Of a DNA stretch of 64,000 nt, positions 1 through 64,000 are shown piece by piece; position 1 is the first letter of the stretch; every line of letters starts with the position of its first letter. The notes under the pieces are model-generated. The model did no database searches and was not told the DNA's origin. It worked only from the letters and a program-made list of their open reading frames with translations. This DNA comes from Tribonema minus (lineage: Eukaryota > Sar > Xanthophyceae > Tribonematales > Tribonemataceae): positions 372,001 through 436,000 of the forward strand of contig JAFCMP010000549.1 in NCBI GenBank assembly GCA_017506865.1. The letters run 5' to 3'. Position numbers and translations under genes: made by a program.

Positions 1-695
1 CATGCATGACACAGACGTGACACCGATGCAGATCAATTCAACCGGCTGGTATTCTCAACAAGAGCCATGGTATTGCCGGCTGATCTATAGGGCACCAGAA
101 CGTAGCTGGCAGGGAAGCCTTGCTGCTGTCAGCTGCTGCTGCTCAGTGAACATGGTACTGCATACCGTAGCACTCACAGTGCACGTCAGGGCCTCGTTCT
201 GCAGTCTTAAGAATCGCAGCGCGTGTGCGCACCGACGATTGGCTGGTGGCCCTGCGGTCACAGGGCACGGCCGGCTGAAACAGGGGTCCTTGGAGAGGAA
301 AGAAGCGGGGGGGCGTACACGTCACCACGAGTCAGCAGCAGGGCGATGTAATGCTGCCATCCTTTGAGTGTGGGAAGGAGGCAGATAGGCGGGGGGGGGA
401 GGTGGGGCGGGGTAACGGGGACGGATAGTGCCGCAAAGAGCGCTTGGCAGAGGGCCTTCAGGAAGACTCTGCTAGCAGTTACCGTACCTCCCTCCCTGTG
501 TACACTCAACTAAAGCAGTAGGTAGCGCAGCATGATATCCCATGCATGCCCCTCCCCCGCCCCATCCCCTGGCCCCTACTCCCCCTCAGTGCTCTTCGGG
601 GGCCACGCAGCTATGCTGCACATGGGCCGAACGCTCCAACGATTGCAGCTGCGGCAGCAGCAGCAGCAGCGCGCACGCTTCTCAGTGGCGAGAAA
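1..695. other. 3' flank of the PP2C gene, no gene seen
   Basis: No exon with recognisable protein similarity is visible on either strand. Short open frames here lack family features. The stretch includes a G-rich run near 390-420 and lies downstream of the PP2C stop codon, which is on the minus strand. Confidence 0.5.
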
Positions 696-3600
696 CTACG
701 CGTCGGCAGCAGGCGCGGCATCGCCGTGCAGCGACGCAACAGCTTCCGCTGCGGCAGCGTCCGCGGCGGCGGCAATCGCGGCAGCTTGCGCTGCGCCGCC
801 TTCCGCAGCAGCGGTGCCTGAATCAGCAGTAGCAGCGGTGCCATCTACAGCACCAGCAACTACTGCGGCTCCTGCTTCGGCAGCAGCAGGTGCTGCCGCC
901 TCCGCAGCATCAGCATTCGCACCCACAGCTTCCGCAGCAGCGGCGGCAGCGGGCGCCTGCGCGGCATCGGCGGCTAAGACGGCCGCCGCTGCTTCGGCAC
1001 CTGCAGCAGCGCCCGACGGCGGCAATTCCGAGGCGTCGCTGGCCGCGCGCTCCAGCGCCTCCTTCGCCGCCGCACGCGCCGCCTCGTACGCGACAGAGTC
1101 ATCGGCGCCGCCGTTCGCAGCGCTGCTGCCGTCGCCGTTGCCCCCATCCGCGAGCGCCGCCGCCGCGACCATGGAGTAGTCTCCGGACGCCCTGGCACTA
1201 ACGCCGTCGCTCCCCGGGCGCAGCCTCAGGTCGATAATGACGCAGCTGCAGTTGTCCATGGTGCCCTTGGCGAGGCAGCGCGCGAGCAGCGCCTCCGCGA
1301 GCGCGCCGACCATGCTCTCGCGCGCGTGCCGCGCCGCCGCCTCCGCCGCCGCCGCCGCCGCCGCGCGCCGCGTCGACGGCAGCGCGAGCACCGGCAGCGG
1401 CGCCTGCGACGCCGCCGAGGCGGCGCTCGCCGCGGCCTCGTCGAGCTCGTCGTCGGTCATTTCGTCGGCGTTGCCGGCGCTGGCGCGGCGCTCGCGGCGC
1501 GCGGACGTGACGACGGCCCACTCCGCGAGCAGGAAGTCGCACACGTTCTGGTTAGACATGACGTCCCACACCTGCGGCATTTTATTGGGGGGGGGGGGGG
1601 GGGGGAGGGGGGGGTGAGGCTCAGCTTGAATGTGTGTCAGAGTGTGTCGGGCACCGCATGCAGGCGGCGATGGGCTGGTCTTTCAAAGCAGTTCAGTCAG
1701 CTCAGTAATTGAACCGTGTCAGGGAACAAGGGCACCGCTCACACGCAACTTGACCATTCGTCGAGCACAGTGGACTGCAGCAAGGGGGCACCCTTAAAGG
1801 ATGTCACTTGATGAAACACCGCAAGCTGCGCCGCGAGTGCAGTTCCTGCAACAGTACGTACCGCACTTGAAACGTCACATACGCATTTGCACCCAAAAGT
1901 GCAACAAATGCAACAAATGCTCACTGCCAGTGTATAGTACTGTGTACGGTACTGTACTGTACTGTACTGTACTTACCCTGTCGCACGCCAGTATGCTGAA
2001 CTGATCACGTGCAACAGTCTGGTGGACTGACAGTGTACAGTACCACCGTGTAGTGTACTGTAGTACTGTACTGCAATGTACTGTACTGCACGTAGCCCAT
2101 CGCGCGCCAATATGATGAACTGATCAAGTGCAGCAGTCTGATGGACTGCCAGTGTACTATACAACCGTGTACTGTACTGTACTGTACTGCACTTACCCCA
2201 TCGCTGGCCAATATGATGAACTGATCGTCATCCTGTCGTTCCATTTTGACCACCGCTGGCCGTGGGGATACTATTTGCTCATCCTGAGGCCTGCACACAT
2301 ACGCACACACCAATAGGTGACATCAGTTGAGTTGGCGGAGGGAAGAGCATGGGAATGACACTGGCGACGGTCGTTCATCCGAAGGCGCGCATACATGCAT
2401 ACACACCAGAACATCTATACATGACATCAGTTGAGGTGTCAGATGGGAAAGCATGGGTATGGCACTGGTGTCACAATGAGCGGGTGAAGTACATTGCTTC
2501 AATAGAGTCCAGCGTCAATGCGATGGGGTGTGCGCATGTCTGGACAGACCTGCGCCCGCAATCATCGTACATTGAGCGTTGCAGCCTCGTCTACTCTGTT
2601 TGCCATGTACTATGCCGTGCACATGCGTCATGCACTTTGTAATCTGTTTTGAAGCGACAGTCGTAAAACATTCACCCTGTGCTCTTACACCATACCCCCC
2701 CCTCCCCTCCCTGTACCTACACCAGCGCTCACCTCCGCTTGTCCGTCTTGAAGTGGAAGTCCCCGAGCGTGCGGCTCGTGGCCATGGCCATGTAGCAGTT
2801 CGGCGCCATCACGCGCGGCACGGCGGGGTCAAACACATCCACATACCCCCCCGCGCGCCGAATCCGTGCTCTCTCCTCCGGAACATTGGGCTTGTGGTCC
2901 GTAGACAGCGCCACCGCCGCGCCGCCGCGGCACAGCACGGCACGCGAGTCGCCGCAGTTTGCCACCCACAGGTGCGTGTCGCCCACGACAGCGCAGATGG
3001 CCGTGGTGCCGTCCTTGGTGGCGGCTTCGCGCAGCGCGTTGTCCGTGTCCAGGAAGCCCTGCAGGGGGTGGCAAGTGGGGGAAGGGGTAGGGGGGGTGAG
3101 GGGTGTACCCAACAAGATTAAACTCAATTCAACCAAATCTTCAGAGGTATGGCAAAGCCTTGGCTTCACGTGCTTGGTTGTACCACTGCCAATACTGCTG
3201 TGAGCAAGACGGCGTGAATGCGCATCTTGCAGAGGACACCCATGCTGCTGGCTGGGCCACTTTGAACACCAGAGCACAATCAGAACTATTGTGTGATGAC
3301 GAGGAAACTGTAACTGCCAACAGTTTCACAAAGGTGATGTCATCTGCATCATGAACATCACATTCGTGCAGCTGAAACGCACTTCACCTCCAATCAATGT
3401 GTATGTAGCAGCACGCCATACACTACCAGGGCTTTCCACGGCACAGCGTTCAGCGCGCCGGCAGTCCTTTATGACACTATGTGCCAGCAAGCCCCAGTGA
3501 CCGTACAAAGCTCCTGGGAAAAGGTTTTGCGTGAGCCCAGAACTACCACATGGCTGCACTTCAACTGGTGACGCTCCATGCGCCATCCGTGCTGTCGAAG

Positions 3601-4510
3601 GGACCTCTGCTCTGAGACAAATGGCGGCTGACGAAGCAGCAGTACCAGCATACCCTAGCAGTATCATACAAACCCCAAGCCGACGCTTCGAGCTGCCATC
3701 AGTGCAACAGCATTGACTCTGCAGTACAGCATCGCGTGCCCTTGACTAGCGTCTCGATCTCTGCTTCGGGTTGGCCTGTCTGCTTCACCTCTGGCATGGT
3801 GGTGAGCTGCGCTTCCAACATCTATAAGCCTGAGTGGCCTCGTCAATTCCATCACTTCCTGATACCTTCCCATAACACAGAGTCGGACTTTAACCCTTAC
3901 CGCAACTCTAACCACCAGACACTGCACCGTGTTACAGAACTGTTGGCTCCTCGTGCATGCCAAAAGCACGCTTCGCCTCGTCCCCGCAAACGCCAAGGGA
4001 CATGCAACTTCCACTGCAACAACTCGCCTGCACCAGGACATGCGGCCTCACCCAAACATTTCAACTTCAACCACCACTTCAACTTCAATGACTTGCTGCA
4101 CCAGGATGCGCGATCCTCATCCAATACCTCAACTCCAACCACTACTTCAACTTCAATGAATCGCCTGCACCAGAGCGCGCCGAACACCTCCAGTAACTCA
4201 ACTTCAACCACAACTTCAACTTCAACAAACTCGCCTGCACCAGCGCGCCGTCCACGTCCCCCGCCTTCCACTGCGCCGACTTCACCACAGCCGGCACGAT
4301 GTGCTCCGACGCAAAGGACGAAGCAGACGGGCCCGAGTGTCCATCGAAGATGCCGCCAAAGACCACGTCAGGCGCGCCGTTGAAGTTTGCGTGCGCTATC
4401 GCCATATCCTCCTGGTTCCGCCGCCAGCCCTGCATCTTGCACGTGGCTGCGGCCACGTGCAGTTTCTCGTGCCATACGAGGCTGAGCTCCTTCTCATCGT
4501 TCGGCGCGCC
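696..4510 (-). CDS. PP2C-family Ser/Thr protein phosphatase, 5' exon not found
   Basis: This is a metal-dependent protein phosphatase (PPM/PP2C) that removes phosphate from Ser/Thr of target proteins. Exons on the minus strand are 4510-4235, 3058-2733, 2290-2197 and 1571-696, and the phases agree at each join. The visible 523 residues carry the family motifs in order: QGWRRNQEDM and GIFDGHSG (first metal-binding Asp), DGTTA, VANCGDSRAV, TSRTLGD, ILASDGVWDV and DNCSC near the C-terminus of the fold. After that comes a long low-complexity Ala-rich tail of roughly 170 residues that typical PP2Cs lack. The intron after 4235 begins with GC (GCGAGT), so it is a GC-AG intron. The first visible exon opens with GAPNDEKELSLVWHE after a CAG acceptor and has no Met, so at least one upstream exon is missing from this model. 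Junction copies fill three of its introns. Family assignment is very secure. The start and the substrate are unknown. Confidence 0.9.
1930..2226 (-). repeat. Three tandem copies of a PP2C donor junction
   Basis: The end of the exon encoding QFIILASDG and its GTAAGT donor (2226-2191) is repeated twice further into the intron, near 2125-2090 and 2005-1972, at a spacing of about 100-120 bp. The copies keep the exon-like bases (…CAGTTCA.CATA.TGGC…) followed by a TACTG-rich intron start. The copies carry substitutions in the Asp-Gly motif and one has lost the GT. A (TACTG)n microsatellite lies at about 1937-1975. Confidence 0.8.
4021..4235 (-). repeat. Four tandem copies of a PP2C GC-donor junction
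   Basis: The exon end GCGCTGGTGCAG and the GCGAGT donor recur about every 69 bp, with junctions at roughly 4235, 4166, 4097 and 4029 on the minus strand. Each copy is followed by GTTGAAGTTGAAG-like sequence. The first copy is the functional junction by phase and protein homology, and the others are diverged. Confidence 0.8.
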
Positions 4511-5170
4511 CTGTCGTGGTGCGCAGCGGCGGCGGCGCGCAATGGCAGCAGCGATCAGCGGCGCGCACGCAATACGTACACACAGCAGCGCGCAGCTTTA
4601 AATCATGCAATTGTATTCTTGCGTGCATGTATTGTGAAATTGAATTCTGTTTGTGCCATATGAGGCTGAGCTCCTTCTCATCGTTCGGCGCGCCCTGTCG
4701 CGGCGCAAAGCAGCGGTGGCGCGCAATGGCAGCAGCGATCAGAGGCGCGCACGCAATGCGCACACACACAGAGAGTGGCGGCAGCATGAAAGTCATGCGA
4801 TTGCCTGCGTGCAGGTATTGTGAAATTGAATTCTGTTTGTGCCATACGAGGCTGAGCTCCTTCTCATCGTTCGGTGCACCCTGTCATTAGCGTAGCGGCG
4901 GTGGCGCGCAATGGCAGCAGTGATCAGCAATACGTACACAAGAGAGGGCGGCGGCAGCGCGGCAGCCTGAAGGTCACGCGATTGCATTTCTGCGTGCGTG
5001 CATTGTGCGATGGGTTTCTGTTTGTGCCATACGAGGCTGAACTCTCTCTCGTCGTGCTGCGCGCCCATTGTCACCGAGCACGGGCGGCAATGGCTTGCAA
5101 TGGCAGCAGTGATCAGCAGCGCGCGCGTGATGACATGACCAAGCGCGGTTACAATGCACACATGCATACA
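4469..5170 (-). repeat. Four tandem ~185-bp copies of a PP2C acceptor junction
   Basis: Units start at about 4469, 4653, 4839 and 5024. Each holds the acceptor and the first exon bases (coding for DEKELSLVWH or a variant) and then a shared intron-like stretch containing GCAATGGCAGCAG. The unit nearest the rest of the gene (4469-4652) runs on into the true exon. The distal copies are progressively diverged; one reads DEREFSLVWH. Confidence 0.85.
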
Positions 5171-7545
5171 TGCGTGCGGGGAAAGCGGTCAGCGCCGACA
5201 GCGCAGCAGCCAAGACGTCATGCGATTCCACGACCTCTAATTGCATATGTGCATGCGTATATGCGCTCCCTCATATCATATGTCCCTCATATCATATGTG
5301 ATATGAGGGACGACTGATCCATCATCAACCCGTCAAGCCAGCGTACCAACGTCACATGCGGTGCGCGTCCGGCGGCACAGCATAAACACCAAGGTTGCGG
5401 TGCGCGTCCGGCGGCACAGCATAAGCACCAAGGTAAGGTGATGCACATACTTCTGCATGTGAGGTTCATTTTTTAAGGTTCATAAAGTTCAGGAAAAGGG
5501 AGCTATTCGGCGCCACTCACAACAGAGCAAGAAGTGCATGACAGAAGGGTACTAATAGGGTGACGTCAAGCGCACTGTCCATGCCTTGCTGATGATCATG
5601 ATCAGACCGTGTTAACTAGCCTGATAGGACCTCCTGACCCAACACTGCGTATGCAGTCTGCAGCAACAACGCTCGACCTCACCCTGACCCTGCTCTGAAG
5701 GTAGCCCTACCCGCAGGGTCAAAGCTACTGATTTATATACTTCGAAGTTTATAATGTATATATGAGTGCCAATGCAACAGCGCAAGTAGGCAGTATGTGA
5801 ATAACCGTTGCATTGATTGCTGATGTATTTGATGAACTCAATGCCTATGAGTGATTGACCATGCAATGCACAGGTACAAACCTCCCTCTCACTGTAACCT
5901 GGTCACCCAACTGAAGAAAATCAAAATTGCTAGGGTTCGTACCTATCCCGACCTAGACCAATGAGTTGTACCGTGCGCTGCCATTACATACAGGGAAAAT
6001 CAAGTCCCTGCGTGGCTGGTAGTGCGTACGAACAATCACACATGGTTGCGCAGCACAGCAGTGCAGATGCAATTTGCGGAAGGTGGCCGACAACTGGCCT
6101 CGATAAACGTTGGCTGCACTCAATGGTTCCCAGCAGCCTGGCGGCGCTTTGGGTGACTCTGTTTAGCTGTTTGAGCACCAGCGCTGCCTGCTGAGCCGTG
6201 GCAGCAGGTAGTTGATCACTGCAGCTGCCATGCTGTCGCATGACAATCGGATGCCTGTAGCGGCACCACGAGACCTACTGCAGCGCAGCAGCTACAACCT
6301 TGCACAATGTGCAAAGGTAGCGATACTGCTCAAACAGAGGCGCTCCAGTGGTGCGCAGCTGTGTCCAATGCGTCGAATGCTGCAGAGGGATCGCCATGGC
6401 AATCTCGGCGATCTCAATGTCTGCTGCCTGGGCATAGACTTCTGGGGTCGTGAAAATTGCGCGTGGATGCTTGAACATTTTCACCGACACTCCATCATCA
6501 CATGTTTGACCACAAAGGCAAATGTCAAATTTTAGGTGGAGCTTGCAGTTGCGTAGACCTGGTTCAAAGAGAGAAGTTGCGTATGCAGCAGCGTGACAAT
6601 GCACACAAGGTCCTGCCTCACCCATGAACGAGATCGCGATGGTACTATATGCTACCCGTACACTCGTTTGTCCAGCTTAGCAAGGATTGACGGGAAAAGG
6701 GGCTGCCCCTGCCGAAAGGTGGGCATGGTGAGGTGCGAAGGTGTGCTATACGAGTGCCAGCAGGGCTAAGCTGCAGCAGTCGAATTGTCGCCTGCTGCAG
6801 AGCCTCGAAGCAAGGCAGAGTTGCTTGTTGTAAGCTTAATTGTCTGACGCGACTGGCAAGCCAAGCGCGACAGGTCGCGTTGCAGGGAGCATCACGGCGG
6901 TGACCACCACAGATGCGTGTGGCAAGAGTGCGTCAAGGCAAGGCGCTCAGGCTTGAAAGTCGTTAAGGTGTGTTGCTGACTGCGAATTAGCGTTGTCAGC
7001 ACGGCGCCCTGCAAATATCGCATTTGCCACCAACTGCAAGTTTCCTGATCAAGCCCCAAAGCGTGCTGTTACCCACCTCTAGAAAGCTGCTCTTCACTAC
7101 TGGTGGAGCGGCGGGCTTCGAGCCCCCGCATCCCATACTCCTGCTGCTCCCGTCGTCGCTTTACGCTGCCTCCGTTGCCTGCTCTCGTTGATTACTGGTG
7201 TTTGATTACAGCGCCTTTTTCGCCAAGCTGGCTGAACCAAGCACCGATGCGCCGTCGATGAGCTAGTCTGGCTCGCCTTCGCCTCCCCCCCTGCAAATGG
7301 CGTCTCCTGAACACACCTTCTCTCACTGTGTGGCGTGACCCATCTCAGTAACAACCCTGCGCACTGCTTCAATCAGCACAGCTGCGTGCACGTGAGTTCT
7401 GGCACTAGCTACGTGAGTTCTGGCAATTAGGTTGCAACGGAGGGCAGCCGGGAAAGGAAGGGGCTAGACGAGCTTGATTCCTTGACTAGAGCTGCCTCGC
7501 CCTCGTCAATCGTCGTCTTCATTCTGGTGGATAGTGTTTCCAGTC
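5171..7545. other. Intergenic stretch, probably holding the PP2C first exon and the UPF3 5' region
   Basis: I recognise no complete gene. The missing first PP2C exon should lie here on the minus strand but cannot be picked out. A 39-bp unit is directly repeated at 5358-5396 and 5397-5435, and a perfect hairpin is annotated separately. No tRNA or other RNA gene was recognised. Confidence 0.4.
5282..5311. repeat. Perfect inverted repeat, 13-bp arms with 4-nt loop
   Basis: The arm GTCCCTCATATCA is followed by TATG and then its exact reverse complement. Another copy of the arm's core (CCTCATATCATATG) sits just upstream near 5270. Its role is unknown. It could be a terminator-like hairpin or a remnant of a small inverted-repeat element. 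Confidence 0.8.
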
Positions 7546-9585
7546 ATGGCACAGGATTCGGCACCGCCGCCACACCAGAAGCAGCAGTCATCGTCCAAGC
7601 TTCAGCAGCATCCCAAACAGCAGCCTCGGAGCACTAAGGCGGACAAGGCAGGTCTCAAGGGAGGCACACCGACAAAAGCCGCACCGAAGCCTCATGTTCA
7701 CAAGGAAGCACGTGCGCCGCCTCCGGCTCCCATCAAGGTATACAAGCGGAATGCCCTGATGTTGTTGCGTAGCTCCCTGGCTGCAGCGCATTCCTTGTGC
7801 TTCCATTGTGTGCTGTTGTGTGCAGAGGCCCTCATGCCATGCTGCAGCATGTCGCATACTGTGCCACTTGCCACTGTTGCTGCTTCTCCCATCACTTAGA
7901 TGTGATGTCGCTTGCGCGCTTGCATCAATGCTGGTGCGTGAATGCGCCTGCTCTGATGCATGCCATTGCCGTGCAAGCACCGGCTTAGGCTGCTGTTGAC
8001 GAGACTCCCAATACCACTTCCTGAGGTCAGATCAACTGCCAATCGTTTCACCCTGCACCAGCGCTCTCACAGGCATCACCACTGCCGCACGCGCACTCCT
8101 CACTCCGTCTCTCACACACCACCGGCGCAGATCGTGGTGCGGCGCCTGTCGCCCTACTTCACGCCAGAAGACTTCAACTCCCTCATGGAGACCGTCGCAG
8201 CGGAGGCCGCCAGAGCCGAGCGCCCCCTCGCCTTCACCGTCCTCTACTACTCCCCCGGCAAGGTCTCCAAGAAGCGCGGCAAAATCACTGGCGCCGGCTA
8301 CCTCGTCGTGGAACGCGCAGCAGGTGTCACCCCCGCTGCCGCTGTCGACGCCGTAGCCGCCGCCGTGAATTTGACGGCAGCGGCGTTCGACACGCACGCG
8401 CGCGCCGATCCGGACGCCGCGAGACCCCTCGTCGAGCTGGCCCCCTACCAGCGCGTCTTCCGCACCAAGCCGCGCCGCGACAACCTCGACGGCACCTTCG
8501 AGCGCGACCCCGACTACCGCGCCTTCTGTGCCGCGCTAGAGCGCCCCGTCGACAAGCTCCCCAGCGCCGACGTGCAGCTCGACCAGCGCGCTGCCGCCGC
8601 CGCCGCCGCTGCTGCCGCCGGCGATGACGCCGCCGCTGACGATGGCGCCCCCGTCGCCGCGCTGGTGCAGTACATCCGCGAGCGCAGAGCCGCGCGCGCC
8701 CGCCCGACGCGCGCTGCTGTCGCTGCTGCTGCGCCCGCCGCCGCTGCCGACGCGAGGAAGCCTGGCCGCGCGGCGCCAGGGCAGAAGGCGCCGCCACGCG
8801 GCAGCGCGCGCAGTTATCCGCCGGCGCCGCCTGCCCCGGTAGCAGTCGCCGCCAGCGCCAGCGCTGCTGCTGCCGCTGCCGCGCCTGCCGCCAACCCGAA
8901 CCCCTCTGTGGAGCCGCAGCACCATGCGGAACGCAGCACCGGAGGGGGTAAGGGGAATGCAAAGGGGAAGCATGCGGCGACAGGCGGCGACACCGGCGGC
9001 GGCGGCAAGCACGAGCGCGCGCCACCGCCGCCGCGGCCGCACCCGCACCCGCCCGGCCCGCCACCACGGCCGCTCGCGCCGCAGAGAGGCGGCGGCGACG
9101 CGCCACCAGACGCGGCGGCAGCAGCGCCGGTGCCGCCGCCGCCGCCGCCGCCAGCTGCAGGACCCGTAAAGCGCGGCGGCGGGAGCGGCGGACGCGGCAG
9201 GGGCCGCAGGGGCGGAGGCAGCGGCCGCGGCTCACCGGGCGGCCGCGGCAGCGGCAGCGGCGGAGGCGGCGGCAGTGTTGGTGACAGCCCCGGTGGTGAA
9301 GCTGGCAGCGGCGGAGGCGGAAGCGGCGGCGGCAGTGGAGCAGCAGCAGCAGCAGCAGTGCCACCACCGCCGGCCGGTGGTGCGGCGGCGGCACCTGCGC
9401 ACGATACGGAGGCACGCGGTGGCGGCAGCGGCGGCAGGGGGAGGGGCAGGGGCAGGGGGCGGGGGAAGGGGCCGCGGGGTGGTGGCGGCAGGGACGGCGG
9501 GGGGCGGGGGTCGCCTGATGTGAAGAGGGCACCAGGCGGAGCTGCGCCAAAGGTTGCGATAATGGCACGGAACTCGGGCACTTGA
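7546..9585 (+). CDS. UPF3: UPF3-like nonsense-mediated mRNA decay factor
   Basis: UPF3 bridges the exon-junction complex and UPF2/UPF1 in nonsense-mediated mRNA decay. Exons are 7546-7737 and 8131-9585, joined in phase 0 (548 aa). The 64-residue first exon is Lys/Gln/Pro-rich. The second opens with IVVRRLSPYFTPEDF, the start of the Smg4/UPF3 RNP-like domain (about residues 65-185). That domain ends with the diagnostic block VELAPYQRVF…TFERDPDYRAF, closely resembling the EFAPFQ…IDDDPEY region of other UPF3 proteins. The remaining ~350 residues are low-complexity: Ala/Pro runs, then RGG/GRGRG-rich sequence likely to bind RNA. I could not see a clear C-terminal exon-junction-binding motif. The ATG at 7546 is preferred because no in-frame ATG precedes it after the upstream stop. 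Family confidence is high. Confidence 0.88.
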
Positions 9586-10034
9586 GGGTGCTGGCACCCC
9601 TGGCAGAAGGAAGCGTGCGCGCGGCGGAACAGGAATTGCGAAGGAGAGCCGAGTTCGGCGCTGCAGGCGAGCGCTGCGGCAGTGGCAGCAGCACCATCGC
9701 CACCAGCAGCAGCAGCGCAGTGGCTGCAGCGGCAACGCACAGAGGCCTGCAACTTACGTACCTACCTGGGGGCGGAAAAGAAACTCGCGCTGTACAGAAC
9801 GGCCGCCGCCGGCTCTCGCCGCGGCGCAGCTGCAGCAGACGCTGCCGTGGCGCTCGCCGCGCGCTGCGGTCGAGCATCGCAGAGCGGTGTGCATCTGCAC
9901 ATAGTTCTGTGGCCCTGTTGAGCCGTGTGCATGCCTACTAGCCGATGGCTGGAGGCTGACACGCCCACGCCCGTCGCCTTAAGCGTGCATGCCACGCAGC
10001 CGCCGCTAACCAGTTGCAGGCTCGACAAGAGCGG

Positions 10035-10205
10035 GTTGTGGGCAGCGGCGGCGCGGCGGCAGCGGCGACGCGGCGGCAGCGGCGACGCGGCGGCAGCAGC
10101 GGCGCGGCAGCAGCGGCGGCGCGGCGGCAGTGGCGGCACGGCAGCAGCGGCTGTGCGGCAGCAGCTGCGGCGCAGGTGCTGCGGCGCGACGCAGCGGCGG
10201 AGAAG
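10035..10205. repeat. GCGGCGGCAGC-rich low-complexity tract
   Basis: Imperfect tandem CGGCAG/CGGCGG triplets span about 170 bp downstream of the UPF3 stop. Every frame reads as Ala, Arg or Gly/Ser runs, so the open frames here are compositional. Confidence 0.75.
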
Positions 10206-11129
10206 CGGGCTCGGCATATCAATGTGATGCGCGCTGCACTTCTGAGCAGGGCCATGCGTGCCGTCAAGCCGCGCATTTCTTGTGTGTGTCTTGTCCTATT
10301 TGTTCGCGCCGTTGCACATGGTATGTATGTACCCTTTGCATATCACGGCGGGGTGGTGGCTGTCGCTGTATCGCGCGTGCAGTATGGATTGTGATCATAC
10401 TCAGCTGTCCTCCCTTGACACTGTATGCCGCTTCTCTGAAGCATTACTGCACACGTCTTTATTGTTGCATGCTGTAAAAACGTCCATATGCATACTTCAC
10501 ACCTTGTTTGCGCTCTCGTGTTGACTTGCAGATCAGGGCCATAGCACGTTTTAGGAAGATGGTACTGTAGCAGCCAAGGGGCGGGGTTGGCTTGATGGGA
10601 ATGCTGTTGGTGTTCTGCTCCTGACTCTGATTGGACGACGTAGCGCTATCAGTACCGTTGAAGGATGGTGCTGACATTGTGACATGAGCATCCATGGTGC
10701 TTCACTGAACCAATCTGCTTCAACAACATCTAAACACCATCAGTGTCGTTTGTGAAATTGCGCTGACATTGTGACGTCAGCATGAATGGCGCTCCACTGC
10801 CACAACCTGCTCCAAAAACAAAATGCCATCGGCTTTGGGCACAGCCTGCCCCCCCCCCCCCCCCCATTCCATCAACTTCACGGTGACTTTTGCAATTCAC
10901 GGTGCCAATATGCAGACAATCAAGTTTGAATAAACAGGGCTCAAAGATACGCTGTGCAGCAGCGCCCACACCACAACTATCCACCATTGAATATGCTGGT
11001 GTGGAAAGTACTTTTATTGATTTCGCTTCGCAAGGGGCGCGAAAAGCCCTCTCTTTGAATGTGCACTCAATGCAACATTCCTTCTCCGAAGAGAGACTCA
11101 ACCGCAAACAGGCTTCCCCCTCTTCACAC

Positions 11130-11290
11130 TACCACCAACACCCCACAACCAAACCCTGCTTAGGGTTGCCCAGCCGTGAGGCACACTTGTCCCGTCTTGA
11201 AAAAGATTTATGCAGGCCTGGGTCGCCTTTGACAGCGCCCAGAACTGAGGACCATGCTGACACGTCTGAATCACGCCTCCAGGCAAAATG
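11130..11290 (+). repeat. Dispersed repeat, copy 1 (partner at 32330-32510)
   Basis: About 150 bp matches 32330-32510 in the same orientation with scattered substitutions. Shared blocks include AGGGTTGCCCAG.CGTGAGG, TGCAGGCCTGGGTC and TTTGACAGCGCCCAGAAC. A shorter relative of the GCGCCCAGAACTGAGGAC block appears near 11521-11540. This looks like fragments of a mobile or formerly mobile element. No coding potential was recognised. Confidence 0.75.
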
Positions 11291-11824
11291 ATCACTGGGC
11301 ACCAGGCACTGGTGGTAAGGGTATCAATGCTGTTGCTATGAAGAGTCCAACCCAACCCCAACAAACCCCACCCAAACCCCGATCGGTCCCCACTTTCATG
11401 CTGCACCAAAGTGCCTAAGCTACTGCCTCTACACGACCAGACCCACTTTGAGGCCTCCCATGTCTCTGCCAAAATGGTCCTAACCGTGAACAGCTTTGTG
11501 CAGGCCTGGGCTACAGGTAGCAGCGCCCAGAACTGAGGACAATGGTCATGGACCACTAAGTGCCAGGCACTGGTGCTGCAAAGGCTGATGCTGTCACTCC
11601 AGCAAGCATATCTACTAAAACCCGCCCTTCTATTTGCTAGTGTTACCCCCCCCGGTGTCCCCGGCCGCACACTGGAACCCCTGCTGCGAACTCCTTCCTC
11701 CTGCTGCTCCTGCTCCTGCTCCTCCGCGCCGCTCCCGCCAAGCAGCTGCCGCCGCCTGCCCCGTCGCCGCGCACAGGCGCCGCTCTCTAACCACATGCCT
11801 TGGACAACACTCCGCAGAGTTGTA

Positions 11825-12375
11825 TGACTAACAATCAAGGGTGCCGCGAGGCCCCAAGATAGTGTCCTTGTGTCTGTTGTGGGTTGAAGGCGTGCGCCAT
11901 CGCCGGCGGCAGGGACGGCGGCGGATAGGCTCCGGTCTTCGACGGTGTGGTTGCAGGTGTTGGTGTTCGCGTTGATGATCTTGGCGCAGCAGGCAGCAGG
12001 CTTGACACTCGGTCGCTGCGTCGGCGTAGGCCACCAAGCAGGCGAAGCCGCCACCTGCTTGCGCCGTCGCCGCATCGCTGACCCTCCCCACGGACAAGAC
12101 TCTGAAAGAGTGTGTGTAATAACAATCAAGGGTACCGCTAGGTCCCAAGATAGTGTCCAGATGTGAGGTGCTGGGGCAGCAAATGCGGTGTACGGCGGCA
12201 AGTGCTGGTGGAGGCAGCGCAGGTCCGATGTCCACAGTCGCCGATGCAGCATTCGGGGCCAGAGGTGCCAGCAGAAGCTGCGGTTTGCCGCCACACGAAC
12301 AACACTCCATAGGAGTAGGGTCAACAATCCAGGGTGCCGTGAAGCCCCGGGATAGTGTCCTTGGTGGCGAACTTG
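11825..12375. repeat. Three diverged direct copies of a ~50-bp core
   Basis: Cores near 11830, 12120 and 12323 share ACAATC.AGGGTRCCG..., a short variable block and GATAGTGTCC, each preceded by an ACACTC-type motif. On the minus strand each core can be read as DTI-x-G-x-x-GTLDC, and on the plus strand as TI(K/Q)GA.(R/K)P(Q/R)DSV. I cannot decide whether one strand was once coding. Confidence 0.6.
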
Positions 12376-14171
12376 AAGCGCAGGTTGGTCGGCACATGGC
12401 GGAAAAGGCACGAGCCCTGGCGACGGCCGAGCAGGCGTAGTCTGCAGCAGCTGCGCACAGCTGCATGAGCCCCACTCCTTCTTCTTCAGCCACGGATCAG
12501 CTAACCCTAAGTGGAAAGTACCACTGCCACAGAATAAAGCGCATGCAAACGCACTTTTCGCCGTACCTGAACGCTCCAGAATGCTGGCGGATACATAGCA
12601 GGTGGCAACAGCAATTTACCTGTGTTTGTAGCAAATTGAAATGAGCGAGCCCCATGCTTCCAGAATAACACTGTGTGTACCATTCCGATGATCCAGGCTG
12701 TTGGACAAAGGCAGCAATGGTGCTGTCTGGGAGCAAGGCGTCTAGATTCGCAAGCAGATTCCCTGTCGGACACATGCATGTCTCCCCTCAAAAACGTGTT
12801 GGCATGCCACTGTCACACTGGGGCACATCTGTGTCGGTGCCCAACAGACGCAGTTGTTCAGATGCATGCATGCAGAACAGCAGCGTAGGCACACCATTGT
12901 GGCAGCCTGTGTGCTGACAAGGCAGCGCAAAACCACATCATACCCTACTAACTCAATGATACACATACTATAAGGTCAGCAGCCTGCCCCCATGATGCAG
13001 ACAAAGCTTTCTTGTGTCAACAAGGCATGAGTACGACTGCATGTGCGCGGCAGCTCATACAGCTTACACTTACCATTCACATCTTGTACACAACTGCGGA
13101 ATGCCTCTGGAATACATGTACACTTACGAGTACGCACATAACACGAGCCGCAATGCGTAATCCAAACAGCAGGCGCAGGTGTGTACAGCCCCATATGGCA
13201 CAACAGACACAGCCGACAGACACACTTCAAACATTGCAGAGCACGTCTATTAAACCATGGCATTGCGTACTGCACTGCCGGAATGGCCAGTGACACGAGA
13301 AACACGAGAGCGCCCTGCTGTCAGCTACGCACTGGATCTTTGATGCCTGACAATGCAATGCGAAGTGTGGCAGCACAGGCCTTCCTCAGCGCTCGGCGCT
13401 GCGTGTATGAGCACTGCTGCTGCCGTCGCGCCTGCACGTGCAAGGGCCACATCTGCATGCGGACTTGGCCAAGGGAGCAGCAGCACAATGTCCCTTTGTT
13501 TCTGTCGCGCTTCCGCGAATCTGCGCCGCCGCTGACTAATCTACTAGCAGTGTCACCCGCCGCAATGGTGACACAGCGCAAGTCCGGGCAATTACGAAGA
13601 AGGAGGCGAGAGACAGAGAGAAAGAGAGAGGTCTAGACGGGTGTGCGCACACCATCTGCCTCTCTACTCTCTCTCTTGCGCCCCCCGCAGTCTGCGCGGC
13701 GCATTGCGTAAATATTTAACCGGCGGGGAAGGGGGAACTAAAGGGGAAAAGAGGGGACAGATATCGGCGTCGGTCGCCCCTGCGCACAGGGAACCAATCG
13801 TTAGAGACATACAGATGGCACTGCTCCGCAAGAGTGCCTTCCCCCCCCTCACCCCCCCCCATGAAAAGAACAGGAGTGTGACTCGCCGTCGCCATGCGAC
13901 TCTGCGGCACAGGGGGGGCCCCGGCCAACGCGCGGGAGGGAAAGAAAGGGGGGTTAGGGGGGGGGGGGGGGGACACCTCGACTCACTACTCACTACAGGT
14001 TTTGAGCTACAGGTCATGACTGGGGGTGCCGCTGCGGATGCTGAGCAGCCGCAGCAGAGGACGTTCGATGGGGCGCGCGGGGGGGGGGAGGGGGGGGGGG
14101 GGAGGGCATACAAACCAATTATTGCGCAGAATCGCAACAGCCGCGCATGCGCACGCACACGCCACGCAGCG

Positions 14172-15986
14172 TCACCGCAGGGCGCCGCCGCTGCCGCGCA
14201 GAGCAGCGGCAGAGGGCGGCAGCAGCGCGACGCGGTTGCCGCACAGCGCAAACGGCGGCGCGTATGCCACGAGCATGGCCTTGAGGGGGACGCTCTTGAT
14301 GGTGGCGGCGCTGCTGAGGCGCGCGCGCAGCAGGCCGCGCAGCTTGGAGATGGTCGTGGAGCCGCCCGCGGCGCGCAGCACGTCGGTGACGCACGCGACG
14401 TACGGCCAGTCCTCGCGCGGCGACACGGGCCACGACTGCGTCGGCACGAAGCGGTCGCTGGTCAGCGTCACGAGCGCAGAGCTCGGCGGCGGCGGCAGGG
14501 CGCTGCTGCTGCTGCCGCCGCTGCTGCTGCCGCCGGCAGGCGCCGCCAGCTGCTGCTGCTGCTGCTGCTGCTGCCGCAGGTACTGCGCGGGATGCTCCTG
14601 CGGCGGCGCCTGCTGCATGGGCTGCTGCGGCTCTTGCAGCGGCTCGGCAAATGAGCGCCTGCGCGCGTGCACCTGCGCCGCTGCCGCCGCAGCCTCCGCA
14701 CGCAGGCCCGCCATGTGCTCCACGCGGCGCGGCGCCGCTGCTGCCGCCGCCGCCGCCGCGGCGGCAGCAGAGAACAGGCCGTAGTCCTCGGGGGCCGGCA
14801 TCGCGACGAGCGTCACGCAGTCGCTCTTGGGGATGCGGTCCACGCGGAAGACGCGCGGGTGACGCTCCAGCAGGGACAGGAGGCCGCCGTGCAGCTCGCG
14901 CGCGCGCGCGAGGGCGTCCGTGCCGAGGCGCGCGCGCAGCGCGTTGGCGAGCTCAACGGCGCGCAGCGAGCGCGCGCCCGCGTCGCGCAGGATGAGCGCT
15001 GCCTCGCGGACGACGGCGCCCTCGCAGGCGCGCCGCGCGTCGGAGGCGTCCGCCGCGACGGCAGCAGCGGCGGCGGCGGCGCGCGCGTGCAGCGGCTGCT
15101 GCTGCTGCGCTGCTGCAGCAACGCCGGCGCCGCTGAGGTGATGGTGGCCAGTGATGGGCGCGTGCGCAAGGTAGTCGCGGTGGCGCAGCTCCGCCGCCAG
15201 CTCCGCCGTGCGCGCATCCGCCGCCGCCGCCGCCGCTGCTTCGGGACGGTACCTGCCCCCGTGTCCATCCGGCTTCCCGGGAGAGAGGTAGTCGCCGCCG
15301 TCTCTGAAATAGGCCTGCTGCTGCTGCTGCTGGAGGTGGCGCGTGGGCTGGGTGACGTGGGGGTTGTAATGAGGATCGGCGGCAGTCGCGGCGCGGAAGC
15401 TGCCTGCGTGCTGCGGGCCGACCGAGTGAAGATGTTGCGGCTGGGGGTGGTGTCGAGTCACTGGAGCGTAGGACGTGCGCTGCTGCGCGGAGGACGGCTG
15501 AGTAGCATAAGCGCCTTCGGAAAAAAATGAGGCACTGCCGCCTGGGACATCGGAGTGCTGGCAAGGGCCGTAGTTGAGAGGGCTGCGATGCGCGGTGGCA
15601 CACAGGTCAAGCTTGTGCATCATCTCCGCCATGTTGGTGGCCGCGTCATTGAGATCTCCCACTGAGCTGGAGCGGCTGCTGGCCGGGGGACTGGTATAAG
15701 CGCCCTCGCTGCACGTGCTCCCGCAGTTACCGATGTTGAGGAACTCGCGAGCCCAGGGGGAAGCCAAAGCCGCAGCAGGAGCTGCTGCAGAGTAGGGGCT
15801 GAAGAAGCTGGAGAACAATGAGAAACGGTCCTCATCTAGCAAGCTGTAGTCCCCGTCGCCATGGGGTGTGTGTGAGCGGGAGGTGTTGCTGTTGCTGCCA
15901 GCGACTTGGGCTCCAAGCTGATGGAAGGACCCATGCTGCTGGCCCGCGAACTCCATCGCGAAGAGCGAAGGCTGTGCACTCTGCAT
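14172..15986 (-). CDS. Gln/Ala-rich protein with two possible winged-helix (LOTUS-like) modules
   Basis: A single open exon encodes about 604 residues from the ATG at 15986. The first ~320 residues are Ser/His/Gln-rich and look disordered. At about 330-394 lies a compact segment (RSLRAVELANALRARLG … LLERHPRVFRVDRI … VTLV). A second of similar design lies near 527-587 (STTISKLRGLLRARL … LVAYAPPFALCGNRVALL). The pattern helix - basic helix - 'hP.hF.h' - terminal strand is that of OST-HTH/LOTUS or related winged helices, which bind RNA helicases or RNA in other eukaryotes. The match is by eye and distant. The modules are separated by poly-Ala and a Gln run with Ser/Gly stretches. The frame stays open 22 codons upstream without an ATG, so an upstream exon is possible. 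The start lies 4 bp from a 1-kb duplicated segment. The reading frame is convincing and the function uncertain. Confidence 0.65.
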   Translation of the reverse strand: MQSAQPSLFAMEFAGQQHGSFHQLGAQVAGSNSNTSRSHTPHGDGDYSLLDEDRFSLFSSFFSPYSAAAPAAALASPWAREFLNIGNCGSTCSEGAYTSPPASSRSSSVGDLNDAATNMAEMMHKLDLCATAHRSPLNYGPCQHSDVPGGSASFFSEGAYATQPSSAQQRTSYAPVTRHHPQPQHLHSVGPQHAGSFRAATAADPHYNPHVTQPTRHLQQQQQQAYFRDGGDYLSPGKPDGHGGRYRPEAAAAAAADARTAELAAELRHRDYLAHAPITGHHHLSGAGVAAAAQQQQPLHARAAAAAAAVAADASDARRACEGAVVREAALILRDAGARSLRAVELANALRARLGTDALARARELHGGLLSLLERHPRVFRVDRIPKSDCVTLVAMPAPEDYGLFSAAAAAAAAAAAAPRRVEHMAGLRAEAAAAAAQVHARRRSFAEPLQEPQQPMQQAPPQEHPAQYLRQQQQQQQQLAAPAGGSSSGGSSSSALPPPPSSALVTLTSDRFVPTQSWPVSPREDWPYVACVTDVLRAAGGSTTISKLRGLLRARLSSAATIKSVPLKAMLVAYAPPFALCGNRVALLPPSAAALRGSGGALR

Positions 15987-15989
15987 GAG

Positions 15990-17035
15990 TGCCTGATCCA
16001 ACCGACGCAATCGCTGCCTGCGCGTGGGTGGGCAGCAACAATTTGGCAGCAAATATAAGAGATTCGGTCAGGGTCTGAGAGGACCTCGCACTTTACTTGC
16101 AGAGAGAGACACACCTCATGAATGCAAGTGCCTGAAAGCTCAGCTTACCTGTCCACCGCCGCACAATGCATGCTTTGCAGGCTTTCGTGTCTCAGTGTAG
16201 TCATCTACCATGCACTGGTGGTGTATGTCTTGTCCCGCTCCTCCTCGCGCCGTAAAGAGCGGCACGCTGCAAAAAGTGGAATGTGCGTACTAATTTCACT
16301 ACTGTGCGTTCCTGCTGATAGAGACTGTATACTACGCCTCGCAGCAGCCAGTTGATCGCCAGCATGCGCCGCACCACGCGCGTTTTGTGGCAGTGGAGTA
16401 CTGCCGTGCGGCACGGTCGGTGTGGGGCAAGTACCAGTTCTTTTTTAGTCCGCACGTGAAAAGGCAATGCAACCGCAGACTCTCCAGGGTGCAGCAGCCG
16501 CACTGGCAGGAAGACAAAGGTGCGGGTGTGATTTTACCACGCGCGTTCAACTTGTTGAACACCACCGTGCCATTTATAACAACTGCTGTTCGGTGCTGAC
16601 CCGTGTGCGACTGTGTGCTGTCGGCACACTGCGGAGCGGTGACCGTGTGTCGGTTCGAGCCACACAGGTCAACCCGCATCATCGTGACGATGATGACAGA
16701 GATTCTCAAGTGAAGAGATTCTCAAGTGAGATTCAGAGATGATGCATGCATACCTGATGGCGGAGCGCTACCGCTTTGGCCTGCACAGCCAATGAGCCAA
16801 AAGGGCAAGGCTCTCAGGGCAGGCTGGCCGCGGATTGCTGAGTGCTTAAGGGTTCAGGGCCATATCACAGGGGAGCCTCTGCAGCGGGGTGGTTGGTTCA
16901 GTAGGAATTGTGCAGGCACTGCCGCCATGTCTGTGGCTCCAGACGATGTGCAGCACCTGATACCAACTTGTGGACGAAGACCCCTTCTCAGGGGGGGGGC
17001 ACGCACGATGTTCTACAACCGTTCACCAACAGCGC
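15990..17035. repeat. ~1-kb direct repeat, copy A
   Basis: This is near-identical to 20365-21385 in the same orientation. The few differences include a 17-bp insertion here near 16708 (a local duplication of AGAGATTCTCAAGTGA), small indels near 16289-16296 and single-base changes. No clear terminal inverted repeats or target-site duplication were seen, and there is no family-like protein. The left edge falls just upstream of the minus-strand ATG at 15986, so the copy includes that gene's 5' flank. Confidence 0.93.
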
Positions 17036-17719
17036 GCTGGCTGGGGCCTACAAGCGAGTGATCTTCGACGGCGGGGTCACGCATAAAGACTGAAGCCCTA
17101 CACCATGCAGGGCAAGCTGCGTCAATGCTGCCAGGTGTTGACGGCAATGCAGCAGGGTGTGGAGGGCACGAGGCCATAACCTTTGATCAATCAGGAAGAA
17201 TTTTTCAAAAATGTAAGTCGTGCATCACCAGTGCCAAATCAGGAGGCATGCATCACCCAGGACATTGCAGTTGTGCAGCGGCATTGCAGCATTGTGGTGT
17301 GTTTGAAAGGCTACGGGTGATGCAGCAAAACAACAAGATACTATAGTATACAGCAATCCAGGTGGCCATGATGTGAGAGCGTATGGCATAGCAGTGAGCA
17401 GGCCATGGCGGCACAATGCACGCATCACGACTCACACATCCCATAGAGGTAGTATATAAATGTACGCAGTCGTTTTGCAAAGAACGCCGACCATCATCAT
17501 CGCACAGATACGGCGCAGTCCGGCGATGCGAGGCACATGTGCACCGGCGATGTTGATGAGCATGCGTTTGTGTGCATGTGCTTCGAAGCTAGGCAGCGGA
17601 GGCCTGGGCCTAGGCAATCACGCTCATCGCTCACTGGACACTGCGGCACTGGCGGCAGGGGCAGTCAGTCACCGTGAGGGCGAGGGCCAAAAGCAAACCA
17701 CCGGGCCAGTCTGTGGCAC

Positions 17720-17960
17720 ATCCGCAGGCAACACGCAGACACGCCGCTCACACGTGCCAGAAACAGCCGCAGGCAACCCATAGGCGCCCGCAGACGACAC
17801 GCAGACACGCAGCTCACACTCGCCAGACACACTCGCCACTGGCGGTCACACCCGCAGGCAACTGGAACCAGCAGGCAACTCGCAGACACGCAGCTCACAC
17901 TCGCCAGACACGCCCGCAGGCAACCCGCAGGCGCACTGCAACTCTACCAGTCGCTCCCAC
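17720..17960. repeat. Degenerate tandem repeat (CGCAGACACGC.GCTCACAC units)
   Basis: Units of about 30-60 bp containing CAGACACGC(A/C)GCTCACAC, CTCGCCAGACAC and CCGCAGGCAAC alternate over about 240 bp. The open frames through it simply repeat AAHTRQT and related peptides, so it is not treated as coding. Confidence 0.8.
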
Positions 17961-19649
17961 TGGCAACCTGAGGGGCTCGCCGGACTGCAGGGCTCCCGTC
18001 GGAACTCTGCAGTCCAGCACTCCTCCACGACAGCACTTCTGAAACGGCTCCGCGTCGTCCACCGCTCAGAGGCTCGGACGATCGCAGGTGCACCCCTGAA
18101 TAATAGTGCGAGTGGCTGCTGAGGAGGGGCGATGCGGCATCTCTCATCATCACGGGACAAGGCCACGCGCCTGCATGCAGTCACGGTGATAACAGGGCCT
18201 GACGTGCTCCAAATGGGCTACAGGGGTTTCTGGGGTCACCGGGGGGTAGGCTGGTATTGCAGTCTTGGCGTATTTGATGGCCAGTGCTCCGGACATTATA
18301 TTCATCCCACTGTATTGAAGACTGTCGCACTCATCGACTGTGTCATCGACGCTGACCTCTGCGATGCTTGCATGCGCCACCCGCTTGGCAGCATCAGAGT
18401 TTAGATCTAGAGCCTTTCATTGCTCCAGGGTCAAGGCCAATGTTTGTTTCGTCATAGTTGCGCCCTTTGAGGTCACGCTCACATACAAAAAAAATCGTCG
18501 TGTTCTCAACCCAGTCGCGGTGGCGCCGTGATCGGATTGCCATTGTATTCTACTCTCAGTGCAGTCCAACGTTCTATGAGCACCGGGCCGCTGGCAGTGG
18601 ATCTCTACGTTGCACCCTGCACGCCTCCCCAGCCTTAAGCATCCGATGACATCACTGCGGTGTCCTTGCCATGGTACAAACCGCATGCAGCTGCAGCAAG
18701 TTCTGACAGTGATCGGTGTAGTTGGGACCTTCAGGGTTCAACTTGCTGGATGTGTCTGGGTATGTTGTGATGCCTCTGAGCCTGCTTGCATCGTGATTCA
18801 CGTGCTGTTTGATGCTATAAAAACGTCTGCAATTTGCGTTGGTGTAATCAACTGACGCCCGAAAGGCAGCAAAGTCAACCTTTGTGGTACTTGCAATGCT
18901 GGCATTGGCGACAACCAGAATTGGATCAAGCCGTCTCACATAAGCTTAATCTATAAGCCTCGAGTGGATCGTGTTCTGTGGCACTCTCACCATCTGCAGC
19001 AGCCGTACTGATGCGACGCCTCACGTTGTCCCATAGGTTCAGACGCGCATAAATTACTGACTGGGTTGCGCGAGAGTGGTATGCTGAAAACAGATGACAC
19101 ACTTCTGGTGCGCCCAAGTCACGTCTCATCATGCTGGACGCCATCAGTTTTCGAAGTATGGAAGCTGCTGACACGTGCTGCAGTGCCGAGTTCAAAGCAG
19201 GCTGCAGTCCAGGGCCGTTTGGTTCGTGATTGTCAGGCGCTGTTTCATTGACAGAAGGTGCTGCACCAGCATACTGTGGTCATATCATGGACACACCTTC
19301 GTTGCCCCCACTGCCTTGCTCACCAGTCTATGACATTAGTGCCTGCACTTCATCACGCGCTGCAATCAAGTTCAAAACATGCTGCCGCAAGGCGGCGTCA
19401 GTCCGTTGCGGTGTCCACGGCTAGCCACTCTTTTGCACCTCTTCGCTTGCGACCCGCTTGCGACCGTGCTGCTCTGATGCGACGGCCGATGAGTGCTGCA
19501 GCTGCAGTTACTGCTGCTGCCACTGTCACCTCGCTCGCTGCTGGTCTCGCGAGCGTGAGCGAGCGTTGCGTTTGGTTTCGAAGTTCAACTTTGGCCACAC
19601 TTGAACTTCCCGCTTGAAGTAGAAGCCACTCGCTCGAGCCTCGCGTACC

Positions 19650-19770
19650 GTGTGTATAATAATGCTTGGCGAGTGAACGCAAGGAAAGCTGCGAGCTTGA
19701 TCTGGCGCTGTCTCTCAAGCGCGTGCGGTGCTGCTGCACAGGAACAAAGCGTTGATCGCATGCACCGTAT
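19650..19770 (+). repeat. Diverged repeat shared with 21392-21510, copy 1
   Basis: The segment matches 21392-21510 in the same orientation with about one difference in four to five bases. Shared blocks are ACGCAAGGA, GCTTGATCTGG and CTCAAGCGCGTGC. The second member directly follows 1-kb repeat copy B. Confidence 0.7.
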
Positions 19771-20364
19771 CCAGCCTCAAACTTGCAGCCGCGCTTCGCG
19801 GCGCAAGCAGCGCTCACACAGGGGTACAGCCGCCAAACTGTACACATGTGCTGTATTGCGCTTGGCGAAGCACAAAAGCAAACATCAAGTGCCCGACCAG
19901 ATCCGTGTGGCCACCTGAGCATTTGACGAGCTGATGACAGGTGCAGTCTCCCAAGGACAACTTGACCCGTTGAATGACAATTCAAGTTGGGTCCAGCCTT
20001 GCCGTTCACGGGCCTCGGGGGTGGTTGAGCGCCAGCTATCAGTCAGTGACAAAGGACTCCACGCCGTAGCTGACATTCCTGCTCACTGCAGGCTGTCTCC
20101 ACAACCTCTGCAACACCTGTTGCAGACATTATCCGTCAGGGCTGAATGGGGGAGGGGGGGGGAGCGCGCCCGCGTGGTACTCGTTGCTGTGTTGATCTGT
20201 GCTTATGAATGTCCCAGGCTGAACCAGCGGGCTCAACATGATCACAAGCGACACGAGCCCCTGCCGCGCCACTGCCATATGCAGCCTGAGGCGCGCCACC
20301 GCTGCATACGACTACGTGCTTGCACGGCAGCAGCATGGCGCCATCATTTTGATCATAGTGGTTG

Positions 20365-21385
20365 CCTGATCCAACGTCGCAATCGCTGCCTGTGCGTGGG
20401 CAGCAACAATTTGGCAGCAATATATAGAGATTTGGTCAGGGTCTGAGAGGACCTCGCACTTTACTTGCAGAGAGAGATACACCTCATGAATGCAAGTGCC
20501 TGAAAGCTCAGCTTACCTGTCCACCGCCGCACAATGCATGCTTTGCAGGCTTTCGTGTCCCAGTGTAGTCATCTACCATGCACTGGTGGTGTATGTCTTG
20601 TCCCGCTCCTCCTCGCGCCGTAAAGAGCGGCACGCTGAAAAAAGTGGAATGTGCGTACTAATCATACTGTGCGTTCCTGCTGATAGAGACTGTATACGAC
20701 GCCTCGCAGCAGCCAGTTGATCGCCAGCATGCGCCGCACCACGCGCGTTTTGTGGCAGTGGAGTACTGCCGTGCGGCACGGTCGGTGTGGGGCAAGTACC
20801 AGTTCTTTTTTAGTCCGCACGTGAAAAGGCAATGCAACCGCAGACTCTCCAGGGTGCAGCAGCCGCACTGGCAGGAAGACAAAGGTGCGGGTGTGATTTT
20901 ACCACGCGCGTTCAACTTGTTGAACACCACCGTGCCATTTATAACAACTGCTGTTCGGTGCTGACCCGTGTGCGACTGTGTGCTGTCGGCACACTGCGGA
21001 GCGGTGACCGTGTGTCGGTTCGAGCCACACAGGTCAAACCCGCATCATCGTGACGATGATGACAGAGATTCTCAAGTGAGATTCAGAGATGATGCATGCA
21101 TACCTGATGGCGGAGCGCTACCGCTTTGGCCTGCACAGCCAATGAGCCAAAAGGGCAAGGCTCTCAGGGCAGGCTGGCCGCGGATTGCTGAGTGCTTAAG
21201 GGTTCAGGGCCATATCACAGGGGAGCCTCTGCAGCGGGGTGGTTGGTTCAGTAGGAATTGTGCAGGCACTGCCGCCATGTCTGTGGCTCCAGACGATGTG
21301 CAGCACCTGATACCAACTTGTGGACGAAGACCCCTTCTCAGGGGGGGGGCACGCACGATGTTCTACAACCGTTCACCAACAGCGC
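20365..21385. repeat. ~1-kb direct repeat, copy B
   Basis: Partner of 15990-17035. Here the segment has no coding gene attached. Both ends are abrupt: similarity to copy A stops at about 20364 on the left and 21386 on the right. The low divergence implies a recent duplication or gene conversion. Confidence 0.93.
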
Positions 21386-21391
21386 TGGGGT

Positions 21392-21510
21392 CTACAGTAG
21401 TTGCTTGGACGAGATTACGCAAGGAGCTGCATGCTTGATCTGGTGCTGGCACTCAAGCGCGTGCAGTGTTGCTGCACAGGAAGCGCTGATTGCGCATGCA
21501 TCGTCATCAG
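21392..21510 (+). repeat. Diverged repeat shared with 19650-19770, copy 2
   Basis: See 19650-19770. It starts within a few bases of the end of the 1-kb repeat. One possible history is that the 1-kb segment inserted into, or recombined with, an older repeat family. Confidence 0.7.
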
Positions 21511-22637
21511 AGGCGACGTTGCTCAGCATGCGAATGGCGAGTGCTGTCTTGACTTTCATGGCAAGCTGTGCAGGACACAACACTGTCAGGCCAAGTTGCA
21601 CGAAGCTGCGGTATGAACTTCCATGGCGCAACTATTCAGCAATATGGCCTCTCACGTGGCGTCTGCTGCAGCACTCTGCATCAGCAGTGGCAACAGTGCT
21701 GACGATGACCCCAGGTCCTTAGCTGTATGCTTCGCGCGAATCAAAATATGATTTGAAGTGCACAGCTGTGCAGAAGTTGGTGGCTCCTCACCTCCGAGTC
21801 GTGCGGTTGCCTTTTTGCAGGGGTTGCCATCCCTGGTGCCCTACCGGCAGTGCCGGGGGCAGAAGCGGGAAGGCTGCGGGCGCGCTTGGTGGCTGGTGTC
21901 ACACAATGATCTTGACGGTCACCCGCTTATCATCTCAACCCCGCGATTCAGCGTTGTGGTCACCCCCTTTGCATGTCCACAAGAACACGCCGGGCAACCG
22001 CACCCTGCCCTCGGATGCCCGTCGCCACCATTGACGAGCCCCGCACGCCGTCGTTCCAGCCCGAAGGGGCGCGTGCGGCGCCTGCCCCCTGCCACCAGCG
22101 ATGATGCGAGAGGCGGCTGTTCATGATGGCTGCAGAGAAGCCGGCGACAGTGGTATGCGTTCTCTGCCCTCTGCCATACACAATCGCAGCAAAACGTTCC
22201 AGTGATGTGAGCACAAGTGCTGTGGTGTCACAGCACAAACATGGCAGCATTGCCGCAAAAGCCACGAGCCCACTTTCATGCACTTACAGCACAGAGCATT
22301 CGTGAGGAGGGACATGGATGAGAGATCCACATTTTTGATGGAAGCAGCAGCTGCTGACGGCAAGCTGATCAAATGACAGATTTGAACGGGTGTGTCAAGC
22401 GTTTGCGGAGGCGATACCGTAGCAGAGTCTGCAGCAACAGATACCTGGAACAGCTCAAAAAACAAGCGGCAGCGCGAAGAGAACTTCAAGGCAGAGCATC
22501 CCGAAATGTGAGCAGCTTCAAGGTTGAAGAGGCACATCTCTCACCTGCAAAACGGTGTGTCTGTTTAGTTCCTCTCTCCAGTTGGGCGAGTCACTCCCAA
22601 CAAAAGTTGAACCACATCTGAGAAGAGAAAAGTCACC

Positions 22638-25600
22638 ATGACCATGGCGATGACGACGACGACAGGGCGAGCAAAGGCTGCTGTGATCGTTCCATTGGTA
22701 TTTTCTGCCACCGCATTGGGCGCCGCGCAGTGGATAATGCGCAGGTGAGCTGACTGCCAAGCTGATGCAATGTTTACTTGTACCAAGTAGGCTGTTACTC
22801 TCGATTTGGCGTGCAAGAGGACCACCAGGGCTGTGACGCGTCGTCGCGATGGATGTCCACCTTAAAAGTCACACACACAATGTCAGCGTCCTCGAGCATT
22901 CAATCAGCTAATGCTTGCATTCTATGAGCACACGACATCCCTCAGAACGACTGATTGAATGCGCAGCACATCAATTCTGCAGGGTGCCACACAGCAGTCA
23001 AATCATTCGGCTCGATCTTATCCGCTGAAAAGCTTAGAGTGTATGTCAGACGACCTGCAGTATCAGTGGAGGCACCGTGCCTTGAATAACAGGGGGGGGC
23101 ATTGAATTCTGGTGATGGTACCTATTTCTCATCGAATTTTGATGATACAAGCGCAGCAGTCTGCCGCTCTATTTCACATGCATGATGTCACAAGGGGCAA
23201 CAGCACTGCGCTGCCTAAGGCAGCAGTCATGTGCACCGGAAGACAGGGGCAGGCGGCGAGCAAGCAACGACGTAATGTCTCAACCAGCCTGAACACGTCA
23301 GGCTCACGGTTGGCAGCTCCATGTATTGCACCATTGCATAAACGCGTACACATCCCAGGCTGCATGCAATATATCCAGCACCATGCCTGCAGGCTGCATG
23401 CAATATATCCAGCACCATGCCTGAGTACTAGTCTACCACTCACTACTCCTAACCCTAAACCAAACCCTAACCCTAACACCATACGCGCTGATGCGAATCG
23501 CCTCATTCATCCAGCACCAGTACTAATTGAGTTGGTGCTCGACTGGCCAAAGATGGGAGCTCGACCGACCACTCACTACTCTATACACGCGCTGACTGCG
23601 CATGGCCGGTACCAAAAACCACTCCTCTCAGAGTCCTCTGGCCAAAGATGGGAGCTCGACAAGCTGACGTCAACACCACGATGTCCCTACCATGACGTAC
23701 CTACCGTGATGTACCCACCAGTATTCCGCCATGCTGCTGCCAGGGTGAGGCGCAGGATGCGCCAGAGCCGCATGCTGCGCAACGGCGAGCGCGTGCCCAT
23801 CGACCCCGCTGTGCTCAAAGTGGGCGACTATGTCACGCTGCGAGGCGTGGTGGGTGCGGACGAGGCGCTGACCAGCCCGGGACAGGCCGTGCAGTGCGTG
23901 CGGTACATCAGGCGGAAGGTGGGTAGGTATGTAGAGGACTGAATGGGTATGGTAGTAACCGATATCATATTAAAATATAGCTTTTAATATGTAAGGTAGG
24001 TAAGTAGATGTGCAGTGCGTGCGGTACATCAGGCGGAAGGTGGGTGTGTAGAGGGCTGTATGGGTAGTTACAGTGGTAATTGATAAGGTAGGTAGATAAG
24101 GTGGTCACATGGTCACATGGGTAGGTACCATGGCAACATGGGTAGATGTTGCCATGTAGATGGGTATGTAGGCTATACCTGTGTCTCGGGGTCAGGGTAG
24201 TTGGTTGGTAGTTGGGGCTGTGGTCACCTGCTTGTCCGCATTGAAGTTGGCGCAGCGTCGGTGCCATGAGATGGGGCGCATGCATCGCAGTGAAGTCTTT
24301 GGATTCATTGTGGCCTTGACAGCAAGGCATGCTGATGGTGAGTGCCTGATGGCGAAATGTCTACTTCAAGGTGAAGTTGACGTTGATCTGAAAGAGTTGC
24401 TTTGTGACGTTCAGGATCATCATGATGATGTCCATTGGCATTGAAAGCCAGGTCGCTAGCTCATCTTAGAAGGACAGGCAAGAGCTGGTCCTCTTCTCAG
24501 CGTTGACACCAGCAGTGACGCGTTAACGCCTTCGCCCCCTCCACAGCTCTCATTTTGGCTGCTACGATGTGCCCAGCATACGAACATACACTGCTGCCAA
24601 AACCCCTGCCACTGCTCACAAGCACCTTGTTATATTTGGAAAACTCCATATGTACATGTACTTCAGTCGCCATTTCAGCCGCAATGCACCAGCACAACTT
24701 GAAGCTGTGTTTCAGCTGTCGGCCAGCCGCTTACAATGACATGTAATGCAGCCATGAAAAGCGGATTATACTTGACATGGTCTGTGAGATACTCCCTTGA
24801 GTATACCTTCATGCCACTGCTAACAGCAGCGCTCTGTGCCCCAGGCGCAAATGATACAATGCGGTGATACAGCACTGATCATTCCACGAACGCATGTCGC
24901 ATGCAGGCAGACTTGCACACCTCCTCTGCCCGCCCCTCTGCAGCGCTTGCACACCTTCCTGTCACCCCTTCAGTCGAGAACGTCAGACTACAGCCCTAAC
25001 CCTTACCCTAACCCTAACCCTTGGCGCACACTCTGTACGTTACTCCAGTGGCGTCAGCGTGGCTGCTATCCTCTGCTGCCAATTTCAAACAGCGCTGACA
25101 CACACACCCCTCGCACCGCCCCCGCACCGCACTCACCGTCCCCCCTGCTCCCCCATGAAGTTACCCTCTGCCAGATTCAAACAGCGCTCACGCCCCCCCC
25201 GTACCCCCTTGCACCGCACTCACTGCCCCCCCCCTGCTCCCCCCTGAAGGTGCGCGTGATTGACCAGCGCATGGGCAGGACCACCAACACGCAGAGCGTC
25301 CATGGCTACGGCGCGCACACCGTGTCCAGCCTCTTTGGCGCCATCGTGTCCTCCATGGGTGGCCTGCTTGGCGGGGGTCTGAGCGTATCGCGCAAGGTCA
25401 GTGTGCGTGTGAGCGCTGTCACATGTTGAGCGGTGCTGTAGCGTTCCTCACGGCGAGTTCACGGTGCATCAATGCTTCAATGATGATTTATTACACTCTG
25501 TCACGCAAGCTCTCACGCAAGGTCGGTGGGTGAACAGTGCCGCGTGTTGAGCGATGCTGCGCGGCAGAGTTTCCCATGGCGGCTGTTTATTATCAGTGAT

Positions 25601-26939
25601 GAGTTCATCACACTTTGTCACGCAAGGTCGGTGGGCGAGCGCTGCCGTGTGCTGAGCGATGCTGTACAGTGCAGAGTTCCCCACGGCGCGTTCATGATGC
25701 ATCGTGATGGTTTAACACACTTTGTCACGCAAGTTCGGCGGGTGAGCACTGCCACATGTTGAGCCTTGCTGCGCTGCAGAGTATTGACGGCGCCTGCATT
25801 ATCAGTGACGAGATTATCACACTCTAAAGTGTGCATGCGTCGGCGCAGCAGCATTCTTGGCGACCGGGCCACGTGCACCCACGGTGCACCAACGTGAAGT
25901 TGCGATGTGATTTGCGAGCTGTGTGCTGTCGCGCAGCTCTGCATTGCGTACGAGACCAGCATGTCAGGCGCCGAGCATTGGACCAGATAGATGAGACGTG
26001 TTGCGGCCTGGCGAGCACGTGTGCTGCACGCATTCGAGCAGCGTGTGTCGGGCTGCATGTCACAGTTGCTGAAACCTCACTCACTCACTCATTCACTCAT
26101 TCACTCACTTGAGAGACGAGTGGAGCTTGGAGATGGGCACAACGCGTGACCCTCACCCTCACCCCAACCCCAATGAAACACTCTAACCCTAGCTCTGCCG
26201 CCGCTAAGCGCTGCTGCATCTTCGACTTCGCACCGCGCACTGCAGACGGAGAGGGACGAGTGGGGCATGGAGACACAGGAGCTGTCGCGGCAGGAGGGCA
26301 CGGCGCGGCGCATGACACTCAGCGGCGCGCGCGGCTCGATCGTGCTAGACCTGTCCGGCGCAGAGTATCTGGAGCTGGAGACAGTGCAGGATGACTTTGA
26401 GAATTCGCAAGACGTGGGCAGCGACGGGCGCCGCACCCTGGGGTATAGGACCACGGAGGAGGTATGACCGGGGGGGGGGGGGGGGTGTATGTAGGGGTAT
26501 GCCTGCATGGAGGGGCAACGGGGGGTATGCTGGGTATAGGACTACAGCTTGTTTATTGGGGGTACGCTGGGCTACAGGACGGAGGAGGTATGTATGGGGG
26601 GTATGTTTGCTGCAAGCACACGTAGGGTATAGGTCCATGGTGGCGGAGGGAGTTGGAGACGGTGCAGGTTGAGTGTGAGAGCTTGCAGGACGTGGGCAGC
26701 GACGGGCGCCACACGCTGGGGCACAGGACCACGGAGGAGGTATGTACGGGGGGTACAGGGGGTATGCTGGGTATAGGACCACAGCAGGAGTATGGGGGTT
26801 GCGCTGGGGTACAGGTCCACGGAGGAGGTATGCGGGGGCTGCTTGCACGTGTACCTAGGGTATAGGTCCATGGTGGCTAGGGAGTTAGAATTGGTGCAGA
26901 TTGAGTGTGCGAGGTTGCAGGGAGGCTGAAACTTGAAGA

Positions 26940-26973
<34 letters not shown>

Positions 26974-28470
26974 GCGGCTTCATTTGAGTCAAACGGGATA
27001 CTGACCATTGTGGGGAGCCAAGGGTACAGGATCACGGAGGAGGGATTGGGGGGCTGTGCTGCGCGGAGGGTGTACAGGGGGTATGCTGCATGTGCGTGGG
27101 GTATATGACCACAGCGGGAGTTTGGGGGGTATGGTGAGGTCACAGGACACAGGAGTTATGAGTGGCAGGCTGTATGGAGGGGCATGGGGACTGCTTGGAT
27201 ACTGCTTGGATGCTGAAGCTGCAGGTGCGCTAGTGAGCTCTACAGAGTCCATGCTACCGGGGTATGGGGATGTGCAGTGTGCGCACATGGTAGATAGGTC
27301 TGACGGGGGAAGTATGGGCGAATGCTGCGTGCGCGGCCGCTGCCTGTGCGCAGTGAACAGTGCTCAGCGCAGGTGCATTGCATCGTAATAGAGTGTCATT
27401 GAGTACACGTATCGGCAGTGCCAAGTTGCTGCTGAAAGTGGTCGAGTGGAAGTATGAGATACCTGTGTGAAGCGTGCTGATGCTGAAGCAGCGAGGCGCC
27501 GTAACGCATGTTGCCATGACCAAATGCATGCTCCGTATTCCTCTGCTTCGGGTACCCCAGCTAGCAGGGCTTAAAGTACTGGCATTGAAACCTCTTGATC
27601 AACCATCACATGCCAATGGGAGTAATCACTTGTAATGTAACATAAATGACTGATGTTCTGCCGCGAATTGCGCCTTCTCCCTCACCCTAACCCTACACCG
27701 AACCCCAACCCTTGCAGGTGCTGCGCGTGGGAGCGTCTATGATTGTCATTGGAGAGATTGGTCTGACAGATCATGATGGTCAGGAGACTCTGGTGATCCG
27801 CAGCTCCATGCCTAAGGTACGTGATTGCATAGTGCAGGACAACATGCATGCTGCATGCAGACAGGGTCATGGCAAGTCACACTGATGATTGTAGCACGCC
27901 TGCACAGTTATGCCCTACACCAATCGATGAACTATGGTGGCATTCAATGTTGGCGCAGCCTTGGTGTCTATGTGCCCCTGTGAAGTGTGCGCCGACACGT
28001 GCGATTTGATTCTTCATCACAGTTACAGGTTGTCCTGTGTGTCCTGCCACACAACCCCGCGCTAAACTCTGTGCCGCCACCCAATGCACTGAGGCACTGG
28101 CGCCGCATGAACAAGTTCGCGAACAGAATGCTCTCAACTTGACATGGAACTCCTTGCCACCCTGCACCGCCGCCTCCCCCCCCCATCCATCCCCCCCCCC
28201 TTTTACTCATAGAACATGTTGGACATCAAGACGCAGAGCGTGGCGCGCCCCTTTGTGGCATCACCGCTCAGCGAATCGGACCTGCTGAACCGCATCGAGC
28301 GCGCGGGCCGCATCTACTTCTGGTGCGCGGTGCCAGCGCTCGTCACCGGCGTCGCGCTGCTCGCTGTCACCAACCGCAACTACGAGAGCCTGCGCTACGA
28401 TCAGATTGCTGCGGCGAGCGCTGCGCGGGCGGCGCCGTCCGCGCCGGCGCGCGCGCAGCGGCGCCGCTGA
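22638..28470 (+). CDS. GIDE-domain membrane protein related to MUL1/SP1, without RING
   Basis: Six exons (22638-22744, 23744-23918, 25250-25396, 26246-26461, 27718-27816, 28213-28470) join in phase to give 333 residues. MUL1/MAPL of animals and SP1 of plants are outer-membrane E3 ligases of mitochondria, peroxisomes or plastids with two membrane helices flanking a GIDE domain. Here an N-terminal helix lies at about residues 12-33. A soluble region ends in LGYRTTEEVLRVGASMIVIG and RPFVASPLSESDLL, the conserved C-terminal half of GIDE. A second helix lies at about 282-301. The chain then stops with a short Ala/Arg tail, so the C3HC4 RING of the ligases is absent. A middle exon is Gly/Ser-rich (SSLFGAIVSSMGGLLGGG). 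Introns 2, 3 and 4 carry junction copies. The GIDE call rests on topology and the motif block. Without RING it may be an adaptor or a regulator. Confidence 0.78.
23885..24075 (+). repeat. Two copies of the GIDE-gene exon 2 donor
   Basis: The last ~33 bases of exon 2 (GTGCAGTGCGTGCGGTACAT…) with their GTGGGT donor and about 30 bases of intron recur at 24009-24072, 119 bp downstream. Exonic identity is essentially perfect. Confidence 0.9.
25385..25830 (+). repeat. Four ~110-bp tandem copies of the GIDE-gene exon 3 donor
   Basis: Units begin TCGCGCAAG/GTCAGTG at 25388 and recur as TCACGCAAG(G/T)TCGG near 25510, 25618 and 25724. Each is followed by a GTGAGC.CTG.C.TGTTGAGC-like block and a TTATCAGTGATGA-type tail. 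Only the first copy joins in frame with exon 4. Confidence 0.85.
26380..27045 (+). repeat. Multiple decayed copies of the GIDE-gene exon 4 donor
   Basis: Exon 4 ends GGTATAGGACCACGGAGGAG/GTATG. A long copy lies at 26652-26745, covering about 90 exonic bases and reading LETVQVECESLQDVGSDG in frame. Shorter ones end near 26590, 26830 and 27041. Each carries ACAGGACCACGGAGGAGG or a variant. A poly-G run follows the true donor at 26469-26483. Confidence 0.85.
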
Positions 28471-29308
28471 TGATGAGCGCTGCCATGTGCACAGCAGCAT
28501 TGCTCAGCGGACGCGCCAAGGCACGTTTGCTCCATGTGCCGCGCTCGCTGAGCGCTGCCGCTGCTTGTGAAGCACACTGCTCAGCAGCCATTTGTTGCGT
28601 CAGTGGCGGCAGCAGCCGCTGCCCCTTCTGGTGGACTTGAAGTACAGCGGTGGGCTACAGGGCAGTGGCAGTACAAGCTGTGCACTCGTGCGCGCGTGCG
28701 GACGCTGTGTGTCGCAGACTAAGGCTGCATGCAGTACAGTGGTGCACTAGGCAAGTACAGGCTGGCACTCGAGCACGCTGTGGTGCAGAATGCAGAGGAA
28801 TGGTGCGGGCCTGCACTGCGAACGCGCCTATCATACGGCTCCTTGCACAACGTCGGGCACAGCGCGAGCACATCAACAGCAGCTTCCCTAAGGGAGGAAA
28901 GCTGGTAGTAGAATTTCATATTTGCGCTGCGCACCTTTTTGAGGCGCGGCGCGATGCGTCCGTGACTGTACAAAACTGTCGCGCAGGGCCCCGCTGTGTA
29001 CATGCAGCCGGATCGCCTTGTGTCTGTCGGCCAGCGCATCGCGCCATCGCAGATGCAAGTTCGCTTCGCCCCGCATCTCTCCGCTCAAGTAAACCGTGCT
29101 TGCCACCCGGGGCAGCCACAATGAATCATTGTCGTCTCCAAAACCGGTGGCGTAAATTTTTCGGCGTGTTCTGTGGTGACACGTTGGTCCGTGTGGTGCC
29201 ACGCTCAGCACAAACTTCAACTTAATGTCCATGCTCAGCACAAACTTGAATTTGGTGCCTCACTCAAAAACGCTGCTGGCGGACGACACTCAAAGTGCAA
29301 GTTTGAAG
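28471..29308. other. Convergent intergenic region
   Basis: This stretch lies between the stop codons of the GIDE-domain gene and the MDP-1-like gene. No further gene was recognised. Confidence 0.5.
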
Positions 29309-31512
29309 TCATGTCTGAGCAGCGCGCGCCGCTGCCGTGCGTGCGTATTTGTCTAGTGCTTGCCGCCACTTGTCGACTGTTAGGCCGTCAGGCGTCTTCA
29401 TGGTGACCACTCCCGGGCAGCCGCGCTCAACTGAGAGTTCAAGTTGCGAGTTGAACAAGAGAAAGGGTGCAAGTCAAGGTTCAGGAACTGCCAATGCTTT
29501 GCAAGCGTAAGCACGTGAGTTGATGCATATTGATGGGGCATGCCACAGTGCCAGCAGCCACAAGCATCTTTGCCGATGATGAGTGTGGCTTGACTACACT
29601 ACACAAGTAGTGAAAGAACAGCTTGACATAGGGGGCAGTATGCGAGCATGGCACCCTGCTCATCTGGTTGTGGACATGGTGGCCACCAAAGCATGCCAGC
29701 ATCACATCTAGGCAACAATAGGTGCAGCTTAGTTTGGCATGCCGCGCACCATCGGTCTCCATTCCAACCAATTTGATACGACGGACAAAATAGCAGCGCT
29801 GACGCTGCATAGCATGGATGTCAAGCTGGATCAGGTTCTGCTGGCAAATCCATCGTGGTAGAATCTCATGCTAGTACTGCTGCTGCCGTACCAGCAGTGG
29901 GCACGGCACACACGATGCTGCAGTGCTAGACGCCTAGGGAGGGCCTACTGCAGGAGAGCGCGCAGCGCCAACGAAATGATCAGCCTCACATCATAGGGGC
30001 AACACTAGGCATAGCGCACCACCTGATACTGACGTAGCGCGCAAAGGGCAATACCCAGGGCCTTCCAGCTGGCGCAGCTGGAAAAGGGACCCTACCCCTC
30101 GCGCCTCAGTACATAGACATGTGCAATATATATATATCCATACCTTCTGCACAGTTGTTGCCCCAGTTGCAGTCGTCCCAGAAGAGCATTTCGTCGTAGC
30201 GCAAGCCCGTTGCTGCCTGCAGCGCTCTAAAGTGCTTCACCTTCGATGATGGATAAATTTCCTGACCAATCAGAAGCAGCAATGATTCGTCAGTGATCAG
30301 CAGTGATCAGCAACTTGGCATTCGAATAACCTCATTCGGTTGGTGGAGCCGACGGTTGGATTGAATGCATGTCTCATGTGTGGAAAGGAGGCAGCACCGC
30401 TGATGCAACGCAGGACAGGCTACAGACGTTGATGCCAAATCACAAGAGCAGCTGCTTGCCATTGCTGGCTGTGCATCTTCCTGTGAATCAGGTTATGCCA
30501 GACAGTGTTTCCACAGTGATCACTATGAAAGCACTGGTACGAATTTTGGATGTGTACACGTAACTACTTTACAGGTGCAGCATGCTATGCATAACAAACA
30601 CGCTGCAGCAGTCACGTTCGGACTGACCTTCAAAGTAATGACGTCACGCATCTTTACCCCGGGCTCGACCTCAAACATTTGTAAGCAGCGCATTGCGTAG
30701 TCCCTGTGGGATGTGCTGCTGGCAGCAGCGACCAGCGTGTCCTGCGATTAGTGGAGGCGCAGCGACAATGAAGCGTGAATAGTGCGCATCAGCGATGTGC
30801 ACTGTAGAACAAATACTGCGCAGCAGCCGTGTGCTACTATGCTCTGACAGATGACTATGACAACCAAGGTGCCCATGTGCAGCAGAGCGTCCTGGCATCG
30901 TTTTTGGTGGTGAAGGTGGCACGCATGGTGCATTGCAGCTGCTTGATTTTCAAGCATGCAGCCGCTTCGGGCGCTCTTCGCTGCGCTACAGTGACCTGAC
31001 GGTGAACATTAATTTTCTTTACGTGAAGTGCCAGGCCATTTCCTGCCTGCAGTCACAGCGAGCACTCGTCCAGATGTAGAATCTTACGTGCTGCAGCAGT
31101 GATAACCATAACGGTCTTTGCAAAGAATCGTTGTGTAACCGGGGAAAAACACGGCTGAGTGTCTGAGTGACATGAACACCGCAGCTACGCACCAGAGTAT
31201 CTTCATGCATCCACTGCCAAATATTAAATGGCAGCCAACACACACCTTAAATCGCTCCTCGCTGCGCAGCTCTCGCAGCGCCACCACTGCCCCTGGAAAG
31301 AGCTTGACAGTGTCCCTGCCTGCTTTGACAGTGTTTGTCTTGGAGTCCCAGGTCTTCGGTGCACCACCCAGCTCGAACATCTCTGGGGACCACAAGCACA
31401 TGTCTAGATCGAAAACCACCAGTCTAGGTACCGCCATGTTGACAAGAGCACTGGCTGAAGGACAGGCCGCCGCGGTCACAGCAGCGGAAGCGAGCAGCCT
31501 CGACAGGTGCAT
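29309..31512 (-). CDS. MDP-1-type HAD phosphatase (magnesium-dependent phosphatase 1 family)
   Basis: Four minus-strand exons (31512-31246, 30741-30628, 30261-30144, 29430-29309) join in phase to 206 residues. MDP-1 is a small HAD-superfamily phosphatase proposed to act on protein tyrosine phosphate or glycated proteins. Motif I is VFDLDMCLW, with the nucleophile and acid/base Asp at 35 and 37 (the usual Thr after DxD is replaced by Cys). Motif II lies in AAASSTSHRDYA. The conserved Lys region is EIYPSSKVKHF, and motif III is MLFWDDCNWGNNC. The last exon encodes GVVTMKTPDGLTVDKW. The N-terminus (MHLSRLLASAAVTAAACPSASAL) resembles a signal or transit peptide ending in an ASA-like site, so secretory or plastid targeting is possible. 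Met26 would give the usual cytosolic length. Introns are 504, 366 and 713 bp. Confidence 0.9.
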
Positions 31513-33145
31513 GCACTTTCCGGGTGCGCGTGGCCGCTTTTGTGCAGGAGGGTGCGTGCTTCAGAGCAGCCTGGCACAGCGCTCGTCACCTCTTAGGCTG
31601 CTGCTTCACGGCTCTCTTCTCGCGGCGCTGCACTAAAGTTCAAGTTGAGGTTGAAGTTGATTTTCGTGGGAAAAGTTGGTGTGTGTGCACATGTGTGTGC
31701 GCACGTGAGAGACTGAGACGACGTCGGTTGGAATGAGAAGCAGCACGACTAGCAGTGATACTGGACTGGACTGGAACGCGGCCCCGCTTCCGCGTCTGGT
31801 AAGCTGCTTGTTTTGGAAACTTGTTTTTGCTTGCCGGCTTTGGTGTCAGCTCGACATGCATGATCAAAACACTTTCACGGCAAAGCTTTGGAAATCGCGT
31901 GCCGGCAACTGTGACAACTGATTTTCCAGCATGCAGTTGAAACAGCAGGCACCAGGCCAGTAGAACCTGGAAGTACACCACACTCACATTATCAAAGCCA
32001 TTACAGGAAATATCCAGCTTCGGAATACCTTCAACATAAAATGTGCATCAAAGTGTGATGGCCCAAGAACTACCAGAACAACTCATGTCAAACCTGAGTG
32101 GCTCCGCGGATCAATCATTGCACTGACGTTAACAGGGGCTCTGGCGTGCACTGGCCTGAACCGCCTGTGTACTGCCGCCCGTTGTGATGCCTCAACTTGA
32201 TCAATTGCGGTTACTTTTCACCTTCTTGCAGCATTGTCAAAATACTAACATGCAAGAGGCGGCTGCAGCTTACGTAGACGGGCGTTTGGCTGATCCCATG
32301 CGTGATTGGCGCGACAGACCACTCCCCTTTCACTGCCATCAACACCCTGCGACCAAAACCCCTATTCAGGGTTGCCCAGTCGTGAGGCGCACTTGTTGCG
32401 TCTTGACAATGATTCATCATATATGTTCATTAATGCAGGCCTGGGTCACCTTTGACAGCGCCCAGAACCAAGGACTATGGCGACACACCTGCATCACAAA
32501 TTTAGGCCTGACTGTACATGCATGCATCCCTTAACCTGGATTCCAGCTGCTGAAGCCGGCACACATGCCCAGCTGACACGTCTCACTCGCTCGCACATCT
32601 CCCTCAGTGTTGGTCACATATCTGCGCTGTGGCTGTGCACAGACACTATTGCACCAGGGCATGGAATGCTTGATGAAAGTTTGTTCATTTGCCACTTTTG
32701 GGCAAGTTGCAGCTGAAGTTGCAGTGTGTGTTCTGCTTGTGTTCACGCGCCGTACAGCGGTTCCCCTCTCGAGACTTTTACGCACGCCACTCCATCAGTC
32801 TCACAGTACTGTCGTTTGCTACAGCAGTGACTTGGGATGCTATATATCATTACGCGCAACCTCAACTCAGCCTTAATACTCTCCCACCACGTTCATGCAT
32901 ACATGCATAGCACTGCTGCCCCTCACCCAATGCATGATGATGTCACCTGACCACACACACTATTCACACAGTCACTCACTGATTCATTCACACATTCATT
33001 CACATGTCATTCACACATTCATTCACACAGTCATTCACACACTCATGCCTGTTGAACCCACTCAGACCGTCACATTCATTCACATTCACTCAGACACTCG
33101 TCCACACATTAATTCACGCACTCATTCACACATCCATTCACACTC
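31513..33145. other. Divergent promoter region of the MDP-1-like and NTAQ1 genes
   Basis: This is 1.6 kb between two divergent start codons. Besides the dispersed repeat at 32330-32510, it holds a CATTCACACA-type tandem tract at about 32950-33145 immediately before the NTAQ1 start. No gene was recognised. Confidence 0.5.
32330..32510 (+). repeat. Dispersed repeat, copy 2 (partner at 11130-11290)
   Basis: Same-orientation match to 11130-11290. The copy here has an extra ~20 bp (TTCATCATATATGTTCATTAATGC region) before TGCAGGCCTGGGTC. Confidence 0.75.
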
Positions 33146-35491
33146 ATGCCCGTCGAATCCACGCAGACGCTGCGCCGGGGTCAGGTCGCCGTGACCCCGT
33201 ACTACTGTGAGGAGAACATCTACCTGCTGTGCCAGCAGCTAGATCCAGCGCTCACAGCGCACGCAGTGTTCATATCGAATGCGCAAAAGGAGGTGCCGTA
33301 CTGGTGCCAACGCGTCGCTACGGGCCCCGAGGGCATCATATTCTGGGACTACCATGGTGAGCGCTGCTGCACGTGTGGCATTGCTCAGCGCTGCTGCAAG
33401 TGTGGCATTGCTCAGCGCTTTGGCTGAGCATGTATGTATTGCACATGGGTTTCATATGCTGGGACTACCACGGTGAGCGCTGCTGCGCATGTGGCATTGC
33501 TCAGCGCTGTGGCTGAGTATACATGTCATGTGGCCTTGCTCACGCTGTGGCTGAGCATGTATGTAATGTAACGCGGGGTTCATATGCTGGGACTACCACG
33601 GTGCGCGCTGCTGTGTGTGGTGGCATTGTTCAGCGCTGTATTCAAAGTATGTACACATGTCCCATGAAAACGAATGAAAAGATCGTAGAGCTCTAAGTAG
33701 GCGACAAGGGATGGTTAGCCGCAAGTGCCCTCCATCAATAATCTTATCATACGGGTTTCATATGCTGGGACTACCACGATGAGCGCTGCTGCACGCGTGG
33801 CGTTGCTCAGCGCTATAGTTGAGTATGTATGTATTGTCACAAACGGATTCCAGGCGATTACGCTTCAGCTTATGACCCAATGCACGGGAGTCAGCGGTGG
33901 GCGCCAGCTTCAGGCGGGGGTTGTGGTGGGACTATGCTACGCTATATGCTCTGCTGTGCTATGCTACGCTTTGCTATGCTGTGTAAACTGTGTACATTCG
34001 CGCTGCACCAGGGTTGACCGTGACCTGTGGGGTGCATGAATGCGTTGTTCGTCAGCTCTTTGAACCCATGATTATATGCCACTATTATGCTGTTGACACA
34101 GGGAGCCAGTCTTGGGGCGCCGATGCCTGTTTCAAAGTGCTCTGACACCCACGCTTAGGGTTAATTAGGGTTAGGATTGGGGTTAGTTTGTGGGACTCGA
34201 AAGCATCTGTGAAGATCTAGGCCGAATCCCAAACCCAAACCCTACTTAGCTGTGGGCCACAGGCCAGTATGTCATCAGTGGATTACGTTGCACTCCAGCA
34301 AGTAAGTTTTTTTCTTTGTTTGTGCATGGCACTCTTCACTTCCATACCTGCATCACGACGATCAGCTGCGCTGACTGACACCGCTCTCATGTGCGCCTGC
34401 AGTGGTACTGCTTGTCAAGGACCCGGACAGCGGTGCAACATGGGTCTACGATTACGACACGAAGCTGCCATGGCCGTGTCCAGCACGGCAGTACTTTGAG
34501 ATGTCCTGCAGGCCACACATGGACTTGGGCCCTTAGTGAGTGCAATAAACTTAACCCTAATACTAACCCTAATTTCAACTCCAACTCTAAGCAACATGCG
34601 CATATACATGCGAGAATATATATAATGGCATAAGCTTGTGTACTGTTCAGATGACGGCGACATGCGCATGAAAATGCATGGATGAGTCACCGTAGTACAC
34701 ATGCATGGTTAACGCCTGCTTGGATGGCCAGTCCCACCATTGCACTGGTGAAAAAGCCTGTGACGCTCCTCCCTATTCCTATTCCTAATCTCCACTTGCG
34801 CCTGTTGTACACGCATCACTGGTTGTGAGTTTGTTGAGAGGCATGCATGGGCGTGCACTTACCCTGACTGCAGCATGACCTTCCTATACATAAAGTATAC
34901 GAAAGCAACGCTCAGCAGGTTTTGCGAGGCTTCATTGCTTCCTAGAGCACTCGTTTTTGGGCTAATTCACCATGGCTTGGGTGCAGCCTTGCGACAAAAC
35001 GTAACATTGCAAGCGCGGCCTTTCGACACTTCTGTTCTGTGGCAGGGCTCACTTCATGTCTGCTCCGTGGGATGGTTGACCCTGGAACTACGTCATGGTG
35101 CTTGTATGGTAGCCTTGCGACCAAGCAAGCATAAGCACCGCCATTGTCTCCCACACGTTCAAAATATCACATTGCGGCAATCCAATTAATCGCGCTTATC
35201 TGTCAACTGTCACCTCAACCCGCCTCTTGCCTGCTACACCGCGACAGCCAGCACAGCTTCCGAGCCATTCCGCACCAAGACTTCCTCGATCACTTTTCCT
35301 CGGACCGATCTGACATGAAACGGCCGGACGGCACCTGGCAGTCCCCCCCTCCCCTGCACCCCCTGCTACGAGGGCCCAAAGCGGCGCACGCGCATACGCT
35401 GCCCGAATTCATAGACATGACGGGCGGTATCGGCACAGTCCTCACGCTGCACGAGCTCATGGAGATGTTCTGCAACTATGTCACGCCGTGA
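33146..35491 (+). CDS. NTAQ1: Protein N-terminal glutamine amidohydrolase (NTAQ1)
   Basis: NTAQ1 deamidates N-terminal Gln to Glu, feeding proteins into the Arg/N-degron degradation pathway. Three exons (33146-33356, 34403-34535, 35248-35491) join in phases 1 and 2 and give 195 residues, close to the ~205 of the human enzyme. The catalytic Cys lies in YYCEEN (Cys21), the His in FWDYH (His70), and the Asp in VYDYDTKLPWPCP (Asp87), all in the family order. Downstream blocks FRAIP, SDRSDMKRPDGTW and LPEFIDM match the family C-terminus. The first intron begins right after the first base of the codon following the catalytic His and contains four junction copies. The enzyme is probably cytosolic, as no targeting peptide is visible. 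The start follows a CATTCACACA tandem tract. Confidence 0.95.
33340..33830 (+). repeat. Four copies of the NTAQ1 exon 1 donor
   Basis: The exon end TGGGACTACCATG/GTGAGCGCTGCTGC is echoed near 33460, 33588 and 33767 as TGGGACTACCACG followed by GTGAGC, GTGCGC and ATGAGC. Each is followed by GTGGCATTGCTCAGCGCT and GAGTATGTATGTATTG-like sequence. Two echoes retain a GT that could act as a donor. Confidence 0.88.
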
Positions 35492-36707
35492 TGATGCTCA
35501 GCTGTAAGGTTCCCGCAGCCGCTTGACAGCAATTCCACGGCCGATTGCCCCCCCCCCCACCCTCAACCTGCACCCCTCCGCACCCTGGAAGGGCGCACAG
35601 CTGAGCTGATGCTCCAGCGATCGCACACGGGGTGTGGTGGCTGCAGAGTTGACAGGTACACTGTTGCTGCAAGCCTCGATTATGTGCAGAGCGACGCAGC
35701 CCAGTGCGCCAGAATTGCGCAAGGCGACCGGGTTGCATTCGCCGCTGCAGGATTGCGACTGGTCGCACAGTAATGTGAGACTCTCCATCATGAACTTCAA
35801 CATGAAGCCTCCGGGACAGCCGCAAGGCCCCGGCAGCTCATCGGGCTGCCTGCAGCCCCCTCCCCCCCTGCCTCCTTGGCACGGCTCTGCCTGCGGCCAC
35901 GAGGTGTGCAGCCATCTCAACCGCTTAAGTGAAGTTGAAGTTGACAAGTCCTACGATACGATGGGGTGACCTATTTGATGAATCAGAAGCACTGGTGAAA
36001 CCAAACGCAGTTGTGAAGCGGCGTGACGCACCAAGCGCCACTCATCGGCGGCAAGTGTTGTCATTGGCGCCCAAACGGAATGACAAAAGCGATTTGACCA
36101 CATACAGCTAGGGTTGTCCACCGGCGTACTATGATGCAATGTGGCGTATACTGTGTATAATATGGCATAACTTGTCAGTATGCCTTCTTAGGCGTATCTC
36201 AAATCTGCGCGTCATGATCCTGTGAGCGGGAAAAGTCAAAGTTTGACTGTCACAGCCTGTTTGGAAGTTCAAGGATAATGCACGCAAGCACTCATCAAGC
36301 TGCGTCATAGCTAACAGTACATAGTTTCAACAGGGCATGTGTGAAGGCATCAAGTCTTGATGTTGAGCCCTTCTGCCCAAACCCAGCTCGAAGTGAATGG
36401 AATCCAGCTACACAAGCATGTCAGCGAGCATCACAACATGTGCACAATGAGTGGCAACGGTGCCCATAAGCACATCATGAAACCAGCACGCTTGCTACAT
36501 TACGCTCTGTGTGCCTGTGTTGCCTGTAAATCATCGCCCAGCTGTGGACAATTCGTCTCTGTTTCTACATGAAGCAGTGCGCATTGTCACTCGCGCGGCA
36601 ACACCACAGCCCCCCCCTTACCACCGTCTTGCACTCCCCTGTTTACATGTAGCAGGGCTGCACAAAGCCCCTGACACTTCAACCTACACTTCAACCTCAA
36701 CTTCAAC
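35492..36707. other. Convergent intergenic region
   Basis: Nothing recognisable as a gene lies between the NTAQ1 and PX-UBA stop codons. GTTGAAGTTGAAG-type motifs occur near 35930-35950 and, as the complement, at 36680-36710. Confidence 0.5.
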
Positions 36708-38279
36708 CTACACGTCCACAGTACCCGGCCCAGCGGACCCTGCACCCCCCCCCCCTCTGGCACTGCTACTACCGTAGGTATGCACAGTAGCGGCGGCAGC
36801 AGGCGTCGCCGTTGCGCTGCTGCTGCTGCTGCTGCTGCCGGGCAGCAACGATGCGAACGCTGCCTGCGGCTTTGAGAACCACTTGTTGCCGCCGCTGCCG
36901 CCGGCGGGTGCCGGTGGCGGAGGCGGCGGCGGCGGTTTTGAAAGCCATGATGGTGTTGGCGCAGGTTGCATGAGAGGTTGCACGACTAGTGGGGGTTGTT
37001 GGTAGGGCTGCTGGAAGGCATAGGGATCGGGCTGATAGTGCTGTGAGCTGTATAGAGGGGGGGGTTGCTGGTGTGGCGGCAGGGGTAGGTACGAAGGGGG
37101 GGCGGGTACGGCGCCTGTGATGATCAGGTCCATGGCTAGTTGCGGATCGTTCTTGCTGGCCTGATGTGGAAAAACATAAAAAAAAGCAACGCAGCGCCGC
37201 GTCAGTGGCTGTGGTGGACACATTGGGTCAGTCGCCTAAGTAGTGCAACTGCCTTACACGACCCTTACATGTCAGGCCAGACAGCGGCGTTGGTTGCGGC
37301 GCCTTGTCCAACTGGCACAACAACAGGGCGTTGACCATGACGGCAGCTGCAGCTAGGTGCAGATGCGCATGGCATGCTGCACAGCATCTATGAGCACCAG
37401 CGTACGACCATCGTCACCATGCCGCCACGTGCGTGCGTCAATACAGCGGCACGGCTTTCTGAGCAGCGGTCTGTGCAGCTCCAAAGCATCTCCTCTCGCG
37501 CTCCAACAGCACGAATGCTGCTCCACCAACGCAGAGCAGAGCAGCTGGCAGGCCTGATGATGGGGCGCACAGTTTGCTGGGGACTGTATTGCATGGGTGG
37601 GGGCCACTGATACGGCATCCGACACGGCATTGTGTTTGCGGTTTCTGCGACGCGAGGCGACGTGCTCTCAACAACCAATAACACAACCCCAGATAACCGT
37701 ACGCCGCAGCGCCGGAGCAGCGCCCAACGCAGCAGCAGCAGCAGCAGCAGCGCTCACCTCCAGCGCCGCGCGCGCCTGCGCCTCCGCGAACCCCATCTCG
37801 CAGAACTGCTGCACGAGCTGCGGGTTTGCCTGCGCTGCCGCCGCCGCCGCTGCTGCCGCGTCCCGCGCCTCCCCCCGCGCCATGCGCGACGCCACCGCCG
37901 CCGCCGCCTGGCTCGCCATCGTGTACGGGTTCCACCCCACGGCGCCCCCCCCGCCCCCCTCCCCCTCTGCCCCCTGCTGCGCCGCCGCCGCTGCTGCCGC
38001 CGCCGCTGCCGCCGCCGCTGCGGAGTCGTCGGGCGGCGCGATGTAGCGCGTGCCGTAGCGCGCCGTATCGAGACAGAAGAAGAGGCGCACCGATGGCGCG
38101 TCCCAGAGCGCGGGCACTGCGGCGAAGAGGCGCTGCAGCCAGGACTGCAGCTCTGCGCGGCGGCGGCAGATGAAGGCGCCCTTGACGTCGCTGTTGTGGC
38201 CCACGGCCTCCTTGGGCGGGAATGCGGGCGCTGCGCCCTTGGGTATTATGCCCTTCGACTGCGCAGCAGCAGCGGCAGC

Positions 38280-38358
<79 letters not shown>

Positions 38359-40123
38359 CAAAAAACATTAGCCGTGCCCTTCGGTATGATACCCTTGGAC
38401 TGCGCAGCGGCAGCGCCGGCAGTGGAAAAGACATTAGCCGCGCCCTTTGGTCACTGCGCAGCGGCAGCGCCAGAAACATTAGCAGCGCCCTTGGGTATGA
38501 TACCCTTGCACTGCGCAGCGGCAGCGGCGGCAGTGCCTATGACAACATTAGCCGCGTACCGCCCCCGCGACCACAAAGCATGCACAGCACCCCCCCCCCC
38601 CCAAAAGTGGGTGTGCCAACTTCAACAGCTGCCAACTTCACAAGCAACGCACCAGGTCCTCGAAGAACGCGCAGATGACGCTGTGGCGCTTTGCAATTGC
38701 GCACTGCTGTACTGGTGCTGGCGCCCAGCATACCGCCCCCAAGACCACACAGCACGTACATGCCACAAACAAAAGCCAACTTCAACAGTGACGCACCAGC
38801 AGGTCCTCGAAGAACGCGGATGACGCTGTGGCGCTTTGCAATTGCGCACTGCTGCACTGGTGCTGGAGCCCAGCATACCGCCCCCGCGACCACGCAGCAC
38901 GCACATGCCACAAACAAAAGCCAACTTCAACAGTGACGCACCAGCAGGTCCTCGAAGAAGGCGCGGATGACGCTGTAGCGCTTGCGCATGAGCACTGCTG
39001 CTCTGGCGCTATCACCCAGCATACCGCCCCTGACCACACAGCGCGCACATGCCACAGTAAACTGCCAACTTCAACAGTGACGCACCAGCAGGTCCTCGAA
39101 GAACGCGCGGATGACGCTGTAGCGCTTGCGCGTGAGCGCGACGGCGCTATCGCGCAGGCGCGTTGTCTGCAGCACATAGTCCACGTACGCGCCCTTGAGA
39201 CCCAGAAACCCGCCCTCGTCCTTGCGCTGCTCCGCGCCCACCACCGCCACGTCGTACGCCGGCAGCGCCCTGCGTTCGACAGTGAATCGTGCCGTTAGTA
39301 TCGGCGGCGCTGACCCTAGCCCTAATTCGAAACCTAAATCTAGCCCTAACGCTCCGCGCCCACCACCGCCACTCATTGGCCGGCAGCGCCCTGCATTCGA
39401 CAGTGAGACGTGCCGTCAGTAACAGCGGCGCGGGCCCTAGCCCTAACCCTAGTCCTAACCCAGCCATAATCCTTGTCCTTGCACTGCTCCGTGCTCACCA
39501 CTGCCACGTCGTACGAGGGCAGCAAGCGCCCTGCGTTTGACAGCGTGACGCACTTGAAAAAAGCAGTTGCTACTCCTCATTAAAGCCACAGGCAGCGCCA
39601 CGCTGCCCCGCGCCCATCATCACAGTGCCGACCGCCAGCAGTGCCACGCGGCCGACAGCGTGATGTGCTTGGAGTGTGGCAGTGCTAAACCACCCCTAAA
39701 TGTAACTCCAACTTCAACTAATGACCACTTTTGGCTTGCTGCTATCACATGATTGGTGGTGCGTGACTGCTGTCACACTGGCATGCAATCACGTCAACGT
39801 GTTGATGACGCAATAGGGTGCTACAGTAGCATACGGGTGCACACTACTTCAAGCACTTGAAGAAAGACACCATCCGGTGAGGCACCTGTCCAGCCCCAGG
39901 GGGCTACCTGGACAACATTTTTCTCATAAAATGAAAGTGCTCTCCCCCTGCCCCCTGCTTTACTTAATACACACAACTCTAATTGCTGAAGATGCAAAAC
40001 CGTGCGTCACCTGTCTAACCCCAGGGTCTGCCCTGTTGCCAGCATGTGAGACAGCGTTGTCTGCTGCTGTGCGGCCGCCGCAGCAGCAGCATCGTCGCCC
40101 CCCCGCAGCCCCGAAAAGCTCAT
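36708..40123 (-). CDS. PX domain - UBA domain protein with Pro/Gln-rich tail
   Basis: Four minus-strand exons (40123-40011, 39269-39086, 38258-37758, 37160-36708) join in phase to 416 residues. A PX domain, which binds phosphoinositides on endosomal membranes, spans about residues 40-145: LPAYDVAVVG, then TRKRYSVIRAFFEDLL with the key RY-S, then FPPKEAVG and a basic ICRRRAELQSWL helix. An Ala-rich linker follows. Next comes a UBA domain at about 244-284 (LVQQFCEMGFAEAQARAALE/ASKNDPQLAMDLIITGAVP), with the canonical MGF loop interrupted by an intron; UBA domains bind ubiquitin. The C-terminal 130 residues are Pro/Gln/Tyr-rich and low-complexity. The combination suggests a role in sorting ubiquitinated cargo. 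No strict orthologue comes to mind. Introns 1 and 2 are filled with junction copies and a (CTG)n tract. Confidence 0.88.
38235..38560 (-). repeat. Four copies of the PX-UBA exon 3 acceptor plus a long (CTG)n tract
   Basis: The acceptor CTGCTGCGCAG/TCGAAGGGCATAATACCCAAGGG is echoed upstream near 38403, 38458 and 38518 as CCGCTGCGCAGT..AAGGGTAT-type sequence followed by GGCTAATGT. About 26 uninterrupted CAG triplets (CTG on the coding strand) lie at 38279-38356, immediately upstream of the true acceptor, in the position of its polypyrimidine tract. Confidence 0.88.
38600..39110 (-). repeat. Four ~130-bp tandem copies of the PX-UBA exon 2 donor
   Basis: The exon end (GCGTCATCCGCG…TTCTTCGAGGACCTGCTG) and the GTGCGTCACTGTTGAAGTTGG donor region recur at about 39086, 38948, 38787 and 38660. 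The first is the genuine junction by phase. The next two keep the donor bases perfectly, while the last has lost three bases. Confidence 0.9.
39225..39555 (-). repeat. Three copies of the PX-UBA exon 2 acceptor with TTAGGG-like spacers
   Basis: The acceptor ACTGTCGAACGCAG/GGCGCTGCCGGCGTACGACG is echoed at about 39390 and 39528. Between echoes the coding strand reads GGGTTAGGACTAGGGTTAGG and similar. A weaker fourth relative lies near 39610-39665. Confidence 0.85.
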
Positions 40124-41503
40124 GACAGCGCTCCGCGCTGGCACCGCTGCGGCGACAGCTGGCGCGTCCTGCCTCTGCAGCGACGCCCTGTTCCGCCACC
40201 TGTACACACAGCAGCCGGACAGCGCTATGCTATGAGCTGGTGGAATACATATTTATTAAGGAAACGCATCAAAAGATCGTGGACCTCTAGGTGACTAGTT
40301 CTAACTAAAGCATAGTACAATTTCCTGAACTTCAGCAAGCTGGTTGCAGAGAAAGCAGTGGCGGCAGCAGTGTCCGGATGGCATACGCCGTGTTGCGCCA
40401 CCTGTACACACAGCAGTCGGACAGCGCTATATGGAATACATATTGCAACGGAAACGAATCAAAATACTGTAGAGCTCTAGGTGACAAGGTGTGGTTATCC
40501 GCCCGTGCCTTCCACCTATGTCCGTGGTCGCCGCTTCTATAGAATACTTCAATTTCCTGGACTTCAACAAGCTGGGTGCCAAGAGCAAGCACTGTGGCGG
40601 CAGCGGCGTCCAGATGGCGTGCGTCTGTAGCAAGCGAGGGTGGAAGCTGCTGTTCGTTGTGGCATATCAAAAGTTGACACACAGGCCGCACTGTGTGACG
40701 AAATGAGCAATGCCATCACGAGCATGGTGACATTTGCGCCATGCTCATGCCGCGTGCTGAGCGTGCGCAAGAAGCTGTAGAGCAACAACCATGTAACAGT
40801 AAGCACAACTGAATGGTCAGCACTGCGTAAGCTCTAGCGCTACATAGCACCTCGAAACAGAACGTAGTGCCTTGGGCACATAGACCCGAAATGAGTCCAT
40901 CGCATCATGTTTAGCAAGAAATCAGCATACTCATCAGCAAGAGAACTGCATCAGGTCGATGTCACGTGTGATTTGTTTGCAGCAGGGTACTCGGAAACCT
41001 GCCACGAATCAGTGCAGCGGAAACTGTAGCAGACTGCCGACTTCGGCAGGATGCTGGTTCTGAATTTGGCGGTGCCACTACCACTCCGCATGGCTCGGTC
41101 ACAAACTGCTGGTTACCAAGCGCGCTGTCTCACCTTGCATTGTCATCGATCACGTCCAGAAACAGGCTGTTAGACGTCCTGACGGAGTTCCTATTGCCTC
41201 CATGTTGTGACTGCTGCTGCTGTTGCTGCTGCTGCGTATTTGAGTAGCTCATGCAAAATAAAGTCGGCGACCACCGGTCATGCAGTCACTGGCATCCACG
41301 CAGCGAGGGCAGCGATGGAAAGCACACAACAGCACACAGCGAACAGGAGAAAATTGAAGTTTTATTCTGACACTTGAACTCTCTCTGAACTGGGAAAACG
41401 AAACGAAGTGGTTTTGATGCGGTGAAGGCGGAGAGGAACTGGCTCTGCGGAGGGCGCTCCTCTGCGTGCAGGCGGCTCACAGCCGCTGCTGCTGCTCGTC
41501 GGG
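40124..41503. other. Divergent 5' flank of the PX-UBA and type I membrane protein genes
   Basis: Contains the dispersed repeat just listed. No further gene was recognised. Confidence 0.45.
40190..40510 (+). repeat. Dispersed repeat, two local copies plus one at 33660-33740
   Basis: CGCCACCTGTACACACAGCAG and GGACAGCGCTAT…GGAATACATAT recur at 40195-40300 and 40396-40510. The segment GAAACGAATCAAAA…AGAGCTCTAGGTGACAAGG…TGGTTA…CCG is also found near 33662-33725. The repeats lie in the 5' flank of the PX-UBA gene and in an NTAQ1 intron. Confidence 0.75.
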
Positions 41504-43474
41504 ATGCATGTTTCGTGGCTACCGCTGCTGCTGCCAGCAGCGACTATTGCACAAGTTGCACTAAATCCAGTGGATTGCTGCGCAGCTCCATACACCAGCG
41601 TTGACTGCTTCGAGAGCACGTTGTTTCTGTGCTACGACGTTGCCGGTGAGTGCCATCTGATGCTTGTTGGATGGTCCGCGAGAAACAACAAGTTGATGTT
41701 GCACTGGCCGTTTGCACCAACATCGCGTGAAGTCTCAAGCCAATCCGTGCTGGACGCCCGTCCAACAGCCATCACGCTGCAGATATCATCAGACTTCACC
41801 CGTCAACTACCCTCCCTCCCCCGCCTTTACCACAGCCGTGGAGGGCAGCTGCGTGATGGCGGCGTGGATGTTCAACGAAACTGCTGTACTCGCAGACGGC
41901 GCGTCATGCGCCACTGCGTGTGGGCGCGTTGACAGCTGCGGCGAGGCGTGGGCGTGGCAGGCCATCCTTGGCATGATGACATTCAGTAGCACGTTTCTGT
42001 TCTGCAGCGCCATATGGTGAGCGACCGCTGAGCAGAGCTCACGCGCTGCACTGTCATCTAAGCGGCGCCAGCAGACTGTTGGCGGCAGCGGCGCAAGGAA
42101 CTGCTGCAGTTGACGCGACTCTAGTCTGTTACGACACAGGACACGACTGACAGCTAGCTGTATGATGCATCAGGTGTGCGCTCGGCAGACAGCATCTGCA
42201 AATCCCCGTGCGATGCCGCAGAGTCGTCCCGTTGAGTCGCGCAAGTGCAGCAGGCACCAGCAGCAGCAGCAGCGGCAGCAGCAGCAGCGCACCGGCCCGA
42301 CTGTCATTATACCACTACTGTAAATGCCCGAGGAAATGTCCCCCCGGGCCTGCGGATCTGGGCCTGTGCACAGCACTCATCATCACACTCCCGCTGTCTC
42401 CGCGTCCACGCCTTTCTCACACCCGCCGCCACCCCTCCTCCGTGGCTACCGTTGCTGCGTAGCATCAGCGGCGAGCAGCGGCGGCGGCGCAAGGGCCTGA
42501 CCATAGCGCAGGCGTACTCGCTGCCAGAGGGCATCCCTATCGTACGCGCATCGGTGGCGGCAGCCGTAGAGCGCGGTCGCCGCACGTTCCGCTCGCGCAG
42601 CAGCAGCGGCAGCTCGGCCAGAGGCGGCGGCAGCGGCGACGGCGGGAGCGGCGACGGCGGCAGCGGCGCGGCCAGTAGGGAGCGTTGCGCGCTGCTCGCT
42701 GAGGCGTCTGTAGAGGACACGAGCGCTTGTAAGTTTGATCGCGGCAGCATGTGTACCAGTGTTAAGTGCGGGTGATGCGCATTCTCCAAGGCGCAGTTGG
42801 CCAAGTGCTGGAGTTCGACTTTCTGACGTACTTGTGTGTCATGTGTCAACGGGCGTCGTTTGTTGCCGAAGAGCACCACACTCACTGGACTGCTCCAGAG
42901 AGCTGAGCCCTACTTACAAGATGCTGGTGCACTGGTAAATTATCAACCACGCAGCTACACACGTCCTCTGTACACCACCAGAGCGCGTGTAGGCCAATAG
43001 CTAGCGCCTCCCATCAGTCTCCACACCCTGAGCATGCCCCCCCCCAAAACCACCCCGCCATTAGCAACAACCAACGCTCACACCTCACCGCAACAACACC
43101 TGCCCCCCCCCCCCCTCCCGTTCCCCCGCTCAGACGGCACGCTTCACTGGTACGGCGACGGCCACCGCGTCCCCGTGGCGCAGCGCGCTGAGCACTGCGA
43201 CTTTGAGCACGCGTACCGCGGCACGTCGCCGAATGCGCCGTCGCCGCTGCCGTCGCCGCCGCCGCTGCGGCGCGCTAGCTGGGCAGCGCGCGCGACCTCA
43301 GCGCTCACCGGTCTGCTGAGCCGGCGCAGCAGCGGCGACGGCAGCGGCGGCGGCGGCGGCGGCGCTCGTGCGGATGATAGAGGGGCTGATGGCCGAGGGG
43401 CCAGGGGCCGCGCGGCGACAGCTGATGGCGATGCTCAGCGGTTCCTGGAGCGCGAGTCATTTTTTGAACTGTGA
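41504..43474 (+). CDS. Type I membrane protein of unknown function, Cys-rich ectodomain
   Basis: I do not recognise the family. Four exons (41504-41645, 41836-42016, 42463-42728, 43134-43474) join in phases 1, 2 and 1 and give 309 residues. A signal peptide (MHVSWLPLLLPAATIAQVAL) is followed by a short ectodomain of about 80 residues with at least eight Cys (VDCCAAPY, VDCFES, LFLCYD, GSCVM, ASCATACG, DSCGEAW) and an Asn-Glu-Thr glycosylation sequon. A membrane helix (AWQAILGMMTFSSTFLFCSAI) comes next, followed directly by the stop-transfer stretch EQRRRRKG. The ~185-residue cytoplasmic tail contains two Gly/Ser-rich linkers and conserved-looking islands (GLTIAQAYSLPEGIPIVRA; LHWYGDGHRVPVAQR; AQRFLERESFFEL). 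It may be a receptor-like or adhesion protein. The coherent topology across all four exons supports the gene model. Confidence 0.72.
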
Positions 43475-44750
43475 TGTGTGATGCGGGAGGTGCGGAGCAT
43501 GGGCTGCGCGCTGCAGATGGCTGCAGCGGCAGCGTTGTGAGCGCTGCTCGCTGCGCGTGCGGTGGGGGCGGACAGGGAGCTGGCGCCGCCCAGTACTTGA
43601 CGGCAGCGGCAGATACTGGCATCACCTGCTGGTTAGAGCGCGCGCAATTACAGCCGCTGCTGTGCTTGCATGTACCACCCACAAGAGCTCGCAATGGCAA
43701 TGCTGGTCGCTGAGCCTGCTTCATGACAGAGGACAGGGCATCAGGGGGAAAAGGGGGGCATGGTGAGCAGCTGATACGGCATGTATGTCGCCTGCGCCCG
43801 CATCAGATGCCTTGGTCGCCTGGCACAGTGCGGCGAGGCAGCGCCACTGATGCCTGCATGTCTCTGGCAGCGTCTGAAGTTGGCAAGCTACACGAGGGGC
43901 ACCAAGCGCGCAGCAGGCATTAGCCGAGAGTTTGACTGTCCGTTATGAGATCATTGGCAGTATGATTGTACAGTCAGGCAGCGCGTGCAAGTTTGCTGGG
44001 AATGTGGTTTGGAAGTGATGGCAGCAGAATTGTGTGGAGCGCAGTTCCACAATGCGGCATTATAGTGTGTGAGATGGGGGGGAGCATGGCATGTGATTAT
44101 CGTTACCCGCTCTTCAAATCGTCTGAACCATTGTTGTGTCAGGTGGCACAGTAGTGAGTCTCACAGCAGGTTCCTGCCCACGATGGCAGTAGAGCAGCTG
44201 GATTCTCATGCGGTTCCGTAGCATATTTGATGGTGCTAAGGCGCAGCGCGGACTTGTGCGAGCGGTGATCTGAGTCAGGGTCAGACTCAGTGTATATATG
44301 CAATTGACAACGATGAATTGCTTGATGCGCAGGCCTTTTGTCGCGGGTTCTGTTTTCGTCGTTTTTCTTCTAGTGGTCTTTGTGACTCGGCTTTATGGGC
44401 AATGCCTGCGCTTGTGTTGTGACAAGGTCCGCATGTAAAGTTTGCAACAGGCTACCATGGTATGCTGTCTTAAATTGCCAACTACTTATGTAACAAGCTG
44501 GAAGAGCGAAACAGGCCGACAAGTTCCAGAGAACTTGTTGATGTACTGGCGCTTTTAAGAGTGGTCCTAATTCGTGATTTCCACGACCTGTGAGGTGATT
44601 TGCTATGCAGTGATACATCAAGGGCACAAAGGATCGCCAGCATGCAAATGCATCAAACAGGCATCACGTGCACAGGACAAGGTACAGGCACTGTGCACTC
44701 ACACCATTAGAACTCTGAAACTTTGCACGCGGTTCTGTAGAATTGCCGTG
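43475..44750. other. Convergent intergenic region
   Basis: No gene, RNA or notable repeat was recognised between the stop codons of the flanking genes. Confidence 0.5.
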
Positions 44751-45974
44751 TCATTCGCAGTCACGGCTGACGAAATACAACCGTGCAGCATCGGAACGAC
44801 TCCACCTCACCAGATCCTGCCCATCCACAATCGTCTGACCAGCGTTGCGCGAATGTAGACTGCATCTGACAGGCGGGTCCAGGGCCATGAGGAACCGCCG
44901 CACCTCCCGTGCCACCACGCCTGTCCCCACACCCGTGACAAGCACCACGTTCAGATCCGGGTCTGCCGTGCTGCTGTCACGCTGGGTGCCAAGAGGTTGC
45001 TGGTAGAGACGATAAGCACTGCTGAAAGAGCCGTCGTGTGCGCCGCTGCCGCTGCCGCTGCCGCCGCCGCCGCTGCCGCCGCCGCCGCTGCTGCTGCTGC
45101 TGCTGCCGCAAGGAGTGCTCAGGCGGATGGCATCGCTCAGCAGCCGCCTGAGCGCTGCCTGCACCATGGCAACGGAGTAGCCGTGCAAGTCTGCGACGAC
45201 GCGCGCGCCGCCGCTGCGCAGCGGGCGATGCTCGACAGTGCCGCCGCGCACCGCCTGCGCATACGCATCGTCCAGCTCTTCCGTGCTGCCTGCGGCGTGC
45301 GCCGCGGTGCACACAATGGCGTACGAGAGGAAGTCTGGCGGCGTTGTGCACATGGTCTCTGCGCTGCTGGCAGCAGCGGCAGCGGAAATGCCGGCACCGC
45401 CACCATCGGCAGCAGCAGCAGCGGACTGGTGCGCAGTGTGCTCATCACCAACTGCAGTGGTGGCAGCATTGGCAGCAGCGTCAGCTGACGGAGCGGTCAA
45501 CGGCACAGCAGCACCTGATTGAACATCAGCAGTGGCGCGCGTGTTGCGTGGGCGCGACATGCGGCGCAGCATCGAGCAAGCTGCACGCCAATCACAGCGA
45601 GACGCTAGCGCCGCAAGCACCACGTTGCACTCCGCTGTTGAGCGTGGAAGCACTGAGCCAGACACCAACTGCTGCATTGTTTCAACGACGTCCGCTGCAG
45701 CGGTTCCTGAAATGCGCTCCTTCAGGAGCTCCTCCTGTAGCTGTCTGCGCCAGCGGTTGATCCTCGGCACTCCCTTCACCCTTGAAAGCGAGGGCGCCTT
45801 GCTCTCAGTGGAGTTGCGGCGAGGACAGGCCACAGTTGCTCGTGCGTCACCAGTGAGGCCATCGCTGTGCGCACTTGTAAAACTTCTGCAACTAGCATTG
45901 CACACAGCTTCCCAGGGCACAGCCAGCACCGTGGTCCTGCCTCTCAATGCGGCCCAGCTACACCGCGATACCAT
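44751..45974 (-). CDS. SMR-domain protein, probably organellar (PPR-SMR-like)
   Basis: An intronless 407-residue frame. The N-terminus (MVSRCSWAALRGRTTVLAVPW…CRSF) is basic and Ser/Ala-rich without acids, consistent with a mitochondrial or plastid presequence. Residues ~110-137 (TAECNVVLAALASRCDWRAACSMLRRM) read like one PPR helix pair. An Ala-rich insertion follows, then LSYAIVCTAAHAAG (another PPR-like helix). The C-terminus is an SMR domain with the DLHGYS motif and LVTGVG followed by VRRFL. SMR domains are nucleases or nucleic-acid binders, and in plants PPR-SMR proteins act on organellar RNA or DNA. A Ser/Gly-rich insert separates the two SMR halves, unlike compact family members. The SMR call is secure and the PPR part tentative. 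Confidence 0.85.
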   Translation of the reverse strand: MVSRCSWAALRGRTTVLAVPWEAVCNASCRSFTSAHSDGLTGDARATVACPRRNSTESKAPSLSRVKGVPRINRWRRQLQEELLKERISGTAAADVVETMQQLVSGSVLPRSTAECNVVLAALASRCDWRAACSMLRRMSRPRNTRATADVQSGAAVPLTAPSADAAANAATTAVGDEHTAHQSAAAAADGGGAGISAAAAASSAETMCTTPPDFLSYAIVCTAAHAAGSTEELDDAYAQAVRGGTVEHRPLRSGGARVVADLHGYSVAMVQAALRRLLSDAIRLSTPCGSSSSSSGGGGSGGGGSGSGSGAHDGSFSSAYRLYQQPLGTQRDSSTADPDLNVVLVTGVGTGVVAREVRRFLMALDPPVRCSLHSRNAGQTIVDGQDLVRWSRSDAARLYFVSRDCE

Positions 45975-47184
45975 GATGCGTTCCTGCCTGGGGTGAGGGC
46001 GTTGAATAGACTCAGACCTGTGCAGGCACGAGGCAAAGTAATAACAAATTACAAGAGATCACATGCCATTCGACAACACAATCTCGCAGTCACGCAACGC
46101 TCACGCAATCTTTTTTCACTACTAACATTACCTTGACGATCCTCTGCAACAGAATATTTCGGGAGAGTCGGAAACATCTGCTATTGATTGCACAACATCG
46201 ACGACTGCCTGCCTGCATGTCTGTGCTGTCGGTGAAGCTTTTCTCTCAACTGCACAGGTGAACTAGGCGAGTCAACTGAATGGCTGCACTGAAGCAGAGG
46301 AGCTGCTGCAGGAGCTCTGCAGGAGCATCGCCAGCGTCGCCGCCCATATTTTGAATGTAAGAACGCCACGCTTGCCTCCTCTCGGCGATGCAGCTGCATG
46401 AGCACATTTAATTTGCTGCTCAGCAATGCCATTCGCATTATGGGGCTACAACCATGTCCGCGCGTTCAAGTTTCCAGCAGACGCAGCTCTTCACTTGCGT
46501 GGTTCTTGAACAAATGCAGCACCACAAAGCGCAAATGCCTCCAGTCAAGCCACGTCAACATGAAGTGCAGGCATTTGTTGAAGACCGAGATGATTGGACA
46601 ATTTTTTGTGTGGTGTGGTACATTTTTTTTGTTATGACTATATATTCCTCTTGCCTGTCTTAAAAAAGTACACTTTGGCGGCCAAACATTGTAGTCACTG
46701 GATATTGTGCGCTTGAGCTTGTTCATCTTTCACGAGGAATGTGCAACACATGGCTTCTCCAGACGCATGGTGCTGTAGTATGGTGCTGTAGTACGCCATC
46801 GCCACATGCATCAAGTATGCCATAGTTATAAAAAAAAAGCAGGCCTTATCTACAAGCAGTGGTCCATGCTCTCAGTGCACGCCTGCGCCTCTGCCTGCAA
46901 GCAGACGACAAACAGCGACAACAGCTCACAAGTAGAGTACAACTCTAATCCGACCCCGCACGCAAGAGAGCTGCACTATAGCTGTAGTGTATTGACTGCA
47001 GGCACCCCTTATTGTCAATCCTCCATTTTACAGCTAACACCGTGACACGTGCACCTGATGGCAATAATAACTTATGAAAACGCTAGTCCAACCCCAACCC
47101 TCATACCTTACCCCTACCAGCCGAGCTTTCAACTCTGAAACTGTCATTCCCACGTCCTCGCCACCTGACACAGACCGAACCATC
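45975..47184. other. Divergent 5' flank of the SMR and dioxygenase genes
   Basis: No gene was recognised. Short poly-A/T runs occur near 46622-46630 and 46831-46840. An in-frame ATG at 47074 could extend the dioxygenase by 37 residues. Confidence 0.45.
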
Positions 47185-49580
47185 ATGAGCAGAGCAGCAC
47201 TGCCGCCAAATGTGCACCAAAAGGGCGTTCCCCCCGAGAGCTGCCTGTTTGAGGTGATGGACGATGTTCTGACGCGCGCCGAGTGCTCCGCCTTCGTGAC
47301 GCGAATGACGCCGGCGCTGCGCAGCGTGAGCCAGGCGCTGGCGCAGTACCATCCCGATGGCGACCAGCGCAAGTCCAGGTGCGATGCGCGCTGCTGCTGT
47401 GGTATTGTCTTATATGGACTGAGCTGCAACGGTACCATTGATGGGCGCACTCTTTGCATGCGGCAGGTTGTTGAACACAGTACCGCAAGTCCAGGTGGGG
47501 TAAGCACTGTGCGCGCCCGTTGTCAACGCATCTCAGCAGCTGCGCGACAGTGTGTACGACGCGTCTCGGTGACTGTACGACAGCGTTGTCCCAGGTGCCT
47601 TGTATTGACAACACCTGCACAACTGCTGCTGGGGACTCATGGTGTATGTGTATGTATGTGGATGGAGAGTTGGTGAATGACGCGAGTTGTTGGACGTCGT
47701 CTGATGGAAGATAGTCTTTCACGTGGACTGAGCTGCAACGGTACCATTAATAGGTGCACTCTTTGCATGCGGCAGGAAACATGTGCATGGTGCTACGTAG
47801 AGCCTGCATAGCTGGCTGAACAGCCACGCTGCTAAGCTTCTGATCCCTGTCTATTGTGCTCCTCTCTTGTAAGCCTTATGCCGCACAGCAATTAGTTGTG
47901 AAATTGCCGCAAGGCTGCAGCTCCATGTACAAGGCACAGCACACATGTACTCAGAATGCACCTATCGTCCATGACTTCATGACAATGGTCTGAGCACTGC
48001 TGCTGAGTGGCGCATTACACTCCTGCCAACTTTGCAGGACCGAATACCAGCTCGCAGTAATGGAGAACAGGCCCTTTGCGGAGGCGCTCTGGGAGCGTCT
48101 CCAGGCGTGTGACGGTGTTCTCGAGGCGATATTGGCGTTCGCAGAGAGGGAGGGCCGCGGCATGCCGGTGGGACTCACGCCGCGCCTGCGCATGCTGCGC
48201 TACGCGGGGGACGACCGCTTTGACGCGCACTACGACAGGTGCGCTCGCTGTGACGCGGGGTGTATGTGGCAGTGATCAGCAGGCCTCATGACATGCATGT
48301 GGTTTTTTGTGTGACGTGGGGTGTGTGGCAGTGATCAGCAGGCTTCATAACAGGTGCGTTGGAGACGCAGGGTGTGTGGCAGTGATCAGCAGGCCTCGTG
48401 GTCTGCAGTCCGCTGCTGAGCAGTGCTGCTTTGTGTTGGTCTTTTCAAGGCGCTGTGCTGTTTGGCACCTCCATCAACGAGTAGGTACTTGCGAGCAGCA
48501 GCAAGAGCAGATGTTCAGGAGCGTGCGTTTTTTTGCGACGTGGGGTGTGTGGCAGTGACCAGCAGGCCTCGTGGCGGCCATTCATTGCTGAGCAGTGCTG
48601 CTTCACGGTGTGTTGAAGGCGCTGTGCAGGTTGGCACCTCCATCACCGCGTAGAGGTCGACGACCATCAAGAAGAGCAGATGTTTGGGAGCATCAGTGAA
48701 AGCAGAGTCATGCACGCGCGCAGCGGACAGAGGTGACATGGCTGTGCGCATGGGCAAATCAGCCATGTCCATTCACAGCGGCAGGGCAACGGGCTTTAAA
48801 TTTCTTTTTGTTGATTTCAAAGGCATTGACTGTACATGTTACATTGCATGAAGTCACAGTTGTGCATCGGCAACCAGAGTGCTGTTTTTTGTGATTCCCC
48901 GCCACCCCCCCCCTTTCACGAATATTAGCTGTCTGAGTCCTTGTCTGGCATTCTTTGCAAAGGCTGCTCCATATGCCTCAGTGGCTTGCGCAAACGGCCA
49001 CTGCAGACCGCGTGTGTGAGAGCCACTCGCATTACACCCTTGTGCATGTACTTCATCATTCTATTCAACATCAATGTGAATCCTGTCAGGCTCTGAATGC
49101 GCAGCACTGCTGTCATGCCTGCACGAGCCTCAGCGCCATCTTCAACGACACCACATGAGCAGTTTTCACCATACCCTTTCAGTAGTTCAACAACCTCAAC
49201 TTCAACCTGTGTCACTTTGGCATCTCAGGGTCGTGCCAGAAGAAGCCCGCGGCTGTGAGAGCCTCATCACCGTCCTGGTCTACCTCAATGACGGCGGGGG
49301 CGTTGACTTTTCTGGCGGCGAGACTCTCTTTATTAACGCGCTGGAGCCGCTGCGCAGCGACGCTGTTGCCGTCGTGCCGCGCGCGGGCCGCGTGGTGCTG
49401 TTTGAACACGCGCTCTATCATTCGGGCTCGCCGCTGCAGCACCAAAAGGACCCCAGTGAGGAAGGTCGTGGTGAGGGGGGAGGGGGGCAGGGGGGGATGC
49501 GCGGGCGGAAGTTTGTGCTGCGTACCGACGTGCTGTTCAGAATGCAGAATAGGCCACAGGTGCCGCCCGCCATTTCTTGA
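47185..49580 (+). CDS. 2-oxoglutarate/Fe(II)-dependent dioxygenase (prolyl 4-hydroxylase-like)
   Basis: Three exons (47185-47378, 48038-48238, 49229-49580), both junctions AG/G in phase 2, give 248 residues. The fold is that of the P4Hc/2OG-FeII superfamily, which hydroxylates protein or small-molecule substrates using iron and 2-oxoglutarate. The iron ligands are the HxD of RFDAHYDR (His129, Asp131) and His196 in ALYHSGSPL. The basic residue that binds 2-oxoglutarate is likely in RKFVLRTDVLF. The strand LITVLVYLND followed by FSGGETLF is typical of this family. A Gly/Glu-rich loop (EEGRGEGGGGQGGMRG) sits between the distal His and the 2OG site. No signal peptide is seen with this start. An upstream in-frame ATG at 47074 is possible but lies in intergenic-looking sequence. 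The substrate cannot be inferred. Confidence 0.88.
47405..47780 (+). repeat. Duplication inside dioxygenase intron 1
   Basis: The block GGACTGAGCTGCAACGGTAC followed by CATTGATGGGCGCACTCTTT at 47418-47466 recurs near 47727-47775 with a few changes. The exon 1 end CGCAAGTCCAG/GTG is itself echoed at 47488-47501, followed closely by a GTAAGC. Confidence 0.8.
48240..48580 (+). repeat. Four copies of the dioxygenase exon 2 donor region
   Basis: The sequence after the true donor, GACGCGGGGTGTATGTGGCA and GTGATCAGCAGGCCTC, recurs at about 48313, 48365 and 48537. One copy (48349-48357) also repeats the junction itself (ACAG/GTGCG). Confidence 0.85.
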
Positions 49581-51469
49581 GCTTGAAGTTGATGCCGAAA
49601 CCCTATTGCATGCTGGTGTCAGTTGGCCGTGGTGGGGATGGTTGGTCAGGGGCACCGGCTTTGCGGGAGTGGGTGAACTTAAAACATGTGCTGTGCAGTC
49701 ACTGTGCGGCCTCGTCAACAACGCAAGGCAGAGACGCCGCTCCGCCTCTTCGCAATGGAACACTTGAAGTTTGATCATATGTTGCAGTTACCTGTTGCCT
49801 GCTGAGCGCTGACCTTGTATGCTGCTAACTGTGATGTGCGGAATTTGGTGCTGGTCGCAGTGGAGTTTCCTAGAAGCATCGCGGCGTGTATGACACAAAC
49901 GCGCACAAATCCACACAAGACATGGGGTTGCAACAATCAAGCAAGCCCACGATTGTTAGGCGGGCGGCATCTTGCCAAGATGTGCCCCTGGTGACCAGGG
50001 GCCATTGTGCAGGAGAGGGTGCATGGAATGCAACTGATTATACTCTGCGCTGCCTGTAATAATGGAGAACGCAAAACATACCCATATGTGGAACCTGACA
50101 TGTGAAACACATGCAATATGGCAAAATCGGAGGCGCTGTCGTATTCTTCCGTTTTCTACCATTCTTGCTCTTGGAGCACCAGAGCTACGTTGGCGTCCCA
50201 CACAACGTGCACCGCACAGAAATCAAGCGTAAGTGCACATCGACAGTGACATGTGCAATTGGCAATTGCAGGAATGCTGCGTTAGGCGGCGGCGGCACAG
50301 CGAGTGTTGCGCCGCACAATTACTGGTCGGCAAACGTTGCGGCAGAGGCTGTGAGAGAGCGGCGGCACAATGTCATGTATGCTGTAAATCAGGGAGGCTG
50401 CTGCAACGCCCATTGCTGACAATGTGCTCAGTCATTCAGGCTTCGGCAAGGGCGTTCGATCGGAGGAGCTGCTGCGACACTCAGTCGTGCACAAGCGCGC
50501 AAGCCATCCCAGCAGGGCGCAGGAGGCTGAGCCAGAAGTAAAACGTTGGAAGGACTAGCTAGACGAGTGGTAGGAGCAGGCGTTGTGGTGTTGCTGCATT
50601 CTGATTCAAGAGGAAGTGAATGGCCAGCATTGTGGCTAAATATCCAAGGCTGGACGCTGAGGGGCGCCCGACGCGCGCTGGTGGCTGCAAACGCGACGAA
50701 GCTTTGATTGCGCACGACGGCAATGCGCGAGGTTGATCGAGGACGCCGACGTCAAGCAGAAGTGGCAGTGCACGCGGCGCTGCCTAGGTCTGCATTGGCC
50801 ACGAGTGCAGTAGATCAAGCCCATTGCAGGTGGCCTTCAGCGTGCTCATGACGCATGAGCCCGAAGACGCCAGCATTACTTGTGGCTCGACGGCACGCGG
50901 CAGTCGGAGAAAATTTGCATGAGGCGCCATTGGAGATCATGATGGATGCCCATGCCACGATCTTCACTTGGCGATTGAAGTTGACCTTGAAGTCGACAGG
51001 AACTGAGAGGCTGAGTGAAGCTGAAGAGCTGGTAAGGTGAGCTGGGCACATCGCAGCTCATGCAGCCGTGATGATGCTGCGGAGCCGCCTACTGCAAGCT
51101 GTGCCAGCAGTTGCCGCAGTGCAAATTTTTCGTCAGGCTAACTCGACGCGCTGCAGTTCCCTAAACACATAAGTGTGCTGCAGGGCATTTGTGCCATCTC
51201 TTGCTGGCAGCCATTGCGATTGCAAGCATCTCAACCCATGCTTCGCTCTCAGGGATAGAAGAGATAGTTTGCGTCGTCGCCACGGTGCACTTGGAAGCAA
51301 CAACATGATGCATCAAATGGCTCGTCGCAGCTGGTGCTCTAGTGTCATGCAATCTGCTGAAATTCACGTCAGCTGCAGCTATGCGGCTGCTGGCATTGCT
51401 GCTGGCATTGCTTGCCTAAAATTTCCTCCGTTGCTCTTGCTGCCTCCATGTCGTGCCAGAATCGCAAAC
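49581..51469. other. Intergenic region
   Basis: No gene was recognised between the dioxygenase and the F-box/LRR-like gene. Short frames (for example near 50636-51060) lack family features. Confidence 0.45.
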
Positions 51470-54400
51470 ATGGCAGAGGATCCAGACACCGCGAAACGGA
51501 GCAAGGTGGACGACACCACAGAAGCCCAGGGCCAGCCGGCAGTGGGATCTGTTTTCGTCCTCCAGAGGCTCAGTCCCGACTTGCGAGCACTCGTGCTTTC
51601 TTTCGTGGCCTCCGCCAAGTCCCTTGCAAAGCTCGCGACGGTCAGCAAGGGCATCAGGAAGGAGGTGATGAACCCGGCGCACTGGGCGCAGACTCTCTGC
51701 TATTCTCACGCTCCCTCTTCGCACGGCGAGCGAGAGTTTCTGCGCAGCGTCAACAGGTCCACCACCCTGGTGCAGTTGCTGAAGCAGCCTCGCTTTCGCC
51801 AAGTGACGCACCTGGTAAGCTGCTCGGAGTGCATGCATACGCTCGCATGTTGACAGCTGCTGTACATGGACGACAGCTGTCGCTGTCTGTGCAGTGACAC
51901 TGAATGACAATGTTGTAGATTTGGAATCATGCCAAGCAGGTTTTTTGTCAGGTGGAGTTCGTATGCACTGATGGCTCGCATTGCACAGCTCGCTCTGCAC
52001 ATGACCCTTCTGTAGCATCTGTAGTGCAATCAATCTTCCACAGATGTTGCCTCATGAAAGCAAAGCAGATGGCGGGATTTATCTTCTATTTCAACGGTGG
52101 TTGCTGCACACTGAAGGTTTAGCGTGCAGTTTCTACAAGTCACGCCCACGGGCAGACGGACATGGCACACACCCAGAGACTTGTGCCTACCTTACAGAAT
52201 GACATGTCTGCTTGCTTGAGGGTGTTGGCAGCCAGCCGCAGGCCTCTAGTCCCTATTTCACACATGGCAACCACTACATTTGGCACCAAGTGCAAAGAAA
52301 CCGTGCCACCAACGCGAGTTTTGCCGCAGCGGCAACTTCTGGTTTCATGTTCGTTCCTGCTCTCTGTCCGCTGCCATGTGGCTGTTGCAGAGCATTCCGA
52401 CGCAGCTGAAGCTGGGTACTACCACGTTTAGGAGCATTGCGAGGGTACTACCCCAGCTGACATACCTCAACACGTGCAACGCCAGAAACGTCAAGACCCC
52501 GGCTTTGCTGGACCTAGCGCGCAGCATGCCCAACCTCAAGACGGTGATACTGGTGAGCACTGCTGGCAACTTGTTAAAGCGCATGGCAGCATGGCACTGT
52601 CAGGTCACGCGCACAGCAGTGCAACACCTGTGTGGTTGAAGCCTGAGTTGTTGAAGATTACGCCTGCCTCAGCAGAGGGGGGCAGCCGAGAAAACAGAAG
52701 CTGCCGCTAAGGCTCGTAGCTTCGCTGCCGCTGCTTTTGCCACCGATCCCTCCTCATGAGATATGTGGTGCTTGCGCTGCATGCCATCACTGCTTACATC
52801 ATCTGCCACTGCATTGGCGAGCACCAGCAGCAACGGGAACAAACAGCTCTGGTCATGATGTTGTGCATTGGCTTACATCATCTGTCACTGCATTGGCGAG
52901 CACCAGCAGCAACAGGAACAAACAGCTCTGGTCATGATGTTGTGCAGTGGCCAGCCGGCACGTACATACGTATTGTGCTTGGTGCTCGCCGTGAAATGCT
53001 CTTCCGCAGCCGCATGCTGCCCCACCAACTTGTTACTCCCTCTTTGGCACGTGACGATGTCTGTTTAGGACTCTGCTTCAACTTGAACAACTCCACGAGT
53101 CGCAACACAGTTTTCTGACACCCCATGACACTCAGCACGTGCCATGATATCATACCAGGAAGCTTCATTATCATGCGGTATGCAATCGTCAGCCCCTCCA
53201 TTCCTCATGTCGCAAAATGGCAAACCGACACCCATGCGCACATTTCTCATGTGCCTCAAAGGCTCCGCACGTACGTGATGGCCATGCAGGGAGAGCCGAC
53301 GATAGGCGTTGACTTGTCCAGTGGTGTGTGCGCCATCTGCAACCACATGAAATCGCTGGAACGGCTGGAGATTTTGGGATGGTTTTCACCGGAAATTATC
53401 ACTGACAGGTACAAGGTCTGGGCGATTTTGCGCCTGGGCGAAAATTGATTTTTGCAAGTACGAAGTTCAAAGCCAGCGAATGCTGCAGCGCTTGCTAGGA
53501 GCAGCATGCCAGTCAGCAGCTGCATGCGCGTGATAATGGACATTGAATGACATTCGAGATACATTGAATGACATTCGAGATACATTGGATGCAGTTACAA
53601 GTGCCTCGCACTCCAGCATGTGTCAGTGCACGAGCGTCATAAGATACGGCAGCAGGTGCTCACGCACACGCCCTTGCGGCGCACATGCATACACTCGCAC
53701 ATGCATACGTTCGCACAATATCCGTAGTGTGAGCTGCAGCAGTACATACCACGCTCAATCATCGGGTCCGCTTGCACTCGTCATTACATGTATTGCAGCT
53801 TTGTGTAAGGCCCACATCACACTGACAGTGGAGACTGATCTTGTGTTAACATGCGCGCATGCTACCACGGTATAAAGCGTCATATTCTAGCATTAATCTT
53901 CTGGCCTGCCAATCCTTTCCTACTGTGTTGCAGTGCACTCAATGTGGTACCAAAACATCATGACAGTGCTCGCAATACCTACCTCTCCCCATCCCTGTGT
54001 GGCTCTTGATCAAGGTCACTGAGCACAGCCATGTTATCCATGATACATTGCCTTCATTGTACCGGCAGCGTGATGATGATCAAGTGCTCTGAAACACTCA
54101 TGCCGACATCTTTTCCTCTCTAAGCCAGTGACGTCGCCCGTCAGTGCTCCTGCACAAATCCTCACAACGCGAACTGCAAAGTGGAGCCAGTCACAGCAAG
54201 CGCGCAATTGCTGACCCCCCTCCCCCCCCCCCCCCCCCCCCCTTCCCCAGGCTGCTCGCGGCGATAGCGACGCTGCCGCACCTACGCCACCTCAAGATCA
54301 CGCAGGGCCAGCACTCGTCGCCGCGAGCGACCACAGAGCGCGGCGTAACTGCCCTCGTCAGCGCCGCCAACATGGCAGCGCTCGAAACGCTCACCATTCA

Positions 54401-54497
54401 CGGCGTGCGCGGCGTCACGGCCGCCGCGGTGGAGGCGGCGCGCGTCAACTGCGCGCGCCTGCGCCACGTCGATCTGCGCGTCCTGCCGTGGAGTTGA
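51470..54497 (+). CDS. F-box/LRR-like protein
   Basis: Four exons (51470-51814, 52391-52552, 53290-53408, 54251-54497) join in phases 0, 0 and 2 to give 290 residues. F-box proteins are substrate receptors of SCF ubiquitin ligases. Residues ~31-75 (LQRLSPDLRALVLSFVASAK … LATVSKGIRKEVMNPAHW) follow the F-box pattern of an LP.L..h.hh.Fh core, a central 'V(S/C)K' and a terminal hydrophobic-Trp. Downstream come several leucine-rich repeats (VLPQLTYLNTCNA, SMPNLKTVIL, MKSLERLEILG, LPHLRHLKITQ, MAALETLTIHG, CARLRHVDLR) with ~25-residue spacing as in LRR-containing F-box proteins. The exon 3 acceptor (GCCATGCAG/GGA) was chosen because it alone restores frame and repeat spacing. The last acceptor is preceded by a ~35-bp near-pure C run. 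Specificity is unknown. Confidence 0.78.
52780..52950 (+). repeat. Tandem duplication, two ~82-bp copies
   Basis: Two almost identical units containing GCGAGCACCAGCAGCAAC and GCTCTGGTCATGATGTTGTG follow each other inside intron 2 of the F-box/LRR gene. They do not include a splice junction. Confidence 0.9.
54215..54250 (+). repeat. Poly-C tract serving as polypyrimidine tract
   Basis: A run of C with two short T interruptions ends in TTCCCCAG, the acceptor of the last F-box/LRR exon. Confidence 0.9.
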
Positions 54498-55845
54498 AGT
54501 TGTGTCACACGGCTCAGCTCAGCTGTGGGCCTGTTCCTAGATTACAGCACAATTGAGCATTACTCCAATGTCCATTCGGTTTTGGTGAAAAGCGAAGCGA
54601 CGTCCTGTATTGAGTTCGGTCGTTGGTGGTGACCACACCGAACCGAAACCGAAGTTCCATTTTGGTTCGGCTGTTGCGCTGTTACCGATCTCACCGAACC
54701 GAACATCTTCACTACTGTTCCACGCCTCAGCGTCATCACCGGGGCGACTGCGGCGCACCGTGCTGCGTGAGTTGACGATGATTGCGGGGAGCACTGCTGT
54801 GTGGTGCGTCAGTGCAGCGCGCGGACGCTGCCAAGCGCGTGCGGAGCGCTGTGTTTGCATGGCCCGCATTGCTCAGCAACAAAGCAGCAACTTGAAGTGT
54901 GAGGCCCACAGCTGCAGCGGCTACAGCAGCGTGGCCAGAAATGAAGCACCTGCTACTTTTTCCATGGGCTTTATCGGACATGCCGTAGCTCCTTGCCTTT
55001 GGTGGCGCTGCAATGGCTGTTGGGCCCTGCAGGTTTTGACAGTTGCTGGTGTGATGAAGTCTGTTGTTGCCAGTGCGGATGGCGTAGATACTCGTTCAAA
55101 CTTTGAAGCATTGTTGCTGCTGGACATGCAATGCAGCTGGCTATGGGGAGTGCTCCAGTACCATGATTGAGGTTGCCGGTGAGATGGACTCTCTTCAAGT
55201 TGCCGCCATGTGCGAATGTTGTAGATGCTGGTTGTGCACAGCACTGCTACTGCTGCACGTGCAATGCAATTGCATGCGAGGAATGCGCCAATACCGTAGC
55301 GGAGGAAGGCACAGCTGCATTTCGTCGCTGTTTGACAGGCATCGCGATGCAGTTACAAATGATATGCCCTGCTGCCATCTTGCAGGTCTCATGTCAACAG
55401 CGGACGGGTTTGAACTGCGTCTTTTGATTGCTCAACAGCCAGGCGGTCTTAGCTGCTTCCTGCTGACATTGGGTGTCGCGCATACATCTTGTGAGGTTGC
55501 ATAACGTTGCTACTTGATGAGCGCATGTAAATCGCCTCAAAGGCCCATCATGGGCTCCTCTGCCAGATGTGAAATCTGTCCTGATGTTACTGCCAGTGAA
55601 AATGATGGAAGGTTGGGTCACGTGTGCCTCATCACTCATGTCATGAGTCAATTCTGAGACTGAGACTCTGATCAGACAGCGATTACGTCCAACGAGTTTC
55701 GGGTCCTCCCGATGGCCCGACCTTGTTTTGCTCCACGACCTTGTTTTGCTCCACAAGTAGTACCTCTGATCAAAATCTGCAGGAGGCCGACGTGCCGACA
55801 GTAAAAAGGACGCTGCAGTGGAGCAGCAGCTACTTAATAATCATC
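54498..55845. other. Intergenic region before the PAPS reductase-like gene
   Basis: No gene was recognised. Two diverged units of about 130 bp, both starting GTTGC(C/T)GGTG.GATG, seem to lie side by side at 55036-55305. A short CCGAACCGAAACCG/TTTTGGTTCGG inverted pattern occurs near 54640-54700. Confidence 0.4.
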
Positions 55846-58800
55846 ATGCAGGCAATTACTGCTGCGCTGCTGGCTCTTCTCGGCGGCGCCAGCGCGTTCG
55901 TCTCTGTGCCTCACACAGCGATCACCAGATATGAGAGCCGCAGCGCGCTGTCGATGGGCCTCAGCCCCACATTGGCGAAGACGTTCCCCAGGGACTTCAC
56001 GAAGGTGCTCGCTGCCTCACTGGACCAGAGGCTCTGCGCATGATTCATGCAATCAACTTCAATCTGTTGCGTTCATGCTGAAGACCATCGGGTTGAGAAC
56101 CTCCATGCGTTCAAGATGCGATGCACCATGCTTGCAGTTACGCTGACTTGCTCGTCGTCGATGCAGGCGTGTTTTGCTTGTCAATAGCATGTTTTCTGCG
56201 CTCAATCATACGCGTATCTGCTGTTGGTCACGCAGATCCCGACCGGCACTGACTACGGCACCGGCGTTGATGCCCAGCTGAACAAGGTACAGTAATATGG
56301 TTTCATATTTCTCAGACAGATGTTTTGGACAATGCGAGTGGCACTTTGCATCGTCAGTAGTCTAAAGTTCAGCAAACGGCTCTGCAAGGCAAGATGCCTA
56401 GAAAGGCACTTTTTGGAGGTCATGGCAACCGCTGCAGAGGTGTTTTGAGGCGTGTGTCACGCAGTGATGTCCCTATGCTGATGCCACAGAATGCATCCAT
56501 GCAAACCTCTAGCCTCCGGCTGATGAGCTACTTGGCACTGCAGATGCCTTCCTTGGCCTGCCTTTTCATCAGTGGTCCACCCCCATGCTCTTCATTACAT
56601 TACAGATCCCGCACAGCATCGTTTACACCCACGCATGTGCACACACCTTGCCACCTGCTCCGCTGAAATTGCCATACGGCAACGGCTCTCACGCGCAATA
56701 ACTGCCTGCCAGCTGCGCACTTTACACGAACTTATCTAATTTCAAGCCTAAATTGCTGATCATCATCACCATCGTCGTGGCTGCAGGAGGACGAGGCCAG
56801 CCGCATAGCGTACCTGGAGCAGTCCCTGGCGGAGACCCTGAAGAAGGTGTCTCAGGTGAAGGAGCGTCCCGTATTTACCACAGCGCTCATCGCCGGCGAC
56901 TGTGTCATACTCGACGCCATCGCCAAGGCGGGCCTGCTGGACAAGATCGACGTCATCTTCATAGGTGAGGTGAATGCTTTATCTTGTTGCACAGTTTGAG
57001 TATGTGGGAGTGTATTGCTGCGTGCCTGGCGGTGTTGTGGGTGCTCCAGACTTCAAGGCACTGGCGCAAGCAAGAACTCAACCAATCCTCTAGTGCATGC
57101 TATTTTCCAGCAGCTGGCGACTCTGCGGAAACGCACCTGCATCCCTGGTGGTTCCAAGTGGATTTCCTTGGGTTTTTTCGTTCTTGTTGCATAGCGACAC
57201 ATCTGCCAAGTACATCAATACCAATACATACATGCCCTATTCGGGTCTGCCCCTACTTGCAACAGTAGCATTCATTCAATGCATCACAATTATTGGCCTG
57301 CGGCCTCTGTTCTCAGCCTGATTAGCGTTGAACAGCGAGATTGCGCATTGGCGCCGATGCTCCATTTGAGGCGACTACAGAACTGAATGCACAAACGAAT
57401 GCACCTATACAGTACTGAATGCACAAACGAGTGAACACCTGCATGCCCGCCTGCGTGTCTGATTCTCATTTGACATGCTCACGTTTGCATACTCTTGCTG
57501 TGCGTGTTCTCGTTCTTCTGGTTGTGTCAGACACGTTTTTCCTGTTCCCGGAGAGCCTGGAATTTATTGAGGAGCTGGAGCAGCACTATGGCTTCAAGGC
57601 CAAGGTGAGAAGTGGGAATCTGCTTTGCGAGGCTAGGGTTTAGATAACCCTAGCCCTAACCGTATCGCATGGAGCACTATGGCTTCAAGGCCAAGGTGAG
57701 CTGTCTGAGAAGCGAAAATCTGCTTTTCAGGGTTAGGTTATAGGTAAATCTAGCCCTAAGGGCTTCAAGGCCAAGGTAAGCTGCTAAAAAAGCGACATCT
57801 GCTTGTTAGTGTTAGGTTTTAGGTAACCCTGTAGCCCTAACCCTATCGCATATAGGAGCTGGAGCAGCACAATGGCTTCAAGGCTAAGGTGAGCTGCTTG
57901 AAAAGCGAAATCCACATTTCAGGGCTAAGTTGTTAACCCTAGCCCTAACTCAACCAAATATATCTGCCACAGCCTACTTGGGCCTATAATGCACTGGGCA
58001 TTATTTCAAAGCATGGATCTATTCAGTGGTGGAGTGCTAAGCGCCAGCGTACATGGTGGCATTTGTAAGTCAACCATGCTAGAGGCTTATTGTGTAACTG
58101 GCGGGGTCAGTGCAGCACTGCTCATCTATCCATGTACTTGATGTGCAGAGTGCCGCTGTATGACATGGTGAAACAGGCAGCTCTGATGTGTTGATCTGAG
58201 ACCTGCATTGATCTGAGACCAGCAGACACTGGAGCGTAGAGACGACGTGTAGCAGAGGTATGAAGGTGAGTGTAAAACAAAAAAAAGTAGGGTTGGTTAG
58301 GCTTGCTGTGGTACGGTCTGGTGCGCTATGAGCGCAGCAACATCGAAGCAAAGTTTGACGAATGAAAAGAGCACAAAACATCAGAGGATGCTGGCTGGTT
58401 GATGTTTTGTGAGCACTGCAAAGTGCAGGCGGTATGCTTTTTTTAATGGTGCAAGCATCAGTGTGCAGTGCAGAAAGACATACAATTTTTTATCAAACAA
58501 CCTATGAGGTCACTACTGTGCTCAGCAACGCAGGTGGCAAGGCTAGGCCAGGGACACATCTTGGGGCATGGGCATCAGTCTTGCACACTTGTCAGCAGAC
58601 GTTCTCGGGGTCGTTGCTTATTACTATTTTGCTTCGGACACACCATGTCACCATGATTCTTGAAAATGAGCCTGACCTTAGCCCATAATTGTTCAGCTCA
58701 AACTGGCATGGAAACCACTTGAAGTTGAAGTGAAGTGGATCTTGGATTTACTTGCAATGTAGCCTTGCAACACCTGCCAGAAAACATTGCTGCAGTTCAA

Positions 58801-61800
58801 GCGTCAGCATGACTTTTGGCCCGGCTTCCGCTGCTGAACACTGCTGTGTGCGCTTCCTCTGCAGAGGTACCACGCTGCCGATGTGGCGACCCAGGAGGAG
58901 TTCTACGAGAAGTGAGTGCCCAGATTGTCGTAGTTCTCTGAGGTTGGGCTGGCCTTGCAGCCACTACTAGGCGTCAGTTACAGAGGTGACAGTTTCGCCC
59001 GTTGCATGTCCGGTCCACCACGGTGCTGTTGAACACAGCGGATGACTCTCGCATGAAGCACAGCTTCTACGGAAACAGAAAGTTGTCGTGATTCATGTAC
59101 AAGTGCTGTTTGTTACGTTTTTAGACTGTCGCGCCAACACGCCCCGGCACCTGGAGCTGCTCTTCGTGCCTAGTAACTGTAGAGGCATGACAACGCTTCA
59201 TGGTTTGTCAGCATGTACGTGGGTGGCGCCATTTGCTGCATCACCGATGATTGCGCAACTGACAACCAGTGGCGCCTTTTCTGTGTAGCCGTAGCCATCT
59301 GATTTCTGGTGGAGACAGTTGTAAGCTTAACGCACAACGTGTTTCACTTTTTGCTATTTGTAGGTATGGTGAGGGCTACTGGATGATGGTTGTTGACCGG
59401 TACGACGTTTTTTGGTTTTTGTGTGTACGCTTTTGTATTTGGTTATTATAGGTCAGGCGAGAGCTACTAGTACTAGATGAAGGATTTTGACAAGCATGGT
59501 GTTTTTTTTCCTGTTTTCGGCATATTTTACATTTCTCGCTTCTGGTATGTAGGTATGGCGAGGACTACTGGATGGAGGACATTGACCAGTACGACCTGAA
59601 GTGCAAGGTGGAGCCGCTGCAGCGCGCACTGCGGGAGACTAACACGGACGCGTGGATCAATGGGCGTCGCAGGGACCACGGGGCGGAGCGCGCAGCGCTG
59701 CCCGTGTGGGAGGGCACCAAGGCAAGTTCAACTTCAACTTCAAATTGAACTTGCATTTTAGAAAGCGCCGCAGGGACCACGGGGCGGAGCGCGTGGCGCT
59801 GCCGGTGTGGGAGGGCACCAAGGCAAGTTCAACTTGAATTTCAGCTGTGGGTTGAATTTGCATGGCTCTATAGCAGTTAGTAAAATTTGAGCAATCGTCA
59901 GCCGTCCTGCTTTGTTTGAAGGCCAAACTGAACTATGCCAGCACTTTAGAGTGGTGAGGCAGACTGCGAGCGTCGTGGAGGGCACCACATTCAGCTTCAG
60001 CTTCAAACTTGCTGACGAGTTTGCGGAAGTTTTCAGCGCAACTGCGGTTACACGCAGCAAGCCCACTGTTGCGGTACGCTCAGCACAGCACTGAGCAGAC
60101 GACAAACATTCCCATTGAGGTAGAGATGGCGTTTTGCAGAGGATGCCTGGCCCTGTCATACGCCAATGCGATCGTATGCGGTTAAACTCCAGCTATGTAG
60201 GCCTGTTTTAGACAGTGTAGAGCATTGAGATCAATGCGCTCCAACAATGCGGGGCCGAAATCTGCCTAATTGGTATGGTGCAATGGCCAGAACTTCTCAA
60301 AATTTAGCCTGCACCATCACCGAGGCGCCAAGCAACTGCTTTTGCCAGCTGGCGGACAATGCTGTGATTACAGTTGTGGCGATGGAACGATCGCTGCCAG
60401 CTTTAGGGCTCGCACACGCAAGCCACGAATGTATAATACAGCCATGCAGATATCTATGGTGTCCATCAGAGATGCCCCGTTAACTGGTAGCACCGGTAGC
60501 ACCGGTACCCGTACCAGTTTTTGTACCAGTTTTAGCCGGTAACTGGTTGCCGCTCGCTAACCGGTACGGGTAACTGGCCGCGTGAGGCAACCCGTAAACA
60601 CGTACCGATGCCGTAGCTGATGACCGGCGCCACCAGTTAAAATGCAAGTAGAGGTTCAGGGTTCGGGTTCGGGTTATTCAGCGAGTTTATTCTTCTCGTG
60701 CCTTGAAGTTAGTTCAGCGCGGGAGATGTGGGAGATGCACAGGACCCACGACAGGTGTAATGGACGGTATACTGGCAGATATGGTCGTGAATCGACTAAC
60801 TGATGCTGCTGTTGACATATGGGTTCGGCTAGTGATGGCATGCAAGCGGTCCATGTGGCGCAAAAATCGAACACAGGTCTCCGATTGATGGATGCCGACT
60901 GTTTGATGTCACTGAATGCACAAGCAGCTTCTGCAGGCTGAGATAGCAGGTTGGATGTAACGCATAAGCATCCATCAACCGACTCGGGACGCGATGCATT
61001 CATTATGAGGAAAGCAACTCCAATCGGATTGTTTCCGCTTCTGATGCGCTGTCGCAGCCAACGAAAGGCTCAAGCTTCAGCTGCGTGATCTGTAAACCTG
61101 GATTAGACATGTGACAGAGGTTGTTTGCTGATCCACAAGTGCAAGGGTGCCAATTGCAGAGTGACAGTCAAAACAGGTGGCAGCAGGCAGGATATATGAG
61201 CATGCTGCCCATCCTTTTGCTGGCTGCATGCTGCACACATGTTGCTGACAGCCTTTGCATCGTGACGGGTGCACTTTGAGTGTCACTTACAGGAGCGAAT
61301 ACTGCGCTAGTATGCTGTGGGTAAGGCTTTGAGCTGTGCTCACTATGCACCTGGGTCCATTCGGCTGCATAACCTAGAATCATCGCGCTCCTAACAAGCA
61401 TTATTCCTGAAGCCTTTGTAGTTGTATGTACTGACCGCACGGTATACTACGTATGCTATGCATATGAGAAAAGCCCTGGCATCACTAGTAAAAAACTGGT
61501 ACCACAGGTGAAAACCGGTGAGACCAGTTTGACCGGTTTCACCAGTATACTGGTACCGGTTGTCACAGCACACCAGTTAAACTGGTACGGGTAGCTGCTG
61601 GTACCAGTTATTGAGTACTGGTACCGGTACCGATTAAAAATTTTCTCACGCTACGCGCGACTGGTGCAATGATGGCAGTACGGGGATCTCTGGTGTCCAT
61701 TGTATGCAATATTGTTGAAATAAGCGGAAATAAAAGTTCAACACCAGTATGAACACTTTTATTTCACAATGCTCTTCCACTGTGTCGTTCATTGGTTTTT

Positions 61801-63941
61801 TGGATGGCTCCAATCATCAGTGAGGACAGATGCGGTATTTTACTGAGAATGGCGAATCAGACCGACCATACCCATCCGACTCAGATTGGCGATTTAAATA
61901 AAGTCACGAGCCAGCGCTGCGGGCATGACTCATGGCTCAAACATACACGTGTGTGGGACGCGAAAGGCGTGGGCGCTATGACGATACGTTTTCCATACAA
62001 CACCGGCTTGTCGGAAAGCACGACGTGTCGATATCAAACCATCGGAGCGCCGCGCGCCGTGCCCCTTGGACAGTTGAAGTTGCACTTGTTGAAGTTTGGT
62101 GTGGCATGCAAATGCCTAGTGCAGGCTTCGGTGCAAAACATCGCTTTTGGATACAGACTCCACCGCTCTCAAGGTTGACCATTGGGAAACTAGTGTCGAT
62201 TGTGACTTGCGGAGCAGGATGACCATCTATGATGCAGATGTGATTTTTTTGTGGTGTGATGGGATGTCATTCTCCACAGTCGTGGCGGACCGCATACTAT
62301 AATGTCCACTTTAACGCTGCCATCAGCACTGCTGCTCCAATTGGGAACATCAGGAAGAGCAGAAACCCAGTGATCATAACTGCTGCAAGGCGCAGTGCAA
62401 GATTGTGCCACGTACGCATGTATGTGTACATTTGTCTTCTCAGCATAGCAGATAACAGCACGCAAAAATGCTCCACTTCATGATCTGCAGCCTGCCAGCA
62501 GCACTTTGCGCAGGTCTGAGCCCCCGTTGTCTGCCATAGGCCCTGACTCACTGCCATGAATGTTCCCCTGCACACAGGTGAACCCCCTGGCCTTCTGGTC
62601 GTTTGAGGACTGCTGGACCTACCTGCGCAAGCACAACGTCCCCTACCACCCCCTGCACGATGTGGGGTTTTCATCCCTGGGTGACATGCAGTCCACTCGC
62701 AAGGTGAGTTGAAGTTGCTTACTGTCCAACTGGCCGGTTGCTCGTCTTCACTTGGTGCAATTGCACGCACGCACACTCATGAGTGGTTGCGTACGCATTC
62801 ACTGATGATTTCTCCACTCGCAAGGTGAGTTGAAGTTGCTCACTGGCCAACTTCACTTGGTACACACTTGGCACCAAGTCAGAGCTGCTCGATTGACACC
62901 ACGTGGCTGCATGACTGAAGTGGTGGTTGTGTCGTTCAATACGTCCACTCGCATAGTGGGTTGAAGTTGCTGATTGCTCAACTTCACCTGGTGCAATTGC
63001 ACGCACATGCGTTCATGAATGATCGCGTATGCATCCTGCCGCTTGGCTGTTCAAATCGCGTGCCGCAAATGCTGATACGCAGTGCATTTGCGGCAGCCAC
63101 ACACGATTTCTCGCCTTGCTGACACAGTTTCGCTGTTGCACAGGTGCCTCTGGAGCAGTCATGTGCCACAAATGGCCATAGGCAGCGCGTTTGCAGCAGC
63201 GGTAGATGACTCTTCACCTCACTGACACACTGTTGTTGACACGCGCATTTTCGTTGACGCGCAGGTGCCCCTGGAGAAGTGGTTCACGTATGGCGGCGAG
63301 CGCTCCGGCCGCTTTGAGGGACTCAAGAACAAGGACGGCAGCCTCAAGACAGGTAGACATATAGGGTTGGGGCTTGTGCCGATCGCTGCTGCTCACCGCG
63401 CGCACTGAAAAGTGTAAAAGTCGCCAAAGCCAAACCCTAATCCTAGGGTACATGGGGTCAGGTTCATTGCTGATTTGCTGCCGCTTGAAGCTGTGTCGCC
63501 AGTGACTACACTGTGTTTGGTCTGCTTGAAGCTTGTAAGAAATGCCCTTGCTATACTGTGATACGTCATGGCAGTGCATGCGGTCATGTCGCAGAATACA
63601 CTGCTCACTGGGTACACAACAACTGCTGATTGCTTAGGTCGCTCGTCGCATGCAGCCGCCTTCTGGCACTTGCATAGTGCCTGACAAACGAGCACATCAA
63701 GCTGTGTTGACACAGCGAACCTAGGCCGTTGTGTGGCTTCATGCACTTGTTGTTAGCTGTCACATCCATGATCATTTTCAGCACATGATGATCACGACTT
63801 GCACCCCCCCGTTCACGCATAGTACCCTGTCACATCAGATTGTCTTGGTCATCTAGATGCAGCAACTGACATCGCAACGGCTGCTCGTTCTGCTCCGGCA
63901 ACTTTCCAGAGTGCGGCATCCACACGGAGATCAAGACATAA
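55846..63941 (+). CDS. Plastid-targeted PAPS reductase-like enzyme (CysH family)
   Basis: Nine exons (55846-56004, 56236-56286, 56787-56964, 57531-57604, 58865-58911, 59553-59721, 62578-62703, 63265-63352, 63910-63941) join in frame to 307 residues. CysH enzymes reduce (phospho)adenylylsulfate to sulfite in sulfate assimilation. The first 18 residues form a signal peptide ending ALLGGASAF, the ASA-Phe cleavage site of heterokont plastid preproteins. The core shows FTTALIAGDCVIL (P-loop-like), DVIFIDTFFLFPES, KVEPLQRAL, HGAERAALPVWEG and PLHDVGFSSLGDMQSTRK. The catalytic motif is ECGIH (Cys299) near the end. The paired CC motifs that bind the iron-sulfur cluster of APS reductases are not visible, which favours the PAPS type. 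Unlike plant APR there is no thioredoxin-like C-terminal domain. Intron 6 is GC-AG (AAG/GCAAGT) and 2.9 kb long. The exon 1 donor (GTGCTC) is weak and chosen by frame, so that junction is the least certain. Confidence 0.9.
57590..57950 (+). repeat. Four copies of the PAPS reductase exon 4 donor with TTAGGG-like spacers
   Basis: GGCTTCAAGGCCAAG/GTGAG recurs at about 57681, 57763 and 57871 after the true junction at 57604. Each is followed by GAAAAGCGAAATCTGC-like sequence and a GGGTTAGG…AACCCTAGCCCTAAC block. One copy also repeats GAGCTGGAGCAGCAC from further back in the exon. Confidence 0.92.
59360..59580 (+). repeat. Three copies of the PAPS reductase exon 6 acceptor
   Basis: The acceptor TATGTAG/GTATGGCGAGGACTACTGGATG (59553) has an upstream echo at 59366 (TTGTAG/GTATGGTGAGGGCTACTGGATG) and a weaker one near 59450. 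The 59366 echo keeps an intact AG and an open frame for about a dozen codons. Confidence 0.88.
59650..59840 (+). repeat. Two copies of the PAPS reductase exon 6 GC donor
   Basis: The exon end CGCAGGGACCACGGGGCGGA…GAGGGCACCAAG and its GCAAGTTCAACTT donor are repeated at 59768-59833 almost unchanged, with four substitutions. The echo keeps the GCAAGT donor and the reading phase. Confidence 0.92.
60480..61640. repeat. Paired clusters of ACCGGT/ACTGGTAC motifs in inverted arrangement
   Basis: Two ~120-150-bp clusters at 60480-60640 and 61490-61640, inside PAPS reductase intron 6, are packed with ACCGGTA, ACTGGTAC and GGTACCGG. The reverse complement of the first (AACTGGTACGGGTACCGG…GCTACCAGTTAA) resembles the second (AACTGGTACGGGTAGCTGCT…TACCAGTTA). 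They may mark the ends of a ~1.1-kb non-autonomous element. No transposase-like frame lies between. Confidence 0.55.
62690..62985 (+). repeat. Three copies of the PAPS reductase exon 7 donor
   Basis: CCACTCGCAAG/GTGAGTTGAAGTTGCT (junction at 62703) recurs at about 62823 and, with changes, at 62952. Each is followed by CAACTTCAC.TGGT.CA and by a partly shared tail. The second copy keeps a perfect donor. Confidence 0.92.
63110..63290 (+). repeat. Two copies of the PAPS reductase exon 8 acceptor
   Basis: The true acceptor GACGCGCAG/GTGCCCCTGGAGAAG at 63265 has an upstream echo at 63145 (TTGCACAG/GTGCCTCTGGAGCAG), preceded by a similar CTGACACA.T.T.G.TG block. The surrounding ~120 bp is also similar. 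Confidence 0.85.
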
Positions 63942-64000
63942 TTCAACTGCACACTTCAACTGGAGCAACTGCAGCTACGCTCAGCGCAACATCCGATACG

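Follow-up and report, generated by a model that had tools for sequence, protein, structure and literature searches.

Tandem Copies of Splice Junctions within Introns of Tribonema minus and Their Likeness to Lancelet Mirages

Results

Junction Echoes in the Window

The window is a 64,000-nucleotide stretch of Tribonema minus DNA (bases 372001–436000 of contig C546, in a genome of 158.18 Mb and 554 contigs). Five of its genes carry, inside their introns, copies of their own splice junctions: a PP2C phosphatase gene, a GIDE-like gene, NTAQ1, a gene termed PX-UBA, and a PAPS reductase gene. In the sample described below, a junction echo is counted where a copy crosses the exon–intron junction, scores at least 44, and lies in the adjoining intron within 1.5 kb. 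The window holds 13 echoed junctions in 12 introns. A sequence-only reading of this DNA had placed repeats at about 15 of 34 introns and in at least six genes; the figure of 34 was not reproduced, and the sixth gene, a dioxygenase, is not confirmed. Its repeats, at 47415–47776 and 48235–48691, are intronic and cross no junction by 8 bp or more on the exon ends set by the gene finder. Tandem-repeat and self-BLAST runs on the window also returned long-unit arrays that start inside exons.

The PP2C gene lies on the minus strand. The exon ending at 2197 (..FIILASDG/gtaagtgc) is followed by a donor array, 1930..2226, with a period of about 119 bp and a score of 110, whose copies run toward 1930; one of them lacks the GT. 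The acceptor near 2290 on the same strand has a weak echo (score 52.5). A second array, 4469..5127, has a period of about 184 bp and repeats the acceptor cgacag/GGCGCGCC, of which the real copy is at 4510 (score 136). The repetition of this acceptor and of the donor FIILASDG/gtaagtgc is apparent from direct reading of the letters. A donor-side array at 4007..4259 (minus strand, period 69 bp, junction near 4241) is of low complexity and rich in CAACTT. It takes in 19 bp of predicted exon, is absent from the finder-junction matches, and was excluded as low complexity from the homology-based set described below.

In the GIDE-like gene, whose match to GIDE (PF12483) scores 24 bits against a cut-off of 23.6, a plus-strand donor echo at 23889..24066 is offset by 121 bp from an exon ending at 23918. 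NTAQ1, also on the plus strand, has donor echoes at 33328..33841. Its Nt_Gln_amidase exon (33194–33355; exon end 33356, ..CATG/GTGAGC) is followed by three copies, offset by about +116, +244, and +422; in the last of them AT replaces GT. The name PX-UBA is that of the sequence-only reading; the PX match reaches 20.9 bits, just below the cut-off of 21.6. Here echoes flank one exon on both sides, with a donor array at 38629..39137 (minus strand, period about 145 bp, exon end 39086, CTGCTG/GTGCGT) and acceptor echoes at 39214..39550 (minus strand, exon start 39269, offsets 121, 261, and 376) that carry CCCTAA-like repeats. In a predicted exon of the same gene the trinucleotide GCA is repeated about 31 times in a row (38263–38356).

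The exons of the PAPS reductase gene, on the plus strand, were fixed by tblastn with homologous proteins. The best named match is from Tribonema minus (67% identity), followed by other named ochrophytes, namely Chrysoparadoxa, brown algae, and Heterosigma, among the best 120 of 306 matches listed. Four of its eight introns have echoes, one of them at both ends. Exon 4 is followed by donor echoes at 57570..57962 (donor 57604), three copies with GTGAGC, GTAAGC, and GTGAGC. Exon 6 has an acceptor echo at 59359..59595 (acceptor 59553), a single copy at about 59362 that keeps the TAG, and a donor echo at 59664..59843 (donor 59721), a single copy at 101 bp that is 92% identical and scores 113.5. The donor of exon 6 (59722) is a GC donor, GCAAGT, and its echo retains the GC. 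Donor echoes of exon 7 lie at 62691..63034 (donor about 62705, score 72); the acceptor of the same intron, at about 63265, has an echo scoring 48.5. The leader of this gene (55846–56004) reads ..GGASAFVSVP.., which we take to resemble the ASAF plastid-targeting motif of ochrophytes.

Frequency and Dimensions of Echoes across the Sample

The window was combined with five 50-kb blocks on other contigs, giving a sample of 314 kb, or about 0.2% of one genome. Genes were predicted with a small self-trained gene finder, trained on PP2C and other Pfam-supported exons. Ten of its 41 predicted spliced proteins, some trimmed, were scanned, and all ten matched a Pfam family with E ≤ 0.001 (PP2C, GIDE, 2OG oxygenase, PAPS reductase, ankyrin, DENN, ABC transporter, CLC, DEAD, and PX). 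The strong exons supplied 308 junctions, of which 70 were dropped for low complexity and a further 13 for a query or target of insufficient length, leaving 225.

Junction-crossing copies were found at 50 of these 225 junctions and in 46 of 169 introns. Among shuffled targets, 0 of 1125 reached even a score of 40, and a chance origin of the echoes is thus excluded. As the sequence-only reading had it, donors and acceptors are both affected (30/120 and 20/105), and the phenomenon extends well beyond the window: echoes are present in all six blocks and in 17 of 38 sampled genes. On finder exons the window block contributes 1 of 11 donors and 3 of 14 acceptors. The corresponding counts are 3/29 and 3/20 in the C35 block, 1/12 and 2/11 in C24, 5/19 and 4/20 in C522, 13/30 and 4/22 in C113, and 7/19 and 4/18 in C268. 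Scaled from 46 introns in 314 kb to the whole genome, the number of introns with echoes would be about 23,000, a rough extrapolation.

An artefact of assembly or of gene models might produce such a pattern, and the self-trained finder does sometimes call echoes as exons. Yet echoes are also seen where the exons were defined by protein homology. In a set whose exons come from family-profile matches or tblastn (for the window PP2C gene, from finder exons plus reading), echoes occur in 10 of 26 introns, made up of 4 of 15 outside the window and 6 of 11 within it; 4 of the 26 lost both ends to the low-complexity filter. At the level of intron ends, 12 of 38 tested were echoed, and the best shuffled score was 28. 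Moreover, 90 copies differ from the real junction by 2–30% in their flanks, which sets them apart from identical stutters of the assembly. An artefactual origin is therefore extremely improbable.

The nearest echo lies 72–401 bp from the real junction (median 140 bp, 50 junctions). Only the junction-proximal piece is copied, in keeping with the sequence-only reading: the exonic part has a median of 45 bp, with a standard deviation of 23 against 41 for uniform placement, and at 1 of the 50 junctions the copy reaches beyond a whole exon. Introns with echoes are longer than those without (median 829 versus 508 bp), which agrees with the suggestion that the duplications lengthen introns. Local repeats confined to introns are also common, with 120 self-hits against 19 in intergenic DNA of the six blocks, so introns gather local duplications in general.

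Placement of Arrays Relative to Junctions

The 102 introns bounded at each end by a strong exon contain 29 arrays. The donor is crossed by 14 of these and the acceptor by 8, whereas 7 cross neither junction and none crosses the two together; crossing means by 8 bp or more on finder exon ends. Uniform placement would yield 9.8 junction-crossing arrays (4.9 donor and 4.9 acceptor) instead of the 22 seen. The excess remains when a twofold odds bonus is granted for easier detection of junction copies, both for all crossing arrays (P = 0.005) and for donors (P = 0.021); acceptor arrays show no excess, 8 against 4.9 expected (P = 0.63 with the same bonus). For arrays of at least 85% identity, 11 of 13 cross a junction where 5.4 would be expected (P = 0.002; with the bonus, P = 0.048).

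A separate, coarser measure compares windows at junctions with windows elsewhere. Copies of score 44 were found for 64/225 windows at junctions (50 of them crossing), 293/2512 inside introns, 80/1973 between genes, and 28/336 inside exons. Raising the score to 100 leaves 19, 38, 21, and 1 on the same totals. Strong copies are rare within exons (1/336 versus 19/225 at junctions). Within the same introns, the ratio of junction to interior copies is 1.75, 2.21, 2.93, and 4.25 at scores of 44, 60, 80, and 100, with gene-bootstrap intervals running from 1.33–2.12 for the lowest ratio to 2.32–9.51 for the highest. A neutral simulation in which interior windows are tested one side at a time yields 1.3–1.5. 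The fraction of gene bootstraps with a ratio of 1.5 or less is 0.12, 0.008, 0.0005, and 0 at the four scores. The observed ratio is clearly above the simulated 1.5 at scores 60, 80, and 100, but not clearly so at 44.

These numbers bear on the possibility that splice junctions, donors above all, are mutational hotspots at which transcription, R-loops, or the step in GC content at the exon edge promotes local duplication. The donor and crossing excesses, the prevalence of crossing among the most similar arrays, and the ratio of 2.2–4.25 at scores of at least 60, where simulation gives 1.4–1.5, all favor such a bias. So does the persistence of the junction excess when GC is matched at 0.50–0.65, as do the clustering of exonic extents near 45 bp and the lower frequency of copies in intergenic than in intronic DNA. 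The profile of copies by distance is less accommodating: donors peak at 0.25 at the junction, against 0.12–0.13 at +45 to +105, but the profile is equally high again at partner positions 165–285 bp into the intron, and the acceptor profile is flat, just as acceptor arrays fit the neutral count. At score 60 the difference is small at GC 0.65–0.70 (10/63 versus 11/86) and absent above 0.70 (1/30 versus 2/28). A short exonic extent is also expected if longer exon copies are harmful, and the data come from 38 genes and include one rich block (C113, 17 of 52 junctions). We regard a junction hotspot as a possibility that falls well short of being the likely explanation. Its most far-reaching form would make donors the preferred sites of ongoing tandem duplication, with new sequence entering the growing intron at the exon edge as on a conveyor belt, and would replace passive tolerance by a genome-wide, junction-linked mutation bias; of this we are doubtful. 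The placement data are read here as mostly tolerated random duplication, together with a donor excess that this does not explain.

Divergence of Copies and Retention of Splice Sites

Within the exonic parts of the copies, mismatches at codon positions 1, 2, and 3 number 120/941, 93/945, and 182/924 (0.128, 0.098, and 0.197). Divergence at positions 1 and 2, about 0.11, is near half that of the intronic part at donors (0.207/2), which fits an exon held by selection, with drift of the echo alone in the exonic part and of both copies in the intronic part. At acceptors there is no twofold difference, the intronic part standing at 0.144 and the exonic part at 0.146, so a clean twofold signature is confined to donors. 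Indels in the exonic parts are mostly not multiples of 3 (51 of 60), and the distance from junction to echo, taken modulo 3, is distributed 18/17/15, with no frame preference. The frame and decay tests show no sign of a coding role for the echoes.

The copies carry largely intact potential decoy sites, as had been proposed: 48 of 56 donor echoes have the GT, and 28 of 34 acceptor echoes have the AG. This raises the question of whether echoes are functional and selection keeps them as backup, alternative, or decoy splice sites. GT is retained more often in donor echoes than among other nearby GTs (95/148, P = 0.003) or exon-side GTs (47/68, P = 0.034), and PWM scores of echoes lie above the level to which decay at the mixed flank divergence would bring them (P < 0.0005 at donors, 0.002 at acceptors). 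These comparisons suffer from a confounder: at intron positions the echo and the original each diverge. When the neutral rate is set at half the intron rate, so that only the echo changes, retention shows no significant departure from neutrality for donors (P = 0.08 for PWM, 0.20 for GT) or acceptors (0.25 for PWM, 0.81 for AG). The GT result (P = 0.003) and the PWM scores were accordingly dropped as signs of selection on echoes once echo-only divergence had been separated from two-copy divergence. With exon-part divergence as the neutral rate, the values become 0.001 and 0.03 for donors and 0.002 and 0.15 for acceptors, in the same order; with the mean of both rates they are 0.011 and 0.09, and 0.03 and 0.45. 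Since a higher assumed rate makes the sites look preserved, some weak constraint may exist, while at the echo-only rate neither preservation nor purging of the splice sites is significant. AG retention in acceptor echoes equals that of other AGs (46/55), and, as described above, there is no frame bias and the exonic parts take frameshifting indels. Maintenance of the echoes for a function in splicing is unlikely.

The nearest echo outscores the mean of the farther ones at 17 of 22 junctions with multiple echoes (P = 0.002). One 303-bp unit shows 4 mismatches in 308, so some duplication is recent, which is in line with the description of the process as active. Taken on their divergence, the echoes look like neutral relics.

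Discussion

Tandem repeats that span exon–intron boundaries have been described before, in lancelets. They were named “mirages” in the amphioxus Adh3 gene, and two amphioxus globin genes have mirages with units of 150–160 bp, at both boundaries (PMC3087553); TnC and PGBD5 are further lancelet cases (PMC3902484). According to these reports, mirage copy number differs between haplotypes, and splicing is undisturbed by the repeats (PMC3087553, PMC3902484). The Tribonema echoes are alike in several respects. Their repeat units span the boundary, as seen in the junction counts and in alignments of eight chosen arrays; both 5′ and 3′ boundaries of introns are affected; unit sizes are similar; and many, but not all, copies keep the GT or AG. 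By structure, then, the echoes belong with the mirages. The two differ in what has been reported of them. In these reports mirages were recorded gene by gene in cephalochordates, with haplotype and somatic instability and normal splicing, whereas the echoes, known from the DNA of one assembly, occur in more than a quarter of sampled introns of a distant lineage, with a measured decay.

The sequence-only reading pointed to no description of the pattern at this density. The structure itself was already described in lancelets, but no report at this density was found. In the literature covered, which took in few subscription journals and some listings in part, there are no such arrays outside lancelets apart from a single potato duplication, and none at genome scale. 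What is new here is the distant lineage, the density, and the evidence of decay.

The sequence-only reading also linked the repeats to the birth of introns by tandem duplication of exonic AGGT segments. This model, due to Rogers, is established together with single cases, as set out in a review (PMC3443670) and in a report on a potato RdRp gene in which a tandem duplication across an intron–exon boundary made a new intron (PMC4974935). Both resemble the echoes in that local tandem duplication within a gene yields copies of splice signals, and in potato the duplication likewise spans a junction. The resemblance ends with the outcome. In the Rogers model the intron lies between two copies, whereas an echo unit already holds one junction and its copies remain within an existing intron; that not one of the 29 arrays, in a set of 102 introns, reaches across the two junctions of its intron leaves intron birth unsupported. 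Several PP2C paralogs have an exon match that ends at profile position 159, and four of them were tested: L040 and L042 have echoes at this intron, and L034 and L041 have none, with the qualification that the L034 acceptor is of low complexity, while the score of its donor, 36.5, falls short of the required 44. Because introns at the same position occur with and without echoes, the echoes look younger than the intron. Intron birth is thus a very unlikely account of these arrays. A further system, the dual-specific splice sites of UBC (PMC10809524), shares within-gene tandem arrays with splice-site motifs; the UBC repeats are coding and are spliced in variable number, while echoes are intronic and out of frame.

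The explanation we favor, and consider probable, is that the echoes are mirage-type arrays, short tandem duplications that happen to span splice junctions and then decay neutrally in the intron. It is shown by the alignments and divergence that the copies hold the exon end, splice site, and flanking intron, and that they decay inside the intron in the way neutral sequence would be expected to. The process would begin with a tandem duplication that spans one splice junction by chance, through slippage, unequal exchange, or microhomology repair as candidate routes. Splicing would presumably stay with the outermost copy, the first donor or the last acceptor, as conservation of the coding sequence suggests; the mRNA would be unchanged, the duplication nearly neutral, and the intron longer. 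Exon definition may account for the tolerance, if a truncated echo with a single splice site is ignored. A duplication across one junction harms neither the coding sequence nor the outermost splice site and so can persist, which a duplication within an exon usually cannot; the latter would mostly be purged. Later duplications would add copies, and those deeper in the intron would tend to be older. The shortness of the exonic part may reflect either harm from longer copies or a bias in breakpoints. Weighing against tolerated duplication are the donor excess, the ratio of junction to interior copies above that of the simulation, an exonic extent tighter than uniform placement predicts, and the retention P values obtained at higher assumed rates.

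Should the sample be representative, roughly one intron in four of this genome has duplicate splice sites that are largely intact and mostly lie 70–400 bp from the real ones. Echoes would then constitute a natural test of how splice sites are chosen by position and of how cells ignore intact decoys, and they offer a measurable source of intron growth. They also widen the range of mirages beyond lancelets, to a distant lineage of eukaryotes.

Several short motifs were seen in the course of this work. CAG stands at some exon-side breakpoints, by eye, and is absent from part of the eight aligned arrays. Runs of CAACTT/AACTTC hexamers recur in introns of the window (4024–4259, 36674–36713, and 59722–59750), beside echo units at two of these places; doublets of these hexamers number 7 in introns and 2 in intergenic DNA, which are small counts. 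Doublets of the telomere-like CCCTAA number 29 in predicted introns (1.86 per 10 kb) against 3 in intergenic DNA (0.32 per 10 kb), and CCCTAA runs lie inside two echo arrays of the window (39310–39470 and 57640–57760).
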